From: Flammeovirgaceae bacterium BBD 1991-12
GTDB lineage: Bacteria; Bacteroidota; Bacteroidia; Cytophagales; Cyclobacteriaceae
Direction of reading: 5' to 3'
DNA: 64,000 bases
Assembly (NCBI GenBank): GCA_001657315.1
Contig: LYSV01000030.1
Coordinates: forward strand, 1-64,000
Numbering within the stretch: the first letter of the stretch is position 1; every line of letters starts with the position of its first letter. Positions 1-64,000 of this stretch are shown here, piece by piece. The notes under the pieces were generated by a model. That model worked only from the letters and a program-made list of their open reading frames with translations. It was not told the DNA's origin and searched no databases. Position numbers and translations under genes: made by a program.

Positions 1-669
1 TCCGGAAGAACTGCTGTTTACATGACGGGGTTCACCTTTGTAGTAAACGCTACCACTACCACTGATCCTGGCATCAATGGATTCCCTGGCATGGATGCGG
101 CAGCTACCTGAGCCGGAGATCCTGACCCTGTAGGAACCAGCTTCAAAATCTTCAGCGCTCACCCTTCCGGATCCGCTTATGGAAATTCTGGATCGATCTC
201 CCTTACCTTTTAGCTCTATCTTACCGGACCCCGATATAGAGATATCAGTTTCATCCGCGTCAGCTTCCAGCTCCATTTTCCCGGATCCGCTCACATCAAG
301 TTCCAGAAAGTCACTCTTGATGGTGTTCTGACCATAGACTTTGCCTGAACCTGATAGGTTAAGCCCTTCAAGGTCTTCGACGGTGATGTAGATATCCACC
401 CTGTTATTACTGGACCAGTTCAGCCAGTTATTCGATCGGGTCTTTATCACCAGCCTGTCTCCGCGAACTTCAGTAACCAGCTCTTCTATATCCTCGCGGT
501 CGCCCTTTAGCTCCACTTTTTGTTTGGAACCCTGAGTAAGGTAGAGTGTTCCTGAAATACCATAGGAGATCCTGTCAAACCGGGAAACATCCCGAACCTC
601 TGAATGCTGAGCAAATGTAAAAGATGCTGCAAGAAGCAGCGCAAGGGTAGGAATAAATCTGTTCATCAT
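1..669 (-). CDS. Secreted GIN/DUF2807-type adhesin-like protein, 3' end beyond the left edge
   Basis: The start is the double ATG at 669/666 on the minus strand. It opens a signal peptide (MMNRFIPTLALLLAASFTFA, then Q) and a mature part rich in short beta strands. The motif SGSG recurs about every 20 residues (for example LSGSGKVYG, VSGSGKMEL, ISGSGKIEL, ISGSGRVS, ISGSGSCRI), the hallmark of the head GIN domain (DUF2807), a predicted beta-helical, possibly auto-transported surface protein of Bacteroidota. Its function is not known. The reading frame is open to base 1, so at least the last residues are missing. It is divergent with the YigZ gene at 824. Identification from the repeat pattern is good; a role in adhesion is only a database name. 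Confidence 0.8.
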   Translation of the reverse strand, partial: MMNRFIPTLALLLAASFTFAQHSEVRDVSRFDRISYGISGTLYLTQGSKQKVELKGDREDIEELVTEVRGDRLVIKTRSNNWLNWSSNNRVDIYITVEDLEGLNLSGSGKVYGQNTIKSDFLELDVSGSGKMELEADADETDISISGSGKIELKGKGDRSRISISGSGRVSAEDFEAGSYRVRISGSGSCRIHARESIDARISGSGSVYYKGEPRHVNSSSSG

Positions 670-823
670 GATTAAGTTTTAACTGATCCTGTGAGCTACC
701 GGCCCGATCCGTTGCTCTTTTACTATAAGACTACGTGCCGGGCAGAAGGTTGCACCACGTTCAGAATCTTTTTTTGACAAAATTTTCGTGGGTTGCCGGA
801 TTTACATGATCTTCGAAATCGGA

Positions 824-1450
824 ATGGATCACTACTTCACCATTGAGAACCCCTCAGAAGGGCTTTACCGGGAAAAGGGCAGCAGATTTCTCGGTTTTGC
901 ACAGCCCGTTAATAATGAAAATGAGATCAGGGCGGAACTGGGCAGGCTCAAAAAGAAATATCATGATGCCCGTCATCACTGTTATGCGTGGGTACTTGAT
1001 ACCGAAGGCAAGGTCTACCGGGCCTATGATGACGGAGAACCCGGTCATTCGGCAGGCGACCCCATTCTGGGCCAGATCCGTTCCAAACGGCTCACCAACG
1101 TGCTGGTCGTGGTGGTACGTTATTTTGGAGGCACCAAACTTGGCGTGAGTGGACTGATCCATGCCTATAAGACTGCTGCAGAGCTCTCGCTGAGCAATGC
1201 GGTCATTGTCAGAAAAGAGATTACGGCATGCTTTGATATCCATTATCCCTATGAATTGACCAATGAGGTCATGCGTCTCGTACATGATCTTGAAATGAAG
1301 ATAGTTGAACAACATTTTCAGGAAAAATGCACGACCAGAGTGGAGATAGGTATTAATAAAATTGGTAAGCTGGAGGAAAAAGGTCAGCTAATGGTGGATA
1401 TGGGTAAAAAGATCGAACTTGTAAAGCATGCTGAAGGTCAATTGCCATAG
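824..1450 (+). CDS. yigZ: YigZ/IMPACT family protein
   Basis: A 208-residue protein with the UPF0029/IMPACT N-terminal domain: EKGSRFLGFA near the start, then HHCYAW, DDGEPGHSAG and VVRYFGGTKLGVSGLIHAY, all signature segments of YigZ. A DUF1949-like ferredoxin-fold domain follows (about residues 125-200). In-frame starts also exist at 788 (GTG) and 806 (ATG). I prefer ATG 824 because the family normally has 10-12 residues before the SEG-YREKGS motif. The eukaryotic relative IMPACT binds GCN1 in translation control; the bacterial role is unsettled. The gene stands alone, divergent from the GIN-domain gene. Confidence 0.88.
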   Translation: MDHYFTIENPSEGLYREKGSRFLGFAQPVNNENEIRAELGRLKKKYHDARHHCYAWVLDTEGKVYRAYDDGEPGHSAGDPILGQIRSKRLTNVLVVVVRYFGGTKLGVSGLIHAYKTAAELSLSNAVIVRKEITACFDIHYPYELTNEVMRLVHDLEMKIVEQHFQEKCTTRVEIGINKIGKLEEKGQLMVDMGKKIELVKHAEGQLP

Positions 1451-1757
1451 GTTATTGGGAGTTTGGGTACTTTCGGACGCACTTTTGCCTGTTATTGGCT
1501 GATATATATATTTCAACATCACATTTTTTGGTATATCCCCTGTAAACTGCCTACGACCGACGAAGCCGTTAAAACTGACGTTATGGCGACCATCAACAGG
1601 ACCTGACAACCAATTATAACTTATTCAGTGGCGACTACAAAAGTCTTTTACAGACTGTGGCGGCCATTGAACGGTACTATTTTGTCTTCGAAGATTAATT
1701 TTTCTGTCTGGTTTTGCCTGTTTCTAATTTTGATGGTTAACTAACACTACCGAAATC
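1451..1757. other. Intergenic region, no gene seen
   Basis: About 300 bp between yigZ and the coiled-coil lipoprotein gene. I see no credible ORF, tRNA or strong hairpin. The last 80 bp are AT-rich and probably hold the promoter of the lipoprotein gene. Confidence 0.5.
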
Positions 1758-2510
1758 ATGAGACAAACAATGTTAATTTCAGGCATACTGGCGTTTTCAA
1801 TTTTAGCCGGTTGTGTATCAAAAGACGAACATGCCAAGCTTCAGTCGGAGCTGGATGCTGTTGAATTTGAACTGGAAGGTGCCCGTAAGGCTGTGCTTAC
1901 ACTACAGGAGGTAGGCGTACTGATAGATTCAGTTGACGCAGCCCGTGAAGAGCTGAAAATGGATATGGAAGTAGGAACCAGTCTGGAAGGGTACAAGGCC
2001 AGGATGGAAAACATCAAGTCCTACATTGAGCAAACAGAGCAGAAGCTGGACATACTTCAGGCCGAGCTGCAAAAATCGGAGGCAAACCGGCGTGCCTATG
2101 CCAGCACAGTGAAGCGATTGAGGAAAGACCTTGAGGCCAGAGGCAAGGAGATAGAGCAGTTGCAAACTCAGGTGGCTTCCTACAAGACGGAAAATCAGGA
2201 TCTGATCACTTCGCTGGATCTTAAATCGACTGAGCTGGAAGAAAAAACCGCTGAGATAGAAAAGAAAAAAGAAGAGCTTGCCCTGATAGAGCAAAGAATA
2301 GAAGAGCTTAAAAGCAGTTCGAAAATGACGGAGGCTGATGCCTTCTATGCCCGGGCAGAAGCAGTTGAGGAGGCTGCAAGGCGCACCAAACTGGCTCCCA
2401 AAAAGAAAAAACAGACTTACGAAGAAGCCATTACCCTATATCAGGAAGCATTGGCACTGGGCCGTTCTGACGCTCAGGACAAGATCGACGCGTTGCAGGA
2501 TAAGATATAG
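1758..2510 (+). CDS. Coiled-coil lipoprotein of unknown function
   Basis: A 250-residue protein that begins with a lipoprotein signal peptide (MRQTMLISGILAFSILAGC; lipobox LAGC, lipidated Cys about residue 19). The rest is almost wholly charged heptad-type helix: residues 25-190 are rich in E, K, Q and L with few Gly or Pro, predicting a long coiled coil. The last 55 residues (ADAFYARAEAVEEAARR, then a TYEEAITLYQEALALG segment) resemble one TPR-like helical pair. It may be a periplasmic envelope tether or scaffold, which is inference. A strong terminator follows 30 bp after the stop, so it is likely monocistronic or the last gene of its unit. Confidence 0.75.
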   Translation: MRQTMLISGILAFSILAGCVSKDEHAKLQSELDAVEFELEGARKAVLTLQEVGVLIDSVDAAREELKMDMEVGTSLEGYKARMENIKSYIEQTEQKLDILQAELQKSEANRRAYASTVKRLRKDLEARGKEIEQLQTQVASYKTENQDLITSLDLKSTELEEKTAEIEKKKEELALIEQRIEELKSSSKMTEADAFYARAEAVEEAARRTKLAPKKKKQTYEEAITLYQEALALGRSDAQDKIDALQDKI

Positions 2511-2541
2511 TTCGTATTCCAGGCAAGTTCAGATTTGTAGG

Positions 2542-2574
2542 GAGGCTGTCTCAAAAGGACAGCCTCATTTTTTT
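2542..2574 (+). terminator. Rho-independent terminator after the coiled-coil lipoprotein gene
   Basis: A perfect 9 bp stem (GAGGCTGTC / GACAGCCTC) with a 7-nt loop is followed directly by A and seven T on the plus strand. It lies 31 bp downstream of the lipoprotein stop and 10 bp before the end of the convergent exonuclease gene. The T tract is on one side only, so it serves the plus-strand gene. Confidence 0.9.
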
Positions 2575-2583
2575 GAACGGACT

Positions 2584-3174
2584 TCAGAGACCGGATATAA
2601 ACCCCTGCTTCAGCAACTTGCTGTACATCTCATAGCAGACCCATGCGTCGGTGGCTGCATACTGGCGTTGCCTTTCCGTCAGGGTTGGATTCTCCCAGTT
2701 CGATGTCTGGGCGTTTTTGGAGATCCTGAAACCCAGAATTATGGCGGTGAGCTTCCGCAGGCCATTGCTTTCAATGCCTATATCCTTGACGATCTGGTTC
2801 AGCTCCATAAAGCCAGCAGGTTTGAAACGTCGGATATCCTGCAGATCCTTGATGTCATCCCTGAGGGCTACGCCAATTTTAAGAATATCCGGCGATTCGA
2901 AAAAGTCCGCCAGCATATTCGTAATGCCTGTATGATTAATGCGCACCAGAAAAACCTCTTCTGAAAGTGCAATCTGGACAAGGGAAACACGGTTGGACTC
3001 TCCTTTTCTGAAATTTGGCTTGGTTTCCGTATCAAACCCAACAAACCTTTCCTTACGTATCTTCCGAAAGGCAGATCTCAGGTCATTGGCATCATCTATG
3101 ACGGTGATCGTTCTTTCGAACGCCTTTAGATCCAGCTCATTGATATCCTGATTTGATATGGTTTCCTTAAACAC
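2584..3174 (-). CDS. DEDDy-type 3'-5' exonuclease domain protein (WRN/RNase D-like)
   Basis: A 196-residue single-domain protein. Exo I motif VGFDTETKPNF supplies the first Asp and Glu, Exo II lies in IGVALRDDIKDL, and Exo III in QYAATDAWVCYEMY carries the Tyr-x3-Asp pattern of the DEDDy class. There is no helicase or HRDC domain, so this is the short stand-alone version common in Bacteroidota. It likely trims 3' ends of DNA or RNA; the substrate is not apparent. It lies 8 bp after the NhaC stop and runs in the same direction, so the two may be cotranscribed. Confidence 0.85.
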   Translation of the reverse strand: MFKETISNQDINELDLKAFERTITVIDDANDLRSAFRKIRKERFVGFDTETKPNFRKGESNRVSLVQIALSEEVFLVRINHTGITNMLADFFESPDILKIGVALRDDIKDLQDIRRFKPAGFMELNQIVKDIGIESNGLRKLTAIILGFRISKNAQTSNWENPTLTERQRQYAATDAWVCYEMYSKLLKQGFISGL

Positions 3175-3182
3175 CCCGGCTT

Positions 3183-4619
3183 TTATTTACTCAATCTCCT
3201 GATCTTTATGTTCAAATAGGCAAACAATATGGTCATAAAGGGGCTAAGGATGTTGAAGAAACAATACGGGAGATAGGTGAAGGTAGCTACCCCCAACACG
3301 GACGACTGATAGGCGCCACAGGTGTTCCAGGGGATCAGAACGGAGGTAACCGTGCCGGAATCTTCAAGGGTGCGGCTGAGGTTTTCTGGAGCAAGGCCTC
3401 TCTCTCTGAAGGTGTTGGAAAACATACGTCCAGGCACGACAATGGCAATATACTGGTCAGAGGCAGTGATATTAAAGGTGATACAGGTGGCTGCCGTGGA
3501 AGCTACCAGTGAACCTGTGGAGTGGGCCAGCTTTATGATCTCTGTGGCCATTCTTTTCAGCATGCCGGTACCTTCCATCACCCCCCCAAAGACCATAGCC
3601 GTAAGTATGAGCCAAACCGTGCTCAGCATACCGTACATGCCACCAGAGCTCAACAATTCGTCTACAATGGCACTACCCGTGGTCACGCTCACCTCGGTGA
3701 ACATAGCCTGTAGCACGGCGGCATATGATGATCTGAGGGTATTGTTGGAAATGCCTGATATGGAGTCGATGAGCTGCGGTTGAAAAATCAACGCAAAGAC
3801 CCCTCCCAACAGGGTGCCAATTAACAGCGCCGGCAGTGCAGGCATTTTTTTTATGATAAGGAAAATAACCACAGCGGGTACCAGAAACAATGCCAGATTA
3901 ATATTGAATTTTTCCGAGATGGCTGCCTGTACCTGACTTACTTCACCCATTTCAGCCGAATTGTCGGAAGTAAACCCCCATATCAGAAAGATGATCAACG
4001 CAATAATGATGGACGGTCCCGTGGTCAATGTCATATACCGGATGTGCGTAAAAAGGTCTGTACCGGCCATGGCAGGTGCCAGATTAGTGGTATCCGACAG
4101 GGGAGACATCTTATCTCCAAAATAGGCTCCTGAAATGATCGCACCGGCTACCACCCCATCGTGTATTCCCATGGCTTTGCCGATACCCACGAGGGCTATA
4201 CCCACCGTAGCTGCGGTAGACCAACTACTGCCGGTAGCCACTGAGACCACAGCGCTCACTATGCAGGCTGCAAAAAGAAATATTGTGGGATTGAGTATTT
4301 CAAGACCATAATAGATCATGGCTGGCACAATACCACTGATCAGCCACGTCCCTGAAAGTGAACCGATCATGAGCAGTATCAAAATCGCTGCCATGGCGGA
4401 GCTGATACTTTTAACAATAGCTTTTTCAAGCTCTGGCCAGGTGTAGCCCAGCTTCAGTGACAAAACACCGGCAAATGCTGCAGTGAGCAGAAGTGCGATC
4501 TGGTTGGGGCCGTAGGAAGAGTCACCACCATAAAGTACAACATTGGCAGCAAGAAGTAAAATAAGCAGAAATACAGGTAAAAGGGATAATAGCAGGGAAG
4601 GTTCTTTCTTTTCTGTCAT
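3183..4619 (-). CDS. nhaC: NhaC family Na+/H+ antiporter
   Basis: A 478-residue polytopic inner-membrane protein with about 11-12 hydrophobic segments. Family features include a central Gly/Ser-rich stretch (VSVATGSSWSTAATVG), then SGAYFGDKMSPLSDTTNLAP, where the Asp residues are typical of the transport site in the NhaC/DASS-like fold, and a second repeat near AATCITFNITASDQYIAIVVPGR. NhaC antiporters exchange external protons for cytoplasmic sodium and support sodium and pH homeostasis, which fits a marine lifestyle. The length matches the family. It lies upstream of, and very close to, the exonuclease gene. Confidence 0.9.
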   Translation of the reverse strand: MTEKKEPSLLLSLLPVFLLILLLAANVVLYGGDSSYGPNQIALLLTAAFAGVLSLKLGYTWPELEKAIVKSISSAMAAILILLMIGSLSGTWLISGIVPAMIYYGLEILNPTIFLFAACIVSAVVSVATGSSWSTAATVGIALVGIGKAMGIHDGVVAGAIISGAYFGDKMSPLSDTTNLAPAMAGTDLFTHIRYMTLTTGPSIIIALIIFLIWGFTSDNSAEMGEVSQVQAAISEKFNINLALFLVPAVVIFLIIKKMPALPALLIGTLLGGVFALIFQPQLIDSISGISNNTLRSSYAAVLQAMFTEVSVTTGSAIVDELLSSGGMYGMLSTVWLILTAMVFGGVMEGTGMLKRMATEIIKLAHSTGSLVASTAATCITFNITASDQYIAIVVPGRMFSNTFRERGLAPENLSRTLEDSGTVTSVLIPWNTCGAYQSSVLGVATFTYLPYCFFNILSPFMTILFAYLNIKIRRLSK

Positions 4620-4663
4620 TTACAGGCTCTTCAATCTTGTGAAGATATGAAAGATTTTCTATA

Positions 4664-4697
4664 ATGTTCCAGGTTCAAAGTTCAATGTTCAAAGTTT
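4664..4697. repeat. Short direct repeat of GTTCAAAG type
   Basis: Between the NhaC and FAD-oxidoreductase genes, the words AATGTTC and GTTCAAAGTT occur twice in tandem with small changes. Such low-complexity intergenic repeats are frequent in Bacteroidota genomes, as recalled. No function is assigned. Confidence 0.45.
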
Positions 4698-4766
4698 AAT
4701 CTTACAGATCCCAGCCCATTACAAATCCCTGTTGGCGGTTAATCATAAATGATCGACTACCCATCA

Positions 4767-5894
4767 TTAATCCTTAACCATCATTTCAGCCAGTCTTTCA
4801 CCCAGTGTGCTGCCAATGGCCACGCCCATGCCTCCCAACCTTGCACCCACAAAAATGTTTTCTGAGTATTTTCTGAGTATCGGCTGCTTATCATGGCCAA
4901 AAGCCATTATTCCCGCCCAGGTATGCTCGATCTCATAAGGTGTGCCGGGCAGAATGACCTCATCCAGCCTGAGTTTGAGCTCCGCCAGTATTTTTTCGTT
5001 GATCTCAAACCGGGTGGAAGTCTCCTCTTCCGGAAAAAGGTTACGCCCGCCTCCAAAAATCACTCTCTTCCCGAAATTCCTGAAATAATAATAACCCCGC
5101 TCGATATGAAAGGTACCCTTGAATTTGAGGTTATCCAACGGGTGAGTGACCAGTACAATTCCCCGGCCCGGGGCCAGCTCCAGGTCAGGAAGGAGGGAAC
5201 GTGTGAAGGCATTGGTACAGACTGCCACCTTCCCGGCCAGTATAGTTATGGGTGCCATGTCAGCTCCAACCCGGACCTCTACCTTACCCGAATCGTGGAG
5301 AGACTCTACTTCTGAGCCTGTAAGTATTTGGATACCTTTTTTCTGAGCCAGTCTGATCAGCGCCTTCATCATTTTGCCGGTGTCTATCTGGCTTTCATAC
5401 GGATTGAAGACGAGGGTTTTCACTTTGGCTGTATGAAAACCGAAGGACTTTATCAGATCATTTCGCATTTGAAATACCGGCAAGCTGAAAAGAGGGGATA
5501 GCCAGTGATTGACAGTGTCCAGTTGTTGCAGGCTATCGGACTCCTCGTCACCCATCAATTCATACCCCCCGTAGTTTCGATAATCGATGGATCTTTCTCC
5601 CAGACGGTTTCGCAGTTTATTTAATCCGTCAACCCGGAGCCTGACCAGCTCGAGCGCCTTTTCTTCTCCCATGATCTGGATATCCTCCAACAGCTCAGTA
5701 AGGCTGCCAAAACAGGCAAAACCAGCATTTTTAGTGCTGGCGCCGGTGGGAAAAAGACCTTTTTCCAGAACAAGAACAGATGCCTCCGGCTGTTTTTCCC
5801 TGATTGAAATAGCCGTAGACAGGCCCACTATGCCACTGCCTATTACTACATGATCGTATTCAACAAAGGATCGTTTTTCCCAGAAACTGAGCAT
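4767..5894 (-). CDS. FAD-dependent oxidoreductase of the DAO (glycine/D-amino acid oxidase) family
   Basis: A 375-residue protein with an N-terminal Rossmann dinucleotide fold, VVIGSGIVGLSTAI at residues 16-29 (GxGxxG), followed by an acidic/basic beta2 end (LVLEKG) and the GASTKNAGFA segment that contacts the flavin in the family. The C-terminus (FVGARLGGMGVAIGSTLGERLA) is the closing FAD-binding strand. This class oxidises amine groups of amino acids or N-methyl substrates with FAD; the specific substrate cannot be read from the sequence. It is probably a free-standing gene: both flanks have gaps of 80-150 bp. No signal peptide, so cytoplasmic. Confidence 0.85.
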   Translation of the reverse strand: MLSFWEKRSFVEYDHVVIGSGIVGLSTAISIREKQPEASVLVLEKGLFPTGASTKNAGFACFGSLTELLEDIQIMGEEKALELVRLRVDGLNKLRNRLGERSIDYRNYGGYELMGDEESDSLQQLDTVNHWLSPLFSLPVFQMRNDLIKSFGFHTAKVKTLVFNPYESQIDTGKMMKALIRLAQKKGIQILTGSEVESLHDSGKVEVRVGADMAPITILAGKVAVCTNAFTRSLLPDLELAPGRGIVLVTHPLDNLKFKGTFHIERGYYYFRNFGKRVIFGGGRNLFPEEETSTRFEINEKILAELKLRLDEVILPGTPYEIEHTWAGIMAFGHDKQPILRKYSENIFVGARLGGMGVAIGSTLGERLAEMMVKD

Positions 5895-5975
5895 GGTTGT
5901 GTTTAAGGTTCTAAGTGCTGTATTGCACAGTGAACTTGCCTGAATAAACGTTGACTGATAACGCTAACCATTCAT

Positions 5976-6302
5976 TCACTTTAACTTTTCATTACTTCTG
6001 TGCCGGTCCTTGTCTCGGATACTTTTCTTTTCCATATTCCGTTTAAAGGCTTCCGTGAGATCCACACCGGTCTGGTTCGCAAGGCAGATCAGCACCCACA
6101 ACACATCGGCCATTTCATCTCCCAGATCTTTGTTCCTGTCACTTTCCTTTTCTGATTGCTCACCATACCTCCGTGCCATGATCCTGGCCACCTCCCCCAC
6201 TTCTTCAGCAAGGATAGCCATATTGGTCAATTCATTAAAATAACGGACGCCAGTGGTATTGATCCAGTCATCCACGAGTTTTTGTGCTTCCTTAAGGGTC
6301 AT
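5976..6302 (-). CDS. MazG-like nucleotide pyrophosphohydrolase
   Basis: A 108-residue all-alpha protein with the MazG metal-binding signature: EEVGEVAR (ExxE, about residues 33-40) and LGDEMADVLWVL (ExxD, about residues 60-72). Such short MazG-fold enzymes hydrolyse (d)NTPs to monophosphate plus PPi and are thought to clean the nucleotide pool. The C-terminal 25 residues are highly charged and probably disordered. It lies between the FAD oxidoreductase and the dtd gene, both on the same strand, with gaps of 80-170 bp, so it may have its own promoter. Confidence 0.85.
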   Translation of the reverse strand: MTLKEAQKLVDDWINTTGVRYFNELTNMAILAEEVGEVARIMARRYGEQSEKESDRNKDLGDEMADVLWVLICLANQTGVDLTEAFKRNMEKKSIRDKDRHRSNEKLK

Positions 6303-6474
6303 TTTCTTACTAATCCTATCATATTTACTATAATGCCGTACACTTCCATCTGAAAGCTGGTCTGTTTAAAATACGAAAGTACTGTATGGCACCATCATAT
6401 CACGGATAAACGCCACTGATTTGTTGTCTTGATCATTTTCATTAATGGTGACGAACCTCACCATATTTCCGCAC

Positions 6475-6927
6475 CTACTTTTTATCCTTTGTATCAATGA
6501 TTATAGTTACAGGACCATCATTGGTCAGGCTCACCTTCATATCGGCGCCAAATTCGCCGGTCTGTATTTCCTTTCCCAGCTCCGTACCAAGCTTTTGGAT
6601 AAAACTCTCATAGAGCGGTATAGCGGTCTCCGGTCTGGCAGCCTTAATGTAAGAGGGCCTGTTGCCCTTTTTGGTACTGGCATGCAGTGTGAACTGACTG
6701 ATCAGCAGCACCTCACCCCCCACCTCAATCAGGCTTCTGTTCATAACCCCATTGTCATCACCAAATATCCTCAGGTTAGCAATCTTTCTGCTCAGCCATT
6801 CAATATCCTCCCTGGAATCAGCCTCCTCTACACCCAGCAATACCATAAGGCCATGACCGATCTCACCCGTAATATGGCCTTTAATTCTGACTGAAGCTTT
6901 GGATACACGTTGTATAACTGCTATCAT
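6475..6927 (-). CDS. dtd: D-aminoacyl-tRNA deacylase
   Basis: A 150-residue protein, the normal length for DTD. It shows the two active-site signatures: SQFTLHASTKKGNRPSY (about residues 78-94) and the NDGPVT motif with the Gly-cisPro dipeptide near residue 137. It removes D-amino acids and glycine mischarged on tRNA, a cytoplasmic translation-quality step. The gene begins 12 bp after the stop of the surface-protein gene at 6940, so they are likely in one transcript even though the functions seem unrelated. Confidence 0.95.
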   Translation of the reverse strand: MIAVIQRVSKASVRIKGHITGEIGHGLMVLLGVEEADSREDIEWLSRKIANLRIFGDDNGVMNRSLIEVGGEVLLISQFTLHASTKKGNRPSYIKAARPETAIPLYESFIQKLGTELGKEIQTGEFGADMKVSLTNDGPVTIIIDTKDKK

Positions 6928-6939
6928 TCCTTCTTTTTT

Positions 6940-8145
6940 TCAGGGATAATAATCCAGAGGAAGTATACTCGCCATTTTTCCCGTCCAGTTCCAGTATCCC
7001 TCAACATAACTGTACCGGACATCCTCAAAATATCCATTGGCATATACCCTAAGTGGCTCATCAATATACAATTTCGATTGCTGGTAGCCGGGTCCGTATC
7101 CTGCTCTTCTGAAAGGATACAGCCTATGCTCCCTCGCCCCCAGAAAAGTGACATGCAATATTCCTCTGAAAGCCAGCTCTCCGTTCTGCATCAGGGCATG
7201 GCCCGATGTGTACTTCATACCCAGACTATCGATATATTCCGGTTGTCTTTTCAGATCGAGATAATATTGCAGGCTATCAGTCAGAGGGCTGCTAAGTGAA
7301 ACTTCGGATCCCTGCTGCTCCCTGATCTTTTTTCGGAACGAACTGATCTTTTTCTCCAGTATATCGGAAGGGGGCCTGTCAGGGTTGGACAGCCTGATCA
7401 GCTCCTGAACCTCATATTGTTCACTTTTCAGGCTAAGATTATTCAACGACCGGAAAAAATGCAACAGAGAACCTTTATAGGCCTCTTCTCTGTTCCTTCC
7501 CCATTTCCGCAGGGTGCTTTTGTTTTTAGATTTGAGGTATGAAAACCGGGGCACACCGTAAAATGCCAGCCTGCCACTCCTGAAGTCAAGTTGAAAAGAC
7601 TGCATGTCATAGGTAATACGATAGCCCAGCCAGTCATTTATGATCTCCAAAGGCTCTCTGGCATGCGCAAAAAGGATATTTTCATCCCTATCGTAATAGA
7701 AATAGAGTGCCCTGGCATTAAGGATACTGCACATGTCACTGGCAGGAGTTGTGCCCAGAAAATTTGCCTTGAAAACCTGAAAGTCATCCTGCCAATTACT
7801 GGTATCGGCTGTCACAAATACCTCCGGCAGGCTTACTACCTCAACCGTCAGCTTTCCGTTGACCTCCAGCTCATCGTTTGCATTGATCTCCAGTGATCTT
7901 GTAAAGGTTTTGTATCCTATGAAGGAGATGGTCAGGTCATATTTACCTGGGTCAAAGCCAGTCAGTTCATAACTGCCTTCCGCATCGGTTACTGTTCCTG
8001 TCAATGTATTGGCCAGAAACACATTGGCATATTCAACAGGCTTTCCGGATTCCGCGTCGGTAATTGTACCATGGATGGTTTGGGAAAAAATGAATGGAGA
8101 GGTTGAACATGTCCAAAACAATAAAAATATCTTTTTTGCACCCAT
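6940..8145 (-). CDS. Secreted protein with N-terminal carboxypeptidase-regulatory-like domain
   Basis: About 401 residues from ATG 8145 (MGAKKIFLLFWTCSTSPFIFS, then Q); an in-frame ATG at 8241 would run back inside the preceding gene and break the signal peptide, so 8145 is preferred. After the signal peptide comes a CarboxypepD_reg-like beta-sandwich (TIHGTITDAESGKPVEYANVFLANT, then GSYELTGFDPGKYDLTISFIGYKT; roughly residues 20-105). The C-terminal part (about residues 110-400) is unassigned and rich in aromatic and charged residues. It is probably surface exposed or periplasmic. It starts 4 bp after the stop of the NAD(P)-binding gene, indicating an operon. Confidence 0.75.
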   Translation of the reverse strand: MGAKKIFLLFWTCSTSPFIFSQTIHGTITDAESGKPVEYANVFLANTLTGTVTDAEGSYELTGFDPGKYDLTISFIGYKTFTRSLEINANDELEVNGKLTVEVVSLPEVFVTADTSNWQDDFQVFKANFLGTTPASDMCSILNARALYFYYDRDENILFAHAREPLEIINDWLGYRITYDMQSFQLDFRSGRLAFYGVPRFSYLKSKNKSTLRKWGRNREEAYKGSLLHFFRSLNNLSLKSEQYEVQELIRLSNPDRPPSDILEKKISSFRKKIREQQGSEVSLSSPLTDSLQYYLDLKRQPEYIDSLGMKYTSGHALMQNGELAFRGILHVTFLGAREHRLYPFRRAGYGPGYQQSKLYIDEPLRVYANGYFEDVRYSYVEGYWNWTGKMASILPLDYYP

Positions 8146-8149
8146 ACGC

Positions 8150-8803
8150 TCAGTAGTCCTGAAGCTCATCCGACTCATGTATATGGGCCCCTCTGATCCT
8201 CCGCCTGGCTGTAGAAAACATAGCATGAGCCACCTTCTCAAAACGAATAGCCTTGTATCTCCTCAGCGGACCGACAAAAAGAAAGTTGAAGACCCTAAAG
8301 ATCCCCTGCGCTACGGTCTCTCCCATCCTTTTTTCTTTCCTTGCACCCAATAGTAACGCAGGTCTGAAAATATGCAGGGCAGTATAGGGAATTTCCTTTA
8401 ATCGATGCTCCACCTCACCCTTTACCCTGTTATAGAAAACCGACGACTGTGAGTTGGCACCCATGGCTGTAATGATGAGGAATTGTTCAGCGCCGTTCTT
8501 GAATGCCAGCTCAGCCACCCTGATGGGATAGTCATAGTCCACCCTCCTGAAGTTTTCTCTGGATCCGGCCGTTTTGATGGTCGTCCCCAGGCAGCAATAA
8601 ATGTCATCTCCTCTTATCTCGCCTGCCAGCGTGTCAAGATCATCATAGCCACCGATCAGATTTTTCTGACACGGATGGCCGTCCAGGGGCCTTCTACTCA
8701 GAGCAATTACCTGATCATAATAGTCAGACTCCAGCAGTTCAGAGAGTAAATACCCGCCAGTAAGCCCTGTAGCACCTACTATGAATGCCTTTCTGCCTGT
8801 CAT
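8150..8803 (-). CDS. NAD(P)-binding oxidoreductase, HTATIP2/TIP30-like
   Basis: A 217-residue atypical short-chain dehydrogenase with GATGLTGGYLLSELLES near the N-terminus (GxxGxxG dinucleotide motif). It continues with DIYCCLGTTIKTAGSRENFRRVDYDY and a short substrate segment (FLIITAMGANSQSSVFYNRVKGEVE, containing the Ser and YxxxK pattern), as in the NAD(P)H-binding TIP30/YwnB group. The reaction and substrate are unknown. The start overlaps the stop of the small lipoprotein gene by 4 bp, so translation is probably coupled. Confidence 0.8.
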   Translation of the reverse strand: MTGRKAFIVGATGLTGGYLLSELLESDYYDQVIALSRRPLDGHPCQKNLIGGYDDLDTLAGEIRGDDIYCCLGTTIKTAGSRENFRRVDYDYPIRVAELAFKNGAEQFLIITAMGANSQSSVFYNRVKGEVEHRLKEIPYTALHIFRPALLLGARKEKRMGETVAQGIFRVFNFLFVGPLRRYKAIRFEKVAHAMFSTARRRIRGAHIHESDELQDY

Positions 8804-8997
8804 TGACTTTTTGATCTGTCTCTGAGCCTCAGAAAGAAGTAGATAATGACCGATACTACCACCAGCGGGACCACCATGATCATGCTATAACCTATGAAAT
8901 GGCCTATCTGATATGCAACAGGCTGATCTGACCCACCGGATTGGCAGCCAGACAGCAAAAGCGAGAGACCAGACATTAAGGTGATGGTATTTCTCAT
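8800..8997 (-). CDS. Small lipoprotein with one membrane segment
   Basis: A 65-residue protein started at ATG 8997, where the ATGA overlap with the YkvA stop supports this start over one farther upstream. It has a lipoprotein signal (MRNTITLMSGLSLLLSGC; lipobox LLSGC), a short polar piece, then one strong transmembrane helix (YSMIMVVPLVVVSVIIYFFLRL) and a basic tail. It combines a lipid anchor with an inner-membrane helix. I do not recognise a family. It sits between two translationally overlapped genes. Confidence 0.6.
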   Translation of the reverse strand: MRNTITLMSGLSLLLSGCQSGGSDQPVAYQIGHFIGYSMIMVVPLVVVSVIIYFFLRLRDRSKSQ

Positions 8998-9404
8998 TCC
9001 GCGGCATATTCCTTTTCCCAAAGAATAAATTTGTCTACCTCCTGCTGTATCCTGTTGTATACCCATACCATTACAGCAAAGTCATCAACCAATCCTGTGA
9101 TGGGGATAAAGTCAGGGATCAGATCTACAGGGGTAATAAAGTAGAGCAGAGCTGCCACGATCAGCACCATATTCTGCCATTGAATATCGCGGTAGTCCCC
9201 CTTTGCATAGGCCTTGACCATGCGTACGAATATTCTGGCCCGGTTGACGAAGCCTGAAGTCCTGATGTTTTCCATGTTAAGATCAGTCAGCCTGGCACTG
9301 ACCCTGGTGACAAGGTTTTTCAACTTCGGGTTACTTTTGAGAAGTTCGGATGCCTTTGACATCGCTTTTTTGAAAAATCTGTTCTGTTCTATCCTTTCCA
9401 TCAC
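8994..9404 (-). CDS. YkvA family (DUF1232) membrane protein
   Basis: A 136-residue protein with the DUF1232 core at about residues 75-115: WQNMVLIVAALLYFITPVDLIPDFIPITGLVDDFAVM. The PxDLIPDxIPxxGxxDD pattern is diagnostic. The N-terminal 70 residues are basic and helical. Function is unknown; the protein is expected in the membrane. It forms an overlapping gene string with the small lipoprotein downstream and lies 15 bp after the DUF gene at 9420. Confidence 0.85.
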   Translation of the reverse strand: MMERIEQNRFFKKAMSKASELLKSNPKLKNLVTRVSARLTDLNMENIRTSGFVNRARIFVRMVKAYAKGDYRDIQWQNMVLIVAALLYFITPVDLIPDFIPITGLVDDFAVMVWVYNRIQQEVDKFILWEKEYAAE

Positions 9405-9419
9405 TGTGTCATTCTGTTT

Positions 9420-9941
9420 TCAAAACGTGCTGCGTATTTCATTCTTCACCTGTGCCAGTGCCTTCTGAATAGGGTCGGTGTCCCTGGCCATGGCATGGTC
9501 AAAGAGTTTTTTGGAAAGGTCCAGTCCCGTGGCATTTTCCGGCAGGCCGTAGGCTGATTCATTGATGGAAACGATCAGATCTTCCTTGGCGGTTTTAACA
9601 AGCTCCCAGGCCTCGTCACTCATATATACCTGCTGTGATACATTGTGGTTGTATTCCTCGCGGATCTCATTAAGCATAAGCTGCTGAAATTCCCTGGCGG
9701 TATATTCACCATTATTCAGTCTTACCACCAGGTTATTCGGACTGATACGCTCCAGAAAAAGACAAATGCGCTCATAGGCATGCAGGCGATTCGGGAGCAC
9801 GGTCTCTATGCTTTTACCACGAACTTCCAGCCTTTTCTTTTCCAGTTCCTTATCAAGAAAGGATTTTACCACAAGGTACATGGCGTAAAGCACCGCCGCA
9901 GCAGGAATAAGGATCTTTCCAAATTCAATTAATACTTCCAT
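9420..9941 (-). CDS. Membrane-anchored protein of unknown function (Bacteroidota-type DUF)
   Basis: A 173-residue protein with one N-terminal transmembrane helix (FGKILIPAAAVLYAMYLVVKSFL) and a mainly helical soluble domain containing RLHAYERICLFLERISPNNLV, EYTAREFQQLMLNEIREEYNHN and SDEAWELVKTAKE. I recall similar conserved proteins in many Bacteroidota but cannot name a function. It is the first gene of the minus-strand run down to 6475 and is divergent from the IscA-like gene; the 200 bp between them should hold both promoters. Confidence 0.65.
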   Translation of the reverse strand: MEVLIEFGKILIPAAAVLYAMYLVVKSFLDKELEKKRLEVRGKSIETVLPNRLHAYERICLFLERISPNNLVVRLNNGEYTAREFQQLMLNEIREEYNHNVSQQVYMSDEAWELVKTAKEDLIVSINESAYGLPENATGLDLSKKLFDHAMARDTDPIQKALAQVKNEIRSTF

Positions 9942-10141
9942 AAGAAGGGATCATCTGATTATTAACGTCTTTAAATTAAGAAAAGTCTTACAGAATGAAC
10001 GGACCAAAACATTTTGAATCCCATCAGTCTCAGCACCAACTTCAGAATTTCATCAAACAGCCGGCTTCCATCATGCAATTTGTGATATTTTTGAACTTTG
10101 AGGTCCATTTCCCGGTTAAAAAACGGAAGTACCACTATTTT

Positions 10142-10450
10142 ATGATTGACAAACTTATTCCTGTAACCCTTTCAGAAAAAGCCATTTCGGAAGTAAAGCA
10201 CATCATGCAGAATAAAAACATTCCTGAAGGGTATGGACTGAGGATAGGTGTAAAGGGTGGCGGCGGATGCGGAGGATTCAGCTACATGCTGGGATTTGAT
10301 ACACAAAAGGAAAATGATATTGATTTCGAAGTGGATGGCATACCTGTTTTTGTAGAGAAAAAACATACCATGTATCTGCTGGGTCTGCAAGTGGATTTTT
10401 ATGAGGGCGCCGATGCCAGAGGATTCACTTTTGTAAAGGCCGGGGAATAA
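10142..10450 (+). CDS. IscA/HesB-like iron-sulfur assembly protein lacking the C-terminal cysteine pair
   Basis: A 102-residue A-type scaffold started at ATG 10142; the frame is open back to 9995, but the upstream residues do not look like a member of this family. The core is present: LSEKAISEVKHIM, GYGLRIGVKGGGCGGFSYMLGFD with the first conserved Cys, and VFVEKKHTMYLLGLQVDFYEGADARGF. Canonical IscA, SufA and ErpA end with a C-G-C motif that completes the metal site. Here the protein stops at GFTFVKAGE with no further Cys. It may carry clusters or iron differently; this truncated type seems to recur in Bacteroidota (memory, not checked). Confidence 0.8.
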   Translation: MIDKLIPVTLSEKAISEVKHIMQNKNIPEGYGLRIGVKGGGGCGGFSYMLGFDTQKENDIDFEVDGIPVFVEKKHTMYLLGLQVDFYEGADARGFTFVKAGE

Positions 10451-10566
10451 TCCCTTAATTTACCTCTAATAAATAAAATCCCCGATCTATGAACAACTGT
10501 GGAAAGTTTTTGACCACCGCTGTCCCCTTTTTCACATACCATAGAAACTGAAGATAAGCATATTTC

Positions 10567-10625
10567 CTACTAAATAGTAGAACAAATAAAAATAACCTGC
10601 GTATATTAGTTCTACAATTTAGTAA
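10567..10625. promoter_or_regulatory. Paired palindromic sites upstream of padR-1, likely autoregulatory operator
   Basis: Two copies of a 14 bp pattern CTAC-N6-GTA(G/A) flank the likely promoter: CTACTAAATAGTAG at 10567-10580 (6 bp arms) and CTACAATTTAGTAA at 10612-10625, ending 4 bp before the PadR ATG. The 45 bp spacing is about four helical turns. PadR proteins usually repress their own operons through such dyads. The same CTAC...GTAG ends recur upstream of padR-3. Operator function is inferred. Confidence 0.6.
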
Positions 10626-10629
10626 CAAA

Positions 10630-10956
10630 ATGAAGGAAACACGTTTAGGAGAGTTTGAGGAAGTCATTCTTTTGCTCGTGGGCATATTGGGCGAAGAGGC
10701 CTATGCCTTCAAGGTAGCGGAGGAATTTGAGTCCCAGACAAAGCGCTCCGTATCCATTGGTGCCGTACACTCCACACTGAACCGCCTTTCTGAAAAAGGT
10801 TTTCTAACCTCGGAAATGGGCAAGTCCTCACCCGAACGAGGAGGAAGAAGAAAACGCATCTACAAGATCACGGCTATTGGTGAAAGAGTACTTTCAGAAG
10901 CTCGTGATTTTAGAGTCTCCCTCTGGAGTCAGTATCCCGGTTTTGCCAGTGGTTGA
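10630..10956 (+). CDS. PadR family transcriptional regulator (padR-1)
   Basis: A 108-residue PadR winged-helix protein. The N-terminal helix-turn-helix covers about residues 8-75 (LGEFEEVILLLVGILGEEAY, then GAVHSTLNRLSEKGFLTSE), with the basic wing ERGGRRKRIYKITAIGERVL typical of the group. The C-terminal dimer helix is short, as in the PadR-s1 class. It is most likely the repressor of the six-permease operon that begins 33 bp downstream. The first residues (MKETRLGEFEEV) match those of padR-2 and padR-3, so the three regulators are paralogues. The inducing ligand is unknown. Confidence 0.9.
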   Translation: MKETRLGEFEEVILLLVGILGEEAYAFKVAEEFESQTKRSVSIGAVHSTLNRLSEKGFLTSEMGKSSPERGGRRKRIYKITAIGERVLSEARDFRVSLWSQYPGFASG

Positions 10957-10989
10957 TCATTGTGCAGGGTAAGAGGTATTATTTGAAGT

Positions 10990-13599
10990 ATGTATGAACA
11001 CAAACCTATACCACCGAGAGCAGCCCAGCGTTTCCTGCTGTGGTTTCTCAAAGATGACCTTGCAGAGGAGGTGCTGGGGGATCTTGACGAGAAGTTTTTC
11101 AGCACGCTGGAGAGCCACTCGCCTTCCAGGGCTAAACGTCACTACTGGTTTCAGGTCTTTCACTACCTACGACCTTTTGCACTAAAAAAATACAGGCCAA
11201 ACTCAACACAACACATCATGATTCAAAACTATTTAAAGATCAGCTACCGCAACCTGCGAAAGAACCGGGGATATGCCTTTATCAATATTGGCGGCCTGGC
11301 CATAGGAATGGCTGTAGCCATGATCATCGGGCTGTGGGTCCATGACGAGATCTCGCATGACAAATACCACAAAAATTATAAACACATTGCCCAGGTGATG
11401 AAAAATCAGACGGCCAATGGAGAGGTCTACGTTTCGTCAGCCCAGGCCCGTCCACTGGAATTCATTCTCCGTGATGAGTTCGGAGAAAATTTTGAACACA
11501 TTGTGATGAGCTCATGGCCGGGAGACCATGTTCTTTCCCATGAAGACGTGACCATTAAAAAGCGTGGTAATTACATGCAGGCCGGAATAAGTGACATGCT
11601 AAGCCTGAATATAGAAAAAGGTACTGCCACCGGATTTGATCAACCGGATAAGATCCTGCTGTCAAGCTCCACGGCCAGGGCCTTGTTTTCATCCGATGAC
11701 CCGGTGGGTAGGGTGATCAGGATGAACAATGATCAGGATCTTACCGTGATCGGTGTATATGCCGATCTGCCGTCCAATACCTCCTTCGAATACCTGCAAT
11801 TTATCGCCCCCTGGTCACTATATGTCAATTCTTCTGAATACGTACAGCGTATCGAGACCGTATGGGATCATTCTTTCCAGATCTTTGTGCAGATCGCTCA
11901 AAATACGGATATGCAGTCCCTTACGGACAGGCTAAAGCCTGTCCCTGCCACAAAGGACGAACATCTTGCGGAGTTTGAAACCGAGCTGTTTCTACATCCC
12001 ATGAAAGACTGGCACCTGCGGTCGGAGTGGAGAAATGGCATACAGCGAGGGGGCAACATCCAATATGTTGTTCTCTTCAGCATGATAGGTGTATTTGTAC
12101 TATTACTGGCCTGTATCAACTTCATGAATTTGAGCACTGCCCGTTCACAAAAGCGGGCACGGGAAGTAGGTATCCGAAAATCTGTCGGATCCCGCAAGGG
12201 TCAGCTAATAGATCAGTTTCTCAGTGAGTCTTTCTTCATTGTGATCATTGCTTTTGTCTTGTCTGCTCTCCTCGTCCTGATCACATTGCCAGAATTCAAT
12301 GACCTGATGAGCAAGCAGATCACTTTTCCATGGAATGTGACCGGCTTTTGGCTGGCTTCAGCAGGCTTTATCATTATTACCTCCCTGCTTTCCGGCAGTT
12401 ACCCCGCATTTTATTTATCCTCTTTCAAACCCGTAGATGTACTAAAAGGTGCAACCCAGAGGGGCCCCGGAGGGTCTTTACCCAGAAAAATCCTTGTGGT
12501 TATGCAATTCACCGTCTCCGTTTCTCTGATCATCTGTACGCTGTTGATCTTTAGGCAAATCCAATACAGCAAGGACCGGCCCATAGGATATGATCAGCAG
12601 GGACTGATCCATACCACATGCAATATCGAAGACTTCAAAGGAAAATACGATCTTTTTCACAATGCTCTGATCGAATCCGGAGCGGTAATAGCCATGTCAG
12701 CCTCCCACAGCCCGCTTACAGGAGTATGGTCAGGGAGTTCCGGGTTTTCATGGGAGGGCAAACCAGCCGATTTTAAAGCCCATTTTGGAACGGTCAGGGT
12801 ATCGCATGACTACGGCAGGTCCATCGGCTGGAAGATCATGGAAGGGAGGGATTTCTCCAGGGAGCTCGCCAGCGATTCCAATGCCGTAATTATCAATGAA
12901 GCTGCCGTGAAGTACATGGGGTTGGAGGATCCATTGGGTAAATACATATACATGGGAGGATCACGCCCCAGACAGATCATCGGTGTAGTTGAAAATGTGG
13001 TAATGGAATCTCCCTACCAACCTGTGGAGCAGTCGCTCTATACCATTGGCCATGGAGATTACAACTTCTACAATCTGCGTTTGAATCCTCGTAAAAGCAT
13101 GCATACCAACATTGCTGCCATAGAGGAGGTTTTCAAAAAGCTGGTGCCGGGCATCCCTTTTACCTTTGAGTTTGTGGATGAGAAGTATGCCAGAAAATTC
13201 AGGGCAGAGGAACGCATTGGAAATTTGTCACGTGTATTTACTGCTCTGGCCATATTTATATCCTGTCTTGGCCTGTTCGGACTGGCTTCCTTCATGGCCG
13301 AGCAACGTACTAAGGAAATTGGCATAAGAAAAGTACTGGGCGCCACAGTCTTTAATTTGTGGAAGCTGCTGACAAAAGATTTTCTGTTCCTCGTCATGAT
13401 ATCGTGCCTCATGGCCGTACCTCTTTCCTTCTATTTCATGAGCGGCTGGATAGGGCAATTTGAATACCGTATTGATATTTCGCCATGGATATTTATCGCC
13501 TCAGCGACAATGGCGCTTATCATCACCCTGCTCACTGTAAGTTATCAATCCATCAGGACTGCCATTGCCAATCCCGTTAACAGTCTACGCTCCGAATAA
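10990..13599 (+). CDS. FtsX/MacB-type permease with prefix domain, array member P1
   Basis: An 869-residue membrane protein. Residues 1-76 are the permease-prefix domain (FLLWFLKDDLAEEVLGDLDE core, ending YLRPFALKKYRPNS). From Met77 it is a duplicated MacB-like permease: one TM helix at about 95-118, a periplasmic core domain, FtsX repeat 1 with three TMs (about 355-478; motif CINFMNLSTARSQKRAREVG), then a second half with one TM at about 500-524, another periplasmic domain and FtsX repeat 2 (about 745-865; CLGLFGLASFMAEQRTKEIG). Eight TMs in all; tail NPVNSLRSE. Such permeases are powered by a separate LolD/MacB-type ATPase for export or lipoprotein handling, but none is encoded here. First gene after padR-1. 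Confidence 0.92.
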   Translation: MYEHKPIPPRAAQRFLLWFLKDDLAEEVLGDLDEKFFSTLESHSPSRAKRHYWFQVFHYLRPFALKKYRPNSTQHIMIQNYLKISYRNLRKNRGYAFINIGGLAIGMAVAMIIGLWVHDEISHDKYHKNYKHIAQVMKNQTANGEVYVSSAQARPLEFILRDEFGENFEHIVMSSWPGDHVLSHEDVTIKKRGNYMQAGISDMLSLNIEKGTATGFDQPDKILLSSSTARALFSSDDPVGRVIRMNNDQDLTVIGVYADLPSNTSFEYLQFIAPWSLYVNSSEYVQRIETVWDHSFQIFVQIAQNTDMQSLTDRLKPVPATKDEHLAEFETELFLHPMKDWHLRSEWRNGIQRGGNIQYVVLFSMIGVFVLLLACINFMNLSTARSQKRAREVGIRKSVGSRKGQLIDQFLSESFFIVIIAFVLSALLVLITLPEFNDLMSKQITFPWNVTGFWLASAGFIIITSLLSGSYPAFYLSSFKPVDVLKGATQRGPGGSLPRKILVVMQFTVSVSLIICTLLIFRQIQYSKDRPIGYDQQGLIHTTCNIEDFKGKYDLFHNALIESGAVIAMSASHSPLTGVWSGSSGFSWEGKPADFKAHFGTVRVSHDYGRSIGWKIMEGRDFSRELASDSNAVIINEAAVKYMGLEDPLGKYIYMGGSRPRQIIGVVENVVMESPYQPVEQSLYTIGHGDYNFYNLRLNPRKSMHTNIAAIEEVFKKLVPGIPFTFEFVDEKYARKFRAEERIGNLSRVFTALAIFISCLGLFGLASFMAEQRTKEIGIRKVLGATVFNLWKLLTKDFLFLVMISCLMAVPLSFYFMSGWIGQFEYRIDISPWIFIASATMALIITLLTVSYQSIRTAIANPVNSLRSE

Positions 13600-13611
13600 T
13601 AGCCGTTAGGA

Positions 13612-16206
13612 TTGAAAAATACGAATACCATACCGCCTGAATCTGCCCGGAGTTTCCTGCTGTGGTTTCTCAGGGAAGACCTGGCTGAAGAGGTACTGGG
13701 CGACCTGGAGGAGAATTTTTACCGTTCACTGAAAAAAGGGTCACCTGGCAGGGCAAGACGCAACTACTGGTATCAGGTATTCCACTATCTACGCCCCTTT
13801 GCTATTCGAAAGTACAGGTCAAACTCAAATCATTTTATCATGTATCATCACAATATAAAAGTAGCCTGGAGAAATATTTTAAAGGATAAGGTCTCGTTTC
13901 TGATCAACGCCTCAGGTCTGGCCTTAAGCATGTTCTGCGCCATGCTTATCGTACTCTGGATCACGGACGAATTGAACTACGAAACCTTTTTCTCCAACTC
14001 AGAGCGGATCTATCGCCTGGTACAGGACGTACAGTTTGACGATGGAACCGTGTTTAAGGCCGCTGCCTCACCAGCACCCATGCCTGAGTATCTCAAGGAC
14101 CATTATCCAGGGATTGCCGGGTTTACCCGTTTCCGCCCCAGAACGGATAAGGTATTGATCCAATATGAAGAGGTGAAATTTTACGAAGATGTAGCCTATG
14201 CTGATTCTACTCATTTCGGGATTTTCCAACATCGCTTTATCGCAGGAAATCCCGAAAATGCACTGTTTGACCCTGGTTCAGTGGTAATAAGTGCAAGAAT
14301 AGCCGAGAAATACTTTGGCCATGACTGGGAGCGGCAAAGTGTATTGGGTAAAGTACTGACCCTTAACACTAATGAAAATTTTAAAATAACCGGAGTTATC
14401 GAAAATCTGCCTTCCAACACCCATTTGAGGTATGATATAGTATTGCCTTTCCGTAAACTGTATGAGTATGGATGGACTATGAACTGGGGTAACAACTACT
14501 ACTATGCTTATTTTTTGCTGGAAGAAGATACGGATGCTGCGCTGCTGACAGAACAAATTTCAGCATTTGCCAAAACCAGGGACGAGATTGGCGATAACTT
14601 TTACCTTCAGCCCCTTCATGAAATTCATCTCTACTCTGACTTTGATATTGATGTGTACGGAAGTACCGAACTGAGATATCCTTATCTGAATATTTTTATA
14701 ATAATAGCCTTTGCCATTATTCTGGTAGCTTGCATCAATTTCATGAATCTGTCCACAGCCCGATCTGAAAAAAGAGCCAAAGAAATCGGTCTTCGCAAAG
14801 CCATAGGTTCACACAGGGTCCAGATCGTAGGGCAGTTGATGAGTGAATCCGTCCTGACGGCTGTACTTGCATGGTTCATCGCCCTGGGCGCAGTAGTATT
14901 CACACTTCCTTATTTCAACAATATTACAGCCAAATCGATCGCCTTTGGTGCGGATGACTGGTCCATTCTGCTGTCATTTATTTTTGGAGCTGTCCTTATC
15001 GGATTACTGGCTGGCAGTTACCCTGCTCTTTATCTTTCTGCGTTTAAACCGGCCCAGGTCCTAAAGGGAAGATCGGTGTCCGGAGGGGGCACTACTTTCA
15101 GGAGAATGCTAGTCACCATTCAGTTCGCAGTTTCCATTATTCTACTGGCAGGTACCGCCATTGTGTACAAACAATTCCAGTATTTCATCGAAAAAGACCT
15201 GGGATACGATAAGGACCTGCTTATCTATATGCAGGTGCGTGGTGACATATGGAATAACTATAATGGTTTTAAAAATGAACTTTTGCAACAGCCATCAGTC
15301 AAAGGAGTTACGGTTTCCTCGGACATTCCTACCCATACCGTGCACGCTACCTATGACTTTGACTGGGAGGGTAAAAGCGAAGAGGAAGATATTTTGATCT
15401 ATCATTTTTCCGTGGATTTCGACTATATGGAAACGCTGGGATTGGAAATTCTGGAAGGCCGGAGCTTTTCCCCTGACTTTCCGGCTGATTCCGGTAATTT
15501 TATTCTGAACGAAGAAGCCCTGAGGGTAACAGGGCTTAAATCCCCTGTAGGCAGCCCTTTTTCCATGTGGGGCCGTGAGGGGAAAATAATCGGAATTGTT
15601 AAAGACTTCAATTTCAAATCTTTGCATCAGAAGGTGGAACCGCTGGTGCTTCGCATGATCCCTGCATGGAACGCCTACATCCTTGCTAAAGTGAATCCAG
15701 CCAATCTGGATCAGGCATTGGAGGTTATGGCAGATGCGTGGAAAAAATACAACCATGATTACCCTTTCGAGTATCATTTCCTTGACGAGCAATACAAAGC
15801 GCTTTACCAGGCTGAAAAAAGGATGGCCACGGTATTTGATTACTTTACTTTTTTTACCTTGTTCATAGCCTGTCTGGGCCTGATAGGGCTTATCAGCCAC
15901 ATGATCGAGAAAAGAAGAAAGGAGATCAGTATCAGGAAAGTTTTCGGCGCCTCCATTTCCAGGATACTGGTGCTGCTGTTCAGAGAGTACCTGCAACTTA
16001 TCCTTATTGCCTTCCTCATATCTGTTCCGATAGCCGTTTTCTTCATTTTCAAATGGCTGGAAAATTATGCCTACCGTATCGAGGTGCAATGGTGGATGTT
16101 TGCAGTTCCGGGATTTGCGGTACTACTTATTTCGTTGTTGCTGGTTAGCAGGCAAACCGTGAGAGCGGCAAGGCAAAACCCGGTAGATAATCTGCGGTAT
16201 GAATAA
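13612..16206 (+). CDS. FtsX/MacB-type permease with prefix domain, array member P2
   Basis: 864 residues, starting at TTG 13612, 12 bp after P1. The start is set by alignment with siblings (MKNTNTIPPES against MKHNNPIPPQS in P6). Prefix residues 1-76, internal Met77. The second FtsX repeat is divergent: CLGLIGLISHMIEKRRKEISIRKVFGAS, with no AAFMAE motif. The N-terminal TM region (SFLINASGLALSMFCAMLIVLW) also differs from P1, so P2 is an early branch of the array. Tail NPVDNLRYE. The non-ATG start suggests low expression or coupling to P1. Confidence 0.9.
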   Translation: MKNTNTIPPESARSFLLWFLREDLAEEVLGDLEENFYRSLKKGSPGRARRNYWYQVFHYLRPFAIRKYRSNSNHFIMYHHNIKVAWRNILKDKVSFLINASGLALSMFCAMLIVLWITDELNYETFFSNSERIYRLVQDVQFDDGTVFKAAASPAPMPEYLKDHYPGIAGFTRFRPRTDKVLIQYEEVKFYEDVAYADSTHFGIFQHRFIAGNPENALFDPGSVVISARIAEKYFGHDWERQSVLGKVLTLNTNENFKITGVIENLPSNTHLRYDIVLPFRKLYEYGWTMNWGNNYYYAYFLLEEDTDAALLTEQISAFAKTRDEIGDNFYLQPLHEIHLYSDFDIDVYGSTELRYPYLNIFIIIAFAIILVACINFMNLSTARSEKRAKEIGLRKAIGSHRVQIVGQLMSESVLTAVLAWFIALGAVVFTLPYFNNITAKSIAFGADDWSILLSFIFGAVLIGLLAGSYPALYLSAFKPAQVLKGRSVSGGGTTFRRMLVTIQFAVSIILLAGTAIVYKQFQYFIEKDLGYDKDLLIYMQVRGDIWNNYNGFKNELLQQPSVKGVTVSSDIPTHTVHATYDFDWEGKSEEEDILIYHFSVDFDYMETLGLEILEGRSFSPDFPADSGNFILNEEALRVTGLKSPVGSPFSMWGREGKIIGIVKDFNFKSLHQKVEPLVLRMIPAWNAYILAKVNPANLDQALEVMADAWKKYNHDYPFEYHFLDEQYKALYQAEKRMATVFDYFTFFTLFIACLGLIGLISHMIEKRRKEISIRKVFGASISRILVLLFREYLQLILIAFLISVPIAVFFIFKWLENYAYRIEVQWWMFAVPGFAVLLISLLLVSRQTVRAARQNPVDNLRYE

Positions 16207-16218
16207 CTGAATGTGCCT

Positions 16219-18873
16219 TTGAAATCCAGACAGACCATACCACCCCGGCTCGCCCAATCATTCTTGCTCCGGTTCCTTAGGGAGGATATAGCAGAAGAGG
16301 TACTGGGCGACCTCGAGGAGAAGTTTTACAGTTCACTGAAAAAAGGATCGCTCGCCAGGGCAAGACGTAACTACTGGTACCAGGTATTCCACTATCTGCG
16401 CCCCTTTGCGCTCAAAAAATACAAGTCAAAACACTCAAACACAACAACCATGTTTAAAAACGATCTCAAAATTGCCTGGAGGCATTTTCAAAGACAAAAA
16501 ATGTATTCTCTTATCAAAACAGCCGGATTTTCCCTGGGAATAGCTGCCTGTTTTCTGATCACTTTGTACATTCTGGATGAACTGAAATATGATCAGCATT
16601 ACAAGGATAAGGAACATATATACCGCATAGTCGGCGAATTTAACAGGGATGGCGACCTCGAGAAAGACGTTTGGTTCCCGGCGCCACTGGCCAGGGTACT
16701 GGAGGAGGACTTCCCTGAAATTGAAAAAGCCGGAAGGTACAACAACGCCTCATTATTCGGAGCAGGTAGCAATGAAGTGCGACGAACAGACCAACGAATG
16801 AATTTTTTTGAGACGGGTTTTACCTATATAGATCAAAAACTGTTTGATATCCTTCAATTCCAGCTTATCGCAGGGAATCCAGGCACCGTACTCAGTAAGC
16901 CGAATGACATGGTGATATCCCGACGAAAGGCGGAGAAATACTTTCCAAATGGAGATCCTCTGGGCAAAACACTGATACTGAACAACAACGAGGAAGAGGT
17001 TTATACCATTCGCGGAGTGATGGAAGATCCGGAAAATGTGCATTTCAAGGGTGATTTTTTCATAGCGCTGGCAGGAGTGGAATTCTGGCCCGGTGAGCAG
17101 AATTTCTGGGGCGCTTCCAACTATCCCACCTATGTAAAACTGAAGCCGGGCGCAGATGCGAAGGCACTGGAGGAAAAGCTGGAGGCCATCAAGGAGAATT
17201 ACCTGATCCCGGCGTGGAAGCAGTCAGGCGATCTTAATGTAGAAGAGAATGCCAAAAAATTCAGGCTGAACCTACAGGCCGTGTCCGATATATATCTGAG
17301 ATCTGCCGGCATCAACGACGAGCTGAAACATGGTGATATCCGTTTTGTCTGGCTGTTTGGTGGCGTGGCCGCTTTTATCCTGATCATTGCAAGTATAAAC
17401 TTCGTTAATCTTTCTACGGCGCGATCCGCCAACCGGGCAAGGGAGGTGGGTTTGCGTAAGGCCATAGGATCCTCCCGGAGTCGCCTGATCAGTCAGTTTC
17501 TGGTAGAATCCTTATTGCTTAGCTTTCTGTCTTTTTCCCTAGGCTTACTGCTGGCCTATGTGCTGTTACCCTGGTTCAACCTTCTTGCGGGCAAATCCCT
17601 GATCATGCCATGGCTTGAGTGGTGGCTGTGGCCTGTGCTGCTGATCTCCGTTTTTGTAGTGGGTATCCTTGCCGGCCTCTATCCTGCCTTTTATCTGTCT
17701 TCGTTCAGACCTGTCAGCGTACTGAAAGGAAACCTGAGCAGAGGCAGTAAGGCTTCCGGCATGCGTAACACACTGGTTGTATTCCAGTTCACAACCTCCA
17801 TTTTGCTTATCATTGCCACCTTCGCGATCTACCGGCAGGTCAGTTACATTCTGAATAAAAAGGTAGGCTTTGATAAAGAACAGGTGGTTATGATCCGGGG
17901 TGCCAACACCCTGGGGGACAGCCGGTCCGTCTTCAAAAACAAGCTACTGGAACTCTCGTCTGTAAAAAATGCTACCATCAGTGATTACCTGCCAGTGAGC
18001 GGTGCCAAACGAAACAACAACGGTTTTGTAAAGGAGGGCAAAAGAGGTGGAGAAGAACCGGTGTATGGTCAGATATGGCGTGTAGATCACGACTATATCA
18101 ATACACTCGGCATGAAGGTGGTAAAAGGCCGGGATTTTTCCCGGGAAATGCTGACTGACTCATCGGCCATGATCATCAATGAAAAAATGGCGAGAGCCTT
18201 CGGTTTTGAAGATCCTGTTGGTGAAAAAATTGAAAACTTTGGCGATGTGCGTACCATCATCGGTGTCATTGAAGATTTCCACTTCGAATCCATGAAAGCA
18301 GAGATCCGATCCCTCTGCCTGGTATTGGGCAACAGCCCGGAGACCATCTCAGTGAGGCTGGAAACCGAAGATATGGAGGCATCACTCAGGACAATAAACG
18401 ATCTATGGGATGATCTTTCTCCTGATCAGCCCATACGCTATTCGTTCCTTGATGACAGTTTTGCCACCATGTACGATGATGTTCAGCGTACGGGAAAGAT
18501 ATTTGGCGCATTCGCGTTACTTGCGATCGTTGTGGCCTGTCTGGGTCTGTTTGCGTTGTCTTCATTTATGGTGGAGCAGCGGGGTAAGGAGATCAGCATA
18601 CGTCTGATCCTGGGAGCAACGGTAAGGAGCATCTTTGGTATGCTTACCGTCAATTTCGTCCGGTTGGTAATGGTTTCTCTGCTGATCGCTGTACCACCAG
18701 CATGGTATTTCGTACATAAGTGGCTCGAAGATTTTATCTATCGGGTGGAAATGGGACCGGGGATATTTATAGTAGCAGGGGCTATATCCTTAGTGATCGC
18801 ATTACTTACTGTCAGTTATCAGTCAGTACGGGCGGCTGTCGCCAGTCCGTCCGACCGTCTGAGATCTGAGTGA
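16219..18873 (+). CDS. FtsX/MacB-type permease with prefix domain, array member P3
   Basis: 884 residues from TTG 16219, the longest of the ten. A GTG at 16213 is in frame, but the TTG gives MKSRQTIPPR, which aligns with the sibling starts. Internal Met is at residue 78. Distinctive changes are ASINFVNLSTARSANRAREVG in repeat 1 (Ser for the usual Cys), GLYPAFYLS in place of GSYPALYLS, and KEISIRLILGAT in repeat 2 where the siblings have IRKVLGAS. Tail SPSDRLRSE instead of NPVDxLRxE. The FtsX repeat 1 coupling segment is intact, so it need not be inactive. Confidence 0.9.
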   Translation: MKSRQTIPPRLAQSFLLRFLREDIAEEVLGDLEEKFYSSLKKGSLARARRNYWYQVFHYLRPFALKKYKSKHSNTTTMFKNDLKIAWRHFQRQKMYSLIKTAGFSLGIAACFLITLYILDELKYDQHYKDKEHIYRIVGEFNRDGDLEKDVWFPAPLARVLEEDFPEIEKAGRYNNASLFGAGSNEVRRTDQRMNFFETGFTYIDQKLFDILQFQLIAGNPGTVLSKPNDMVISRRKAEKYFPNGDPLGKTLILNNNEEEVYTIRGVMEDPENVHFKGDFFIALAGVEFWPGEQNFWGASNYPTYVKLKPGADAKALEEKLEAIKENYLIPAWKQSGDLNVEENAKKFRLNLQAVSDIYLRSAGINDELKHGDIRFVWLFGGVAAFILIIASINFVNLSTARSANRAREVGLRKAIGSSRSRLISQFLVESLLLSFLSFSLGLLLAYVLLPWFNLLAGKSLIMPWLEWWLWPVLLISVFVVGILAGLYPAFYLSSFRPVSVLKGNLSRGSKASGMRNTLVVFQFTTSILLIIATFAIYRQVSYILNKKVGFDKEQVVMIRGANTLGDSRSVFKNKLLELSSVKNATISDYLPVSGAKRNNNGFVKEGKRGGEEPVYGQIWRVDHDYINTLGMKVVKGRDFSREMLTDSSAMIINEKMARAFGFEDPVGEKIENFGDVRTIIGVIEDFHFESMKAEIRSLCLVLGNSPETISVRLETEDMEASLRTINDLWDDLSPDQPIRYSFLDDSFATMYDDVQRTGKIFGAFALLAIVVACLGLFALSSFMVEQRGKEISIRLILGATVRSIFGMLTVNFVRLVMVSLLIAVPPAWYFVHKWLEDFIYRVEMGPGIFIVAGAISLVIALLTVSYQSVRAAVASPSDRLRSE

Positions 18874-18927
18874 GTGTATCGCTGGTTATCCATATCCGGT
18901 TACAACTCACAAAAGCCATCAGAATAA

Positions 18928-21558
18928 TTGAAGGAGAAACAAATTATACCGCCGAAATCAGCCCAAAGCTTCCTGCTCTGGTTCCTTAAAGACGACCTGG
19001 CTGAGGAGGTATTGGGAGACCTTGAGGAGAAATTTCTCAGGAAATCGGCGGAGGAGTCCGCGTTTAGAGCAAAGCTTAATTACTGGCAGCAGGTGCTGAA
19101 CTATATCCGGCCTTTTGCCATCAAAAAATATAGGTCCAACTCAATGTATTACACCATGTATCAAAGTTATTTCAAAATCAGCTATCGAAACCTGCTGAAA
19201 AATCGTGGGTTCGCTTTTATCAACATTGGCGGTCTCGCCCTGGGAATGTCCGTGGCCACTCTTATGGCCATCTGGGTTTTTGATGAATTTTCATTTAACA
19301 AAACCCACAGCAATTACGAACAAATAGCTCAGGTACTCCGCTTAAACAACTGGGGAGGCGAATTCGGCACCTCAGTAAACAGCAGCAACGTGACCGGACT
19401 GGGTACACTTTTGAAGGAAACCCATCCTGACAAGTTCAGGCATGTGGTAATGACCAACTTCAGAAGCCAGGAAATCATACTCAGCTCCGGAACAGACCAC
19501 TTTTCGCAGCAGGGTTTTTTCATGTCACCGGAAGGTCCTGAAATGCTGTCCTTCGACATGCTGTATGGTACCCATGACGGGCTCAGGGATAAAAATTCGA
19601 TCCTTATATGCCGGTCATTGGCCAATAAGCTTTTTAAAGACAAGGACCCGCTGAACGAGGTGGTCCGGATGAATTCAAGGGTTGATCTTCGTGTGGCCGG
19701 GGTCTACATGGATTTTCCGCCCAACTCAACCTTTGCCGGCACCACCTACGTCGCCCCACTGGAGCTTTTTACCCGTGGACCCGAAGGTTTACAGATCTGG
19801 GACAATTATAATATGAATATCTACGTCCAGCTACAGGATAATGCGGATATGGAAAACGTATCAGCACTAATTCGCAATGCCATGCTTCCCCACGTGCAGT
19901 CCAACAGGGAAGAAAGCAAGCCGAGAATTTTTCTTAACCCCATGAAGAAATGGCATTTGCATTCTCAGTTTGAAAATGGAAAGAGAGTAAAAAGCGACCG
20001 TATGAAAATGATCCAATTGCTGGGATCAATAGGGCTTTTTGTACTAATGCTCGCCTGCATAAATTTCATGAATTTAAGTACCGCCCGGTCGGAGCAGAGG
20101 GCAAAAGAGATCGGTGTACGTAAGAGCATAGGCTCGCAGCGCAAACAGTTGATCGGTCAGTTCCTTACGGAATCGGTTTTTCTATCAATATTTTCCTTTG
20201 TTATTGCCCTCATTATTGCGTGGGCTGTATTGCCCTGGTTCAATGGTCTCACCGGAAAGGAAATGATGCTACCCTGGAATAATTACAAAGCCTGGCTTAT
20301 TGGCATCTTCATCACGCTGTTCACAGGACTGATTTCGGGCTCCTACCCTGCTCTTTATTTGTCATCCTTCAACTCTCTGCACGCGCTGAAGGGTACGTTC
20401 AAAGTGGGCTGGAGGGGTACACTGCCCAGGAAGGTGCTGGTGGTGTTCCAATTTACCGTCTCCATCATGCTCATCATCAGTACCCTCCTCGTTTTTACTC
20501 AGATAGAACATGCCAGGAAGCGTAGCACAGGCTATCAGCGAGAGGGCCTTCTGGTGTTACCCAAGGGGTCACCTGAATTGTTTGACAAGTATGAGGTACT
20601 GCGAAATGAGCTTAAGCGATCCGGGGCCGTGCTTGAAATTGGTGAAGCCAATTACCCGCTTACAAATACACTTGGCAATAACGACGGCATTGAATGGGAA
20701 GGCAAGGATCCCGACTTCAAACCTACATTTAACACCATACGGGTAAACTTTGATTACGGGAAGACGATAAACTGGGAATTGATCGCAGGGCGGGATTTTT
20801 CACGCTCTTTTGCGGGAGAAGCCGGGCGAGCCGTGATCATCACCGACTCAGCCAGGGCATTAATGGGCTTTGATGACCCTGTTGGCAAATCGATCCACTT
20901 TAAAAGCGGGTTTTATGGCGGCCCTGACTTTACCATTGTAGGGGTAGTCAAGGATATGGTAAAAGGGAGTCCCTTTGAAAAAGTACGGCCAGCCATCATG
21001 TTCCTTACGAAAGAACAGTCCTTTTGGATGTTCATTCGCCTCAATCCGGATCTACCGGTCAATCTGGCTATTGCCACAACAGAGGAAGTATTTCAGAATG
21101 TGGTTCCCAATGCACCTTTCGAGTATAGGTTTATGGAAGATGAATATGCCAAAAAGTTCAGATCTGAAGAACGCACCGGATCCCTGGCCATGTTCTTCAC
21201 CGTCGTGGCTATATTCATCAGCTGCCTCGGTCTGTATGGTCTGGCAGCCTATATGGCGAATAAAAGAATGAAGGAGGTAGGTATCCGCAAGGTGATGGGT
21301 GCATCGATTGCCAATTTGTGGCGGATGCTCTCCAGGGATTTCATTGGCCTTGTACTCATTGCCATTTGCCTGGCCACACCACTTTCCTATTATTTTCTTA
21401 ACAACTGGCTGGGCCAGTTTGCATACCGGACCGATTTCTACTGGTGGATACTGGCGGCAGGAGGAGCAACCGGTGTGTTGATCACTATATTAACCGTTAG
21501 CCACCAGACTGTAAAAGCAGCGGTTTCCAATCCGGTGGATTCCTTGCGATCAGAATAA
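18928..21558 (+). CDS. FtsX/MacB-type permease with prefix domain, array member P4
   Basis: 876 residues from TTG 18928 (MKEKQIIPPKSAQ). The gap of 54 bp after P3 is the largest within the first six genes and could hold a minor promoter. Prefix core FLLWFLKDDLAEEVLGDLEE; internal Met77. It closely resembles P1 and P5 across the body (FAFINIGGLALGMSVATLMAIWVFDEFSFN; CINFMNLSTARSEQRAKEIG; CLGLYGLAAYMANKRMKEVG). Tail NPVDSLRSE. P1, P4 and P5 form one close clade in the array by eye. Confidence 0.9.
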   Translation: MKEKQIIPPKSAQSFLLWFLKDDLAEEVLGDLEEKFLRKSAEESAFRAKLNYWQQVLNYIRPFAIKKYRSNSMYYTMYQSYFKISYRNLLKNRGFAFINIGGLALGMSVATLMAIWVFDEFSFNKTHSNYEQIAQVLRLNNWGGEFGTSVNSSNVTGLGTLLKETHPDKFRHVVMTNFRSQEIILSSGTDHFSQQGFFMSPEGPEMLSFDMLYGTHDGLRDKNSILICRSLANKLFKDKDPLNEVVRMNSRVDLRVAGVYMDFPPNSTFAGTTYVAPLELFTRGPEGLQIWDNYNMNIYVQLQDNADMENVSALIRNAMLPHVQSNREESKPRIFLNPMKKWHLHSQFENGKRVKSDRMKMIQLLGSIGLFVLMLACINFMNLSTARSEQRAKEIGVRKSIGSQRKQLIGQFLTESVFLSIFSFVIALIIAWAVLPWFNGLTGKEMMLPWNNYKAWLIGIFITLFTGLISGSYPALYLSSFNSLHALKGTFKVGWRGTLPRKVLVVFQFTVSIMLIISTLLVFTQIEHARKRSTGYQREGLLVLPKGSPELFDKYEVLRNELKRSGAVLEIGEANYPLTNTLGNNDGIEWEGKDPDFKPTFNTIRVNFDYGKTINWELIAGRDFSRSFAGEAGRAVIITDSARALMGFDDPVGKSIHFKSGFYGGPDFTIVGVVKDMVKGSPFEKVRPAIMFLTKEQSFWMFIRLNPDLPVNLAIATTEEVFQNVVPNAPFEYRFMEDEYAKKFRSEERTGSLAMFFTVVAIFISCLGLYGLAAYMANKRMKEVGIRKVMGASIANLWRMLSRDFIGLVLIAICLATPLSYYFLNNWLGQFAYRTDFYWWILAAGGATGVLITILTVSHQTVKAAVSNPVDSLRSE

Positions 21559-21560
21559 AA

Positions 21561-24179
21561 TTGAACCGTAAAGGACCCATACCACCTAAAAAGGCCAAAT
21601 GCTTTTTACTATGGTTCCTCAGGGGTGATCTGGAGGAGGAAGTACTCGGCGATCTGGAGGAAAAGTTTTATGATAAGTTAAAAAACAGTTCGTTGTTCAG
21701 AGCCCGGCTGAATTACTGGTACCAGGTATTTCATTACCTACGACCTTTCGCCATCCGGAAGAAGAATCGTTTACCTCAAAATCATTACGCCATGTTTAAT
21801 AACTATTTTAAAGCAGGCTACAGAAATCTCGTTAAAAACAAAGGGTATTCCTTTCTGAATATCACCGGTCTTGCGCTGGGCATGGCTGTGGCAGCTCTTA
21901 TCGGTCTGTGGGTATTTGATGAAATGTCCTTTAACAAAGGGTTTGAAAACCATGACAGCATTGCAAAAGTTACGATACGATATACACGGAATGGCGAGAT
22001 AAGGACGGGACGTTATATGTCCCTACCCATTGGCCCGGAGTTGAAGAGCTCCTACACCAGTGATTTCAACTATGTGATAAGATCTACCTTTACGCGGGAA
22101 CATGCCCTTAAACACGAGAAAGCACTCATCAATCAGTCCGGTAGTTTTATGGAAAGTGATGCCCCTCACATGCTGACCTTCAACATGCTGAAGGGTACAA
22201 GGGACGGCCTTAAAGATCCATATTCCATTATGCTTTCGGCATCCCTGGCGAGAACACTCTTTGGTACAAATGACCCCATGGATAAGGTGTTGAAAATAGA
22301 TGGTAAGGCAGATGCCAAAGTAACCGGCGTCTATGAAGATATGCCTCATAATTCAGAATTCCGTGATCTGGCTTTCGTCGCTCCATGGAAATTGCACGAG
22401 GTAATGAATCCGTGGCTGAACCACTGGCAAAATGACTGGAACAACAATTTAATTCAGGTATTGGTACAAATTACTCCACATGCCACTTTTGAACAGATAT
22501 CAGCTAAGATCAGGGATGTAAAACTCAGGCATACCGATGAAGAAGAAGCGAAAGCCAAAAAGTATGAGGTTTTTCTTCACCCTATGAGCCATTGGCATTT
22601 GTATGATAATTTTGAGAATGGCGAGATCCACGGTGGACTTATCCGGTTTGTATCGCTTTTTGGGATCATTGGTATAGCTGTACTGCTGCTGGCATGTATT
22701 AACTTCATGAATTTAAGCACAGCGCGGTCTGAAAGAAGAGCACGGGAAGTGGGTGTCCGTAAGGCCATGGGTTCGGAAAGAAGGCAGTTGGTGTTTCAGT
22801 TTTTCAGCGAGTCATTGTTCATCGTATCCATCACTTTCCTGTTATCTCTGATTATCGTGCATCTCACTTTGCCCTTGTTCAATCAGATAGCAGATAAGAG
22901 CATATCCATTGCCTGGTCAAGTCCGGTGTTCTGGTTTTCCGGTCTGGGCTTCACTCTGATCACCGGTTTGCTGGCCGGAAGCTATCCCGCACTGTACCTG
23001 TCATCCTTTAAACCCGTCAGGGCACTGAAAGGCACCTTCCGTATTGGAAGGCTGGCGGCATTGCAACGGAAAACCCTGGTGGTATTCCAGTTTTCGGTGT
23101 CCGTGATTTTGATCATCGGTACACTGATCGTTTTTGATCAGATCCGCTTCACTCAAAATCGCCCCGTGGGCTATGACCGGAATAATCTGATCTATGTAAA
23201 CGTTAAAACCAACGATATTCATGAGCATTATGAGGCTTTCAGAAGGGACATGCTGAATACCGGGAGCGTTATTGATGTAGCAGAATCCAACGGTGCATTG
23301 ACTGAAATTGCCGAGAACAACGGGGACTTTACCTGGCAGGGGAAAGATCCCAACTTCCGGGAGGGCTTCGGTGTGATCCGTGTGAGCCATGATTACGGAA
23401 GAACGGTAGGCTGGCAGCTTGTTCAGGGAAGGGATTTCGCAAGATCTCCTATGGATGATACCCATAGTCTGATCCTTAATGAAACGGCCGTAGAGGTGAT
23501 GGGACTGGAAAACCCGGTAGGGGAAATTGTGAAGCATGGAGGCAGAGATCATAAAATAATAGGTGTGGTGAAGGACATGGTGATGAGGTCACCTTATGAA
23601 CCTGCCCGGCGATCTGTCTTCTCTCTTCTGCCATGGCAGGGCGGCGTGGTGTCTATACGACTGGATCCTGCTGTTGATATACATCAGGCTCTTGCCAAAA
23701 CAGAAGCGGTGTTCAGGAAATACGTTCCCAATCAGCCATTTGACTATAAGTTTGTGGATCAGGAATATGCCAAAAAATTTGGCTATGAACAGCGCATTGG
23801 CCGTCTGTGTTCTATCTTCTCCGTTATTGCCATTTGTATCAGTTGTCTCGGACTGTTCGGTCTCGCAGCATTCATGGCCGAAAGACGTACGCGGGAGATT
23901 GGGATACGTAAGGTTCTGGGAGCTTCCCTGGCCAGTCTGTGGCATATGCTCACGCGTGACTTTTTGATTTTAGTGACGGTCTCCTGCTTCATAGCGGCAC
24001 CTGTTGCATGGTCCCTGATGCAGAAATGGCTGGAGCAGTATGTCTATCGTATTGAAATATCGTGGTGGACTTTCGCACTGGCCACTCTCGGAGCCATGGT
24101 CATTACGCTCATTACGGTAAGTTATCAAACGATACGGTCCGCTATGATCAATCCGGCTGACTCGTTGCGTTCAGAGTAG
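21561..24179 (+). CDS. FtsX/MacB-type permease with prefix domain, array member P5
   Basis: 872 residues from TTG 21561, 2 bp after P4, so translation should be coupled. Prefix FLLWFLRGDLEEEVLGDLEE; the linker to the permease is RKKNRLPQNHYA and internal Met78. Body of the P1/P4 type (CINFMNLSTARSERRAREVG; CLGLFGLAAFMAERRTREIG). Tail NPADSLRSE. The TAG stop overlaps the GTG start of P6 by one base (24179). Confidence 0.9.
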   Translation: MNRKGPIPPKKAKCFLLWFLRGDLEEEVLGDLEEKFYDKLKNSSLFRARLNYWYQVFHYLRPFAIRKKNRLPQNHYAMFNNYFKAGYRNLVKNKGYSFLNITGLALGMAVAALIGLWVFDEMSFNKGFENHDSIAKVTIRYTRNGEIRTGRYMSLPIGPELKSSYTSDFNYVIRSTFTREHALKHEKALINQSGSFMESDAPHMLTFNMLKGTRDGLKDPYSIMLSASLARTLFGTNDPMDKVLKIDGKADAKVTGVYEDMPHNSEFRDLAFVAPWKLHEVMNPWLNHWQNDWNNNLIQVLVQITPHATFEQISAKIRDVKLRHTDEEEAKAKKYEVFLHPMSHWHLYDNFENGEIHGGLIRFVSLFGIIGIAVLLLACINFMNLSTARSERRAREVGVRKAMGSERRQLVFQFFSESLFIVSITFLLSLIIVHLTLPLFNQIADKSISIAWSSPVFWFSGLGFTLITGLLAGSYPALYLSSFKPVRALKGTFRIGRLAALQRKTLVVFQFSVSVILIIGTLIVFDQIRFTQNRPVGYDRNNLIYVNVKTNDIHEHYEAFRRDMLNTGSVIDVAESNGALTEIAENNGDFTWQGKDPNFREGFGVIRVSHDYGRTVGWQLVQGRDFARSPMDDTHSLILNETAVEVMGLENPVGEIVKHGGRDHKIIGVVKDMVMRSPYEPARRSVFSLLPWQGGVVSIRLDPAVDIHQALAKTEAVFRKYVPNQPFDYKFVDQEYAKKFGYEQRIGRLCSIFSVIAICISCLGLFGLAAFMAERRTREIGIRKVLGASLASLWHMLTRDFLILVTVSCFIAAPVAWSLMQKWLEQYVYRIEISWWTFALATLGAMVITLITVSYQTIRSAMINPADSLRSE

Positions 24180-26779
24180 TGAAGCACAATAACCCCATAC
24201 CGCCCCAGTCCGCTGAGCGCCTTTTGCTTTGGTTCCTCAGGGATGACCTTGTGGAAGAGGTCCTGGGCGACCTGGAGGAAAAATTCCACCACAGCCTGAA
24301 GCAAAGATCCGTCTTTGGCTCAAAATTGAACTACTGGTACCAAGTACTGAACTACCTGCGCCCTTTTGCTATCAGAAAATACAGGTCTAACTCAATTGTT
24401 TTTATCATGTACAAGCACAACTTTAAGATCGCGTACCGGAATTTCTTCAGGTACAAAAGCTCATTTTTCATCAACCTCAGTGGTCTCTCCATGGGCCTTG
24501 CCTGCGCCATGATGATCTATTTGTGGGTCAGGGATGAGATGAGTATTGACAAATTTCATGAAATGGACAGTCGTCTGTTCCAGATCATGCACAATTTTGA
24601 ATCCCCTTCCGGAATCAAAACACTGGAATGGACTCCCAGCCCTTTGGCAGAAGCGCTGAAAGAGGACTTCCCGGATGTTGAACATTCCGTGAGGGTCATG
24701 CCACCAACAGGCTATACCTTCAATGGGGTCATGGGCTCGGAAGAACATCATCGTAAAGCAAAAGCAAAGTATGTAGAAAGGGATTTCCTTGATCTCTTTT
24801 CCCATCAATTGATCGCCGGGCAGAAGGATCGGATATTAAAGGACAAGAATGCCGTAGTGATCTCTGATGAGCTGGCCATGCATTTTTTTAAAAGCACCAC
24901 AAATGTTGTTGGCCAAGCCTTAAGCTGGAAGCAGGGAGAGTTTACGGGAGACTATTACGTTTCAGGAGTATTTGAGAAAATGCCGGCAAACGCCAGTATG
25001 CAATTTGACCTGATGTTCAGCTATGAACTGTACGAAAGCAAGCACCCTGAAATGAGCAACTGGTTATACAATGCACCCTGCACCTACATCTCGTTAAAGA
25101 ATGGTTCAGATGACAAAGCCTTTAGCAAAAAAATTGCCGGGCTCACCAAAAAGAACGACCCCAATGCTGAGGGCACCCTCTTTTTAAGAAAGTACTCAGA
25201 TCAGCATCTGTATGGCAACTATGAGAATGGTGCAGTATCCGGTGGCAGGATCACTTACGTTATTCTTTTTTCCATCATAGCGGTATTTATCATATTGATC
25301 GCATGTATCAACTTTATGAACCTGTCCACAGCACGGGCATCCAGAAGGTTTAAGGAGATTGGTATTAAAAAAGCCGTGGGTGCCGGGCGTACAACGCTGG
25401 CCGTTCAGCATCTTGGAGAATCGCTCATGATGTCATCGCTGGCCTTGATCGCAGCACTAGTTCTGGTAGCAGCTCTTATCCCCCAATTCAACGGGATCAC
25501 CGGAAAACAACTCGAACTGAACCTCGACTTTTCATTGGTCCTGTCACTGCTAAGTATTACGCTGGTCACCGGCCTTGTAGCCGGCAGCTACCCTGCGCTA
25601 CATCTCTCCGGTTTTCACCCCATCCGGATACTGAAAGGAGGTGTGATCACCTCCGGAAGAGCGCTATGGGTCAGAAAAGGATTGGTGATCTTTCAGTTTG
25701 TTGCATCAGTGGTCTTCATCCTGCTGGTTGTGGTTGTACATCAGCAAATGGAATATATTCAGGCTAAGAACCTTGGCTACCAAAAAGATAATGTGATCCA
25801 ACTTGATGGTGAAGGACGGGATCCCGGGCAGCACAGGACCTTTCTCAATGAAATAAGGAGAATACCTGGTGTGGTCAGCGCCTCGGCGATGCGGGGCGAT
25901 CTGATGAATGGGGATCACAATAACACCGCTGGTGTACAGTGGGAAGGGCGTCAGGAAGGAGGTCTGGTAGATTTTACCGACCTGGTGGTAGACTTCGGAT
26001 TTTTCGAAACTATGGGTATGGAGATGGCCTCAGGACGCACTTTTTCTGAAAAATACAGCACCGAAAATGAAAAGATCATTTTCAATGAAACGGCTATTCA
26101 ACAAATGGGGCTATCCGACCCCGTTGGTAAAACGGTGAAGCTCTGGGGCAGGGACAGGCAGATCATCGGGGTGGTCAGGGACTTTCATTTCGAATCGCTC
26201 TATGAAAATGTAAAACCATGCTTTTTCCGCTTAGATGAAGTGCACCTGAACCCACTGATCAGGATCCAGGCCGGCCGGGAGCAGGAAACACTGGGACGTC
26301 TTCAGGATCTTTACAGAAATCAGAACGAGGGAGTTGCACTGGAGTACCAGTTCATGGACAGCGCATATGAGCAGCTGTATTTCGCTGAGCGGAGAGTATC
26401 CACCCTATCCCGGTATTTCGCCGGTATTGCCATTATTATCTCCTGTCTGGGGCTGTTCGGTTTGGCAGCATTCACCGCTGAGCGCAGATTAAAGGAGATC
26501 GGTATTCGAAAGATCCTGGGCGCCGGTAACCTCAGGATCATTTCACTGCTTACAACAGACTTCACCAAAATGGTACTCATTGCCGTCGCTATTGCCCTTC
26601 CTGTCAGCTATTTCATTGCCATCAACTGGCTGGAAGGCTTTGCCTTCCGGATCGATCTGGAATGGTGGTTCTTTGCCGGGGCAGGCCTGCTGGCACTGGC
26701 CATAGCATGGCTTACGGTGAGCATCCAAACAGTAAAAGCCGCCAATGTCAATCCGGTGGAGTGCCTGAAGGATGAATGA
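24179..26779 (+). CDS. FtsX/MacB-type permease P6: first-operon prefix on a second-operon-type body
   Basis: 866 residues from GTG 24179. The prefix (residues 1-76, LLLWFLRDDLVEEVLGDLEE, then NYWYQVLNYLRPFAIRKYRS) belongs with P1-P5. From Met77 on the protein belongs with P7-P10: YKSSFFINLSGLSMG, IDKFHEMD, CINFMNLSTARASRRFKEIG with IKKAVGAGR, AAFTAERRLKEIGIRKILGAG, and the tail NPVECLKDE. It therefore looks like a recombinant joined near the internal Met. It is the last gene of the first operon; the DUF4097-like gene starts 114 bp later. Confidence 0.9.
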   Translation: MKHNNPIPPQSAERLLLWFLRDDLVEEVLGDLEEKFHHSLKQRSVFGSKLNYWYQVLNYLRPFAIRKYRSNSIVFIMYKHNFKIAYRNFFRYKSSFFINLSGLSMGLACAMMIYLWVRDEMSIDKFHEMDSRLFQIMHNFESPSGIKTLEWTPSPLAEALKEDFPDVEHSVRVMPPTGYTFNGVMGSEEHHRKAKAKYVERDFLDLFSHQLIAGQKDRILKDKNAVVISDELAMHFFKSTTNVVGQALSWKQGEFTGDYYVSGVFEKMPANASMQFDLMFSYELYESKHPEMSNWLYNAPCTYISLKNGSDDKAFSKKIAGLTKKNDPNAEGTLFLRKYSDQHLYGNYENGAVSGGRITYVILFSIIAVFIILIACINFMNLSTARASRRFKEIGIKKAVGAGRTTLAVQHLGESLMMSSLALIAALVLVAALIPQFNGITGKQLELNLDFSLVLSLLSITLVTGLVAGSYPALHLSGFHPIRILKGGVITSGRALWVRKGLVIFQFVASVVFILLVVVVHQQMEYIQAKNLGYQKDNVIQLDGEGRDPGQHRTFLNEIRRIPGVVSASAMRGDLMNGDHNNTAGVQWEGRQEGGLVDFTDLVVDFGFFETMGMEMASGRTFSEKYSTENEKIIFNETAIQQMGLSDPVGKTVKLWGRDRQIIGVVRDFHFESLYENVKPCFFRLDEVHLNPLIRIQAGREQETLGRLQDLYRNQNEGVALEYQFMDSAYEQLYFAERRVSTLSRYFAGIAIIISCLGLFGLAAFTAERRLKEIGIRKILGAGNLRIISLLTTDFTKMVLIAVAIALPVSYFIAINWLEGFAFRIDLEWWFFAGAGLLALAIAWLTVSIQTVKAANVNPVECLKDE

Positions 26780-26893
26780 AAAAAAATTCCATTGCACATG
26801 CAACCTTTTCCCGTGCCCCGGCATCTGATAATTACACAGTGATACTCCTGTATCCGTCATGTTAAAAAGTTAAACTCAAAATAAAACTACGTC

Positions 26894-27904
26894 ATGAAAA
26901 GTGTTCTACTCCTTTTAACCTTATGCACTCCCCTCAGTTTATCAGCATTGGCAGGGGGGAGATCCGATTCATTGACATTGGAAAGAATAAACGAGCGCGA
27001 GCTTCGGTTTCTCTACTACAAGGGTTTTGGTGCTGAAAAAAACCTGCAATTGAGTGCTGCTGACCTGGAAGAACTGGCCATGGAGTCCGGGGCGGGCAAT
27101 GTAGTAGTAAAAGGGCATGATTCGGATGTGATCGAGGTAAAGGCCCGCATCGTGCTGTCAGCACGTAGTATGGGTCGTGCTGTGGCTATTGCCGATGAGT
27201 TCCTGGTGCTGTCCCTCGAAAGGCTGGGTGGCAAAGCATTGCTAAAAAGCTATTTTGACTTTCACCGGAGAAATGATTTTTCTGAGGCCATTAATCCCAA
27301 CGGTTTTTTCAGCGCTCCGGTCAGAAAGATAGATCTTGTTGTTTATGTGCCCCGGCATCTTGCCGTTTCCGTTCGTGATCGCTCCGGTGACCTGTTCATT
27401 GAAGGGATCGAAAACGATCTTGTGGTAAAGGACCGTTCCGGATATGTGGAGATCAACAATGTAAAGGGCAACTTAAAGCTGAGCGATTCATCCGGTGATG
27501 TAAAACTGGTGAATATTAACGCAGGCAATGGCGACAAAAAAAGAATAAAGATCACGGACCGTTCCGGCACCATAAAACTGACGAACGCCAACGCTGATAT
27601 CGAATTGTTTGACAGATCCGGCGATATTAGGCTGAGCAAGGTATCAGGCGACGTATTCCTCAGGGACGCTTCCGGACACCTGCACATTGAAGACATCCGG
27701 GGAGACCTGAAATTGGTCGATGCTTCTGGCGATATCCGGGCCAGCGATATCGGTGGTCATGTAACACTAACTGACAATTCCGGCGGTATCTATGTCAATC
27801 AGGTAGCCAAAAATGTGCATGTAAAAAGTGCCGGCACGGGTGATTTACGTATCAGGAATTATGACGGGAAGATCTCAGGAGATCTGCGTCGGTTGAGCAG
27901 GTGA
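26894..27904 (+). CDS. Secreted DUF4097-like beta-repeat protein
   Basis: 336 residues with a signal peptide (MKSVLLLLTLCTPLSLSALA). After about residue 150 there is a regular repeat of some 20 residues centred on D(R/S/A)SG(D/Y): DRSGDLFIEGI, DRSGYVEINNV, DSSGDVKLVNI, DRSGTIKLTNA, DRSGDIRLSKV, DASGHLHIEDI, DASGDIRASDI. This predicts a stacked beta structure like DUF4097/DUF2807 proteins. It lies between the two permease operons and may be cotranscribed with P1-P6 or have its own A-rich leader (26860-26893). Function unknown; an envelope role next to the permeases is a guess. Confidence 0.8.
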   Translation: MKSVLLLLTLCTPLSLSALAGGRSDSLTLERINERELRFLYYKGFGAEKNLQLSAADLEELAMESGAGNVVVKGHDSDVIEVKARIVLSARSMGRAVAIADEFLVLSLERLGGKALLKSYFDFHRRNDFSEAINPNGFFSAPVRKIDLVVYVPRHLAVSVRDRSGDLFIEGIENDLVVKDRSGYVEINNVKGNLKLSDSSGDVKLVNINAGNGDKKRIKITDRSGTIKLTNANADIELFDRSGDIRLSKVSGDVFLRDASGHLHIEDIRGDLKLVDASGDIRASDIGGHVTLTDNSGGIYVNQVAKNVHVKSAGTGDLRIRNYDGKISGDLRRLSR

Positions 27905-27980
27905 TCATCCTGATCTCCTGTCATTGATAACTACTGATTGACCGAAGGGACTTTCCTTTCTTACAAGGTATTGTGGTCAA

Positions 27981-28017
27981 CCCTGCAATTTTAAAACCTG
28001 AGTTTAAATTTGCAGGG
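27981..28017 (+). terminator. Long hairpin, probable terminator of the first operon
   Basis: Two 15 bp arms with one mismatch (CCCTGCAATTTTAAA and TTTAAATTTGCAGGG) enclose a 7-nt loop. TTCTTCTC follows, a weak T-rich tail. Located 77 bp after the DUF4097-like stop. It probably ends that transcript, although the T tract is interrupted. Confidence 0.55.
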
Positions 28018-28030
28018 TTCTTCTCAGCGT

Positions 28031-28048
28031 CTCCGATAATTATCGGAG
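28031..28048. repeat. 18 bp perfect palindrome
   Basis: CTCCGATAATTATCGGAG is its own reverse complement. It may be a regulator site or part of a second terminator; no T tract follows. Confidence 0.6.
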
Positions 28049-28161
28049 CGCCTCCGCGGTTTAAAATCCAAAACGTTACCCCGGTTCAAGGCTGTCACCA
28101 ATCCCAAGCTCCCGTTGGGCAAGTCTCTTCTACCCCCAACAGGCTGTAAAAATTAAAAATC

Positions 28162-28221
28162 CTTATTTACTTAACAAAAGTGAAAATAATTTATTACATT
28201 CACTTTTGTTAAGTAAATAAG
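28162..28221. promoter_or_regulatory. Perfect 23 bp inverted repeat directly upstream of padR-2, likely operator
   Basis: The arms at 28162-28184 and 28199-28221 are exact reverse complements separated by 14 bp of pure A/T plus one C. The right arm ends 6 bp before the PadR ATG at 28228. Each arm contains a smaller dyad (ACTT-N5-AAGT). The layout (two dyads on either side of an AT-rich spacer) fits a repressor that covers the promoter and start region. Binding by PadR is inferred, not shown. Confidence 0.65.
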
Positions 28222-28227
28222 CGAAAC

Positions 28228-28554
28228 ATGAAAGAACCATCACTGGGAGAATTTGAGGAGCTGGTGCTTCTTATGGTTGCCGCTCTTCACGATGAGGCTT
28301 ATGGCGTGGCTATTCTGGAAGGCCTGGAAGAGAAGCTAAATAAAAGGGTGAACATCAGTGCTATCCATGTGGCACTGAAAAGAATGGAGGAAAAGGGATT
28401 TGTGAAGTCAAGGTACGGAGGTATCACCACAGACAGAGGAGGCAGGCGTAAGAAATTCTATGTGATCACGGCTTTTGGGAAAAGTGTACTGGACCAGCAA
28501 TACGCTCTTCGGACCGGCCTCTATCAGCAGATCCCGAAAATCTCTTTTGGCTAA
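28228..28554 (+). CDS. PadR family transcriptional regulator (padR-2)
   Basis: 108 residues. Winged helix with LGEFEELVLLMVAALHDEAYGVAI, then AIHVALKRMEEKGFVKSRYGG and the wing TDRGGRRKKFYVITAFGKSVL. It heads the four-permease operon P7-P10 and its TAA stop overlaps the ATG of P7 (TAATG), so regulator and first permease are translationally coupled. It shares its N-terminal pattern with padR-1 and padR-3 but its upstream operator sequence is different, which suggests separate control of the two operons. Confidence 0.9.
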   Translation: MKEPSLGEFEELVLLMVAALHDEAYGVAILEGLEEKLNKRVNISAIHVALKRMEEKGFVKSRYGGITTDRGGRRKKFYVITAFGKSVLDQQYALRTGLYQQIPKISFG

Positions 28555-31148
28555 TGAAACCCTCGCCTCCAAGCCGTGTCCTTCGCTTCCTCCGCTGGTT
28601 CTGCCGGGAAGACTATCTCGAGGAGATCGAGGGAGATCTGGTAGAGGTTTTCGAAAAGCAGTATGAAAAGTCACCGGCAAGAGCGCGAAGGAAGTTCAGT
28701 TGGAGCGTGATCCGGTATTTCCGGCCGGAGTTCATTAAAGCGTCTAAAACAAGTCAAAACTCAAATACAACAGCCATGTTCCGTCACAATTTTCTGCTGA
28801 TCTACCGCAGTTTCAAACAGTACAAAAGTTCATTTTTTATTAATCTTACCGGGCTGTCAGTGGGCATTGCCAGTGCTTTGCTCATCTACCTGTGGGTAAA
28901 TGATGAGTTGATCATGGACAAATTCCATGAAAAGGACAGTCAGCTATACCAGGTAATGCATAACCTGGATTTTCCCGACGGCATTCTAACCTTTAAGTTT
29001 ACTCCCATTCCGCTAGGTGAGGCACTGGTCAAGGAAATACCAGAGGTAGAAACTGCCCTGACCATAAGCAGTAGTATGCTGAATCCTGAGGGGATTCTTT
29101 CGAACGAAGGTCGCCATCAGGAAGTAAGCGGAATATTTGCAGGTGCTAATTATTTTGATGTATTGTCTTATGACCTTGTAAAAGGCAACAGCCGACAGGT
29201 GCTGGCGGATAAGTACAACGTCGTTCTGTCAGAAAAGCTGGCCTTGAAATTTTTTGATTCGACAGACGAGGCTCTTGGTAAAACACTGTTGTGGAGCAAT
29301 GAACTTTTTAAGGCTACATTGCAGGTCTCCGGTATCTTTGCGGACCCTCCGGCTAATTCCAGCACCCGATTTGACTTTATACTTCCGATCGGCTTATTGC
29401 TGGAAAACAACCGGGAATCCCCTGAATGGTTCAGCAGTCATGCAGAAACCTATCTGATCCTGGAAAAGGGGGCAAATATTGAAACCCTGAATGAAAAGAT
29501 CGCGGACTTTATTAAAGGAAAACATTCCTATTCATCAGAACTCTCCACCCTGTTTGTACAGCAGTTTTCCTCAAATTATCTCTATGGCCAGTTTAAGGAT
29601 GGTGAGCAGGCAGGAGGCCGGATAGAATATGTCAGACTGTTCCTTGCTATTGCACTGTTCATATTGCTTATAGCCTGTGTTAATTTCATGAACCTGTCCA
29701 CCGCCCAGGCATCAAGGAAGATGAAAGAGATCGGGGTAAAAAAGGCTATGGGAGTCAGCCGGAATACCCTGATCACCCAGTTTCTGGGAGAATCCATGCT
29801 TATGGCCATTTTAGCTCTTGCCATTGCTCTTATATTGGTTGTAGTACTTCTTCCTGAATTCAATGTGATCACCGGTAAACGGCTGGATCTCGAGCCAAGG
29901 CTCCACCATACCCTGATGATCGCTGGAATAGTTTTGTTTACAGGCTTACTGGCAGGCAGTTATCCTGCCTTTTACCTTTCAGGCTTCAACCCGGTGGCCG
30001 TCTTAAAGGGAAAACGGAGTACCTCTAGCGGTGAGCAATGGGTTCGTAAAGGTCTTGTCATCTTTCAATTCACCATCTCCATTGTTTTTATTGCCGGCTT
30101 TTTGATAGTCAGCAGGCAAATTGAATATACTCAAACAAAAAACCTCGGGTACAACGGGGATAATGTTCTTTCATTCAAGATCAAGGGGGAGGCAGAACAG
30201 GGTGACCGGGATGTATTTATGGCTGAATTGAAGAAGCTAGCCGGTGTGAAAAACGCTTCAAGTACGGATGGCAATTTTATAAAAGCCCTGTATGGCAATT
30301 CAGGATTCTCCTGGGAGGGCAAAGGGCCTGAAAAAACGCTGTTTCCTTCTCCGGAGTTTAGTTATGATCTCATTGAAACACTGGATATTGAAATAAAGGA
30401 AGGCCGCTCTTTTTCTCGGGATTATAAAGACGAGAAATCCAAAATAATATTGAATGAAGCTGCTGTCAAAATGATAGGATTGAAGGATCCGGTTGGAAAG
30501 AACATAAAATTTCATGGAAGGGACAGGCAAATTATTGGCGTGGTCAAAGACTTTCATCTGGGGTCGCTGCACCAAAAGGTGGAACCTTGCTTTATCCGGT
30601 TTGCCCGCCGTGGCAGAGATATTATGGTAAGAATAAAGGCGGGCACAGAGAAAGCTACTATAGAACAGATCAAGGGGCTCTATAAGAAGTTCCACCCCCG
30701 GTACGCCTTTGAGTTTACTTTCCTGAAGGACGACTACCAGACACTTTATAATTCAGAGCAAAGAGTAGCTGTTTTATCTCAGTATTTCACGGTTATCGCT
30801 GTGATCATTTCATGCCTGGGCCTGTTTGGTCTGGCAGCTTTTACCGCTGAGCGAAGATTGAAGGAGATCGGGATCCGAAAAATACTGGGATCAGGCAACT
30901 TCGGTATCATCCGCATGCTCACAGCAGATTTCACTAAAACGGTTATGGTCGCTATTTTCATATCGTTACCCATAAGTTACCTGATCGCCAGCAGCTGGCT
31001 TGAAGGATTTGCCTACCGAATTGAGCTGGAATGGTGGTACTTCGCCGGTGTGGGCATGACCGCACTCCTTATTGCATGGCTTACCGTAGGTATACAAACG
31101 GTGAAAGCCGCCACCGTAAATCCAGTAGAATGTCTGAAAGATGAATAA
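28554..31148 (+). CDS. FtsX/MacB-type permease with second-type prefix domain, P7
   Basis: 864 residues. The prefix is of a second type: LRFLRWFCREDYLEEIEGDLVEVFE, with RKFSWSVIRYFRPEFIKA before the linker, and internal Met75 (MFRHNFLLIYRS). FtsX repeat 1 CVNFMNLSTAQASRKMKEIGVKKAMG; repeat 2 CLGLFGLAAFTAERRLKEIG; tail NPVECLKDE. Its first 206 bp after codon 10 are about 92% identical to the same part of P8, while the sequence just after the internal ATG is only about 64% identical (hand count). Confidence 0.92.
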   Translation: MKPSPPSRVLRFLRWFCREDYLEEIEGDLVEVFEKQYEKSPARARRKFSWSVIRYFRPEFIKASKTSQNSNTTAMFRHNFLLIYRSFKQYKSSFFINLTGLSVGIASALLIYLWVNDELIMDKFHEKDSQLYQVMHNLDFPDGILTFKFTPIPLGEALVKEIPEVETALTISSSMLNPEGILSNEGRHQEVSGIFAGANYFDVLSYDLVKGNSRQVLADKYNVVLSEKLALKFFDSTDEALGKTLLWSNELFKATLQVSGIFADPPANSSTRFDFILPIGLLLENNRESPEWFSSHAETYLILEKGANIETLNEKIADFIKGKHSYSSELSTLFVQQFSSNYLYGQFKDGEQAGGRIEYVRLFLAIALFILLIACVNFMNLSTAQASRKMKEIGVKKAMGVSRNTLITQFLGESMLMAILALAIALILVVVLLPEFNVITGKRLDLEPRLHHTLMIAGIVLFTGLLAGSYPAFYLSGFNPVAVLKGKRSTSSGEQWVRKGLVIFQFTISIVFIAGFLIVSRQIEYTQTKNLGYNGDNVLSFKIKGEAEQGDRDVFMAELKKLAGVKNASSTDGNFIKALYGNSGFSWEGKGPEKTLFPSPEFSYDLIETLDIEIKEGRSFSRDYKDEKSKIILNEAAVKMIGLKDPVGKNIKFHGRDRQIIGVVKDFHLGSLHQKVEPCFIRFARRGRDIMVRIKAGTEKATIEQIKGLYKKFHPRYAFEFTFLKDDYQTLYNSEQRVAVLSQYFTVIAVIISCLGLFGLAAFTAERRLKEIGIRKILGSGNFGIIRMLTADFTKTVMVAIFISLPISYLIASSWLEGFAYRIELEWWYFAGVGMTALLIAWLTVGIQTVKAATVNPVECLKDE

Positions 31149-31151
31149 CCT

Positions 31152-33740
31152 ATGAGGCCCGCACCTCCACATAGAGCACTGCGCTTCCTCCGCTGGTTCT
31201 GCCGGGAAGACCATCTCGAGGAGATCGAAGGGGACCTGGTGGAGGTTTTTGAAAAGCAGTATGAAAAGTCACCGGCTGGAGCGCGAAGAAAGTTCACCTG
31301 GAGTGTGATCCGGTATTTCCGGCCGGAGTTCATTAAAGTGTTTAAAATAAGTCAAAACTCAAATACAACAGCTATGTTCCGTCACAACCTATTGCTTACC
31401 TATCGTAATTTCAAACGACATAAAAGTACATTCTTTATCAATTTACTGGGTCTTTCCACAGGGCTTACCTGCTCATTGCTGATCTATCTGTGGGTAATGG
31501 ATGAACTTCAAATTGATAAATTCCATGAGCATGACGATCGGATATTTCAGGTACTGGAAAATTTTGATGAACCAATAGGACTCCGAACCGGAGAGACCAC
31601 ATCCGGTTACATGGCAGAAGCTCTTGCTGAAGAGCTGCCCGAAGTTGAATATGCTGCAGCCGTGCTTACACCCATCGAAAATGCTACTCTTTCCACAGAT
31701 GACAAAAACTTCAAGGTCAATGGTCAGTATGTGGGTAAGGATTACTTCAACATATTTTCCTATCCCATAATCATGGGACAGAAGGATGAGCTGTGGACAA
31801 ACAGCAACAGTATACTGGTCTCCAAAGCTATGGCCGGCAGGCTCTTCAATTCCACTGAAGATATACTAGGCAAAACGATCGAATTTGATCACGAAAAAAC
31901 ATTCCATATTTCCGGGGTATATGAAATACCGCAGGGTCAGTCTTCCTATCAATTTGATTTTGCATTGTCCTTTGAAGAATATGCCGTTGATAATAAAAAT
32001 GTGCTGTACTGGGGAAATACTCCTGCACATGTATTTGTCAGGCTGAAACCAGAAGCGGATGTCAATACCTTCAATGAAAAGATCGCTGATTTCGTACAGA
32101 TAAAAAGAGAGAAAGAAAAGCGTTTTCGCACTCCCTTTCTAGCGAGATACTCGGATCGTTATTTATATGGCCGCTATGAAAGCGGGGTACAAAGCGGAGG
32201 TCGGATAAGCTATGTAAAACTGTTCTCCGTTATTGCCATCTTTATTCTGCTCATCGCCTGTATCAACTTCATGAACCTTTCTACCGCAAGGGCCTCACGA
32301 AGAATGAAGGAAGTTGGCATTAAAAAGGCGAATGGCGCCACCCGAAGATCACTGATCTATCAATATTTAGGTGAATCCACGATCATGGCCATTTTATCAC
32401 TGGTATTATCCATGGTGCTGGTCTGGTTGCTTCTGCCACAATACAATGAGATTACGGGCAAGTACCTTGTGTTTGCACCTGACGCTAAACTTTTTTCCAC
32501 GTTATTAACCATTGTTATACTCACCGGACTTATCGCTGGCAGCTATCCGGCACTATACCTCTCAGGATTTAGCCCTGTCACTGTTTTAAAAGGAAACATG
32601 GTCAAAGCCACGGGTGAAATATGGGCCCGGAAGGGTCTTGTGATCTTTCAGTTTACCATCTCTGTGATCCTGATTGTATCCGTCGTCGTGGTTTACAGGC
32701 AGATTGAATACGTGCAAAACAAGCATCTTGGGTTTGAAAAAGAGAGCATCATCCTGTTTGACCGTGAAGGTGTAACCGGTAGTGAAGATCATCTTGAGAC
32801 ATTTCTTTCAGAACTAAAGAATATCCCGGGGGTTGTCAATGCTTCTGCCACCAGTCATAAAATGGCCGGTAAAGACTGGGGGGTATACGGGTTTAAATGG
32901 GAGGGCAAGGACCCGGATGACAATACGCATTTCGAACTTGTCGCAGTCGATTATCACCTGATGGAGGTCATGGGTATGGAAATGGTGGAAGGAAGAACGT
33001 TTTCCCCGGTCTACGGTTCGGAAAGTTCAAAGGCCATATTCAATGAAGCCGCCATAGCCCATATGGGACTCGGGGATCCCATTGGTAAGAATATCACCTT
33101 TTGGGGAAGGGAATTTCAGATCATCGGGATCGTCAGGGATTTTAACTTTGAGTCACTTCATTCATCGGTAAAGCCTTCCATGATCGTTTACAAACCCGAT
33201 TGGACCAACAAGTTTATGGTCAAAATTGAATCGGGAAGAGAAAAGGAAACCATTCAGAGCATCGCCGCATTTTATACCGGGTACAATCCGGGTTTTTCTT
33301 TTGACTACAGTTTCCTTGATACTGAATACCAGTCCCAGTATGTGGCTGAACAGAGGGTTGCTTCTCTTTCACAATACTTTGCCGGGTTGGCGATAGTGAT
33401 ATCTTGTCTCGGTTTGTTCGGTTTGGCCGCCTTCACTGCGGAAAGAAGGACAAAGGAAATCGGAATTCGTAAAATCCTTGGTGCAAGCATCTATAGAATA
33501 GTGTATCTGTTATCCGGCGATTTCACCAAGATGGTTCTCATAGCCATTTTAATCGCCTCACCGGTGAGTTATATGCTAACCAACCATTGGTTGGAGGGAT
33601 TTGCCTTTAAGATCGACCTGCATTGGTGGTTTTTCGGAGGCGCCGGGGTGTTGGCATTGATCATTGCCTGGTTCACAGTGGGTATACAAACCGCAAAAGC
33701 CGCCAGGACCAACCCCGTGGATTGCATAAGGGATGAATAA
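31152..33740 (+). CDS. FtsX/MacB-type permease with second-type prefix domain, P8
   Basis: 862 residues from ATG 31152, 3 bp after the P7 stop. Prefix nearly identical to P7 (RWFCREDHLEEIEGDLVEVFE); internal Met75. Repeat 1 is CINFMNLSTARASRRMKEVGIKKANGATRRS, where the usual KAVG/KAMG reads KANG. Repeat 2 CLGLFGLAAFTAERRTKEIGIRKILGAS. Tail NPVDCIRDE. The last 8 bases overlap the start of P9. Confidence 0.92.
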   Translation: MRPAPPHRALRFLRWFCREDHLEEIEGDLVEVFEKQYEKSPAGARRKFTWSVIRYFRPEFIKVFKISQNSNTTAMFRHNLLLTYRNFKRHKSTFFINLLGLSTGLTCSLLIYLWVMDELQIDKFHEHDDRIFQVLENFDEPIGLRTGETTSGYMAEALAEELPEVEYAAAVLTPIENATLSTDDKNFKVNGQYVGKDYFNIFSYPIIMGQKDELWTNSNSILVSKAMAGRLFNSTEDILGKTIEFDHEKTFHISGVYEIPQGQSSYQFDFALSFEEYAVDNKNVLYWGNTPAHVFVRLKPEADVNTFNEKIADFVQIKREKEKRFRTPFLARYSDRYLYGRYESGVQSGGRISYVKLFSVIAIFILLIACINFMNLSTARASRRMKEVGIKKANGATRRSLIYQYLGESTIMAILSLVLSMVLVWLLLPQYNEITGKYLVFAPDAKLFSTLLTIVILTGLIAGSYPALYLSGFSPVTVLKGNMVKATGEIWARKGLVIFQFTISVILIVSVVVVYRQIEYVQNKHLGFEKESIILFDREGVTGSEDHLETFLSELKNIPGVVNASATSHKMAGKDWGVYGFKWEGKDPDDNTHFELVAVDYHLMEVMGMEMVEGRTFSPVYGSESSKAIFNEAAIAHMGLGDPIGKNITFWGREFQIIGIVRDFNFESLHSSVKPSMIVYKPDWTNKFMVKIESGREKETIQSIAAFYTGYNPGFSFDYSFLDTEYQSQYVAEQRVASLSQYFAGLAIVISCLGLFGLAAFTAERRTKEIGIRKILGASIYRIVYLLSGDFTKMVLIAILIASPVSYMLTNHWLEGFAFKIDLHWWFFGGAGVLALIIAWFTVGIQTAKAARTNPVDCIRDE

Positions 33741-36321
33741 GCCCACTCCTCCAAAAAGGCCCTTGAAATTCCTCCGCTGGTTCTGCCGGGAGGATTACAT
33801 CGAGGAGATCGAGGGAGACCTTATCGAAATGTTTGAAAGGCAGCATGAGATCTCCCCTGCCAGAGCCAGAAGAAAATTCATCTGGAGTGTGATCCGGTAT
33901 TTCCGACCGGAGTTTATCAAACCCTTCAGAAGCAATTATCACCAAAACACGATGACCATGTTCCGACACAACTTTTTGTTGAGCTACCGTACCTTTAAAC
34001 GCTACAAAACAACTTTTTTCATCAATCTTATGGGCCTTTCCACCAGCCTGGCTGGTGCCTTGTTGATTTATCTATGGGTTCATGATGAATTGAACACGGA
34101 CAAATTCCATGAAATGGATGAGCGGCTTTACCAGGTGATGGAGCACATGAAACACGATAACAAAACCTATACCCATGGCGAAACTTCCGGTCCCATGGCA
34201 GAAGTTTTGATCGAGGAAATGCCGGAAGTTGAATACGCCGCGGCCGTAGCTCCTACCCATTGGCCTGGATTCGATAGTTTTACGCTCTCTGTGGGAGAAA
34301 CCAACATCAGGGCCACAGGACAATATGCAGGTGAAGACTACTTCAATATTTTTTCCTATAGACTTATGTATGGCGATAAGGATCACGTACTATCGGATAA
34401 AAATTCTATCGTCATATCTGAACAAGTGGCAATGAATCTGTTCAACACCACTGAGGGACTCATTGGAAAGGCAGTGGAGTTTCAGCATGAGCGGGACTTT
34501 CTGATTTCCGGAGTTTTCAGGCAGGTACCTGCCAACTCATCGGTTCAATTTGATTTTGTGTTGTCATTCGAAACATTCAAGGATATAAAGCCCTGGGTGA
34601 ACAGTTGGGGAAGCACAGGACCTTTTATATATGCAGTTGTAAAGGAGGAAACGGATATCGGACAATTCAACCGCAAATTTCCAACCATTGTCCAAAGAAT
34701 AACCGGAGACTCTGCACGCTATCCCTTCCTTAAATCCTATTCTGAAAACTATCTGTTCAATACCTATGAAAATGGAGTACAAACCGGTGGCAGGATTGAA
34801 TATGTAAGACTATTCACCATCATTGCCATTTTCATCCTGCTCATTGCCTGCATCAATTTCATGAACCTCTCTACAGCCAGGGCATCCCGGCGTTTAAAAG
34901 AAATTGGAATAAAGAAAGTCGTGGGCTCAGGACGAGGGGAGCTTATTTTCCAATATATGGGAGAGTCCATGCTCATGGCCTTTGCTTCCCTGATCATTGC
35001 TATGCTGGTGGTAGTGCTTTTGCTTCCCCAATTCAACGAAATAACAGGGAAACAACTTACGTTGGTCTTTGATAGATCCCTGATCCTTGCTGCCATGAGC
35101 ATTACGCTCGTCACTGGCATAGCCGCAGGCAGCTATCCTGCATTATATCTCTCCGGTTTCAGGCCAATCCGCATATTGAAGGGCTCACAAAAAGCACCGC
35201 TGTCAGCAGTAAGAGCGCGAAAAGGTCTGGTAGTTTTCCAATTCACCCTTTCAGTGATATTAATGGTGGGGATATGGGTAGTATACCAACAAATTGAATT
35301 TGTGCAGGGTCGGCATCTGGGGTATGAAATAGACAACGTGATCTATTTCAATGCAGAGGGCAGATCGAAAGAGAATATGGAGACTTTCCTGAGTGAAATG
35401 AAGCGGATACCGGGTGTGATAAATGCTTCCAGTACTGCGCATCGCATGGTGGGTCACAACTGGTCTGTGGGAGGAGTAGAATGGGAAGGAAAAGACCCTG
35501 ACAATATGATCGGGTTCCAGGTAGCTTCCGTAAACTACGACTTCCTTGAAACCTTGGGATTTGAGTTAAAAGAAGGACGTTCTTTTTCGAGGGATTTTGC
35601 CGACGATACCCAAAAAATCATATTCAATGAGACGGCCATTGAAGCTATGGGTCTCTCAGATCCGATTGGCAAAACGGTTCGCTTCATGGGAAGCAAAGAG
35701 ATTATCGGAGTTGTCAAGGATTTCCACTACGAATCTCTTCATGAGAAGTTAACACCATTTTTTTTCATTATCATACCTGGTTCAGACAACAAGGTTATGG
35801 CCAGAATTGAAGCAGGCAAAGAAAGGGAAACCCTCGACAGGCTCCAGGACTTTTATGCAATCCATAACCCCGGTTTCCCCTTTGATTACAAATTCCTGGA
35901 TGACGATTATGAGGCTCAATACACAGCAGAGCAACGTGTCGCCTCACTGTCTCAGTATTTCACAGGCCTTGCCATCCTAATTTCCTGCCTGGGACTGTTC
36001 GGTCTGGCAGCCTTTACAGCAGAAAGAAGAACGAAGGAGATAGGCATTCGCAAAATACTGGGTGCCGGTAATTTTAGTGTTGTTCGTCTACTGTCAGCAA
36101 ATTTTACCAAAATGGTCCTTGTGGCGATTACTATTGCGCTGCCTGTCAGCTACTTTATTGCTCAAAAATGGCTGGAAGGTTTTGCCTTTCGCATTGAACT
36201 GGAGTGGTGGTATTTTGCCGGATCTGGGTTGATCGCTTTGCTCATTGCATGGTTTACCGTGGGGCTGCAAACGGTGAAAGCAGCGAATGTAAATCCTGTA
36301 GACTGTCTGAAAGATGAATGA
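33733..36321 (+). CDS. FtsX/MacB-type permease with second-type prefix domain, P9
   Basis: 862 residues from ATG 33733, overlapping P8 by 8 bp. Prefix LKFLRWFCREDYIEEIEGDLIEMFE; internal Met at 74 and 76 (MTMFRHNFLLSYRT). Repeat 1 CINFMNLSTARASRRLKEIGIKKVVGSGR; repeat 2 CLGLFGLAAFTAERRTKEIGIRKILGAG; tail NPVDCLKDE. No unusual residue stands out; it is the most regular member of the second operon. Confidence 0.92.
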   Translation: MNKPTPPKRPLKFLRWFCREDYIEEIEGDLIEMFERQHEISPARARRKFIWSVIRYFRPEFIKPFRSNYHQNTMTMFRHNFLLSYRTFKRYKTTFFINLMGLSTSLAGALLIYLWVHDELNTDKFHEMDERLYQVMEHMKHDNKTYTHGETSGPMAEVLIEEMPEVEYAAAVAPTHWPGFDSFTLSVGETNIRATGQYAGEDYFNIFSYRLMYGDKDHVLSDKNSIVISEQVAMNLFNTTEGLIGKAVEFQHERDFLISGVFRQVPANSSVQFDFVLSFETFKDIKPWVNSWGSTGPFIYAVVKEETDIGQFNRKFPTIVQRITGDSARYPFLKSYSENYLFNTYENGVQTGGRIEYVRLFTIIAIFILLIACINFMNLSTARASRRLKEIGIKKVVGSGRGELIFQYMGESMLMAFASLIIAMLVVVLLLPQFNEITGKQLTLVFDRSLILAAMSITLVTGIAAGSYPALYLSGFRPIRILKGSQKAPLSAVRARKGLVVFQFTLSVILMVGIWVVYQQIEFVQGRHLGYEIDNVIYFNAEGRSKENMETFLSEMKRIPGVINASSTAHRMVGHNWSVGGVEWEGKDPDNMIGFQVASVNYDFLETLGFELKEGRSFSRDFADDTQKIIFNETAIEAMGLSDPIGKTVRFMGSKEIIGVVKDFHYESLHEKLTPFFFIIIPGSDNKVMARIEAGKERETLDRLQDFYAIHNPGFPFDYKFLDDDYEAQYTAEQRVASLSQYFTGLAILISCLGLFGLAAFTAERRTKEIGIRKILGAGNFSVVRLLSANFTKMVLVAITIALPVSYFIAQKWLEGFAFRIELEWWYFAGSGLIALLIAWFTVGLQTVKAANVNPVDCLKDE

Positions 36322-36324
36322 CCT

Positions 36325-38868
36325 GTGAAGCCTTCGCCTCCAAATCGTCCATTACGTTTCCTCCGCTGGTTTTGTCGGGAGGACTATCTCGAGGAGATAG
36401 AGGGAGACCTGGTGGAGGTATTTGAAAAGCAATATGAAAGTTCACCACGTACGGCCCGATGGTGGTTCACCTCGAATGTGATCCGATACTTCAGGCCGGA
36501 GTTTGTTAAATCATTTGCATCAGGTTATTCCCCAAATACAATCGCTATGTTCCGTCATAACTTCTTACTTACCTACCGGATATTTAAACGTTACAAAAGC
36601 TCATTTTTCATCAACCTGACCGGATTATCGGTAGGGCTTGCCTCAGCCCTCTTGATCTTCCTGTGGGTAAATGATGAACTGAAAATTGACAAGTTCCATG
36701 AAAAGGATGATCAACTCTATCAGGTCTATCACAATGTGCATCGTTCCGATGGTATTACAACTATGGGGAATACATCATATCATTTTTTTAAAGATCTGAA
36801 AGAGGAAATGCCGGAAGTGGAATACGCCGTTGCAGTTATGTACAGAAGAGAATTCACGCTTTCATTTGAAAACATCAATATAAAGGCAACGGGCCAATAT
36901 GTTAGTGAGGATTTCTTCAACGTTTTTTCATTCCGTCTTACCCATGGGGATAAAGATCAGGTACTGAATGACCATAGTTCCATCATACTGTCGAGTGAGC
37001 TGGCCATGAATTTATTCGGTACCACCAAAAGTGTTCTGGGTAAATTTGTGGAATTCCAGCATGGTAAGCTGTACAGCGTTTCAGGGATCTTTGAAGACGT
37101 ACCTTCCAACTCTTCCGAGCAGTTTGATTTTTTATTGCCCCTGGAAGAAGGAAGCGGCGGTGGTATTCGCACCTATATCGTGTTAAGGGAAGGCACTAAA
37201 ATCGATCTGTTCAATGATAAGATAGCTGATTTCAAACAAAGAAAGGATGCCCCTATGCGCATCAATTATTTTCTAAAGCACTATTCGGATTACTATTTAT
37301 ATAATATTTACAAGAATGGAAAGCAGGCCGGTGGTAGGATAGAGAACGTAAGATTATTTTCTGCAATCGCTGTCCTCATTATAGTGATTGCCAGTATCAA
37401 TTTCATGAACCTTTCTACTGCCCGAGCCTCCCGGAGGAGCAGGGAGGTGGGCATAAAGAAGGCGGTTGGAGCGGGGCGCAGGTCACTTATTTTCCAGTAC
37501 CTGGGAGAGTCTGTGTTCATGGCCTTTTCGTCATTGCTAGTCGCCATTATCACCGTATTGGTCCTACTGCCACATTTCAACACCCTTACCGGGAAGCAAC
37601 TGGCATTGGATGCTGATCTTAATCTTATATCATCCATCCTGATCATCACCTTACTTACCGGGCTTGTGGCGGGCAGTTACTCTGCTTTATATCTTTCCGG
37701 ATTTAAACCTGCCACAGTGTTGAAAGGAGGCCTTACCAATTCATCCGGAGGGCAATGGGCCCGAAGAGGATTAGTGGTATTTCAGTTTGCACTATCCGTA
37801 ATACTGATCGTATCTGTTATTGTGGTTTTCAAACAAATAGAATACGTGCAGACAAAAAACCTGGGCTATGACAGGGAGAATATCCTGTACTTTGACATGG
37901 AAGGGAAGGTTGCCGAAAGTCCGGGCAGCTTTCTTTCAGAAGTTAAAAATATACCCGGAGTAGTTACTGCTTCAAGCCTTGATCACAGTATGTCAGGCTG
38001 GTATAGAGCTACCTCCGATGTCCAATGGGTGGGGAAGGACCCGGATACCCATATTGGCTGGGAGATCTTCCTGATAAACTATGACCTTATTGAAACGCTG
38101 GGTATGGAAATGGCAGAAGGACGGTCCTTTTCACGAGATTTTGTTTCCGACAGCTCAAGGATCATTGTCAATGAAACTGCCATTAACCTTATGAAGTTTA
38201 CTGATCCGGTAGGCGAATCCGTTAAATTTGGTAGTCACGAATATGAAATTGTAGGCGTGGTCAACGATTTTCACTACACTTCTCTCCGTTACAAACTGGT
38301 CCCTGTGGTCATGTTTTTAACTCCAAACATAACCGGAAAGATCATGGCCAGGATTGAAGCAGGAAGGGAGCCTGAAACCATCAAACAGCTTGAGGCGCTT
38401 CATCAAAGCTACAATCCGGGTTTTGTGATGGACTACAAATTCCAGGAACACAACTATCAGGCCTTATACAAGGCAGAGGAGCTGGTTGCCACACTATCCA
38501 GGTACTTTGCCGGGATTGCCGTTTTGGTTTCCTGCCTGGGGTTATTGGGACTGGCAGCTTTTACCGCTGACAGAAGGCTAAAAGAGATGGGTATTCGAAA
38601 GATCCTGGGTGCCGGCAATTTCAGTATTATTCGTCTTTTATCGGATGATTTCACCCGGATAGTGCTTGTAGCGATTGTCATTGCTTTGCCTGTAAGCTAT
38701 TTTATGACGGCAAAATGGTTGGAAGGCTTTGCTTTTCGGATCGAGCTGGAATGGTGGTTTTTCGTCATCGCTGGTTTGGCTGCCCTGTTGATCGCATGGC
38801 TGACAGTGGGGGTCCAAACAATAAAGGCCGCCCACATGAATCCGGTTGAGTGCCTGAGGGACGAGTAA
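36325..38868 (+). CDS. FtsX/MacB-type permease with second-type prefix domain, P10
   Basis: 847 residues from GTG 36325, 3 bp after P9; the shortest of the ten, with its loss mainly in the first periplasmic domain (LPLEEGSGGGIRTYIVL region). Internal Met75. Small departures at conserved places: SINFMNLSTARASRRSREVG (Ser for Cys) and GSYSALYLSG (Ser for Pro), plus AAFTADRRLKEMGIRKILGAG. It is the last gene of the operon; tail NPVECLRDE. These changes may reflect relaxed selection at the end of the array. Confidence 0.9.
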   Translation: MKPSPPNRPLRFLRWFCREDYLEEIEGDLVEVFEKQYESSPRTARWWFTSNVIRYFRPEFVKSFASGYSPNTIAMFRHNFLLTYRIFKRYKSSFFINLTGLSVGLASALLIFLWVNDELKIDKFHEKDDQLYQVYHNVHRSDGITTMGNTSYHFFKDLKEEMPEVEYAVAVMYRREFTLSFENINIKATGQYVSEDFFNVFSFRLTHGDKDQVLNDHSSIILSSELAMNLFGTTKSVLGKFVEFQHGKLYSVSGIFEDVPSNSSEQFDFLLPLEEGSGGGIRTYIVLREGTKIDLFNDKIADFKQRKDAPMRINYFLKHYSDYYLYNIYKNGKQAGGRIENVRLFSAIAVLIIVIASINFMNLSTARASRRSREVGIKKAVGAGRRSLIFQYLGESVFMAFSSLLVAIITVLVLLPHFNTLTGKQLALDADLNLISSILIITLLTGLVAGSYSALYLSGFKPATVLKGGLTNSSGGQWARRGLVVFQFALSVILIVSVIVVFKQIEYVQTKNLGYDRENILYFDMEGKVAESPGSFLSEVKNIPGVVTASSLDHSMSGWYRATSDVQWVGKDPDTHIGWEIFLINYDLIETLGMEMAEGRSFSRDFVSDSSRIIVNETAINLMKFTDPVGESVKFGSHEYEIVGVVNDFHYTSLRYKLVPVVMFLTPNITGKIMARIEAGREPETIKQLEALHQSYNPGFVMDYKFQEHNYQALYKAEELVATLSRYFAGIAVLVSCLGLLGLAAFTADRRLKEMGIRKILGAGNFSIIRLLSDDFTRIVLVAIVIALPVSYFMTAKWLEGFAFRIELEWWFFVIAGLAALLIAWLTVGVQTIKAAHMNPVECLRDE

Positions 38869-38963
38869 GTTTAATGTGTTCCTCCATAAGGAACACGAAT
38901 TTTGTAGTTCGGAGACGAGATTTATTTATTTGGCCCTGCCAAGTACTTCTTTGGATACCTGGT

Positions 38964-39413
38964 TCAACAAGGAAACCGGGTGTCCCAGAAGAAGTTCTGT
39001 ACTTCCAGCAACTTCACTTTTTCATTAAAATCAGGATGACTTGTATTGATAACAAAGTTATATTCGGTAGGGATGACGGCGGAAGGAACTTTCAATACCA
39101 GGGATCTATTCGATTCGTACCATATGCTGCCTATTGTCTGTGTCTGAGAATATGCGCTGAGGGAATACCAGTTTATTGGTAAATCATCCGGCTTGAGATC
39201 ATCCATTGAATCCCCGGCGATATCGATAAGCATAATTTTGAAAGGATCTACCGGACGGATGCCATTGGTATGGGCCAATAATTCAAGAGCACATAATGAT
39301 ACGCTCTGGGAGGTATAAATGACATATTGTTTGGATCTGTTCCAACGGTTGGCTACCCCGGAACTCAGTAGTGCATCAGCATATCGCGCTTTTGCCAATC
39401 GATAGGCAATCAT
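38964..39413 (-). CDS. RES-domain toxin (NAD+ phosphorylase type)
   Basis: 149 residues, the usual RES length. MIAYRLAKARYADALLSSG supplies the N-terminal Arg, and IYTSQSVSLCALELLAHT the Glu-containing helix that names the domain. The later segment GSIWYESNRSLVLKVPSAVIPTEYNFVINTSHPDF is also typical. RES toxins degrade NAD+ with phosphate and halt growth. The gene follows its antitoxin, overlapping it by 4 bp (ATGA). Confidence 0.88.
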   Translation of the reverse strand: MIAYRLAKARYADALLSSGVANRWNRSKQYVIYTSQSVSLCALELLAHTNGIRPVDPFKIMLIDIAGDSMDDLKPDDLPINWYSLSAYSQTQTIGSIWYESNRSLVLKVPSAVIPTEYNFVINTSHPDFNEKVKLLEVQNFFWDTRFPC

Positions 39414-39835
39414 GCGTTATCGCCATATTCTATGCCAGTAAGACGATCATCGGTAAAGCGGATACCACTTATCGTAGTGAGGAAATCCATGGGTGCATCG
39501 CCATCAAAAAAATGATTCGGCTTTTCCAGCCATTCATTGAACAACGACTGACTGCCAAAAACAGAAACTCCATGCTTGTAAAGTGATAAAAGTGCCAGCA
39601 CATGCTCCTGCAAGTGTGGCTTCATGGACACAGTTTTGCTTTTGTAATTTCGGAAAGTTTTTACATTAAGATTGAGCGATACAGAAAGGATCTCATCTTT
39701 CAGACCGGAAAGGTCTTTCAGATTGTTCAAATGATCTGAAGTGATCTTGTTTGAGCGAACAGCATAAAGCATCTCTGGCTCAGATACCTGACCAGGAACT
39801 GCACTAACTTTTGCTTTGTATTTCTTTTCTTTCAC
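39410..39835 (-). CDS. Xre/MbcA/ParS-type antitoxin
   Basis: 141 residues. The N-terminal part (LKDEILSVSLNLNVKTFRNYKSKT) is a helix-turn-helix-like segment. The C-terminal part has the MbcA/ParS/Xre toxin-binding pattern: LLSLYKHGVSVFGSQSLFNEWLEKPNHFFDGDAPMDFL. It neutralises the downstream RES toxin and probably represses the pair. Antitoxin-first order with a 4 bp overlap is standard. The module lies just after the permease array on the opposite strand. Confidence 0.85.
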   Translation of the reverse strand: MKEKKYKAKVSAVPGQVSEPEMLYAVRSNKITSDHLNNLKDLSGLKDEILSVSLNLNVKTFRNYKSKTVSMKPHLQEHVLALLSLYKHGVSVFGSQSLFNEWLEKPNHFFDGDAPMDFLTTISGIRFTDDRLTGIEYGDNA

Positions 39836-39993
39836 ATTTCAAAAATAGGTATTTTTTCTCTTTTAAAAAAGCATTTTTACCTTTTAGTTTTATTTCAATT
39901 GAAAACTGAGTCTTAAATCATAAGCCGTAAATCCCGAGTCTTAAGCACTACATCTCAATATCAGATAAGTCCGCAACCCAAAGTTGACAAAAC

Positions 39994-40028
39994 CTTCTAA
40001 CTTCTAACTTCCGACTTCCGACTTCCAG
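39994..40028. repeat. Five tandem 7 bp units (CTTCTAA/CTTCCGA)
   Basis: Units read CTTCTAA twice, CTTCCGA twice and CTTCCAG once. It is an intergenic simple-sequence repeat just upstream of the M1 peptidase stop. Copy number may vary between strains; no function assigned. Confidence 0.7.
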
Positions 40029-40073
40029 CCTCTAACTATCAACCGGTAGAGAAAACCCACCTTCCCTGGCCAC

Positions 40074-43000
40074 TCACTTATTCCTGATCTTTACATTTAA
40101 ATAAAATTGTTCCTGGTTCACTTTTAGATTGCTTTTGTACGTCTCTGGCAGTTGGATCTTCTGCCAATCAAGGGTGGGATATAAAAAAGCAGGGTCTTCC
40201 TCACCTATGGTATACTGCACCGGCATGCTGAAGTTCTTTATGGCCGTTGCCCAGCGGTATTTTACATAATGTTTTCCTTCCTCATCTTCAAACATCAGTT
40301 CCAGTGTTGGGATCTGCGTAGTACGCAGGTACTGATCAAAGAACGCAGTATAGTCTGTACCTGTTTTTTGATTAACGTATTGCACAACATCTTCCGTAGT
40401 GATTGTTTTGTACCGAAAATCAGCAGGGATCCCCTTCAGTATGGAAAACCAGATACTGTCATTACTGATCACATGGCGTAGCGTGTTCAGCATAACTGCG
40501 CCTTTCAGGTACATATCGTTAATATTGTAATGAATATGATTCACGCCGAATTTCCCAATGATCGGCATTTCGTTCTCCACGCCATCCTTCATGGCGCTGA
40601 GATATAATTGTGATTTCTCATAACCATACTGATCCTCTATGTACAGCGCCTCAGCATACGTGGCAAAAGCCTCATGGATCCAGAGCTCAGCATTATCCGT
40701 ACAGCTAACGCTGTTGCCCCACCACTCATGGGCCGTTTCATGCAGTACAATCTGGCCTTCTATCTGCCCCATCCGCAGATCATCTTCCAGAAATTCAAAG
40801 TCATAGTCTTCATATTCACTGAAATATTCATACCCAAGGGATACGCAGCTCTGGTGCTCCATCGCATGCGGCGTTTCCACTAATTTAAAGCCATCACGGG
40901 GAAAGGGATACTTCCCGAAAAACTTTTCGTAGGTCTGAAGCATGGGCTTTACCATTTTTACTTTTTTCCGGGTATTTTCACGGTTGTAACGCATCACATA
41001 ATAATCCAAGTCCAGGGTATCGGTGCCACTCACATACTCGTCAGCAAAATGAGTATACTTCCCTGCATTCAGCGTGAGGTTATAATTATTGATGGGATAG
41101 GAAACGAACCAGTCATATCGGGTCTTACCATTTTCGAGGGATGTTTTATGACGTAATCGTCCATTTGAGACCACATCAAGGTCAGCAGGTACCGTAATGC
41201 TGATGGCAGCGCTGTCTGGTTCGTCGGAAAGGTGGTCCTTATTGGGCCACCACCCGCTGGCGCCATAGCCCTGACAGATGGCCTGTAGCCATGGATTCTC
41301 TTCATCGTCTTTCAGCCAGAGGAAGGAGCCATACATGGGGATATCCATGTTCATATCCACCGGGTGACCTGAATAAAAGACAATGATCTCCTCTACCGAG
41401 CCTTTTGGGAGCGTTTCAGGAAAATCTATGTAAACGGCATTGAACTCACGCTCAAAATGCAGTATTCTGCCACGGAAAGTTATGCTGTCAATGGACATTT
41501 CCGAGTACAGATCGATCTGTATCCTGTCCATAGGATCGACCACCCTGAACCGGATAAGGCTGCTTCCGCGAATGACCTCTTCCACGGGAAAAACTTCTAC
41601 ATCGAGGTGATAGAATCCTACATCGAAACTGGTTCTCAGAGGGGTCAAGGTTCCCTGAAGTGTATCCAGTTTTGTAAATGTATATTTCCGGTCCGGACCA
41701 TTGAATGCTTCGGGATCTTCGCCAAATCTCTCTTCCAGTGAAGAGACGGATTGGTTCAATGCAGCTTCCAGCCGCTTGTTCAATGGATTTGATTTTACGA
41801 AGTTGTAGTTATTCCAAAAAACTGCATTGTATTTTCTTTGCTGTTCAAAAATAGCATTCTCCCTCCTGCCCCGTTGTTTCTTCAGATCGGATAGTATTTT
41901 TTTATCGGTTATTACATCATTGGTCATGAATTCCGTATAAAGCTCTCCTTCCTGAACAATTTCATGGCTCAAGGGGTCTCTCATTTCCCATGTCCAATGC
42001 TGCCTCATGTAGCTCAGATAGGGCACCCCTTCAAATCTGCGGAACCGGATGGTATTGTTTATCGATTTCATCTCCTGGGAAGAGTCTTTGGGATTCAGGT
42101 ATATGTAACCCTCCTCCGGAGCTCTTGCATTCAGATCAATTCTCAATATAGCCAGATCCTTTACACTGATATACAACGTGTATTTGGCGTAATTGTCATC
42201 AGCACATGCCGATATAACATAAACATCTTCACGATTTTCATTCAACATCACGTTTTCAATTTTGTATTCAAGGTCATTGGGAAGATCCAGCACCCCCTCT
42301 ATGGCCATATTGGCCTTCATATACCGGTATTTGACCGGGTTTTGTTTAAAGAAAAATGCAAAGTTGTTGCCTGTGAACCCCGGATACTTTATCAATCGCA
42401 CTTCATCGACATATATTTTTTCAGTCATGGACCGGGGGGCTGTTTTGGAGTAACCTTTGTCATATACTGAAAGAGCCGCTTCGGCTATGCTTGCATTTGT
42501 GCTGTCATCACCTATGTTTATGATAAACCAATCCCGATAGAACCCCTTAAGCATATATTCCCTGCCAGGGTAGGCATTGGCAATATTCTTAATAGCATTT
42601 TGCACTATTTCCCGTGCATGAAGGGCAGTATCACTTACCACAATTTCTTCTAAAATCATGGCGTCTTTTTTTAAGTGGATAGTTTCTGGTTTTGAACCAA
42701 GCATTTCTGCTACGGTCATGGTGTAACTCCTGTATCCCAGACTGGAGATCACCAGCGTATCGTTTAAATGCCTGACCGGAATTTTGAAATCAAACTGGCC
42801 TAGATCGTTGGAAACCGTACCTTTTGCAGTTCCTTTAAGGCTGATATGAGCCAGTCCTATGGCAGATCCGCCTGACTCATCTAACAGGGTAGCGGAGATC
42901 TTAATAAAAGTCTCTTGTATCAAAGAATCATTGTCCACACTGTTGCCCGATTGGTCCATGCGTGAACTGTCCTTTTCCAAAACTCCGGGCTGCAGATCAA

Positions 43001-44219
43001 AGTCATCCCAGAAATCCGGATCATACAGACTTTCAATAAATCGTTCGGTCTCCCACCAGGGAGTGCCCTTCTGAGACAAAAACTTTATGGAGTCAGGTAT
43101 TGAAAAATTGCGCTTTACCGAGTCCGTTGAATATTGAACCGTTACAGTTACCGGTACTTCTTCCAGATTTCTTTTTTTACTGGAAATGAGAAACTGCTTA
43201 CTTGAATTGACCTCATTGAAATACCATTTATCTCCAATAAGTCTGTAGTTCAGTGTTTCCTTCCATTCTCCCTGATTATATCTCACTTTGTAAAGTGAAG
43301 ACATTAGTTTATAGCCTAATGCACTTTTGAATATCCTGAACATATTGGGAGTGGAAACAAAATCAACCTTTACAAAGGCCAGTGTTTCTTCATCAAGAAA
43401 TAACGCGCCATTCCAGTAAGCTTTTCTTTTACCTTTTTTTGGTTTTATTCCTATTTTGTAGGTCCTTCTTTTATTGATAAATACCAGACCTTCAATCTCA
43501 AAATCATACAAAGCCATGAATTTTTCATACTCCCTGTTCAGGGAACTAAAATCCTTGACAACATCCCTGTTTTCCAACTGATGAGGGCTGTTTTCCCAGT
43601 CCAGCATTGTTTTAAGCTTCCAGTCCTTTATCTCTGTAGGCTTTGTTCTTACCTGCCTCAGATGAACAGAATCTGCCGGTGGCTTACTGCTTTTCTGAAC
43701 CTGGCCTAAAGGTGGCTTGAAAATATCCAGAAAAGCCTCTGTATAACGGATAGTTGTATCTCCCAGAACAGACGACATTTTGTAATATCCAGAAAGCATA
43801 GTGGCGGAAGTGTCATAATTCTCCGGTATTTTTCGAAAGGCCTCCCCCAAAAGCTCAAGCGGGTCTTTTGGTGTTACAACCACCTCCTGTAGTTGTATGA
43901 TATCCTGCTCCAGCCTGATCTCCGGCATTGACTTATTCAGGCCCTGTAGTGATACTTGTACGGGTTTATAGCCCAGGCAGGAAAACTGTAGCATCCGGGA
44001 CCGGTATTGCTCAGAGTAGCTGATGGTAAAATTACCATGAAGATCCGATATGGCGCCAATGCGGGTGCCTTCAATAAAAATGTGAACAAAGGGAATTCCT
44101 TCCAGGGTTTGCTTGTCAATCACCTTTCCATGCATACGGATATTCTGCCCATATACCTGAAATGTACCTATGAGGAAAAACGTAAAAATGAGGAGTTTTA
44201 AAACACAGTAGTTGTTCAT
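40074..44219 (-). CDS. Very large M1 family metallopeptidase with N-terminal carboxypeptidase-regulatory-like domains
   Basis: About 1381 residues from ATG 44219, chosen because it opens a clean signal peptide (MNNYCVLKLLIFTFFLIGTF, then QVYGQ). After it there is a CarboxypepD_reg-like domain (MHGKVIDKQTLEGIPFVHIF; about residues 25-110) and a second one near 445-530 (ISATLLDESGGSAIGLAHIS). Each is followed by an unassigned beta-rich domain. The M1 gluzincin domain fills the C-terminal third: HETAHEWW (HExxH zinc site, about residue 1160), then ELWIHEAFATYAEALY with the third zinc ligand Glu. It probably trims peptides at the cell surface or periplasm. Ordinary M1 enzymes are 600-900 residues. 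Confidence 0.9.
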   Translation of the reverse strand: MNNYCVLKLLIFTFFLIGTFQVYGQNIRMHGKVIDKQTLEGIPFVHIFIEGTRIGAISDLHGNFTISYSEQYRSRMLQFSCLGYKPVQVSLQGLNKSMPEIRLEQDIIQLQEVVVTPKDPLELLGEAFRKIPENYDTSATMLSGYYKMSSVLGDTTIRYTEAFLDIFKPPLGQVQKSSKPPADSVHLRQVRTKPTEIKDWKLKTMLDWENSPHQLENRDVVKDFSSLNREYEKFMALYDFEIEGLVFINKRRTYKIGIKPKKGKRKAYWNGALFLDEETLAFVKVDFVSTPNMFRIFKSALGYKLMSSLYKVRYNQGEWKETLNYRLIGDKWYFNEVNSSKQFLISSKKRNLEEVPVTVTVQYSTDSVKRNFSIPDSIKFLSQKGTPWWETERFIESLYDPDFWDDFDLQPGVLEKDSSRMDQSGNSVDNDSLIQETFIKISATLLDESGGSAIGLAHISLKGTAKGTVSNDLGQFDFKIPVRHLNDTLVISSLGYRSYTMTVAEMLGSKPETIHLKKDAMILEEIVVSDTALHAREIVQNAIKNIANAYPGREYMLKGFYRDWFIINIGDDSTNASIAEAALSVYDKGYSKTAPRSMTEKIYVDEVRLIKYPGFTGNNFAFFFKQNPVKYRYMKANMAIEGVLDLPNDLEYKIENVMLNENREDVYVISACADDNYAKYTLYISVKDLAILRIDLNARAPEEGYIYLNPKDSSQEMKSINNTIRFRRFEGVPYLSYMRQHWTWEMRDPLSHEIVQEGELYTEFMTNDVITDKKILSDLKKQRGRRENAIFEQQRKYNAVFWNNYNFVKSNPLNKRLEAALNQSVSSLEERFGEDPEAFNGPDRKYTFTKLDTLQGTLTPLRTSFDVGFYHLDVEVFPVEEVIRGSSLIRFRVVDPMDRIQIDLYSEMSIDSITFRGRILHFEREFNAVYIDFPETLPKGSVEEIIVFYSGHPVDMNMDIPMYGSFLWLKDDEENPWLQAICQGYGASGWWPNKDHLSDEPDSAAISITVPADLDVVSNGRLRHKTSLENGKTRYDWFVSYPINNYNLTLNAGKYTHFADEYVSGTDTLDLDYYVMRYNRENTRKKVKMVKPMLQTYEKFFGKYPFPRDGFKLVETPHAMEHQSCVSLGYEYFSEYEDYDFEFLEDDLRMGQIEGQIVLHETAHEWWGNSVSCTDNAELWIHEAFATYAEALYIEDQYGYEKSQLYLSAMKDGVENEMPIIGKFGVNHIHYNINDMYLKGAVMLNTLRHVISNDSIWFSILKGIPADFRYKTITTEDVVQYVNQKTGTDYTAFFDQYLRTTQIPTLELMFEDEEGKHYVKYRWATAIKNFSMPVQYTIGEEDPAFLYPTLDWQKIQLPETYKSNLKVNQEQFYLNVKIRNK

Positions 44220-44433
44220 AGCCATTCTAAAAATCTCCCCTAAAAAAGCCCCGATTATGGCTTGCAATCCTCTCAAATCCTGATTTGAGAAGTATTTTTA
44301 ATATTTTAAGGCCTTCCTGGCTTCAAGCCACCTTGTATGTCAAATAACCTGTAGGTTCCCAAAAAGGTCCGGTGAGCCGCTCTCCTGCTACCGTTCATTT
44401 TGCCTGAAGTATACAGGCCTGGCCGGGATACCT

Positions 44434-45570
44434 TCATCCTGATTGCCGTGACAGGTACTCCCGCGGCGACATACCGGTGTTGTTTTTAAAGGCACGCTGA
44501 AAAGTGGCCTGAGAGTTAAACCCCGATTCCAGCGCTATGCCGGAGATGGTCAGATGCTGGCTTTCGCGGGAGTTAAGTTTTTTACGGACCTCACGTACCC
44601 GGTAATCATTGACAAAATCATTAAAGGTCTGTTGTGAATACTGGTTAAGGATAGCGGAGATCGTTTTGGTATGGATGCCGGTATGTTCCGCCAGTCTGCT
44701 ACGGTTCAGCGCTGGGTCAAGGTAAAGCCGGTCATTTTCCATGGCATGCCGAAGTTGTGCCATTAGCTTTTCCGCTCTGGAAGCGGAAATAGAGGAGGAA
44801 GAAGACCCTGATGCTTTTAAGAATATCATTTTTGTGCGCCAGTAGCCCACAAATGCGATCCAGTAAATAAAAACAACAAGCGCCAGCTCTATAGGATAGT
44901 AGTATGAGTCATACTTCAACTCAAAAACCACGGGCGCCAGCAGGGTCAACGGCCATGCAATTGCCATCACCATCATACAAAGCAGCAGTGCCCGGATCCA
45001 TTTGTGGATGCCCTTTCCTGCTTCCCGTGAAATATAAGATACCGGGCGGTGAGCACCAGCATTCCGGTATAGTCTGAATGACAGATATAAATAAACGAAA
45101 AAGGTAACTACACTTAAAAGTTCCGCATAGCTGTAATAGAGGCCATCCAGTCCGTCCAGAAGGCCATTGTTGGGCAGTATGTCATAAATGATCAAAAGGT
45201 ACAGGCTTATAATGACCATCCGGAACGTAAACTGAAACAACGGTGGAGCATACCACACCAGCACTTCTTTCATGGACAATGGCCTTTCCGGATCAAGTAA
45301 CGACTGTATATAGAGATAAAGACTTGGACCCAGCGTATAGATCATCACGAAGGGAAACAGGTCAAAAAAGAAAATATACAGGCCCAGTTTCGAGCTCCAG
45401 TTGAAGGTCTCCAACCCGTTGTAGGCCAGTGCAAACATAAAAACACTCAGGAATCCGGCTCCCGGATGTTTTTTGTTGGTCAGCAGGATAATACCGAAGA
45501 TGAGCCCCTGCAATGCCCCAAAGAGAATGAGCAGGTTGATCCAGCTAAAATCGAGATCCATATTGGCCAT
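44434..45570 (-). CDS. Membrane-embedded AraC family transcriptional regulator
   Basis: 378 residues. The N-terminal 240 residues hold about seven hydrophobic segments (for example NLLILFGALQGLIFGIILL and ALLLCMMVMAIAWPLTLLAPVVF). After a Ser-rich linker the C-terminal 100 residues are an AraC HTH: RSRLAEHTGIHTKTISAILNQ, then ISGIALESGFNSQATFQRAF and the TGMSPREYL end motif. A sensor in the inner membrane coupled to a DNA-binding domain is common in Bacteroidota. The target is unknown; the neighbouring surface genes on the same strand are candidates. Confidence 0.88.
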   Translation of the reverse strand: MANMDLDFSWINLLILFGALQGLIFGIILLTNKKHPGAGFLSVFMFALAYNGLETFNWSSKLGLYIFFFDLFPFVMIYTLGPSLYLYIQSLLDPERPLSMKEVLVWYAPPLFQFTFRMVIISLYLLIIYDILPNNGLLDGLDGLYYSYAELLSVVTFFVYLYLSFRLYRNAGAHRPVSYISREAGKGIHKWIRALLLCMMVMAIAWPLTLLAPVVFELKYDSYYYPIELALVVFIYWIAFVGYWRTKMIFLKASGSSSSSISASRAEKLMAQLRHAMENDRLYLDPALNRSRLAEHTGIHTKTISAILNQYSQQTFNDFVNDYRVREVRKKLNSRESQHLTISGIALESGFNSQATFQRAFKNNTGMSPREYLSRQSG

Positions 45571-45679
45571 GTTCTTTAACGAAAGAAGTCAGTGTTAATG
45601 ATAGGTATAATCCAACAACTTTCAGGCCATAAGTTACCAAAATAAGGTCAGGTGAAACCGCCGCTAACCGGGTCTGTAT

Positions 45680-48481
45680 TCATTCTTTTTTCACCAGCAC
45701 CACCCAATCCTGAGGGGATGAAGGGTCTGAACCTTCCGGAGGGCTCCCCAAAGCACGTACTCCACCTCCCGCTACCGTTTCTGCTGAACCTGTCTGAAGC
45801 TCTCCTCCCGTAAGAGGATCAAACCAATGTATATTGAATTCGCCCTCTGCTTCACTTAAATCCAATGAATACCGCACACCTTCCGGTAAATAAGCGGCAT
45901 ATACTTCATCTGTCTTACGCAAACAGTACGCGCCTTTTTGATTTACCAGATCATGTGCCGGCACCATTTCCCAATAGGGTAGGTAATTATCAAAAAACAC
46001 TTTTGCATGATGAGTGATCTCCCAAAGGTGATCTCTTTCACGCCAGTCTTCGGAGGTCAGATCATTATGAGGATGGTGCTTTCCGAAGTACCATTCAACG
46101 CCCGCCGCCCCTGACAGTAGTGTACCCCACAGCGCGTAATGCCGCAGTGTGCTGTGATCGGGGTCCTGAGCATCTGGTAGTGCGCCGGTTTGCCACTCAC
46201 CAATTTCATCCATGGAGATCAACCATTCATGACCTGCTTCCTGTGCCTTCTTTATCCATGTTTCCACTACCTCCCCGGCCTGTTCCCGCTTGTTTTGCTG
46301 CAGGGAAAGGCCGTCGAGGTATTCAAAACCAAGTATATCAGTCAGAATATCATGCCTCACCAGATCATAGGAATGCGTGTGCAGTACCACAGGATGCCGG
46401 TGGGGGTCATGTTCCTTAAGAAACCGGACCATCGCCTTTCTCTGGTGGTCATTTTGTCCTACGGGCGTCCATGGGGCAGGGCCGTTCTCCTCTCCTATAT
46501 TCCAAACCAATGCCGGATGATGACCAAAGCGGGCAATAAGCTCCTGAAAATACAATTGACGCAAAGGCCCCATATTGCCGTCATCAAGTAAAGTTTCATT
46601 TTCAGTTTCCTGTAGCACAATGTGTAACAAAATACCCTTGGATTGCATATGCTGAAACAGAATTTCCCATTGCTCCAGTTTACTCACATCAAACCTTGTA
46701 AAATCAGTGGGGTCAATGTAAGGCCACACATCCTTACCATCGCCCTGAATATTCATAGTTAGAAAATAGGCGGCATTCATACCTTTCGAGGCAAGATAAT
46801 TTATGGCTCCTATCAGTGACCTTCCTTTTCCGTTTCTCCACGAAGGGTCTCCCGTTTTCCAGTCCTTGAGATGGGGAGTGAACGTATGAACCTCTTCCGG
46901 CCCCGCTGCCTCACCTTCACGTACTTCGACCTTTATACGCCACGTATCATCAAAATCGGCATATCCCAATAGATTTTCGGGACTATTGGCGCCAACCTTC
47001 AGCCAGTATTTACCAGCATCACTAAACCTAAAGTAACCGTTGTCAATTTCCAGGCGACCTTTTGCCCGGAAGTCAGGACCTTCCTTATCGGTGTTCATGA
47101 CAATGAAACTGCCTTCTGTATTGGAGATGGTAATGGCCTCCCCACTGTTAGGATCATCGTTTAAAGCAATGCTGTCACCCCTGTGAAGCCTGGCTGAATA
47201 TGACCATTCCCCCGTTTTATCCGGCGTGAAACGGGCAAGCCAAATGGGTCCGGAGTTTGAGCCTGTCTCGGCGGCATTACCATCGGCCGCATAAAACCCC
47301 CGTATGGTTTGCCTTGTTTCTCCATGCCTGAACTCAACAGTCAATCTGTAATTTAAAAAAGGGTTATCAACTGCAGCTTCTGATGTCTCGGGCCCAGTGA
47401 ATGGTAGGGTGATGGTGTGCCATTTTAGATAAACCGGTGTTTCATCCACAGTTTTATCGATGGCTTCCGGGTTCCCTTTTGGTAACTCCAGACGTTCCAG
47501 TGTGGTAAGTTCCGGTTGTCCTCCACGTTTTCCACACCCCGAGGCGGTGTATACATAATCGCCAATAACAGCAAATCCTGTGCCGTGCCGCCCCTCGTTG
47601 AGCAGAGGCCAGTTGCTCCATGTACTCGTATTTACATTATAAGCTTCAACTTCGCTATGTGCAGCCTCCTGCTTCATACTTTCACCCCCACCGATCACAA
47701 TATTGTCATTCCAGGCAAAGGCAAAATTTCCGGCGCGCAACGTGGGGATAGCGAGGTGGCTGGCCACTGTTTCCCATTTCTGATCAATAAAATTATAGAC
47801 ATTACCATGGCTAACGGTCAATGCCATATCCTTACCGGTTTTCCTTGAGCTCCTCCTGCCGGCAAAGGTGTACAGCTTATCGCCGGTTACCACGGCCTGA
47901 AAATGATCACGGGCATGGGGAGCGTCTGCAAGCACTTTCCATTCACCTGTTTCCGGATTGTACTCGTCCAGCCATGGCTTGTAGCCATTCATATGGCCAT
48001 TGGTTATCCCTCCTGCCATATAAAAGCGGTTATTATAAACGGCCACACCTGCACCTCCCCGTCGCCGGTGTTCCGGTATGGTGTCGCCATAGACAAACTC
48101 ATCCCGTTCCGGATAGTAGATAATGACCCTGTCCACCGACTTTTCATTCGGCCATGGACCCGTGAGGGCTCCTATAATGTAAATGGCATCATCCATAACT
48201 ACGGGTTGAAAATGATGCAATTCTATGGGCGTGGGTGATCTGTCCGCCCATGTGTTGGAGGCTGGATCAAACACTGAAGTGGGATTGATGCGACGCCCAC
48301 CTATTAAATAAAGCTTGTTCCTGAAGGCTACAAAGCCGGCTTCATGACGCGCAATAGGTTCCCCGGCCGTTTCCATGGTTTCCCATTGCCAGTTATCGGG
48401 AACTGCCTTGTTGCAACTTTGAAGAAGTGTGGAATAAATTACAGAAACCAGGATAATTAACTGTTTTATGGAATGTTTCAT
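45680..48481 (-). CDS. Lipoprotein with kelch propeller, DUF5060 and a glycoside-hydrolase-type TIM barrel
   Basis: 933 residues. Lipoprotein signal MKHSIKQLIILVSVIYSTLLQSC (lipobox LQSC). Residues about 30-335 carry six kelch-like blades (KLYLIGGRR, AIYIIGA, RFYMAGG, KLYTFAGR, NIVIGGG, YVYTASG). A DUF5060 beta domain follows (about 350-470). Then comes a glycosidase-like barrel (about 540-830) with VWNIGEENGP, a likely acid/base Glu, and WLISMDEIGEW, a likely nucleophile Glu. The C-terminus resembles a collagenase-type binding domain (YCLRKTDEVYAAYLPEG). DUF5060 with such barrels is usual in polysaccharide degradation; the added kelch part is unusual. The sugar target is unknown. Confidence 0.82.
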   Translation of the reverse strand: MKHSIKQLIILVSVIYSTLLQSCNKAVPDNWQWETMETAGEPIARHEAGFVAFRNKLYLIGGRRINPTSVFDPASNTWADRSPTPIELHHFQPVVMDDAIYIIGALTGPWPNEKSVDRVIIYYPERDEFVYGDTIPEHRRRGGAGVAVYNNRFYMAGGITNGHMNGYKPWLDEYNPETGEWKVLADAPHARDHFQAVVTGDKLYTFAGRRSSRKTGKDMALTVSHGNVYNFIDQKWETVASHLAIPTLRAGNFAFAWNDNIVIGGGESMKQEAAHSEVEAYNVNTSTWSNWPLLNEGRHGTGFAVIGDYVYTASGCGKRGGQPELTTLERLELPKGNPEAIDKTVDETPVYLKWHTITLPFTGPETSEAAVDNPFLNYRLTVEFRHGETRQTIRGFYAADGNAAETGSNSGPIWLARFTPDKTGEWSYSARLHRGDSIALNDDPNSGEAITISNTEGSFIVMNTDKEGPDFRAKGRLEIDNGYFRFSDAGKYWLKVGANSPENLLGYADFDDTWRIKVEVREGEAAGPEEVHTFTPHLKDWKTGDPSWRNGKGRSLIGAINYLASKGMNAAYFLTMNIQGDGKDVWPYIDPTDFTRFDVSKLEQWEILFQHMQSKGILLHIVLQETENETLLDDGNMGPLRQLYFQELIARFGHHPALVWNIGEENGPAPWTPVGQNDHQRKAMVRFLKEHDPHRHPVVLHTHSYDLVRHDILTDILGFEYLDGLSLQQNKREQAGEVVETWIKKAQEAGHEWLISMDEIGEWQTGALPDAQDPDHSTLRHYALWGTLLSGAAGVEWYFGKHHPHNDLTSEDWRERDHLWEITHHAKVFFDNYLPYWEMVPAHDLVNQKGAYCLRKTDEVYAAYLPEGVRYSLDLSEAEGEFNIHWFDPLTGGELQTGSAETVAGGGVRALGSPPEGSDPSSPQDWVVLVKKE

Positions 48482-48594
48482 AATTGTGGGGAACGGGCCT
48501 GCTTTCAGTTATTCTAAAAATGGTAAATTTCTCCTGGATTGCCAATCTATTGGATACTCAATTGATCCACAGGGATGCTCTTTAATTGCATATG

Positions 48595-49212
48595 TTAAAG
48601 CGGTATTAGTCTTGCCACTAATTCACTCTGGTATACAAGGTAATTTTTGTCCTTGCCCCAAAAGGACCATTTGTTATCAAAATCCCCGATGAGTTCAAAG
48701 TTTTCCGGATCTACTTTAGGCACGACCCTTCCACCATAAAAAACATGGTTGTCATCTTTTGAAAAAAAGGCATTGAGCATCTCAAAATTGGCATTATTCG
48801 CTTCCTTTACTTTAATGCCATAATAGTAAACATGTTCCTTATCCCTGGCATAATTAAAATCAAGTACTTCAAAGCTGTCTTTATCAGCTCCTTTAACTAC
48901 CCGCGGTTTTCCTGACATCATATCGTGAAAATATACATGATCCTGATCCCTTCCATATCCTTTATAACTCCAGCGCCGGGATTCATCTATGTATAGTGAG
49001 TCTGTTCTTTCTATTTTACCAACATCAAGGGGGATAAACGTTGGAGCATCAATGTCATGAGCTATACCTTCAATATAAAATACATAATTAACATCTTTGG
49101 CAAAAATGGCATTCAACACTTTGAAGGTTGAAATATCCGCCTTCATAACCCTTGAGTTTCTACAGTAAATATGTTTATCGTCCCTTGACCAGAGGTGATT
49201 TAACTGTTCCAT
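48595..49212 (-). CDS. DKNYY-repeat protein
   Basis: 205 residues without signal peptide. It repeats a roughly 25-residue unit of the type DxxHVFYxGxxVxxxDxxNFEVLN...FAKD: KHIYCRNSRVMKADISTFKVLN, NYVFYIEGI, DHVYFHDMMSGKPRVVKGADKDSFEVL, EHVYYYGIKVKEANNANFEMLN, NHVFYGGRVVPKVDPENFELI. This is the DKNYY family pattern. The family is widespread and functionally undefined, possibly binding or scaffold proteins. Confidence 0.8.
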   Translation of the reverse strand: MEQLNHLWSRDDKHIYCRNSRVMKADISTFKVLNAIFAKDVNYVFYIEGIAHDIDAPTFIPLDVGKIERTDSLYIDESRRWSYKGYGRDQDHVYFHDMMSGKPRVVKGADKDSFEVLDFNYARDKEHVYYYGIKVKEANNANFEMLNAFFSKDDNHVFYGGRVVPKVDPENFELIGDFDNKWSFWGKDKNYLVYQSELVARLIPL

Positions 49213-49350
49213 TTTATACTCGTCTCCTTATCAATTATGCCCTGCAATATAGTCCTTTAACTGATACCTAAGCAACGGTTATTTGATCGAAGTGATAGAG
49301 GTTCTTGACCTTGCTGGTCTATGGTTTTGGCCATTGAACTAAAGCCAATC

Positions 49351-49899
49351 CTATTTGGTCATGACATCTCCTTTCCTGGTTTTCAGGAACAGCCCCAACA
49401 AAACCGAAAATGCCATCCCGGTGATCAGATTTCCTACAAAGGAGAATTGAGCCTGCACTCCGGTACTATAATATTTGGTTTGTTCAGCGATCTTTTCTGC
49501 CACTTCTTCCGGGCCGGCACTTGCGCTTTCCAGCTTATCAGAAACCACTTTGGCCATTTCAAGGCCATAATCAGGATAAATAAATTCGTAGAACACAATG
49601 GTAAAGATCACAGAAAAAAGGGCAGTGGACAGACTGGTATACATTCCTGATCTGATTGCCTGTAAAAAAGTTAATGAGTCTTGATTAAGCTTCTTAATTT
49701 TTAAAAGGACAACATACAATCCTACCAGCAGAAATATGTAAAGGAAAATAAAGAGTATAGTGCCTCCATACATCAGGTTGTCATTTTTGACTGACCCCGG
49801 GCCCACATAATCTATGGCAAGCAATATCAACATTAAAACTGTTCCTGCAAAAGCGATGATCAGACCTACGGCCAGGGGAATAGAATATTCTCGTTTCAT
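49351..49899 (-). CDS. DUF4199 membrane protein
   Basis: About 182 residues from ATG 49899 (MKREYSIPLAVGLIIAFAG); an upstream in-frame ATG at 49926 seems less likely. Four transmembrane helices: AVGLIIAFAGTVLMLILLAIDY, YGGTILFIFLYIFLLVGLYVVLL, AIRSGMYTSLSTALFSVIFTIVFYEF, and FVGNLITGMAFSVLLGLFL near the C-terminus. The order and the SLTFLQAIRSGMYTSL loop match DUF4199, a small Bacteroidota membrane family without assigned function. It lies about 80 bp downstream of the LuxR-type gene. Confidence 0.8.
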   Translation of the reverse strand: MKREYSIPLAVGLIIAFAGTVLMLILLAIDYVGPGSVKNDNLMYGGTILFIFLYIFLLVGLYVVLLKIKKLNQDSLTFLQAIRSGMYTSLSTALFSVIFTIVFYEFIYPDYGLEMAKVVSDKLESASAGPEEVAEKIAEQTKYYSTGVQAQFSFVGNLITGMAFSVLLGLFLKTRKGDVMTK

Positions 49900-50003
49900 G
49901 AGTATTGTTTTTTGATTGAACATCACAAATGTTCATCTTTCGTCCTGTAAATGTATTGCAAGACCAGGTGGAAAAAGGGGTGGAATTTATCCTGAGATCG
50001 CGA

Positions 50004-50453
50004 TCAGGGGTTCGTGTAGAGGTATTTCCTTATTAGATCCTTTCTATTCTGAACGTCTGTTTTTTTATATATACTATTCACATGCGATTTAATAGTAGAT
50101 AATTCAACAAAGAGTTCATCAGCTATCTCTTTATTCTTTTTACCAGCCGCTATCATTTGAACCACCTCCCTCTCCCTTGCGGTCAACTCACCCAGATCTC
50201 CCAAAACGAAACCCTCAGACTCTTTTTTGCGGCCAAGAGCCATCCCAAATGAAAAGATCAGTACGACAAACGGGACAAGAAATAAGGAATTGATATAATT
50301 GACCTGGACGAAACCATAGTAGGAGGAAAAATAAAAAACATTGAAGGTTAAAACACTGATGATCACTAAAACCCCGGTCCCAAACAAAAACGACTTATTC
50401 GAAGTGTTGTTTGAAAAGATCATTTGGTTATATTTTTTGTCAGAAATAGCCAT
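50004..50453 (-). CDS. LuxR-type HTH regulator with membrane segments
   Basis: About 149 residues from ATG 50453; ATG 50501 is an alternative. Two transmembrane helices (LFGTGVLVIISVLTFNVFYFSS and SLFLVPFVVLIFSFGMAL) are followed by a GerE/LuxR HTH: ELTAREREVVQMIAAGKKNKEIA, then FVELSTIKSHVNSIYKKTDVQNRKDL. No receiver domain. It is a one-component, membrane-tethered regulator, and likely controls itself and the DUF4199 gene downstream. Confidence 0.83.
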   Translation of the reverse strand: MAISDKKYNQMIFSNNTSNKSFLFGTGVLVIISVLTFNVFYFSSYYGFVQVNYINSLFLVPFVVLIFSFGMALGRKKESEGFVLGDLGELTAREREVVQMIAAGKKNKEIADELFVELSTIKSHVNSIYKKTDVQNRKDLIRKYLYTNP

Positions 50454-50572
50454 GTATTCATCATCAGACGGCTTTACAGGTAAAAATAGGAAGAGTTGCA
50501 AATGATCCCAAAGCAGGGCTTTTTCAAGGTTAAAATATTAATTAATTTCCACCCCAGGATAAAGAGGGTGGA

Positions 50573-51283
50573 ATGACTATAAAAGTACTGGCGTTAACCG
50601 CCGTATTACTCCTGAACGGAGTCATAGCATGGGCTCAGGAAAAACCGGTTTTAAAGGTTAAGGAGCATTACGAAGGATTCACAAAAGACAACTGCATACA
50701 ATTATATCCCCATGAGGATATAAATCAGATCGTACTGATCCGGCATGGTGAACCCAACATCGACAAAAAAGGATGGCGAAACCGGGAGGAGGCTGTAAAG
50801 TATATTTACAGCTATGATTCAGTGGGTGTGATACCTTTTGATTTTATTCCACTTTGCGTTCCTTTCAGGCAAGATGCAGTGATCTACCACAGTCCACTCC
50901 CCAGGGCCAAACACACAGCGAGCCTTCTGTTTGGCTACAGGCAGATGATCGAAGATGTACGTTTTCGTGAGTTTGAAAGGAAAGTGTTCAGATTTATCAA
51001 TGTAAAACTTCCCCTTGGATTTTGGATCGGTACCTCGCGGATCCTGTGGCTGATGGGGATGAATAAAAGGGACATCGAGTCCTTTAAAAATGCAAAAAAG
51101 AGGGCCAAAGACAATGCGCTTTTCCTAATATCCCAGGCAGATACCCATGGCGTAGTGGTATTGGTAGCTCATGGATTTCACAATAAATACGTAATGAAAT
51201 ATCTGCAACACCAGGGCTGGAAAAAAGTGAGAAAGGATGGTAATGGTTATCTGGCCGTTAATGTACTGGCCAAACCCAAATAG
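50573..51283 (+). CDS. Secreted histidine phosphatase superfamily protein
   Basis: 236 residues. The N-terminus looks like a signal peptide (MTIKVLALTAVLLLNGVIAWA, then Q). Catalytic features of the phosphoglycerate-mutase fold are IVLIRHGEPNID (RHG, phospho-His), a second Arg in SPLPRAKHTAS, an acid in FREFERK, and VVLVAHGFHNKYV (second His). The substrate is unknown; in the periplasm it may dephosphorylate small metabolites. Divergent from the LuxR-type gene, 72 bp apart from its ORF start. Confidence 0.85.
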   Translation: MTIKVLALTAVLLLNGVIAWAQEKPVLKVKEHYEGFTKDNCIQLYPHEDINQIVLIRHGEPNIDKKGWRNREEAVKYIYSYDSVGVIPFDFIPLCVPFRQDAVIYHSPLPRAKHTASLLFGYRQMIEDVRFREFERKVFRFINVKLPLGFWIGTSRILWLMGMNKRDIESFKNAKKRAKDNALFLISQADTHGVVVLVAHGFHNKYVMKYLQHQGWKKVRKDGNGYLAVNVLAKPK

Positions 51284-51487
51284 AAGCTATGCCAATGGCA
51301 AAATGCCGCGTAGCTCATGGCATGAAACAATGAGAACCAGGTGATTGCTCAATGGGGTCGTGGTGATCTCAACTTGTCTTTGGCAAAGCCATCCAAAGGC
51401 CCCCGAATCCACTTACTTTGATCCTATTCATGGATTTTTATATTTCTTTCGATAAAATAGAAACAAATATTTCTCATCCCCGTATTA

Positions 51488-51503
51488 CTACTTTACAAAG
51501 TAG
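51488..51503. promoter_or_regulatory. 16 bp palindrome upstream of padR-3, likely operator
   Basis: CTACTTTACAAAGTAG has two perfect 7 bp arms around AC and ends 8 bp before the PadR ATG. The 12-base word TAGAAACAAATA follows it and also occurs about 43 bp upstream (51458-51469), the same arrangement of paired sites seen at padR-1. The CTAC...GTAG ends match the padR-1 operator sites. Confidence 0.6.
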
Positions 51504-51511
51504 AAACAAAT

Positions 51512-51853
51512 ATGAGCAAAACCAATGTAGGTGAATTTGAGGAACTGGTTCTCCTAACCATTTTAATTCTTGGTGAAGAGGCTTACATTCTTAAAATTCA
51601 ACAGGAACTGTTAAATCAAGCCCATCGAAAAGCAGCGATGGGTGCATTGCATGTGACACTTGGGCGACTTGAAAAGAAGGGATTCCTATCATCGGAGCTG
51701 GCCGGGGCAACAAAAGAACGGGGGGGAAGAAGAAAACGCATATATGAGCTCACGGCTTCCGGCAAGTCTGTGATAGCCCAAATCCATGAAACCAGAAATT
51801 CACTCTGGAACAAGATCCCGCGGTTCGCCTTGAAATTTGAATATGCAGGATAA
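51512..51853 (+). CDS. PadR family transcriptional regulator (padR-3)
   Basis: 113 residues. N-terminus VGEFEELVLLTILILGEEAYILKI, then GALHVTLGRLEKKGFLSSELAG and the wing KERGGRRKRIYELTASGKSVI. It is a paralogue of padR-1 and padR-2 and precedes a single permease. The stop overlaps by 11 bp the start of a short prefix-domain reading frame (ATG 51843), repeating the padR-to-prefix overlap of padR-2. Confidence 0.9.
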   Translation: MSKTNVGEFEELVLLTILILGEEAYILKIQQELLNQAHRKAAMGALHVTLGRLEKKGFLSSELAGATKERGGRRKRIYELTASGKSVIAQIHETRNSLWNKIPRFALKFEYAG

Positions 51854-51992
51854 AGAATTCGATCCACCTCCAATCTCGATCAACCTGATCAAAAGCCTGT
51901 GTAAAGAACAGCTTGTGGAAGAGATTGAAGGTAATCTGATAGAATACTATTCGACTATAAAAAACGAATTTTTTCGTACGATACTGGTATGA
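51843..51992 (+). pseudogene. Permease-prefix domain cut off by a frame change before P11
   Basis: A 49-codon frame from ATG 51843 reads LIKSLCKEQLVEEIEGNLIEYYS, a clear prefix-domain core, then ends at TGA 51990. The matching second half of the prefix (RYWYEVLNYLRPSFLKS) lies in the frame of the downstream permease from about 51979. Two homopolymers, A6 at 51959-51964 and T6 at 51969-51974, lie in between; removing one base from either would fuse the frames. It may be a real mutation, an assembly error, or a slippage site. As it stands the permease must start at 52054. Confidence 0.75.
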
Positions 51993-52053
51993 AGTACTCA
52001 ACTACCTGAGACCGTCCTTTCTTAAATCCATAAAACTCAAAACAACAGAAACC

Positions 52054-54429
52054 ATGTTCATTTTTAACCCAAAAATTGCCGTAAGGAACCTGATGAGGCA
52101 TCGTGTAAGCACAGCCATCAGCTTACTGGGATTTATTACAGGTCTTACGTCCGTTATTTTCCTTTATTTCTATATAGAAAACGAACTCACCTATGACACC
52201 TTTCACGCGGACAAGGACAATATCTACCGTATGTACAGGACCTCTCAGGATGACAATGGCGAAGTTTATGATATCGGAGTTTCTTCAGGCCCCTACGCCC
52301 GGGCACTGCTCAATGACTTTCCCAATAAAATTCAATCTACACTACGGGTTAGGGTCACTGATTTTGTTGTGCAATATGGTGAGAAGCGTTTTTACGAAAA
52401 CCGTGTGATGGTAGCGGACAGTAATTTCTTCGAATTTTTCTCATACCCTTTAAAACACGGTGATCCACGGACAGTTTTGGATGGCCTGCATAACATAATC
52501 CTCAGTGAGGAGATGGTAACAAAATATTTTGGAACTGAAGACCCCATAGGCAAACGGCTTGAACTGGATGGAGAAGAAAGTTTTGTGGTTGCGGGTGTAT
52601 TCGGTAAACCCAAAAACAAAACACATCTTGAATTTGACATGGTACTTTCCATGAACCTGTGGGACGGACAGGAATGGTTCAACAACTGGTGGAGGAATTT
52701 TCTGTTTACCTATATAAAATCAGATCCCAGGGATGCTCCCTATTTACAGGCTCAATTTCCCCGCTTTATGGAGAAGTATTTAGGGGATGATTTTCGTAGG
52801 AATAATAACAATAACGGCCTCAAAATAGTATCACTTGGTGATGTTCATTTCCATCAGGCGCGCTATGACCATATCAGGACCGGGAACAGGGCTTCGGTGA
52901 TCATAATTGCCAGCGTAGCCATAGCTATTTTATTCATTGCCTGTTTTAATTATATCAATTTGTCCATAGCACAATCGCACAAAAGAGCCAGGGAAGTAGG
53001 TGTACGTAAGGTATTGGGAGTGAATAAGCAGCGGCTTACCCTTCAGTTTTTAGGAGAGTCCACACTTATCCTGCTCTTCTCCATCTCAATTGCCTGCCTG
53101 TTGAGTATAGTACTTCAGGGAACACTTAATACCTACTTCGGTCTGGAGGTGGTTTACCGATGGAATGATGCAAACCTGATCTGCTTCCTGGGGCTACTGC
53201 TGATCCTGTTGGTGCTTGCTTCCGGTTTGTACCCCGCATTCTTGTTGGCCTCGTTCGATCCGTTAAAAGTACTCAACAGCAACAAATTCCTGCCTGGCAA
53301 AAATATTTTTGTCCGTAAAGGATTGATCATCATGCAGTTTTCCATGTCAGTCTTCCTGATCATAGCTACTACACTCATATATGTACAACTGCAATACATG
53401 AATGAAAAAGACCTGGGATATGACTCCTCATCCGTATTGGTCATTGATACAGACAGAGAGATCCGTGACAACTATGAAACCTTTAGAAAGAGACTACTTC
53501 AGCATGCGAAGATAAAACAAGTAACAGTTGCCTCCGGTGTACCCAGCGGCTTTCATGACAATTATGGCATTTACTTTACAGAGGAAGAGGAAGCGGTAAG
53601 GGTGCACACAGTATTCGCAGACCCGCATTACCTCGAAACCTTTGATATTCCCGTAATAGCAGGGCGGGGTTTTGACGACAGGTTTTCTACAGATAAAGAG
53701 CAGACGATGATGATCAATGAGAGTGCCTGGAAGTCAACCGGCCTTTCCAAAGAGGAGATCATTGGTAAAAAAGTGCGTATCCCCTTCAGGGAGTGGGACC
53801 GGACTGTAATAGGAATATTTCAGGATTACCATTTCAAAACACTCAGGGACAAAATGGAGCCGTTGGCCATTATCATGGGCGAGGATATGCGAAGAATAGC
53901 TATAAAAATGGATAGCAAGGATCATTATGCCACCATCAGCAAAATAGAAGATATCTACAAAGAACTGGCCCCCGGTTTCCCCATACAAAGCTGGCTGCTG
54001 GAAGACAGCCTGAGCAGACAATATAAAACGGAAGATCAACAGGCCAGAGTGTTCACAATCTTTTCCGGACTCTCTATTCTACTGGCCTGTATGGGTATTC
54101 TGGGCCTGGCAGCCTTCTCAGCCCAGCAACGTCAAAAGGAATTGAGTATTCGAAAAGTACTGGGCGCTTCCATGGAACAGGTTATCCTGCTGATCTCCCA
54201 TGAATTTTTGATACTTATTGGGATATCGGTGATTATCGCCATACCTGTATCATGGTATTTTATTCATCAATGGCTACAGGATTTTGCTTATCGTATCGAA
54301 GTGATTGAACAATGGCCCTGGTTCCTGATGGGTAGTGCACTTACCGCCCTGGTCGCATTTCTGACCATTGGGCTTAAGACCTATAAAACGGCAGCCAGTA
54401 ACCCCATAGACGTAATCAGGTATGAATGA
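52054..54429 (+). CDS. FtsX/MacB-type permease P11, isolated member
   Basis: 791 residues from ATG 52054, the same Met that is internal in P1-P10. Usual 4+4 TM layout: repeat 1 CFNYINLSIAQSHKRAREVGVRKVLGVNKQRL, repeat 2 CMGILGLAAFSAQQRQKELSIRKVLGAS, tail NPIDVIRYE. It is clearly diverged from both array groups (INLSIAQS for MNLSTARS). There is no ATPase beside it. A terminator follows its stop. Confidence 0.9.
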   Translation: MFIFNPKIAVRNLMRHRVSTAISLLGFITGLTSVIFLYFYIENELTYDTFHADKDNIYRMYRTSQDDNGEVYDIGVSSGPYARALLNDFPNKIQSTLRVRVTDFVVQYGEKRFYENRVMVADSNFFEFFSYPLKHGDPRTVLDGLHNIILSEEMVTKYFGTEDPIGKRLELDGEESFVVAGVFGKPKNKTHLEFDMVLSMNLWDGQEWFNNWWRNFLFTYIKSDPRDAPYLQAQFPRFMEKYLGDDFRRNNNNNGLKIVSLGDVHFHQARYDHIRTGNRASVIIIASVAIAILFIACFNYINLSIAQSHKRAREVGVRKVLGVNKQRLTLQFLGESTLILLFSISIACLLSIVLQGTLNTYFGLEVVYRWNDANLICFLGLLLILLVLASGLYPAFLLASFDPLKVLNSNKFLPGKNIFVRKGLIIMQFSMSVFLIIATTLIYVQLQYMNEKDLGYDSSSVLVIDTDREIRDNYETFRKRLLQHAKIKQVTVASGVPSGFHDNYGIYFTEEEEAVRVHTVFADPHYLETFDIPVIAGRGFDDRFSTDKEQTMMINESAWKSTGLSKEEIIGKKVRIPFREWDRTVIGIFQDYHFKTLRDKMEPLAIIMGEDMRRIAIKMDSKDHYATISKIEDIYKELAPGFPIQSWLLEDSLSRQYKTEDQQARVFTIFSGLSILLACMGILGLAAFSAQQRQKELSIRKVLGASMEQVILLISHEFLILIGISVIIAIPVSWYFIHQWLQDFAYRIEVIEQWPWFLMGSALTALVAFLTIGLKTYKTAASNPIDVIRYE

Positions 54430-54453
54430 GACCGGAATACCGGCCTCAATTTT
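54428..54453 (+). terminator. Terminator after P11
   Basis: An 8 bp stem with one mismatch (GAGACCGG / CCGGCCTC), loop AATA, then AATTTT. It begins inside the TGA stop codon of P11. Confidence 0.65.
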
Positions 54454-54538
54454 ACTGAGTCTCTTACTTGATGTTCCGCGGCTCAGATGTATAAAATAAC
54501 CTGAGTCTACCAACAACACGCTTAGCCACGGATCAACA

Positions 54539-55183
54539 TTATTTGCTACACTCCCGGGCAGCTATTTTGGCCTGGTTTTTTCCCCAAACCGGAGCCAGTG
54601 GGTTTTCCTGTCGTTGTTTTTCAAAAAGGCCGACAGCTTCCTGTAACCTTGCGCATGCAGTTGATAAGTCAGCCCCGAAAAACTTTGCGGTACCCAGTTC
54701 CATCTGACCCAGCAGGTATACGGCCCTGGGGTTTTGTGGATTAATACGTACGGCCCTGTTCAGGGATTGCATTGCCAAAGGTGTGTATTGCTGCCCCCGG
54801 CTGGCAGGATCTGCAGATACCCTCATCATATGAACAAACCCTTCCATGGAGACAAACTCATCTTCCGCCGGTGCCAACTGCAACCCCTTTTTTACGTTCC
54901 CGAGGGCCATATCAAGATACCTGTCCTTGTCATTAATGGCATTGACCTCAAGTGACATCATAATGTAGCCATAGGCAGCATAGTAAAAAGGCTCCCACCG
55001 GTCCTGCTCTTTTTGTGCAATACGTTCAAATGTATTTATAACCGGGCGATATTCTTCCAGGTTTTCGGCCCTGTACAACTTCTCAATGTTGTCTCTCATG
55101 ACCTGTTCATATTTTGAGACTTGTGTGAACCGGCACAGCCATCCTGCCGTGATTACCAGTAGAATTAAAATTGATCTGTTCAT
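54539..55183 (-). CDS. Periplasmic TPR-like protein, partner of the TonB receptor
   Basis: 214 residues with an N-terminal hydrophobic signal or anchor (MNRSILILLVITAGWLC). The rest is helical with TPR character: ALGNVKKGLQLAPAEDEFV, AMQSLNRAVRINPQNPRAVYLLGQMELG, and CARLQEAVGLFEKQRQENPLAPVWGK. The motif of pairing Asn-Pro-Asp/Gln-Asn-Pro turns with long helices is typical. It starts 19 bp after the stop of the TonB receptor, so it probably belongs to the same operon and acts on the same unknown substrate or on envelope sensing. Confidence 0.78.
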   Translation of the reverse strand: MNRSILILLVITAGWLCRFTQVSKYEQVMRDNIEKLYRAENLEEYRPVINTFERIAQKEQDRWEPFYYAAYGYIMMSLEVNAINDKDRYLDMALGNVKKGLQLAPAEDEFVSMEGFVHMMRVSADPASRGQQYTPLAMQSLNRAVRINPQNPRAVYLLGQMELGTAKFFGADLSTACARLQEAVGLFEKQRQENPLAPVWGKNQAKIAARECSK

Positions 55184-55202
55184 ATTTTTAATGTTAGGTG
55201 GA

Positions 55203-57350
55203 TTAAAGATTAGGGAGCTGGTTTATGATTTTGTCTTTTGAAAGTGTGATAAACACCCCCAGAAAGATGAAACGTGCCGCGGGCTGTCCGATAGCCCGCG
55301 CGACATACTGTCCTTGTGCATCAGGCTGATCGCTGTATTCATAGCCAAAAATGTTGTCCGCTCCGGGCAGGTTGGTAACAGAGGCATGAACGATGATATT
55401 GGGACGATACAGGTAACTGAAATTGACACTCAGGTCATGATATGCAGGTGTCCGTCCTGAGTTAAAATCGCTTTCATTGGGGTTATGGTAAGGCCGGCTG
55501 CTGGCAAAGCTGTAAGTGGCTCCTACCTGAGTTTTCAGGCTGCGAACGAAGTATTTGGTCACAAGAGAGAAGTTGTGCGCTGAGCTGAACGCCGGCACAT
55601 ACCTTCCAGGGTAATCAAGATAGTCCCGTTCCGTATCAATATAGGAATAGGATACCCAGTAATCCAGTCCCTCAATGGATTGATTATCCCGCCAGAAAAG
55701 GTCAATCCCACGGGCATAGCCATCACCTGAATTACTGAAAGTGAGTGGTTCAAAAGGGTCTGTGAACTTTACAAGATCACGGTAGCGTTTGTGATACCCC
55801 TCCACCCGGAAGGTACGTTTGTCTTTCATGATCTGATAGTTAAGGATAAAATGTTCAGCACGCTCCGGCAGCAATGCATCATTCACACGCAGATAGGCGG
55901 GTTGCGCTTGCTGATTAAACATGCCGTAGGCAAAAGCTACCTGTCCATGCTCGCCCAGTTTATGGGCAAGGGAGGTACGCGGAAAAAGCTTCGCCTTTCC
56001 GGTAAGATCATCGTATTCCATACGCAGTCCACTGCGGAGGGTGAAGTCATTGGAAAAAATGAGATCAGTCTCCACAAAGGAAGCTCCCAAATGCTGCCGG
56101 TATTCGTAGTTTGCAACATCCTGATCCCTGACGGCCAACGAACTGCTCCGGTAGAAGTGCTCAATCCCCATGCTTACGGAAATACCGGCAGAGGGATCAT
56201 AGCTCATTACCGATTTGCTGTGAACTCCCTTTATGTTCTCATTATTCGACAAGCCATTTACCATGATATCTTCCTGTGAATCCGTAACAGACAGCCCTGC
56301 CTTAATGCTCCATTTTTCACTTAATATATCCTTGTAGTTGCCGTTCAGATGGAGATATCTGTTCGAAAGGTCTATCCTGTCTTCAACAGTCGGATCAATG
56401 ATCTGAGGTTGGTATATAGTAAAGTCCGAGCGGTTAAAATTGCCATAAAACTTCATCATACCATTAGTGCCTGTTTTATAACGGTAGGCCATGTTACCAT
56501 CTATGGAATGGGGGGCCTGATCATAATTGATCTCCTGGTCTACCATGCGGAAGTATGGCTCCAGATTAGTATACTGGATCTTTGCGGCTACCGAGGACCG
56601 CTCAAAGAGCTGGGAGTGCGCAAGGTCGGCCCCTACTGTCATCAGTGAAAGGTCTGTCCGGTTTTGCTCAGGCATGTTTTTCGTGTTCAGAATGAGCGCC
56701 GAGGACAGGGCCTGTCCGTACTCCGCGGAGTACCCTCCCGTACTGAAGCTGGTACCGCCAAACATAAAAGGAGAAAACCGGTTTCTGCCGGGTGTGTTGG
56801 GTGCGGAAGGTGAATAGCTATTGAGCACTTCCATCCCGTCTATGAATGTTTTGGTTTCATACCCCTCCCCTCCTCTGACAAACAGTCTGCCCGTCTCTCC
56901 CACGGTCTGTGTGCCTGGCAGGGTGTTCAGGGCTCCTGCAATATCCGCTGTGGCTCCGGCTGTGGTAACGATATCCAAGGGCTTCAGCACTTCCCGGCTA
57001 CTTTCTTCCCCGGATGAAAAAGATCCGGCACTTACCACTACCGCTTCCAGCCGGTTGATCTGCTCGCTTAGTTCCACTGTAGTGCTGTGATCTCCCGGCA
57101 ATCGAACACTCGTTTCGTGCCTTTCAAACCCAATGAAGGTGACAATGAGCAGGTGTTCCCCTGCCTCTTCAGTGGTAAAGCGGAATTTGCCTTCTACATC
57201 ACTGGATGTGCCGTCATAGGTTCCGTCGAGGTAAATGTTGGCTCCCGGCACAGGTTCCCCTTTTTCATCCATTACCTTACCCGTAATTTCTGACTGAGCC
57301 AAGCCGAGGTATGACTGGAAGCAAAGAAAAAAGGTCAGTATATTTTTCAT
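55203..57350 (-). CDS. TonB-dependent outer-membrane receptor with CarboxypepD_reg-like domain
   Basis: 715 residues. Signal peptide MKNILTFFLCFQSYLGLA; CarboxypepD_reg-like domain (about 20-105: ITGKVMDEKGEPVPGANIYL); plug domain (about 120-230: PLDIVTTAGATADIAGALNTLPG, then RLFVRGGEGYETKTFIDGMEV); and a beta barrel to the C-terminus, ending in a strand (RFIFLGVFITLSKD). Energised by TonB-ExbBD, it takes up a large or scarce substrate, which the sequence does not reveal. No SusD-like partner is adjacent, so it is not a Sus-type pair; the downstream TPR-like protein takes that place. Confidence 0.9.
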   Translation of the reverse strand: MKNILTFFLCFQSYLGLAQSEITGKVMDEKGEPVPGANIYLDGTYDGTSSDVEGKFRFTTEEAGEHLLIVTFIGFERHETSVRLPGDHSTTVELSEQINRLEAVVVSAGSFSSGEESSREVLKPLDIVTTAGATADIAGALNTLPGTQTVGETGRLFVRGGEGYETKTFIDGMEVLNSYSPSAPNTPGRNRFSPFMFGGTSFSTGGYSAEYGQALSSALILNTKNMPEQNRTDLSLMTVGADLAHSQLFERSSVAAKIQYTNLEPYFRMVDQEINYDQAPHSIDGNMAYRYKTGTNGMMKFYGNFNRSDFTIYQPQIIDPTVEDRIDLSNRYLHLNGNYKDILSEKWSIKAGLSVTDSQEDIMVNGLSNNENIKGVHSKSVMSYDPSAGISVSMGIEHFYRSSSLAVRDQDVANYEYRQHLGASFVETDLIFSNDFTLRSGLRMEYDDLTGKAKLFPRTSLAHKLGEHGQVAFAYGMFNQQAQPAYLRVNDALLPERAEHFILNYQIMKDKRTFRVEGYHKRYRDLVKFTDPFEPLTFSNSGDGYARGIDLFWRDNQSIEGLDYWVSYSYIDTERDYLDYPGRYVPAFSSAHNFSLVTKYFVRSLKTQVGATYSFASSRPYHNPNESDFNSGRTPAYHDLSVNFSYLYRPNIIVHASVTNLPGADNIFGYEYSDQPDAQGQYVARAIGQPAARFIFLGVFITLSKDKIINQLPNL

Positions 57351-57631
57351 GAGCTACTCTTTTCATACAAAAATCACCATTGGCAGGGGGTCCTTAAAAA
57401 AAAGCTTGCCGAACTGTTGTACCTACGAGACAGAGTGTGGAAAACAGTGACCCGACCGGAAAGGGGAATTCCGGATCATACTGGTAACACATTTGGCTGT
57501 CTATCCGGTTAACCCCTGGTACTCCGCCTGTATTACGGATAAGGGATTTCTCCAAAAAGATGGTCAATATTTAAATCCACCTCCCGGGTCCAGGCGATGA
57601 AACCCACTTTAAACGTATTGAGGAAACAACT

Positions 57632-58159
57632 TTATTCTATCTTTCCCCTTTCTGACAACAAGATGGCAATAGGCCTGGTGGTGGGGAACTGAGAAAATAC
57701 AATAACCATGATCACTGTAATGGGAATGCTTAATATCATCCCGGTGACTCCCCATACCGAACCCCAAAATGAAAGTGCAATAATTGTAACAAGCGCACTC
57801 AGGTTCATAGAGTTTCCCATCAATTTTGGTTCCAGTACATTGCCCACAAGAACTTGTACTGCACCGACAAAAAGCAGCACCATTAAACCAAGCATAAACT
57901 CACCAAATTGCAACAGACAGAAAATCGCGGGAAAAACAGTGGCCACCAGTGAGCCGATCGTTGGAATGAAATTCAACATGAAGATCAAAAAGGCCCAAAA
58001 CACCGGAGAATCAATACCAATGATCAATAGCACAACATAGCTTAATGCCCCGGTTATTAAACTCATCAACGCTTTGAGTCCCAGATATTTTGCCACGGAT
58101 CTTTCTATGCGCCCAATGATACCCGATATACAATACATTGAAGGTTTTAGCACATACAT
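57632..58159 (-). pseudogene. C-terminal half of a disrupted AI-2E family transporter gene
   Basis: From about codon 12 the frame reads as the second half of an AI-2E (PerM-like) permease: SVAKYLGLKALMSLITGALSYVVLL, then FMLNFIPTIGSLVATVFPAIFCLL, GNVLEPKLMGNSMNLSALV and LSFWGSVWGVTGMILSIPI. The first residues (MYVLKPSMYCIS) come from foreign DNA after the breakpoint at 58125. The missing N-terminal half is at 62984-63641 on the same strand. Joined, they would give about 365 residues, normal for the family, which exports signals or metabolites by an unresolved mechanism. Confidence 0.85.
57993..58125 (-). repeat. Copy A of the duplicated AI-2E gene segment (133 bp)
   Basis: This piece is repeated at 62984-63103 with three substitutions and a 13 bp difference. 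Copy A holds ATCAATA twice, 6 bp apart (58010-58029); copy B holds it once. Homology ends sharply at 58125, where the foreign DNA begins. Confidence 0.9.
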
Positions 58160-58196
58160 TGGAGAATTTCACATATCCAAAGGACGTCCTCTCCGC

Positions 58197-58217
58197 TAGT
58201 TTTAGTCTCCGTTAGCA
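58197..58217 (+). other. Right half of a broken attC-like site
   Basis: TTTTAG (L'-like), five bases, then GTTAGCA (R'-like, G at 58211). The matching left half is absent, probably lost at the junction with the AI-2E fragment. On its own this is weak; it gains value from the two further sites. Confidence 0.4.
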
Positions 58218-58243
58218 AGGTGAAAACAACTAGTTACAGCCAA

Positions 58244-58305
58244 TACTAACTACAGTCAACAATATATAAAATGCATTAAAACTCATTTTATACTGAATGT
58301 TAGCG
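58244..58305 (+). other. attC-like recombination site (attC2)
   Basis: R'' TACTAAC at 58244-58250 and R' GTTAGCG at 58299-58305 enclose a dyad (ATAAAATG/CATTTTAT, with CAGT/ACTG outside it and unpaired bases on one arm), the layout of an integron attC. R'' matches in 6 of 7 positions the complement of the preceding cassette start (G+TTAGCA). The cassette between 58212 and 58299 would be only 88 bp and has no gene. Confidence 0.5.
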
Positions 58306-58434
58306 AGCATTAATAGCCACCTATGAGCGGAAATCCGATGATTCAAGCAAACAAAAGGTCATCAATAAGCATGACAAAAACCACTCATCGAAGAGATAGA
58401 ACCATTGGGAAAGTACACGAATAGGTGAAAATTG

Positions 58435-58653
58435 ATGATCGCTTCGGGAATAGTCGTTGGAAGCATCGCGCTGGAAGGTGCGATGTCTCAAAAAGGGCAA
58501 TCGAGTGATTGCTCATGTCCTGACGAGACCTTAGTCCAAGTCCAGCAACAGAAAGCTGGATGGTTTTGGGGGAAGCATTGTAAAAATGGTGTAGGAAAGT
58601 ACCGTGTCTTTGGAATAACTGTCCGAGACAATCTAGGGTGTTGCTATGATTAA
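58435..58653 (+). CDS. Small cysteine-containing protein, unknown
   Basis: 72 residues from ATG 58435 (a TTG lies just before). The N-terminus is mildly hydrophobic (MIASGIVVGSIALEGAMS, then Q) and could be a signal or membrane segment. The rest contains five Cys (SDCSCPDE, GKHCKNG, LGCCYD). I recognise no family. It lies in the proposed cassette, just before a larger gene. It could also be a remnant. Confidence 0.4.
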   Translation: MIASGIVVGSIALEGAMSQKGQSSDCSCPDETLVQVQQQKAGWFWGKHCKNGVGKYRVFGITVRDNLGCCYD

Positions 58654-58732
58654 AGTAGGTACAAAAATCAGACTGTATTAAATTGATTAAGTGGAAGGGG
58701 AGACTCTTCCACTATTTTCTAACCAAAACAAT

Positions 58733-59647
58733 ATGAAAGAAAAATTTGCATTTGTATTCTGCTATTTTCTGCTCTTTAGTTTGACTTCAGCACAGATAGT
58801 AATAGATGGATATGTTTTAGATGAAAAGCAGCAACCTGTACCCTATACGTCTGTATATGACTCACTAAATAAAAAAGGAACCATTACTGATATAAAAGGA
58901 TTTTTTTCGATGGAAGTGATGGAGGAGCCTGTTATACTTAATTTTAGCAATGTTAGTTATAACAAGTTGAGGAAGAAAATAGAACAAACGGACGATATAA
59001 TTATAATACTATCTCAAAAAATCACTAGGCTCGATGAAGTGATTGTCAATGCTAGTAATTCGAAATCAAAATATATAGGAAGTCCTAAAAATAAAAGGGG
59101 GATAAATTCCTTTGAAGCGGATAAACCATTTTTTCAATTAGGTCTAAAAATTGAGAATATTGAAAGCCAATTATATAAACAGGCAAACTTAGTTTCAATA
59201 AATATAAAAATAGTTTCTGCATTGATTGGAGGAATAAAACCTGACGGCACTAATCAACTGAGGTTAAGAATTTACAGTATAGATGAAGATGGAGGAGTTG
59301 GAGAAGGTATATTGGATAAGAATGAATTTCTAACACCGAGCAAGAGTGGTTGGTATCAACTCAAATTAAAATCACCTTTCCTGCTCCCCGAAGAAGGCTT
59401 TTTCATAGCCCTCGAATGGTTGAAAGACTTAGATATTGAAGAATGGAAATCGAAGAAATACACATTTCAACCAACTTATGGCTTATCACTATGGGGACAT
59501 ACATTTAAGGATAACGAAGATGAACTAAATTATTATTCTACCTGGAGGTATGATCCTGATGAGAATAAATGGGAGAAAGACACAAGGTTTCCAAATTCTG
59601 TTTTTATCATCCCAACATTCAGGTTAGAAATAAAGGAATATGAATAA
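58733..59647 (+). CDS. Secreted protein with carboxypeptidase-regulatory-like domain, cassette-borne
   Basis: 304 residues from ATG 58733, where the signal peptide MKEKFAFVFCYFLLFSLTSA begins. A CarboxypepD_reg-like domain follows (IVIDGYVLDEKQQPVPYTSVYDS, then GTITDIKGFFSMEV). The C-terminal 190 residues form a separate, beta-rich domain (LRIYSIDEDGGVGEGIL, GWYQLKLKSPFLLPEEGFFIALEW). The DNA is visibly more AT-rich than the chromosome around it. The stop lies 3 bp before the R'' box of the next attC-like site, the usual place for a cassette gene. Function unknown. Confidence 0.75.
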   Translation: MKEKFAFVFCYFLLFSLTSAQIVIDGYVLDEKQQPVPYTSVYDSLNKKGTITDIKGFFSMEVMEEPVILNFSNVSYNKLRKKIEQTDDIIIILSQKITRLDEVIVNASNSKSKYIGSPKNKRGINSFEADKPFFQLGLKIENIESQLYKQANLVSINIKIVSALIGGIKPDGTNQLRLRIYSIDEDGGVGEGILDKNEFLTPSKSGWYQLKLKSPFLLPEEGFFIALEWLKDLDIEEWKSKKYTFQPTYGLSLWGHTFKDNEDELNYYSTWRYDPDENKWEKDTRFPNSVFIIPTFRLEIKEYE

Positions 59648-59716
59648 TCTCGCTAATCGAGTAGGCGGCCATGAGCTATAAGCCCACGGTGCGCCTCTTT
59701 CACAGAACCCCGCGGG

Positions 59717-59754
59717 CACACCACGTAGCGTACGGGCCTCGTACTACGCGGTTC
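59717..59754 (-). ncRNA. Domain V-like catalytic hairpin of the group II intron
   Basis: The minus strand begins GAACCGCGUAGUACGAG and ends CGUACGCUACGUGGUGUG. The two halves pair over most of their length (GUAGUACG with CGUACGCUAC, with a bulge). Position, about 60 nt before the intron end and directly before the domain VI stem, supports the assignment. Confidence 0.6.
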
Positions 59755-59991
59755 GTAAAGTATAAGACTACCGCTCTTTACACCAATAGCTTCTTTCCGC
59801 TACTTTTAAGATAAGGCTACTCAAAGGCTCCTTATCGAATTTTCGCTTCACCCTACGTTCAGTCCTTCACTACCTGGTGAGGCCTCCGTTTTTGAGCGGC
59901 TCGTTACCAGTAGCTACTATGACCTCTGCTGACTTCTCCCTCCGTAACCCGTACGGCGGGAGACCTCCCCCGGTAAGGTGAATATCCCTGC

Positions 59992-60000
59992 CTGCCGCAG
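59992..60000. repeat. Left 9 bp target-site duplication of the IS
   Basis: CTGCCGCAG, identical to 61432-61440 on the other side of the IS. A 9 bp duplication is standard for the IS50-like group of IS4. Confidence 0.85.
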
Positions 60001-61431
60001 CTCATCGTTACCCAAATCTTCAAGTGACCAGTTCAAAAACAGTAGCTGCATTTTGAACCACCTGATAACCTAGTCAAACTGTTTTCAGTCCTGGTGGACC
60101 ATCTGATTTCCTACCTAAGTGTCCCCCCGGTTTTCCAATCCACCTGACTGCTTGCTGTAAGGTAGGTGGTTGTTGAGGAACTTCCTTATTCTGATGTATG
60201 AGTATATATAGTACTTTCCATTGCGTGGGGGTAAGTACTACTTCACAGGTTACATCAGGGTGGTGTCTTGCTTGATAGACCAACTGCATAATTCTAAATG
60301 CTGCTATGCTATAAACAGCAATGGCCTTTTGCAAGGATTCTGCCTGTTTTAACTGGAGTTCCTCTATTTTGGTGCCGCTTTTCAATACATAGTGGAACCG
60401 TTCTATCAACCACCGGTAAGTGTACCACTTTACGCACTGTAATGCCTCTGTAACATGCTGTACTTCCAGCGTAGTTAGCAATTTCCAATGGATAAGATCC
60501 TGTTCATCTTTTTGTGTCTCATCGCGCTGCTCTTTAATTTCTATGGCCGTTAAGGTTACACTCTCATACTGCTCTTTGCTTTTGACCGGCCGCAATACCT
60601 TCACTTGTTGACAGCGTACTTCTGCTTTTACCGGGTGCTTCTTTCCCCCGGTCTTATCAGGTATTTCTAAGGTAATGGTAGCCATGGCTGGCTGCTCTGC
60701 AACCAAATCCCAAAGTGGACTGCTACCCTCTACCCTGCGATTATGCCTGGCCCTGATCAATAAATCAGTATTAGGTTCATAGGCATGGAAAAATAACTCA
60801 TAGACATCTGCCTCCCGATCAGCTACATGTATCTTATGCACAGTGTCGCCTAATAACTGGTTGACTTCATGCATCCCTTCATGCCAGCGATAGGTTTCTT
60901 TATCTTCAAAGCTCAGCTGTTTACGTTTGGCAGATTTACCCAGCTCCTCCAGGGGTCTTGTCCAGGTATGCTGGTACAATAAGGAAAGGGGAAGTCCTGC
61001 TGTTGTGGCCGCTATACTGCTGTAACATAATATTCCTCGTCCTTCTTTATTATCCAGGTAACCTAAGCCTTCTGCTTGCAAATCATGGTAACTAATATTG
61101 CTAATATCGTGCAGTACAAGCAGTTGCATTTCATCCTTCACTTGCTTAGTACCATAATCCATCATCGCTTTTTTTAAAGCATCTATGCTTACCTCTTCAT
61201 TTTTGAAAAATTCATAAGTGGCTTTTACATCGTACCAGCTCTTGTTTTGGCGGGGAATACTGCTCCCAGGCTGGCTACTGATATTGTTAATGATGGTTAC
61301 AAAGCGTTGATCCCTGCGTTTATCTCCAAGATCTATGTCTTTAAAATCCTCGATAGTGATCTTATGCATGGTAATCGTTTTTGACCAAAATAATCTAATT
61401 TGGCCTCATATAAAATTTAGGTAAGGGTTAG
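60001..61431 (-). mobile_element. IS4 family element of the IS50 (Tn5-like) group, 1431 bp
   Basis: The ends are imperfect inverted repeats: CTCATCGTTACCCAAATCTT at the left and, read inward, CTAACCCTTACCTAAATTTT at the right (15 of 20 match), starting with CT like the 19 bp ends of IS50. A single transposase gene fills it. The flanking 9 bp direct repeat is perfect, so insertion was clean and probably recent. The target, rejoined, is CCTGCCTGCCGCAGGCAGG, a palindrome in the intron; the IS hit its centre. Confidence 0.88.
60074..61369 (-). CDS. IS50/Tn5-like transposase
   Basis: 431 residues, apparently intact. N-terminal DNA-binding part with LGDKRRDQRFV and ATYEFFKNEEVS, as in Tn5. DDE triad: Asp88 (VLHDISNISYHD), Asp184 (VADREADVYE, matching the Tn5 CDREAD motif) and Glu323 (YRWLIERFHYVLKSGTKIEE, the YREK-type motif). 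These positions are close to those of Tn5 transposase (97, 188, 326, as recalled). It catalyses cut-and-paste transposition of the element. It uses the same strand as the intron. Confidence 0.92.
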   Translation of the reverse strand: MHKITIEDFKDIDLGDKRRDQRFVTIINNISSQPGSSIPRQNKSWYDVKATYEFFKNEEVSIDALKKAMMDYGTKQVKDEMQLLVLHDISNISYHDLQAEGLGYLDNKEGRGILCYSSIAATTAGLPLSLLYQHTWTRPLEELGKSAKRKQLSFEDKETYRWHEGMHEVNQLLGDTVHKIHVADREADVYELFFHAYEPNTDLLIRARHNRRVEGSSPLWDLVAEQPAMATITLEIPDKTGGKKHPVKAEVRCQQVKVLRPVKSKEQYESVTLTAIEIKEQRDETQKDEQDLIHWKLLTTLEVQHVTEALQCVKWYTYRWLIERFHYVLKSGTKIEELQLKQAESLQKAIAVYSIAAFRIMQLVYQARHHPDVTCEVVLTPTQWKVLYILIHQNKEVPQQPPTLQQAVRWIGKPGGHLGRKSDGPPGLKTV

Positions 61432-61440
61432 CTGCCGCAG
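61432..61440. repeat. Right 9 bp target-site duplication of the IS
   Basis: CTGCCGCAG, the second copy of the sequence at 59992-60000. Confidence 0.85.
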
Positions 61441-61909
61441 GCAGGCTTGTGTCTATCGCTGCCACATCTACTATTTCGGCACTAACCTCTTTCGAGGGGT
61501 TGGACTTCGGTATGATGTGCTACCTTATCCGGCCTTATAGCCCCTGTATGTGGTTTCTATTCAGCCTGCCCTCAACTCGATTGGGGGTCAGTACAAACAC
61601 CGCAGGCTGGCTTACTTCAGTTCCAGCGTCACCGCTGACAACCTTGCCACTTGCTTCGCTTCCGGGCACAGCCTGCCCCGTACTTGATACGGGGACCCCA
61701 GCGCGTACGGGACTTTCACCCTTTGGAACGCTCAACTTCATGAGCTATATTCACCATTCGAGGCGCACACAAACACTAAAATGAATATGCGAACTGAGTA
61801 TTTTGAGAGGGTAATACAAAAAATCAACTTCAGTGCTACTAGCAACTGGGCGCATACTCATTTTAGTTAGACGTTATGGGCATGGGCAGCCGGAAGAAGT
61901 GAGGTTCAT

Positions 61910-62290
61910 ATGTTGTTAGTGGTTAGTGATTGGGGTTTTGAGAATGCTGATGTGAACACTTATGGTAAAGGACCCTATGAAGGGGGGCAGATATATAAAT
62001 TCAAGAGAAAAGATGTTAGAAAGAAACGAAGTAAAGATGTTAATTTTTTGATCTTGAATAACTGGAATGAGCGAGCACCTGGCATGCCTTATGGTAATTA
62101 TGTGATTTTTGAATATGATACATGGCCTACCGCGCGTAGAACTGCGACATGGTGGCACGGCAATACAGAATATTCGCACGATTATAGATCAGCTGATGGT
62201 TACTATGATCTAAATACCGTGTACAATTCTAACTTTGCTTACCATAGTGTAAACAATGGCTGCATAGAATGGAGGAGTCAATATTATTGA
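61910..62290 (+). CDS. Unrecognised cassette protein, possibly 5'-truncated
   Basis: 126 residues from ATG 61910. It contains DWGFENADVNTYGKGPYEGG, FLILNNWNERAPGMPYGNY and a Trp/Tyr-rich tail (TWPTARRTATWWHGNTEYSH), and has no signal peptide. The frame is open upstream to 61871 without another start, so the true N-terminus could be lost. It lies 31 bp after the attC3 end, as a first gene in a cassette would. No family is recognised; the many aromatic residues suggest a compact secreted or binding protein. Confidence 0.5.
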   Translation: MLLVVSDWGFENADVNTYGKGPYEGGQIYKFKRKDVRKKRSKDVNFLILNNWNERAPGMPYGNYVIFEYDTWPTARRTATWWHGNTEYSHDYRSADGYYDLNTVYNSNFAYHSVNNGCIEWRSQYY

Positions 62291-62307
62291 GATTTAACAA
62301 TGTAAGG

Positions 62308-63018
62308 ATGGGAGTGTTTCCCATCCTGATTTTTTGTATTTTTCAGCCTGGACAAATGGTTATTGCTCAGCAAAGAGAACCCAATCTCACAGGAACGATA
62401 GGCATCACCTGGAGAAGCACGGCTATGAATTTTTTCAATTTTAAATATGTTTATACCGACCCCAGAATATCATCATATGATTATGAAAGAAATGTTCAAG
62501 GGTTAAGCATTAACATTGGTTTGATCTATCAAATTTCTTCGAAACTATCACTTGAGTACCACCCGAACATTCGGTACGATCAAATTACTTTCGACCGGGA
62601 TACAGTAGGCTGGACGAAATCGATCGTAGGAACACAAACAGGTGATACTGTTATCTATCAACCAATTTATGAGCAAATTCCTAACAAAGAATCCATTTTA
62701 GATCACAACTTCAATCTGGTTTTCAGAAAAAAACTTAATTGGGGCTTAGGGTTAAGCATAATTAATACCGGAAAATCATTCCAATATGAAAATCCGATTG
62801 GTTCTCCACCTAAGACTGAGAATATTCAGTTCGTTACCTATAATGCATTTGCGGTAATCCCTGTGAAGAAGATTTTGTTTTTAGAGTTGAAAGCACTTTA
62901 CACCAATAACTTACCTACCTCTGATCCTAACGACAATCACATCATGTATAGCGCAAGATTGTTTTACAAAGTAAGATTTAAAAGCCCAAAACACCGGAGA
63001 ATCAATAGCACAACATAG
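62308..63018 (+). CDS. Outer-membrane beta-barrel-like protein with a chimeric C-terminus
   Basis: 236 residues from ATG 62308 (MGVFPILIFCIFQPGQMVIA, then QQ, a signal peptide); the frame is open upstream but would overlap the preceding gene. The body alternates hydrophobic and polar residues in strand pairs (LSINIGLIYQISSKLSLEYHPNIRYD, FNLVFRKKLNWGLGLSIIN, AVIPVKKILFLELKALYTNN), consistent with a small porin-like barrel. The normal protein likely ends with the strand ARLFYKVRF. The final dozen residues (KSPKHRRINSTT) are read from the antisense of the duplicated AI-2E fragment, so the original end is lost. Confidence 0.6.
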   Translation: MGVFPILIFCIFQPGQMVIAQQREPNLTGTIGITWRSTAMNFFNFKYVYTDPRISSYDYERNVQGLSINIGLIYQISSKLSLEYHPNIRYDQITFDRDTVGWTKSIVGTQTGDTVIYQPIYEQIPNKESILDHNFNLVFRKKLNWGLGLSIINTGKSFQYENPIGSPPKTENIQFVTYNAFAVIPVKKILFLELKALYTNNLPTSDPNDNHIMYSARLFYKVRFKSPKHRRINSTT

Positions 63019-63641
63019 CTTAATGCCCCGGTTATTAAACTCATCAACGATTTGAGTCCCAGATATTTTGCCACGGATCTTTCTATACGCTCAATGATAC
63101 CCGCTACCTTTTCAAACTGATCCTTTTCAGGGAATACATTCTGAAGCTTTGTATGGAAAAATGCTTCTTCAAGGAAAATGAAGAGAACGTAAATGATTAT
63201 CATAAAAGTGCTGCTCAAAAGATCCGTCAAAGCATTGAAGACTGAGCTCAGTATCATTCCAAAGTCAAAGTCACTGGAATGCCCCTTCACCATTTCCATC
63301 AGATCTATATTTAATACGTCGTTTGCTCTTACAAGCAGTAAGTCAACATTTGCTTCATACTTTTTATATGACCTGGCCAGTGAATTGATGTTTGAAGATA
63401 TAGCGGTTGATATCAGGCCTAAAATGGTCAGGATGACAGTAGAGGTAAGCAGATTTTTGGCCCATGATGGAAATTTTTTCCTGACCAGGCTTATCCTGTC
63501 GAGCAAAGACCTGATCTCTCTGATCGTAAACCAAAGAAGTAAAGCAAAAATGAATGGAATAAGCAGGCTTTTGCCAAAGATCAGAACAACTACAACGGCA
63601 ATGGCAACGATAAAAAAGTAAGCTGTATTTCTAAGACTCAT
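62964..63641 (-). pseudogene. N-terminal half of the disrupted AI-2E family transporter gene
   Basis: From ATG 63641 the frame reads MSLRNTAYFFIVAIAVVVVLI, then GKSLLIPFIFALLLWFTI, STVILTILGLISTAISSNI and FMIIIYVLFIFLEEAFFHTKLQNVFPEK: the membrane and amphipathic N-terminal part of an AI-2E/PerM-like permease. It continues to SVAKYLGLKSLMSLITGALSYVVLLI, the shared segment. A 13 bp deletion relative to copy A then shifts the frame (LRCFGLL), and foreign DNA starts at 62983. The rest of the gene is at 57632-58125. Function is lost unless a hidden rearrangement restores it. Confidence 0.87.
62984..63103 (-). repeat. Copy B of the duplicated AI-2E gene segment (120 bp)
   Basis: Matches 57993-58125 with three substitutions and lacks 13 bp (one ATCAATA plus 6 bp), a deletion expected from slippage between the two 7 bp repeats still seen in copy A. 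Confidence 0.9.
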
Positions 63642-63988
63642 TTTTGATGGTTAAAAGCCTAACAACATTGTACTGACCCGTCAAATGCTTTTATGCATAC
63701 AATGATACCTCTCTCGTGAACAGGTCGGCTGTTTATTAACTTCTGTAAATGTATCTGTTTCAATGTCCTTTGCAAAAAACCTATAAGCCTCTGGATTTTA
63801 CAATTGTCAACAGCTTTCACCTTAGTATTTGCGCAACAAGAGCTATTCCAAATAACCAACCAGTATACAATAAGGTATAAGTCAAAGCATTGAATATTGA
63901 AGCAGGCAAGTCTCCCTTTGTTGAACGGGATTTATAAAAAGCGAGCTTCAACGCCCGAATAAATATCCAATACAAGGAGGCAAAAATT
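63642..63988. other. Intergenic region, no gene seen
   Basis: About 350 bp upstream of the AI-2E N-terminal half. A 66-codon minus-strand frame exists but shows no domain or credible start context. It should contain the AI-2E promoter and the promoter of the gene beginning at 63989. Confidence 0.5.
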
Positions 63989-64000
63989 ATGAACAGGGAC
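63989..64000 (+). CDS. Start of a gene cut by the right edge
   Basis: ATG 63989 (MNRD, then the window ends) is preceded by AAGGAGG at 63974-63980, a strong Shine-Dalgarno with 8 bp spacing. Only four codons are visible, so the product cannot be named. Confidence 0.4.

Follow-up and report, generated by a model that had tools for sequence, protein, structure and literature searches.

We propose that the ten duplicated FtsX/MacB permeases encoded in tandem in the window, the 64,000-nucleotide stretch of DNA analysed here, belong to a large set of pumps driven in trans by a shared DarD-type ATPase, and that the short N-terminal prefix of each permease is tied to the PadR regulator of its operon. 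We put the probability of this explanation at roughly 70%. The case was built computationally, from the predicted fold, the conservation of the coupling helices, co-occurrence across genomes, operon structure elsewhere, covariation of prefix and PadR, prefix exchange and palindromes upstream of the regulators.

Two PadR-led operons of duplicated permeases

The ten permease ORFs, each with an N-terminal prefix, make up two PadR-led operons of six and four genes, all on the + strand and encoding proteins of 847-886 aa (operon 1, P1-P6, 10990-26779; operon 2, P7-P10, 28554-38868). The first-pass annotation had described ten tandem ORFs in two tight operons, and all ten were found across this span, with spacing that runs from an 8-bp overlap (P8/P9) to a gap of 54 bp (P3/P4). 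Operon 1 opens with PadR1, a PadR-family regulator of 108 aa (10630-10956, + strand; PF03551, E 5e-9), followed by P1 (10990-13599, 869 aa), P2 (13612-16206, 864 aa), P3 (16213-18873, 886 aa), P4 (18928-21558, 876 aa), P5 (21561-24179, 872 aa) and P6 (24179-26779, 866 aa). PadR2, also of 108 aa (28228-28554, + strand; PF03551, E 2.5e-9), opens operon 2 and precedes P7 (28554-31148, 864 aa), P8 (31152-33740, 862 aa), P9 (33733-36321, 862 aa) and P10 (36325-38868, 847 aa). A domain search revealed two MacB_PCD and two FtsX stretches in every one of the ten, and the perm_prefix_2 family (NF038404) matched all ten N-termini at 54-67 bits, above its cut-off of 35. The nearest named relatives found for P9 are from Bacteroidota, the first being a Cytophagales MAG (66% identity) and a Chryseolinea MAG (62%), in a search that may omit very near genomes.

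A gene for a Toastrack (DUF4097) protein of 336 aa lies between the operons, after P6 (26894-27904, + strand; PF13349, E 1.2e-18); Toastrack is described as a proposed partner of PadR/HAAS systems (PMC11237479). Further along the window there is an eleventh duplicated permease, P11 (52054-54429, + strand, 791 aa; domain search), which has no in-frame prefix and, together with its own PadR3 (51512-51853, + strand, 113 aa; PF03551, E 1.2e-8), spans 51512-54429. Between the two genes (51854-52060) a prefix-like peptide is spread over two reading frames, and the P11 prefix looks to have been broken by a frameshift. At another locus (L018, 8915-9277) a stand-alone prefix ORF stands ahead of a permease. 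Just past P10, in the opposite orientation, we found a RES-domain toxin and Xre/MbcA/ParS antitoxin pair (38964-39835, - strand), and a Tn5-type transposase gene lies about 6 kb from P11 (60074-61369, - strand).

The source genome (8.59 Mb in 282 contigs) contains 88 duplicated permeases longer than 650 aa, counted by their match to a profile made from the ten. This census drew on 60 genome regions; some of the permeases counted are truncated where a contig ends, and the figure leaves out fragments of 650 aa or less, a divergent YbbP-type protein in L011 and a duplicated permease in L014 (9032-11436) that is present as two overlapping half-genes of 386 and 415 aa. MacB_PCD itself has at least 150 matches genome-wide (150 of 172 candidates scored). 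The window-type prefix is present in 31 of the 88, the ten among them, and absent from the other 57. Of the 16 prefixed runs, 15 open with a PadR gene, although a small ORF intervenes in L010, and the last (L009) runs off a contig end. The run of ten that had been singled out is real, but it is not exceptional in a genome with 88 such permeases, in which contig C195 carries a run of nine, all unprefixed.

Coupling helices and predicted fold

In MacB and other type VII transporters the major coupling helix is described as sitting between TM2 and TM3 (PMC5985334). The corresponding motif after TM2, RxxE(I/V)G(I/V)(R/K)KxxG, is complete in our alignment at 7 of 7 positions in both halves of all ten permeases. 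The first-pass annotation had proposed this check and had named loss of the coupling helices as the outcome that would speak against an orphan transporter; such loss is ruled out. When 758 valid 15-residue windows were ranked by conservation across the 88 paralogues, the top one fell on the second coupling helix; windows on the first helix are outranked by ten others, all of which overlap the second helix or the end of TM2 just ahead of the first. Mean column entropy in a 59-row alignment was 1.29 and 0.92 for the two coupling helices compared with 2.51 and 2.37 for the periplasmic domains; first-half TM2 is nearly as low (1.36).

The first motif is complete in 29 of 31 prefixed and 53 of 56 unprefixed permeases of this genome, compared with 77 of 89 permeases that are linked to an ATPase. 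Scored over 13 residues against the consensus of the linked permeases, the first coupling helix matched at 8.6 and 9.5 (linked, 9.6) and the second at 10.9 and 10.7 (linked, 11.4); by this measure the helices of this genome are slightly further from the linked consensus than those of the linked permeases themselves. A few members, ATPase-linked ones included, have a degenerate first coupling helix. Permeases of this kind occur in L018 (2922-5534) and L030 (2570-4990), where one ATPase contact may possibly have been lost.

An AlphaFold2 model of P9 (mean pLDDT 87.3, pTM 0.79) places short helices at residues 388-397 and 767-775, between long helices, and these form the predicted coupling segments. 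Compared with known structures by fold, the model matches YbbAP best (9ge6 chain A; E 6e-20, query TM 0.44). By their domains and predicted coupling helices, the ten permeases have two of the features expected of type VII ABC (MacB/FtsX/YbbP) proteins. The mixed multimers suggested earlier are not needed to account for them, as the P9 model and its fold match indicate that each chain is a fused pseudo-dimer, like YbbP as described (PMC12646458).

Candidate ATPases in the genome

PF00005 has 64 matches in the genome at E 0.001, of which 49 were inspected in regional sequence and 15 were judged by frame length and score only. None of the 64 falls on C10, the 69,250-bp contig that comprises the window and 5.2 kb beyond it. 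The earlier statement that neither the array nor the window encodes an ATPase therefore holds at this threshold, and this also rules out a dedicated ATPase in the part of the contig beyond the window.

Eight ATPases among the 49 inspected places look able to serve a type VII fold: YbbA, a LolD/DevA type, LolD, FtsE, a short LolD-like protein, a MacB-type orphan (L058) and two DarD-like proteins (L022 and L012). All eight score at least 269 bits with a profile built from those same eight, and the ninth-ranked ATPase scores 179. LolD, FtsE, YbbA and the DevA-type ATPase were set aside as motors for the arrays on account of their own permeases or known roles. The DarD-like ATPase of L022 (C245:90421-91107; L022:3422-4108) is encoded beside a membrane-fusion protein and an 808-aa permease. 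Its best NCBIfam match is NF038007 at 292 bits, below the cut-off of 375; ‘DarD-type’ is used here only as a label. The second DarD-like ATPase (L012; C195:41052-41738) lies beside an outer-membrane efflux gene. An inverted beta-lactamase-family gene separates it from the permease array of that contig (L012 3053-7812).

The DarD-type ATPase tracks the permeases across genomes

Among 118 genomes of the order, with thresholds of E 1e-80 for both the permease profile and the DarD query, the duplicated permease is present in 60 and the DarD-type ATPase in 59. Both occur in 59 genomes, the permease only in one (G074), the ATPase only in none and neither in 58. At most eight permease candidates were scored per genome in this set and at most three in the phylum set below, so that permease numbers in genomes other than the source are lower bounds; all 26 order genomes that reached eight carry DarD, and each of the 59 positive genomes has just one or two DarD matches. 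A phylum set of 296 genomes, which shares some members with the order set, was scored with a DarD threshold of E 1e-90 chosen after calibration on loci in hand. Here DarD was found in 92 genomes and the permease in 90, and the two agree in 292 (89 with both, 203 with neither); the exceptions are one genome with the permease only (G399) and three with DarD only (G193, G274 and G346), all three at threshold. No DarD was found above 248 bits in G074 or above 276 bits in G399, both of which are permease-positive, many-contig assemblies in which the absence is unsure. These counts take each genome as independent, with no correction for the species tree, and the co-occurrence is partly trivial because the permease often adjoins DarD.

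The array permeases do not look ATPase-free, because their coupling-helix motif is intact and among the most conserved parts of the protein and because the family co-occurs with DarD. Among the explanations offered in the first-pass annotation, sharing of a distant ATPase is thus the best supported. It is possible, though unlikely, that this ATPase is another one acting in trans, either the MacB-type orphan (C227:7147-7866, L058) or the DarD-like protein of C195, whose gene lies near the nine unprefixed permeases as well as beside the efflux gene. The MacB-type ATPase stands without a permease in all 30 loci viewed with flanks of about 1.5 kb or less, has a match (E <1e-100) in 90 of the 118 order genomes, the present one included, and could serve some permeases in the 56 of 60 permease genomes that carry it. 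It tracks the permease family less well than DarD, however: at E 1e-100 it has no match in 4 of the 60 genomes with permeases, yet matches 34 of the 58 without them, 24 genomes having neither. Half-size MacB permeases on contigs C215, C161 and C114, which have no PF00005 match, would also be its more natural clients. This ATPase (L058 4145-4867; L097-L126) is 69-82% identical in 89 other genomes of the order, and a cobalamin adenosyltransferase gene lies beside it in 12 of the 30 loci.

Linked loci and a common permease family

We also looked at loci in which ATPase and permease genes are close together. We took 20 such loci, one from each of 20 genomes, whose coordinates had already placed the two close together; in all 20 a membrane-fusion gene, DarD and then two to seven permeases follow one another on the same strand within the sequence taken, with other ORFs breaking the run in a few. 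DarD directly precedes a permease in nine of 15 genomes that have one to three permeases and had been selected on the basis of low copy number or a missing MacB-type ATPase. In a tree of 176 permeases, obtained by a quick search without a mixture model and with support below 80 on 56 of 173 inner branches, the window proteins fall inside groups of DarD-linked permeases, and the permeases of this genome are interspersed with linked ones. P6-P10 group with the linked permeases of G011 and G206, and P2 and P3 with others, the placement of P2 being on a long branch. P1 is 55% identical to the DarD-linked permease of G293, its best ATPase-linked relative. Because the window permeases nest among the DarD-linked ones, orphan and linked permeases constitute one family. 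The stepwise expansion suggested earlier, which would presumably serve different substrates, fits the tree of P6-P10.

Another explanation is that the co-occurrence reflects common ancestry of one operon, arrays and DarD travelling together without functional dependence. The permease directly after DarD in the nine low-copy genomes and in this genome (L022) would suit this explanation, as would counts that ignore phylogeny. We nevertheless consider it quite unlikely, as arrays and DarD vary together inside genera (in g3, G033 and G085 carry both and G047 neither; in g17, four genomes carry both and five neither), the permeases lie scattered at a distance from the DarD locus, and every DarD-positive genome of the order set also has such permeases.

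Modular behaviour of the prefix

Comparison of 81 prefixed permeases from 35 operons indicates that the prefix goes with the operon rather than with the permease body. The 89 same-operon pairs average 69.4% identity in the prefix and 38.8% in the body, compared with 35.6% and 33.2% in the 3151 between-operon pairs. The same-operon excess in prefix identity is present in each of five body-identity bins, which take in 85 of the 89 same-operon and 2880 of the 3151 other pairs, and none of 1000 label shuffles reaches the observed coefficient. Four-fold sites agree at 52% in the prefixes and 32% in the bodies of same-operon pairs, compared with 28-32% in other pairs. The 52% agreement implies that same-operon prefixes share a younger ancestry on the whole. 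Within the window this signal is clear in operon 2 (66% against 32%) and weak in operon 1 (37% against 33%).

P6, the last gene of operon 1, is 48-51% identical to P7-P10 and 34-38% to P1-P5, so that the two operons do not represent two separate paralogue groups. Its prefix is 58-68% identical to those of P1-P5 and 33-36% to those of P7-P10, whereas its body is 32-35% identical to P1-P5 and 49-52% to P7-P10, the switch falling near residues 70-90 in P9 numbering. By these identities P6 is a natural chimera between the operons, with an operon-1-type prefix on an operon-2-type body.

Three of the ten window prefixes were tried against the Pfam HAAS domain (PF22564) and gave no match up to E 10, and the prefix was not assigned to that family. 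A different prefix, in L031, matches HAAS at E 0.038. Alignment of the window-type prefix profile by hhalign gave a single column with the L031 prefix and only the 20-column prefix/body junction with L032. A Foldseek search with a model of the prefix returned nothing under E 3, and the best hit of the prefix profile in a PDB sequence search had an E of 0.88.

Covariation with PadR and candidate operators

In 28 pairs, each made up of a PadR and the permease that immediately follows it, the identities of PadR and prefix are correlated when body identity is accounted for (partial r 0.55; reached in 0 of 2000 permutations). The corresponding value for the body given the prefix is 0.09 (200 of 2000 permutations). 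Co-inheritance of adjacent DNA may explain part of the covariation between PadR and prefix, and could produce it even if the two do not bind.

Repeat scoring identified candidate operators upstream of both array regulators. The inverted repeat 5' of PadR1 (10568-10624) has two 21-bp arms, with 19 of 21 positions paired, around a 15-bp spacer; it ends 5 bp before the start codon and scores 15, compared with a shuffled 99th percentile of 10. A perfect 23-bp inverted repeat with a 14-bp spacer precedes PadR2 (28162-28221) and ends 6 bp before the start codon. Its sequence is unlike that of the PadR1 repeat, and the core of its arm recurs 5' of PadR in L146, L162 and L180. The best inverted repeat exceeds the shuffled 95th percentile in 9 of 29 PadR upstream regions and lies below it in 20, including that of the PadR of P11, and no signal came from counting dyads shared exactly among the PadR upstream regions.

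The array permeases might instead be membrane sensors for PadR that are no longer coupled to ATP, their fold being a relic. This would suit the covariation of prefix and PadR, the lack of a nearby ATPase and the description of Toastrack and HAAS-PadR pairs as proposed stress-signalling parts (PMC11237479), but is very unlikely, since it predicts decayed coupling helices, whereas the motif is about as well preserved here as in permeases linked to an ATPase, and since 57 of the 88 permeases have no window-type prefix and nearly all of these have no adjacent ATPase either.

A proposed shared motor with operon-specific prefixes

In the mechanism that we favour, a shared DarD-type motor, each permease would be one chain that forms a pseudo-dimer with the type VII ABC (MacB/YbbP) fold, and its two coupling helices would contact a standalone ATPase that is encoded elsewhere and works as a dimer. 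The most likely motor would be the DarD-type ATPase of the membrane-fusion protein-ATPase-permease operon at C245:90421-91107, perhaps assisted by the DarD-like ATPase on C195. We infer that this ATPase is physically shared, the motor having been kept at one or two genes while the permeases multiplied, and that the pumps probably act as exporters with the same membrane-fusion and outer-membrane partners. Different substrates would presumably be read by the fast-evolving periplasmic domains. In the window arrays an N-terminal three-helix prefix has been added; it is swapped between neighbours and matches the PadR of the operon, which it may bind. In addition, each permease would probably signal to its own PadR or tether it, and PadR would autoregulate the operon by binding the palindrome just upstream. 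On balance we lean towards the general form of this proposal, in which up to about 90 permeases per genome would plug into one or two DarD-type ATPases by way of near-invariant coupling helices and a swappable N-terminal cartridge would assign each body to the PadR of its host operon.

Duplicated orphan permeases are numerous in Bacteroidota and Acidobacteria and have been transporters without a known motor. With a motor named, their function becomes open to test, since deleting a single gene should shut down all pumps of the family at once. The exchange of prefixes would add a new case of rewired regulation, with permeases entering a regulon through a short front domain, and P6 is a natural chimera for testing this.

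Comparison with known systems

Orphan duplicated permeases were already known as ADOP (TIGR03434), the acidobacterial duplicated orphan permease, which has an internal duplication and no adjacent ATPase. The window permeases resemble ADOP in their duplicated MacB/FtsX architecture, length of about 800 aa, large paralogue families and lack of an adjacent ATPase. They differ in that TIGR03434 scores 260-331 bits in the ten, well below its cut-off of 622.3, and in their occurrence in Bacteroidota, their perm_prefix_2 domain and the DarD-type ATPase proposed as shared motor. The darobactin exporter DarBCD (permease NF038008, ATPase NF038007) likewise combines a duplicated permease, a standalone ATPase and a membrane-fusion protein. 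NF038008 scores 85-154 bits in the window permeases, however, compared with a cut-off of 700, and DarBCD pairs one ATPase with one permease.

YbbAP of E. coli, the type VII ABC system that best matches the P9 model, is described as having a pseudosymmetric single-chain permease that carries two coupling helices and is served by two ATPases (PMC12646458). It differs in having its own ATPase, YbbA, and two linking TM helices. Published precedent for PadR-linked permeases with prefix domains, which the first-pass annotation had mentioned, is found in the HAAS-PadR dyad, in which, as described, a PadR-like regulator is paired with a membrane protein, FtsX/MacB fusions included, that has a helical domain at its N-terminus, often with Toastrack nearby (PMC11237479); the three window prefixes tried differ in having no HAAS match. 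MsmK, MceG and FhuC are each said to be a single ATPase serving several transporters. Those are importers with few clients, whereas the system proposed here is of type VII with up to about 90 permeases.

Among the top results of an open-access literature search, we recognised no title on a shared ATPase for this permease family and noticed no paper on prefix exchange within it. Orphan duplicated permeases and the pairing of HAAS and PadR with FtsX/MacB fusions, as described in PMC11237479, are thus prior knowledge. Beyond the first-pass annotation, the analysis adds three points: the permeases are tracked from genome to genome by a DarD-type ATPase family, the prefix behaves as a PadR-associated module that can be exchanged, and P6 combines parts of both operons as a chimera.
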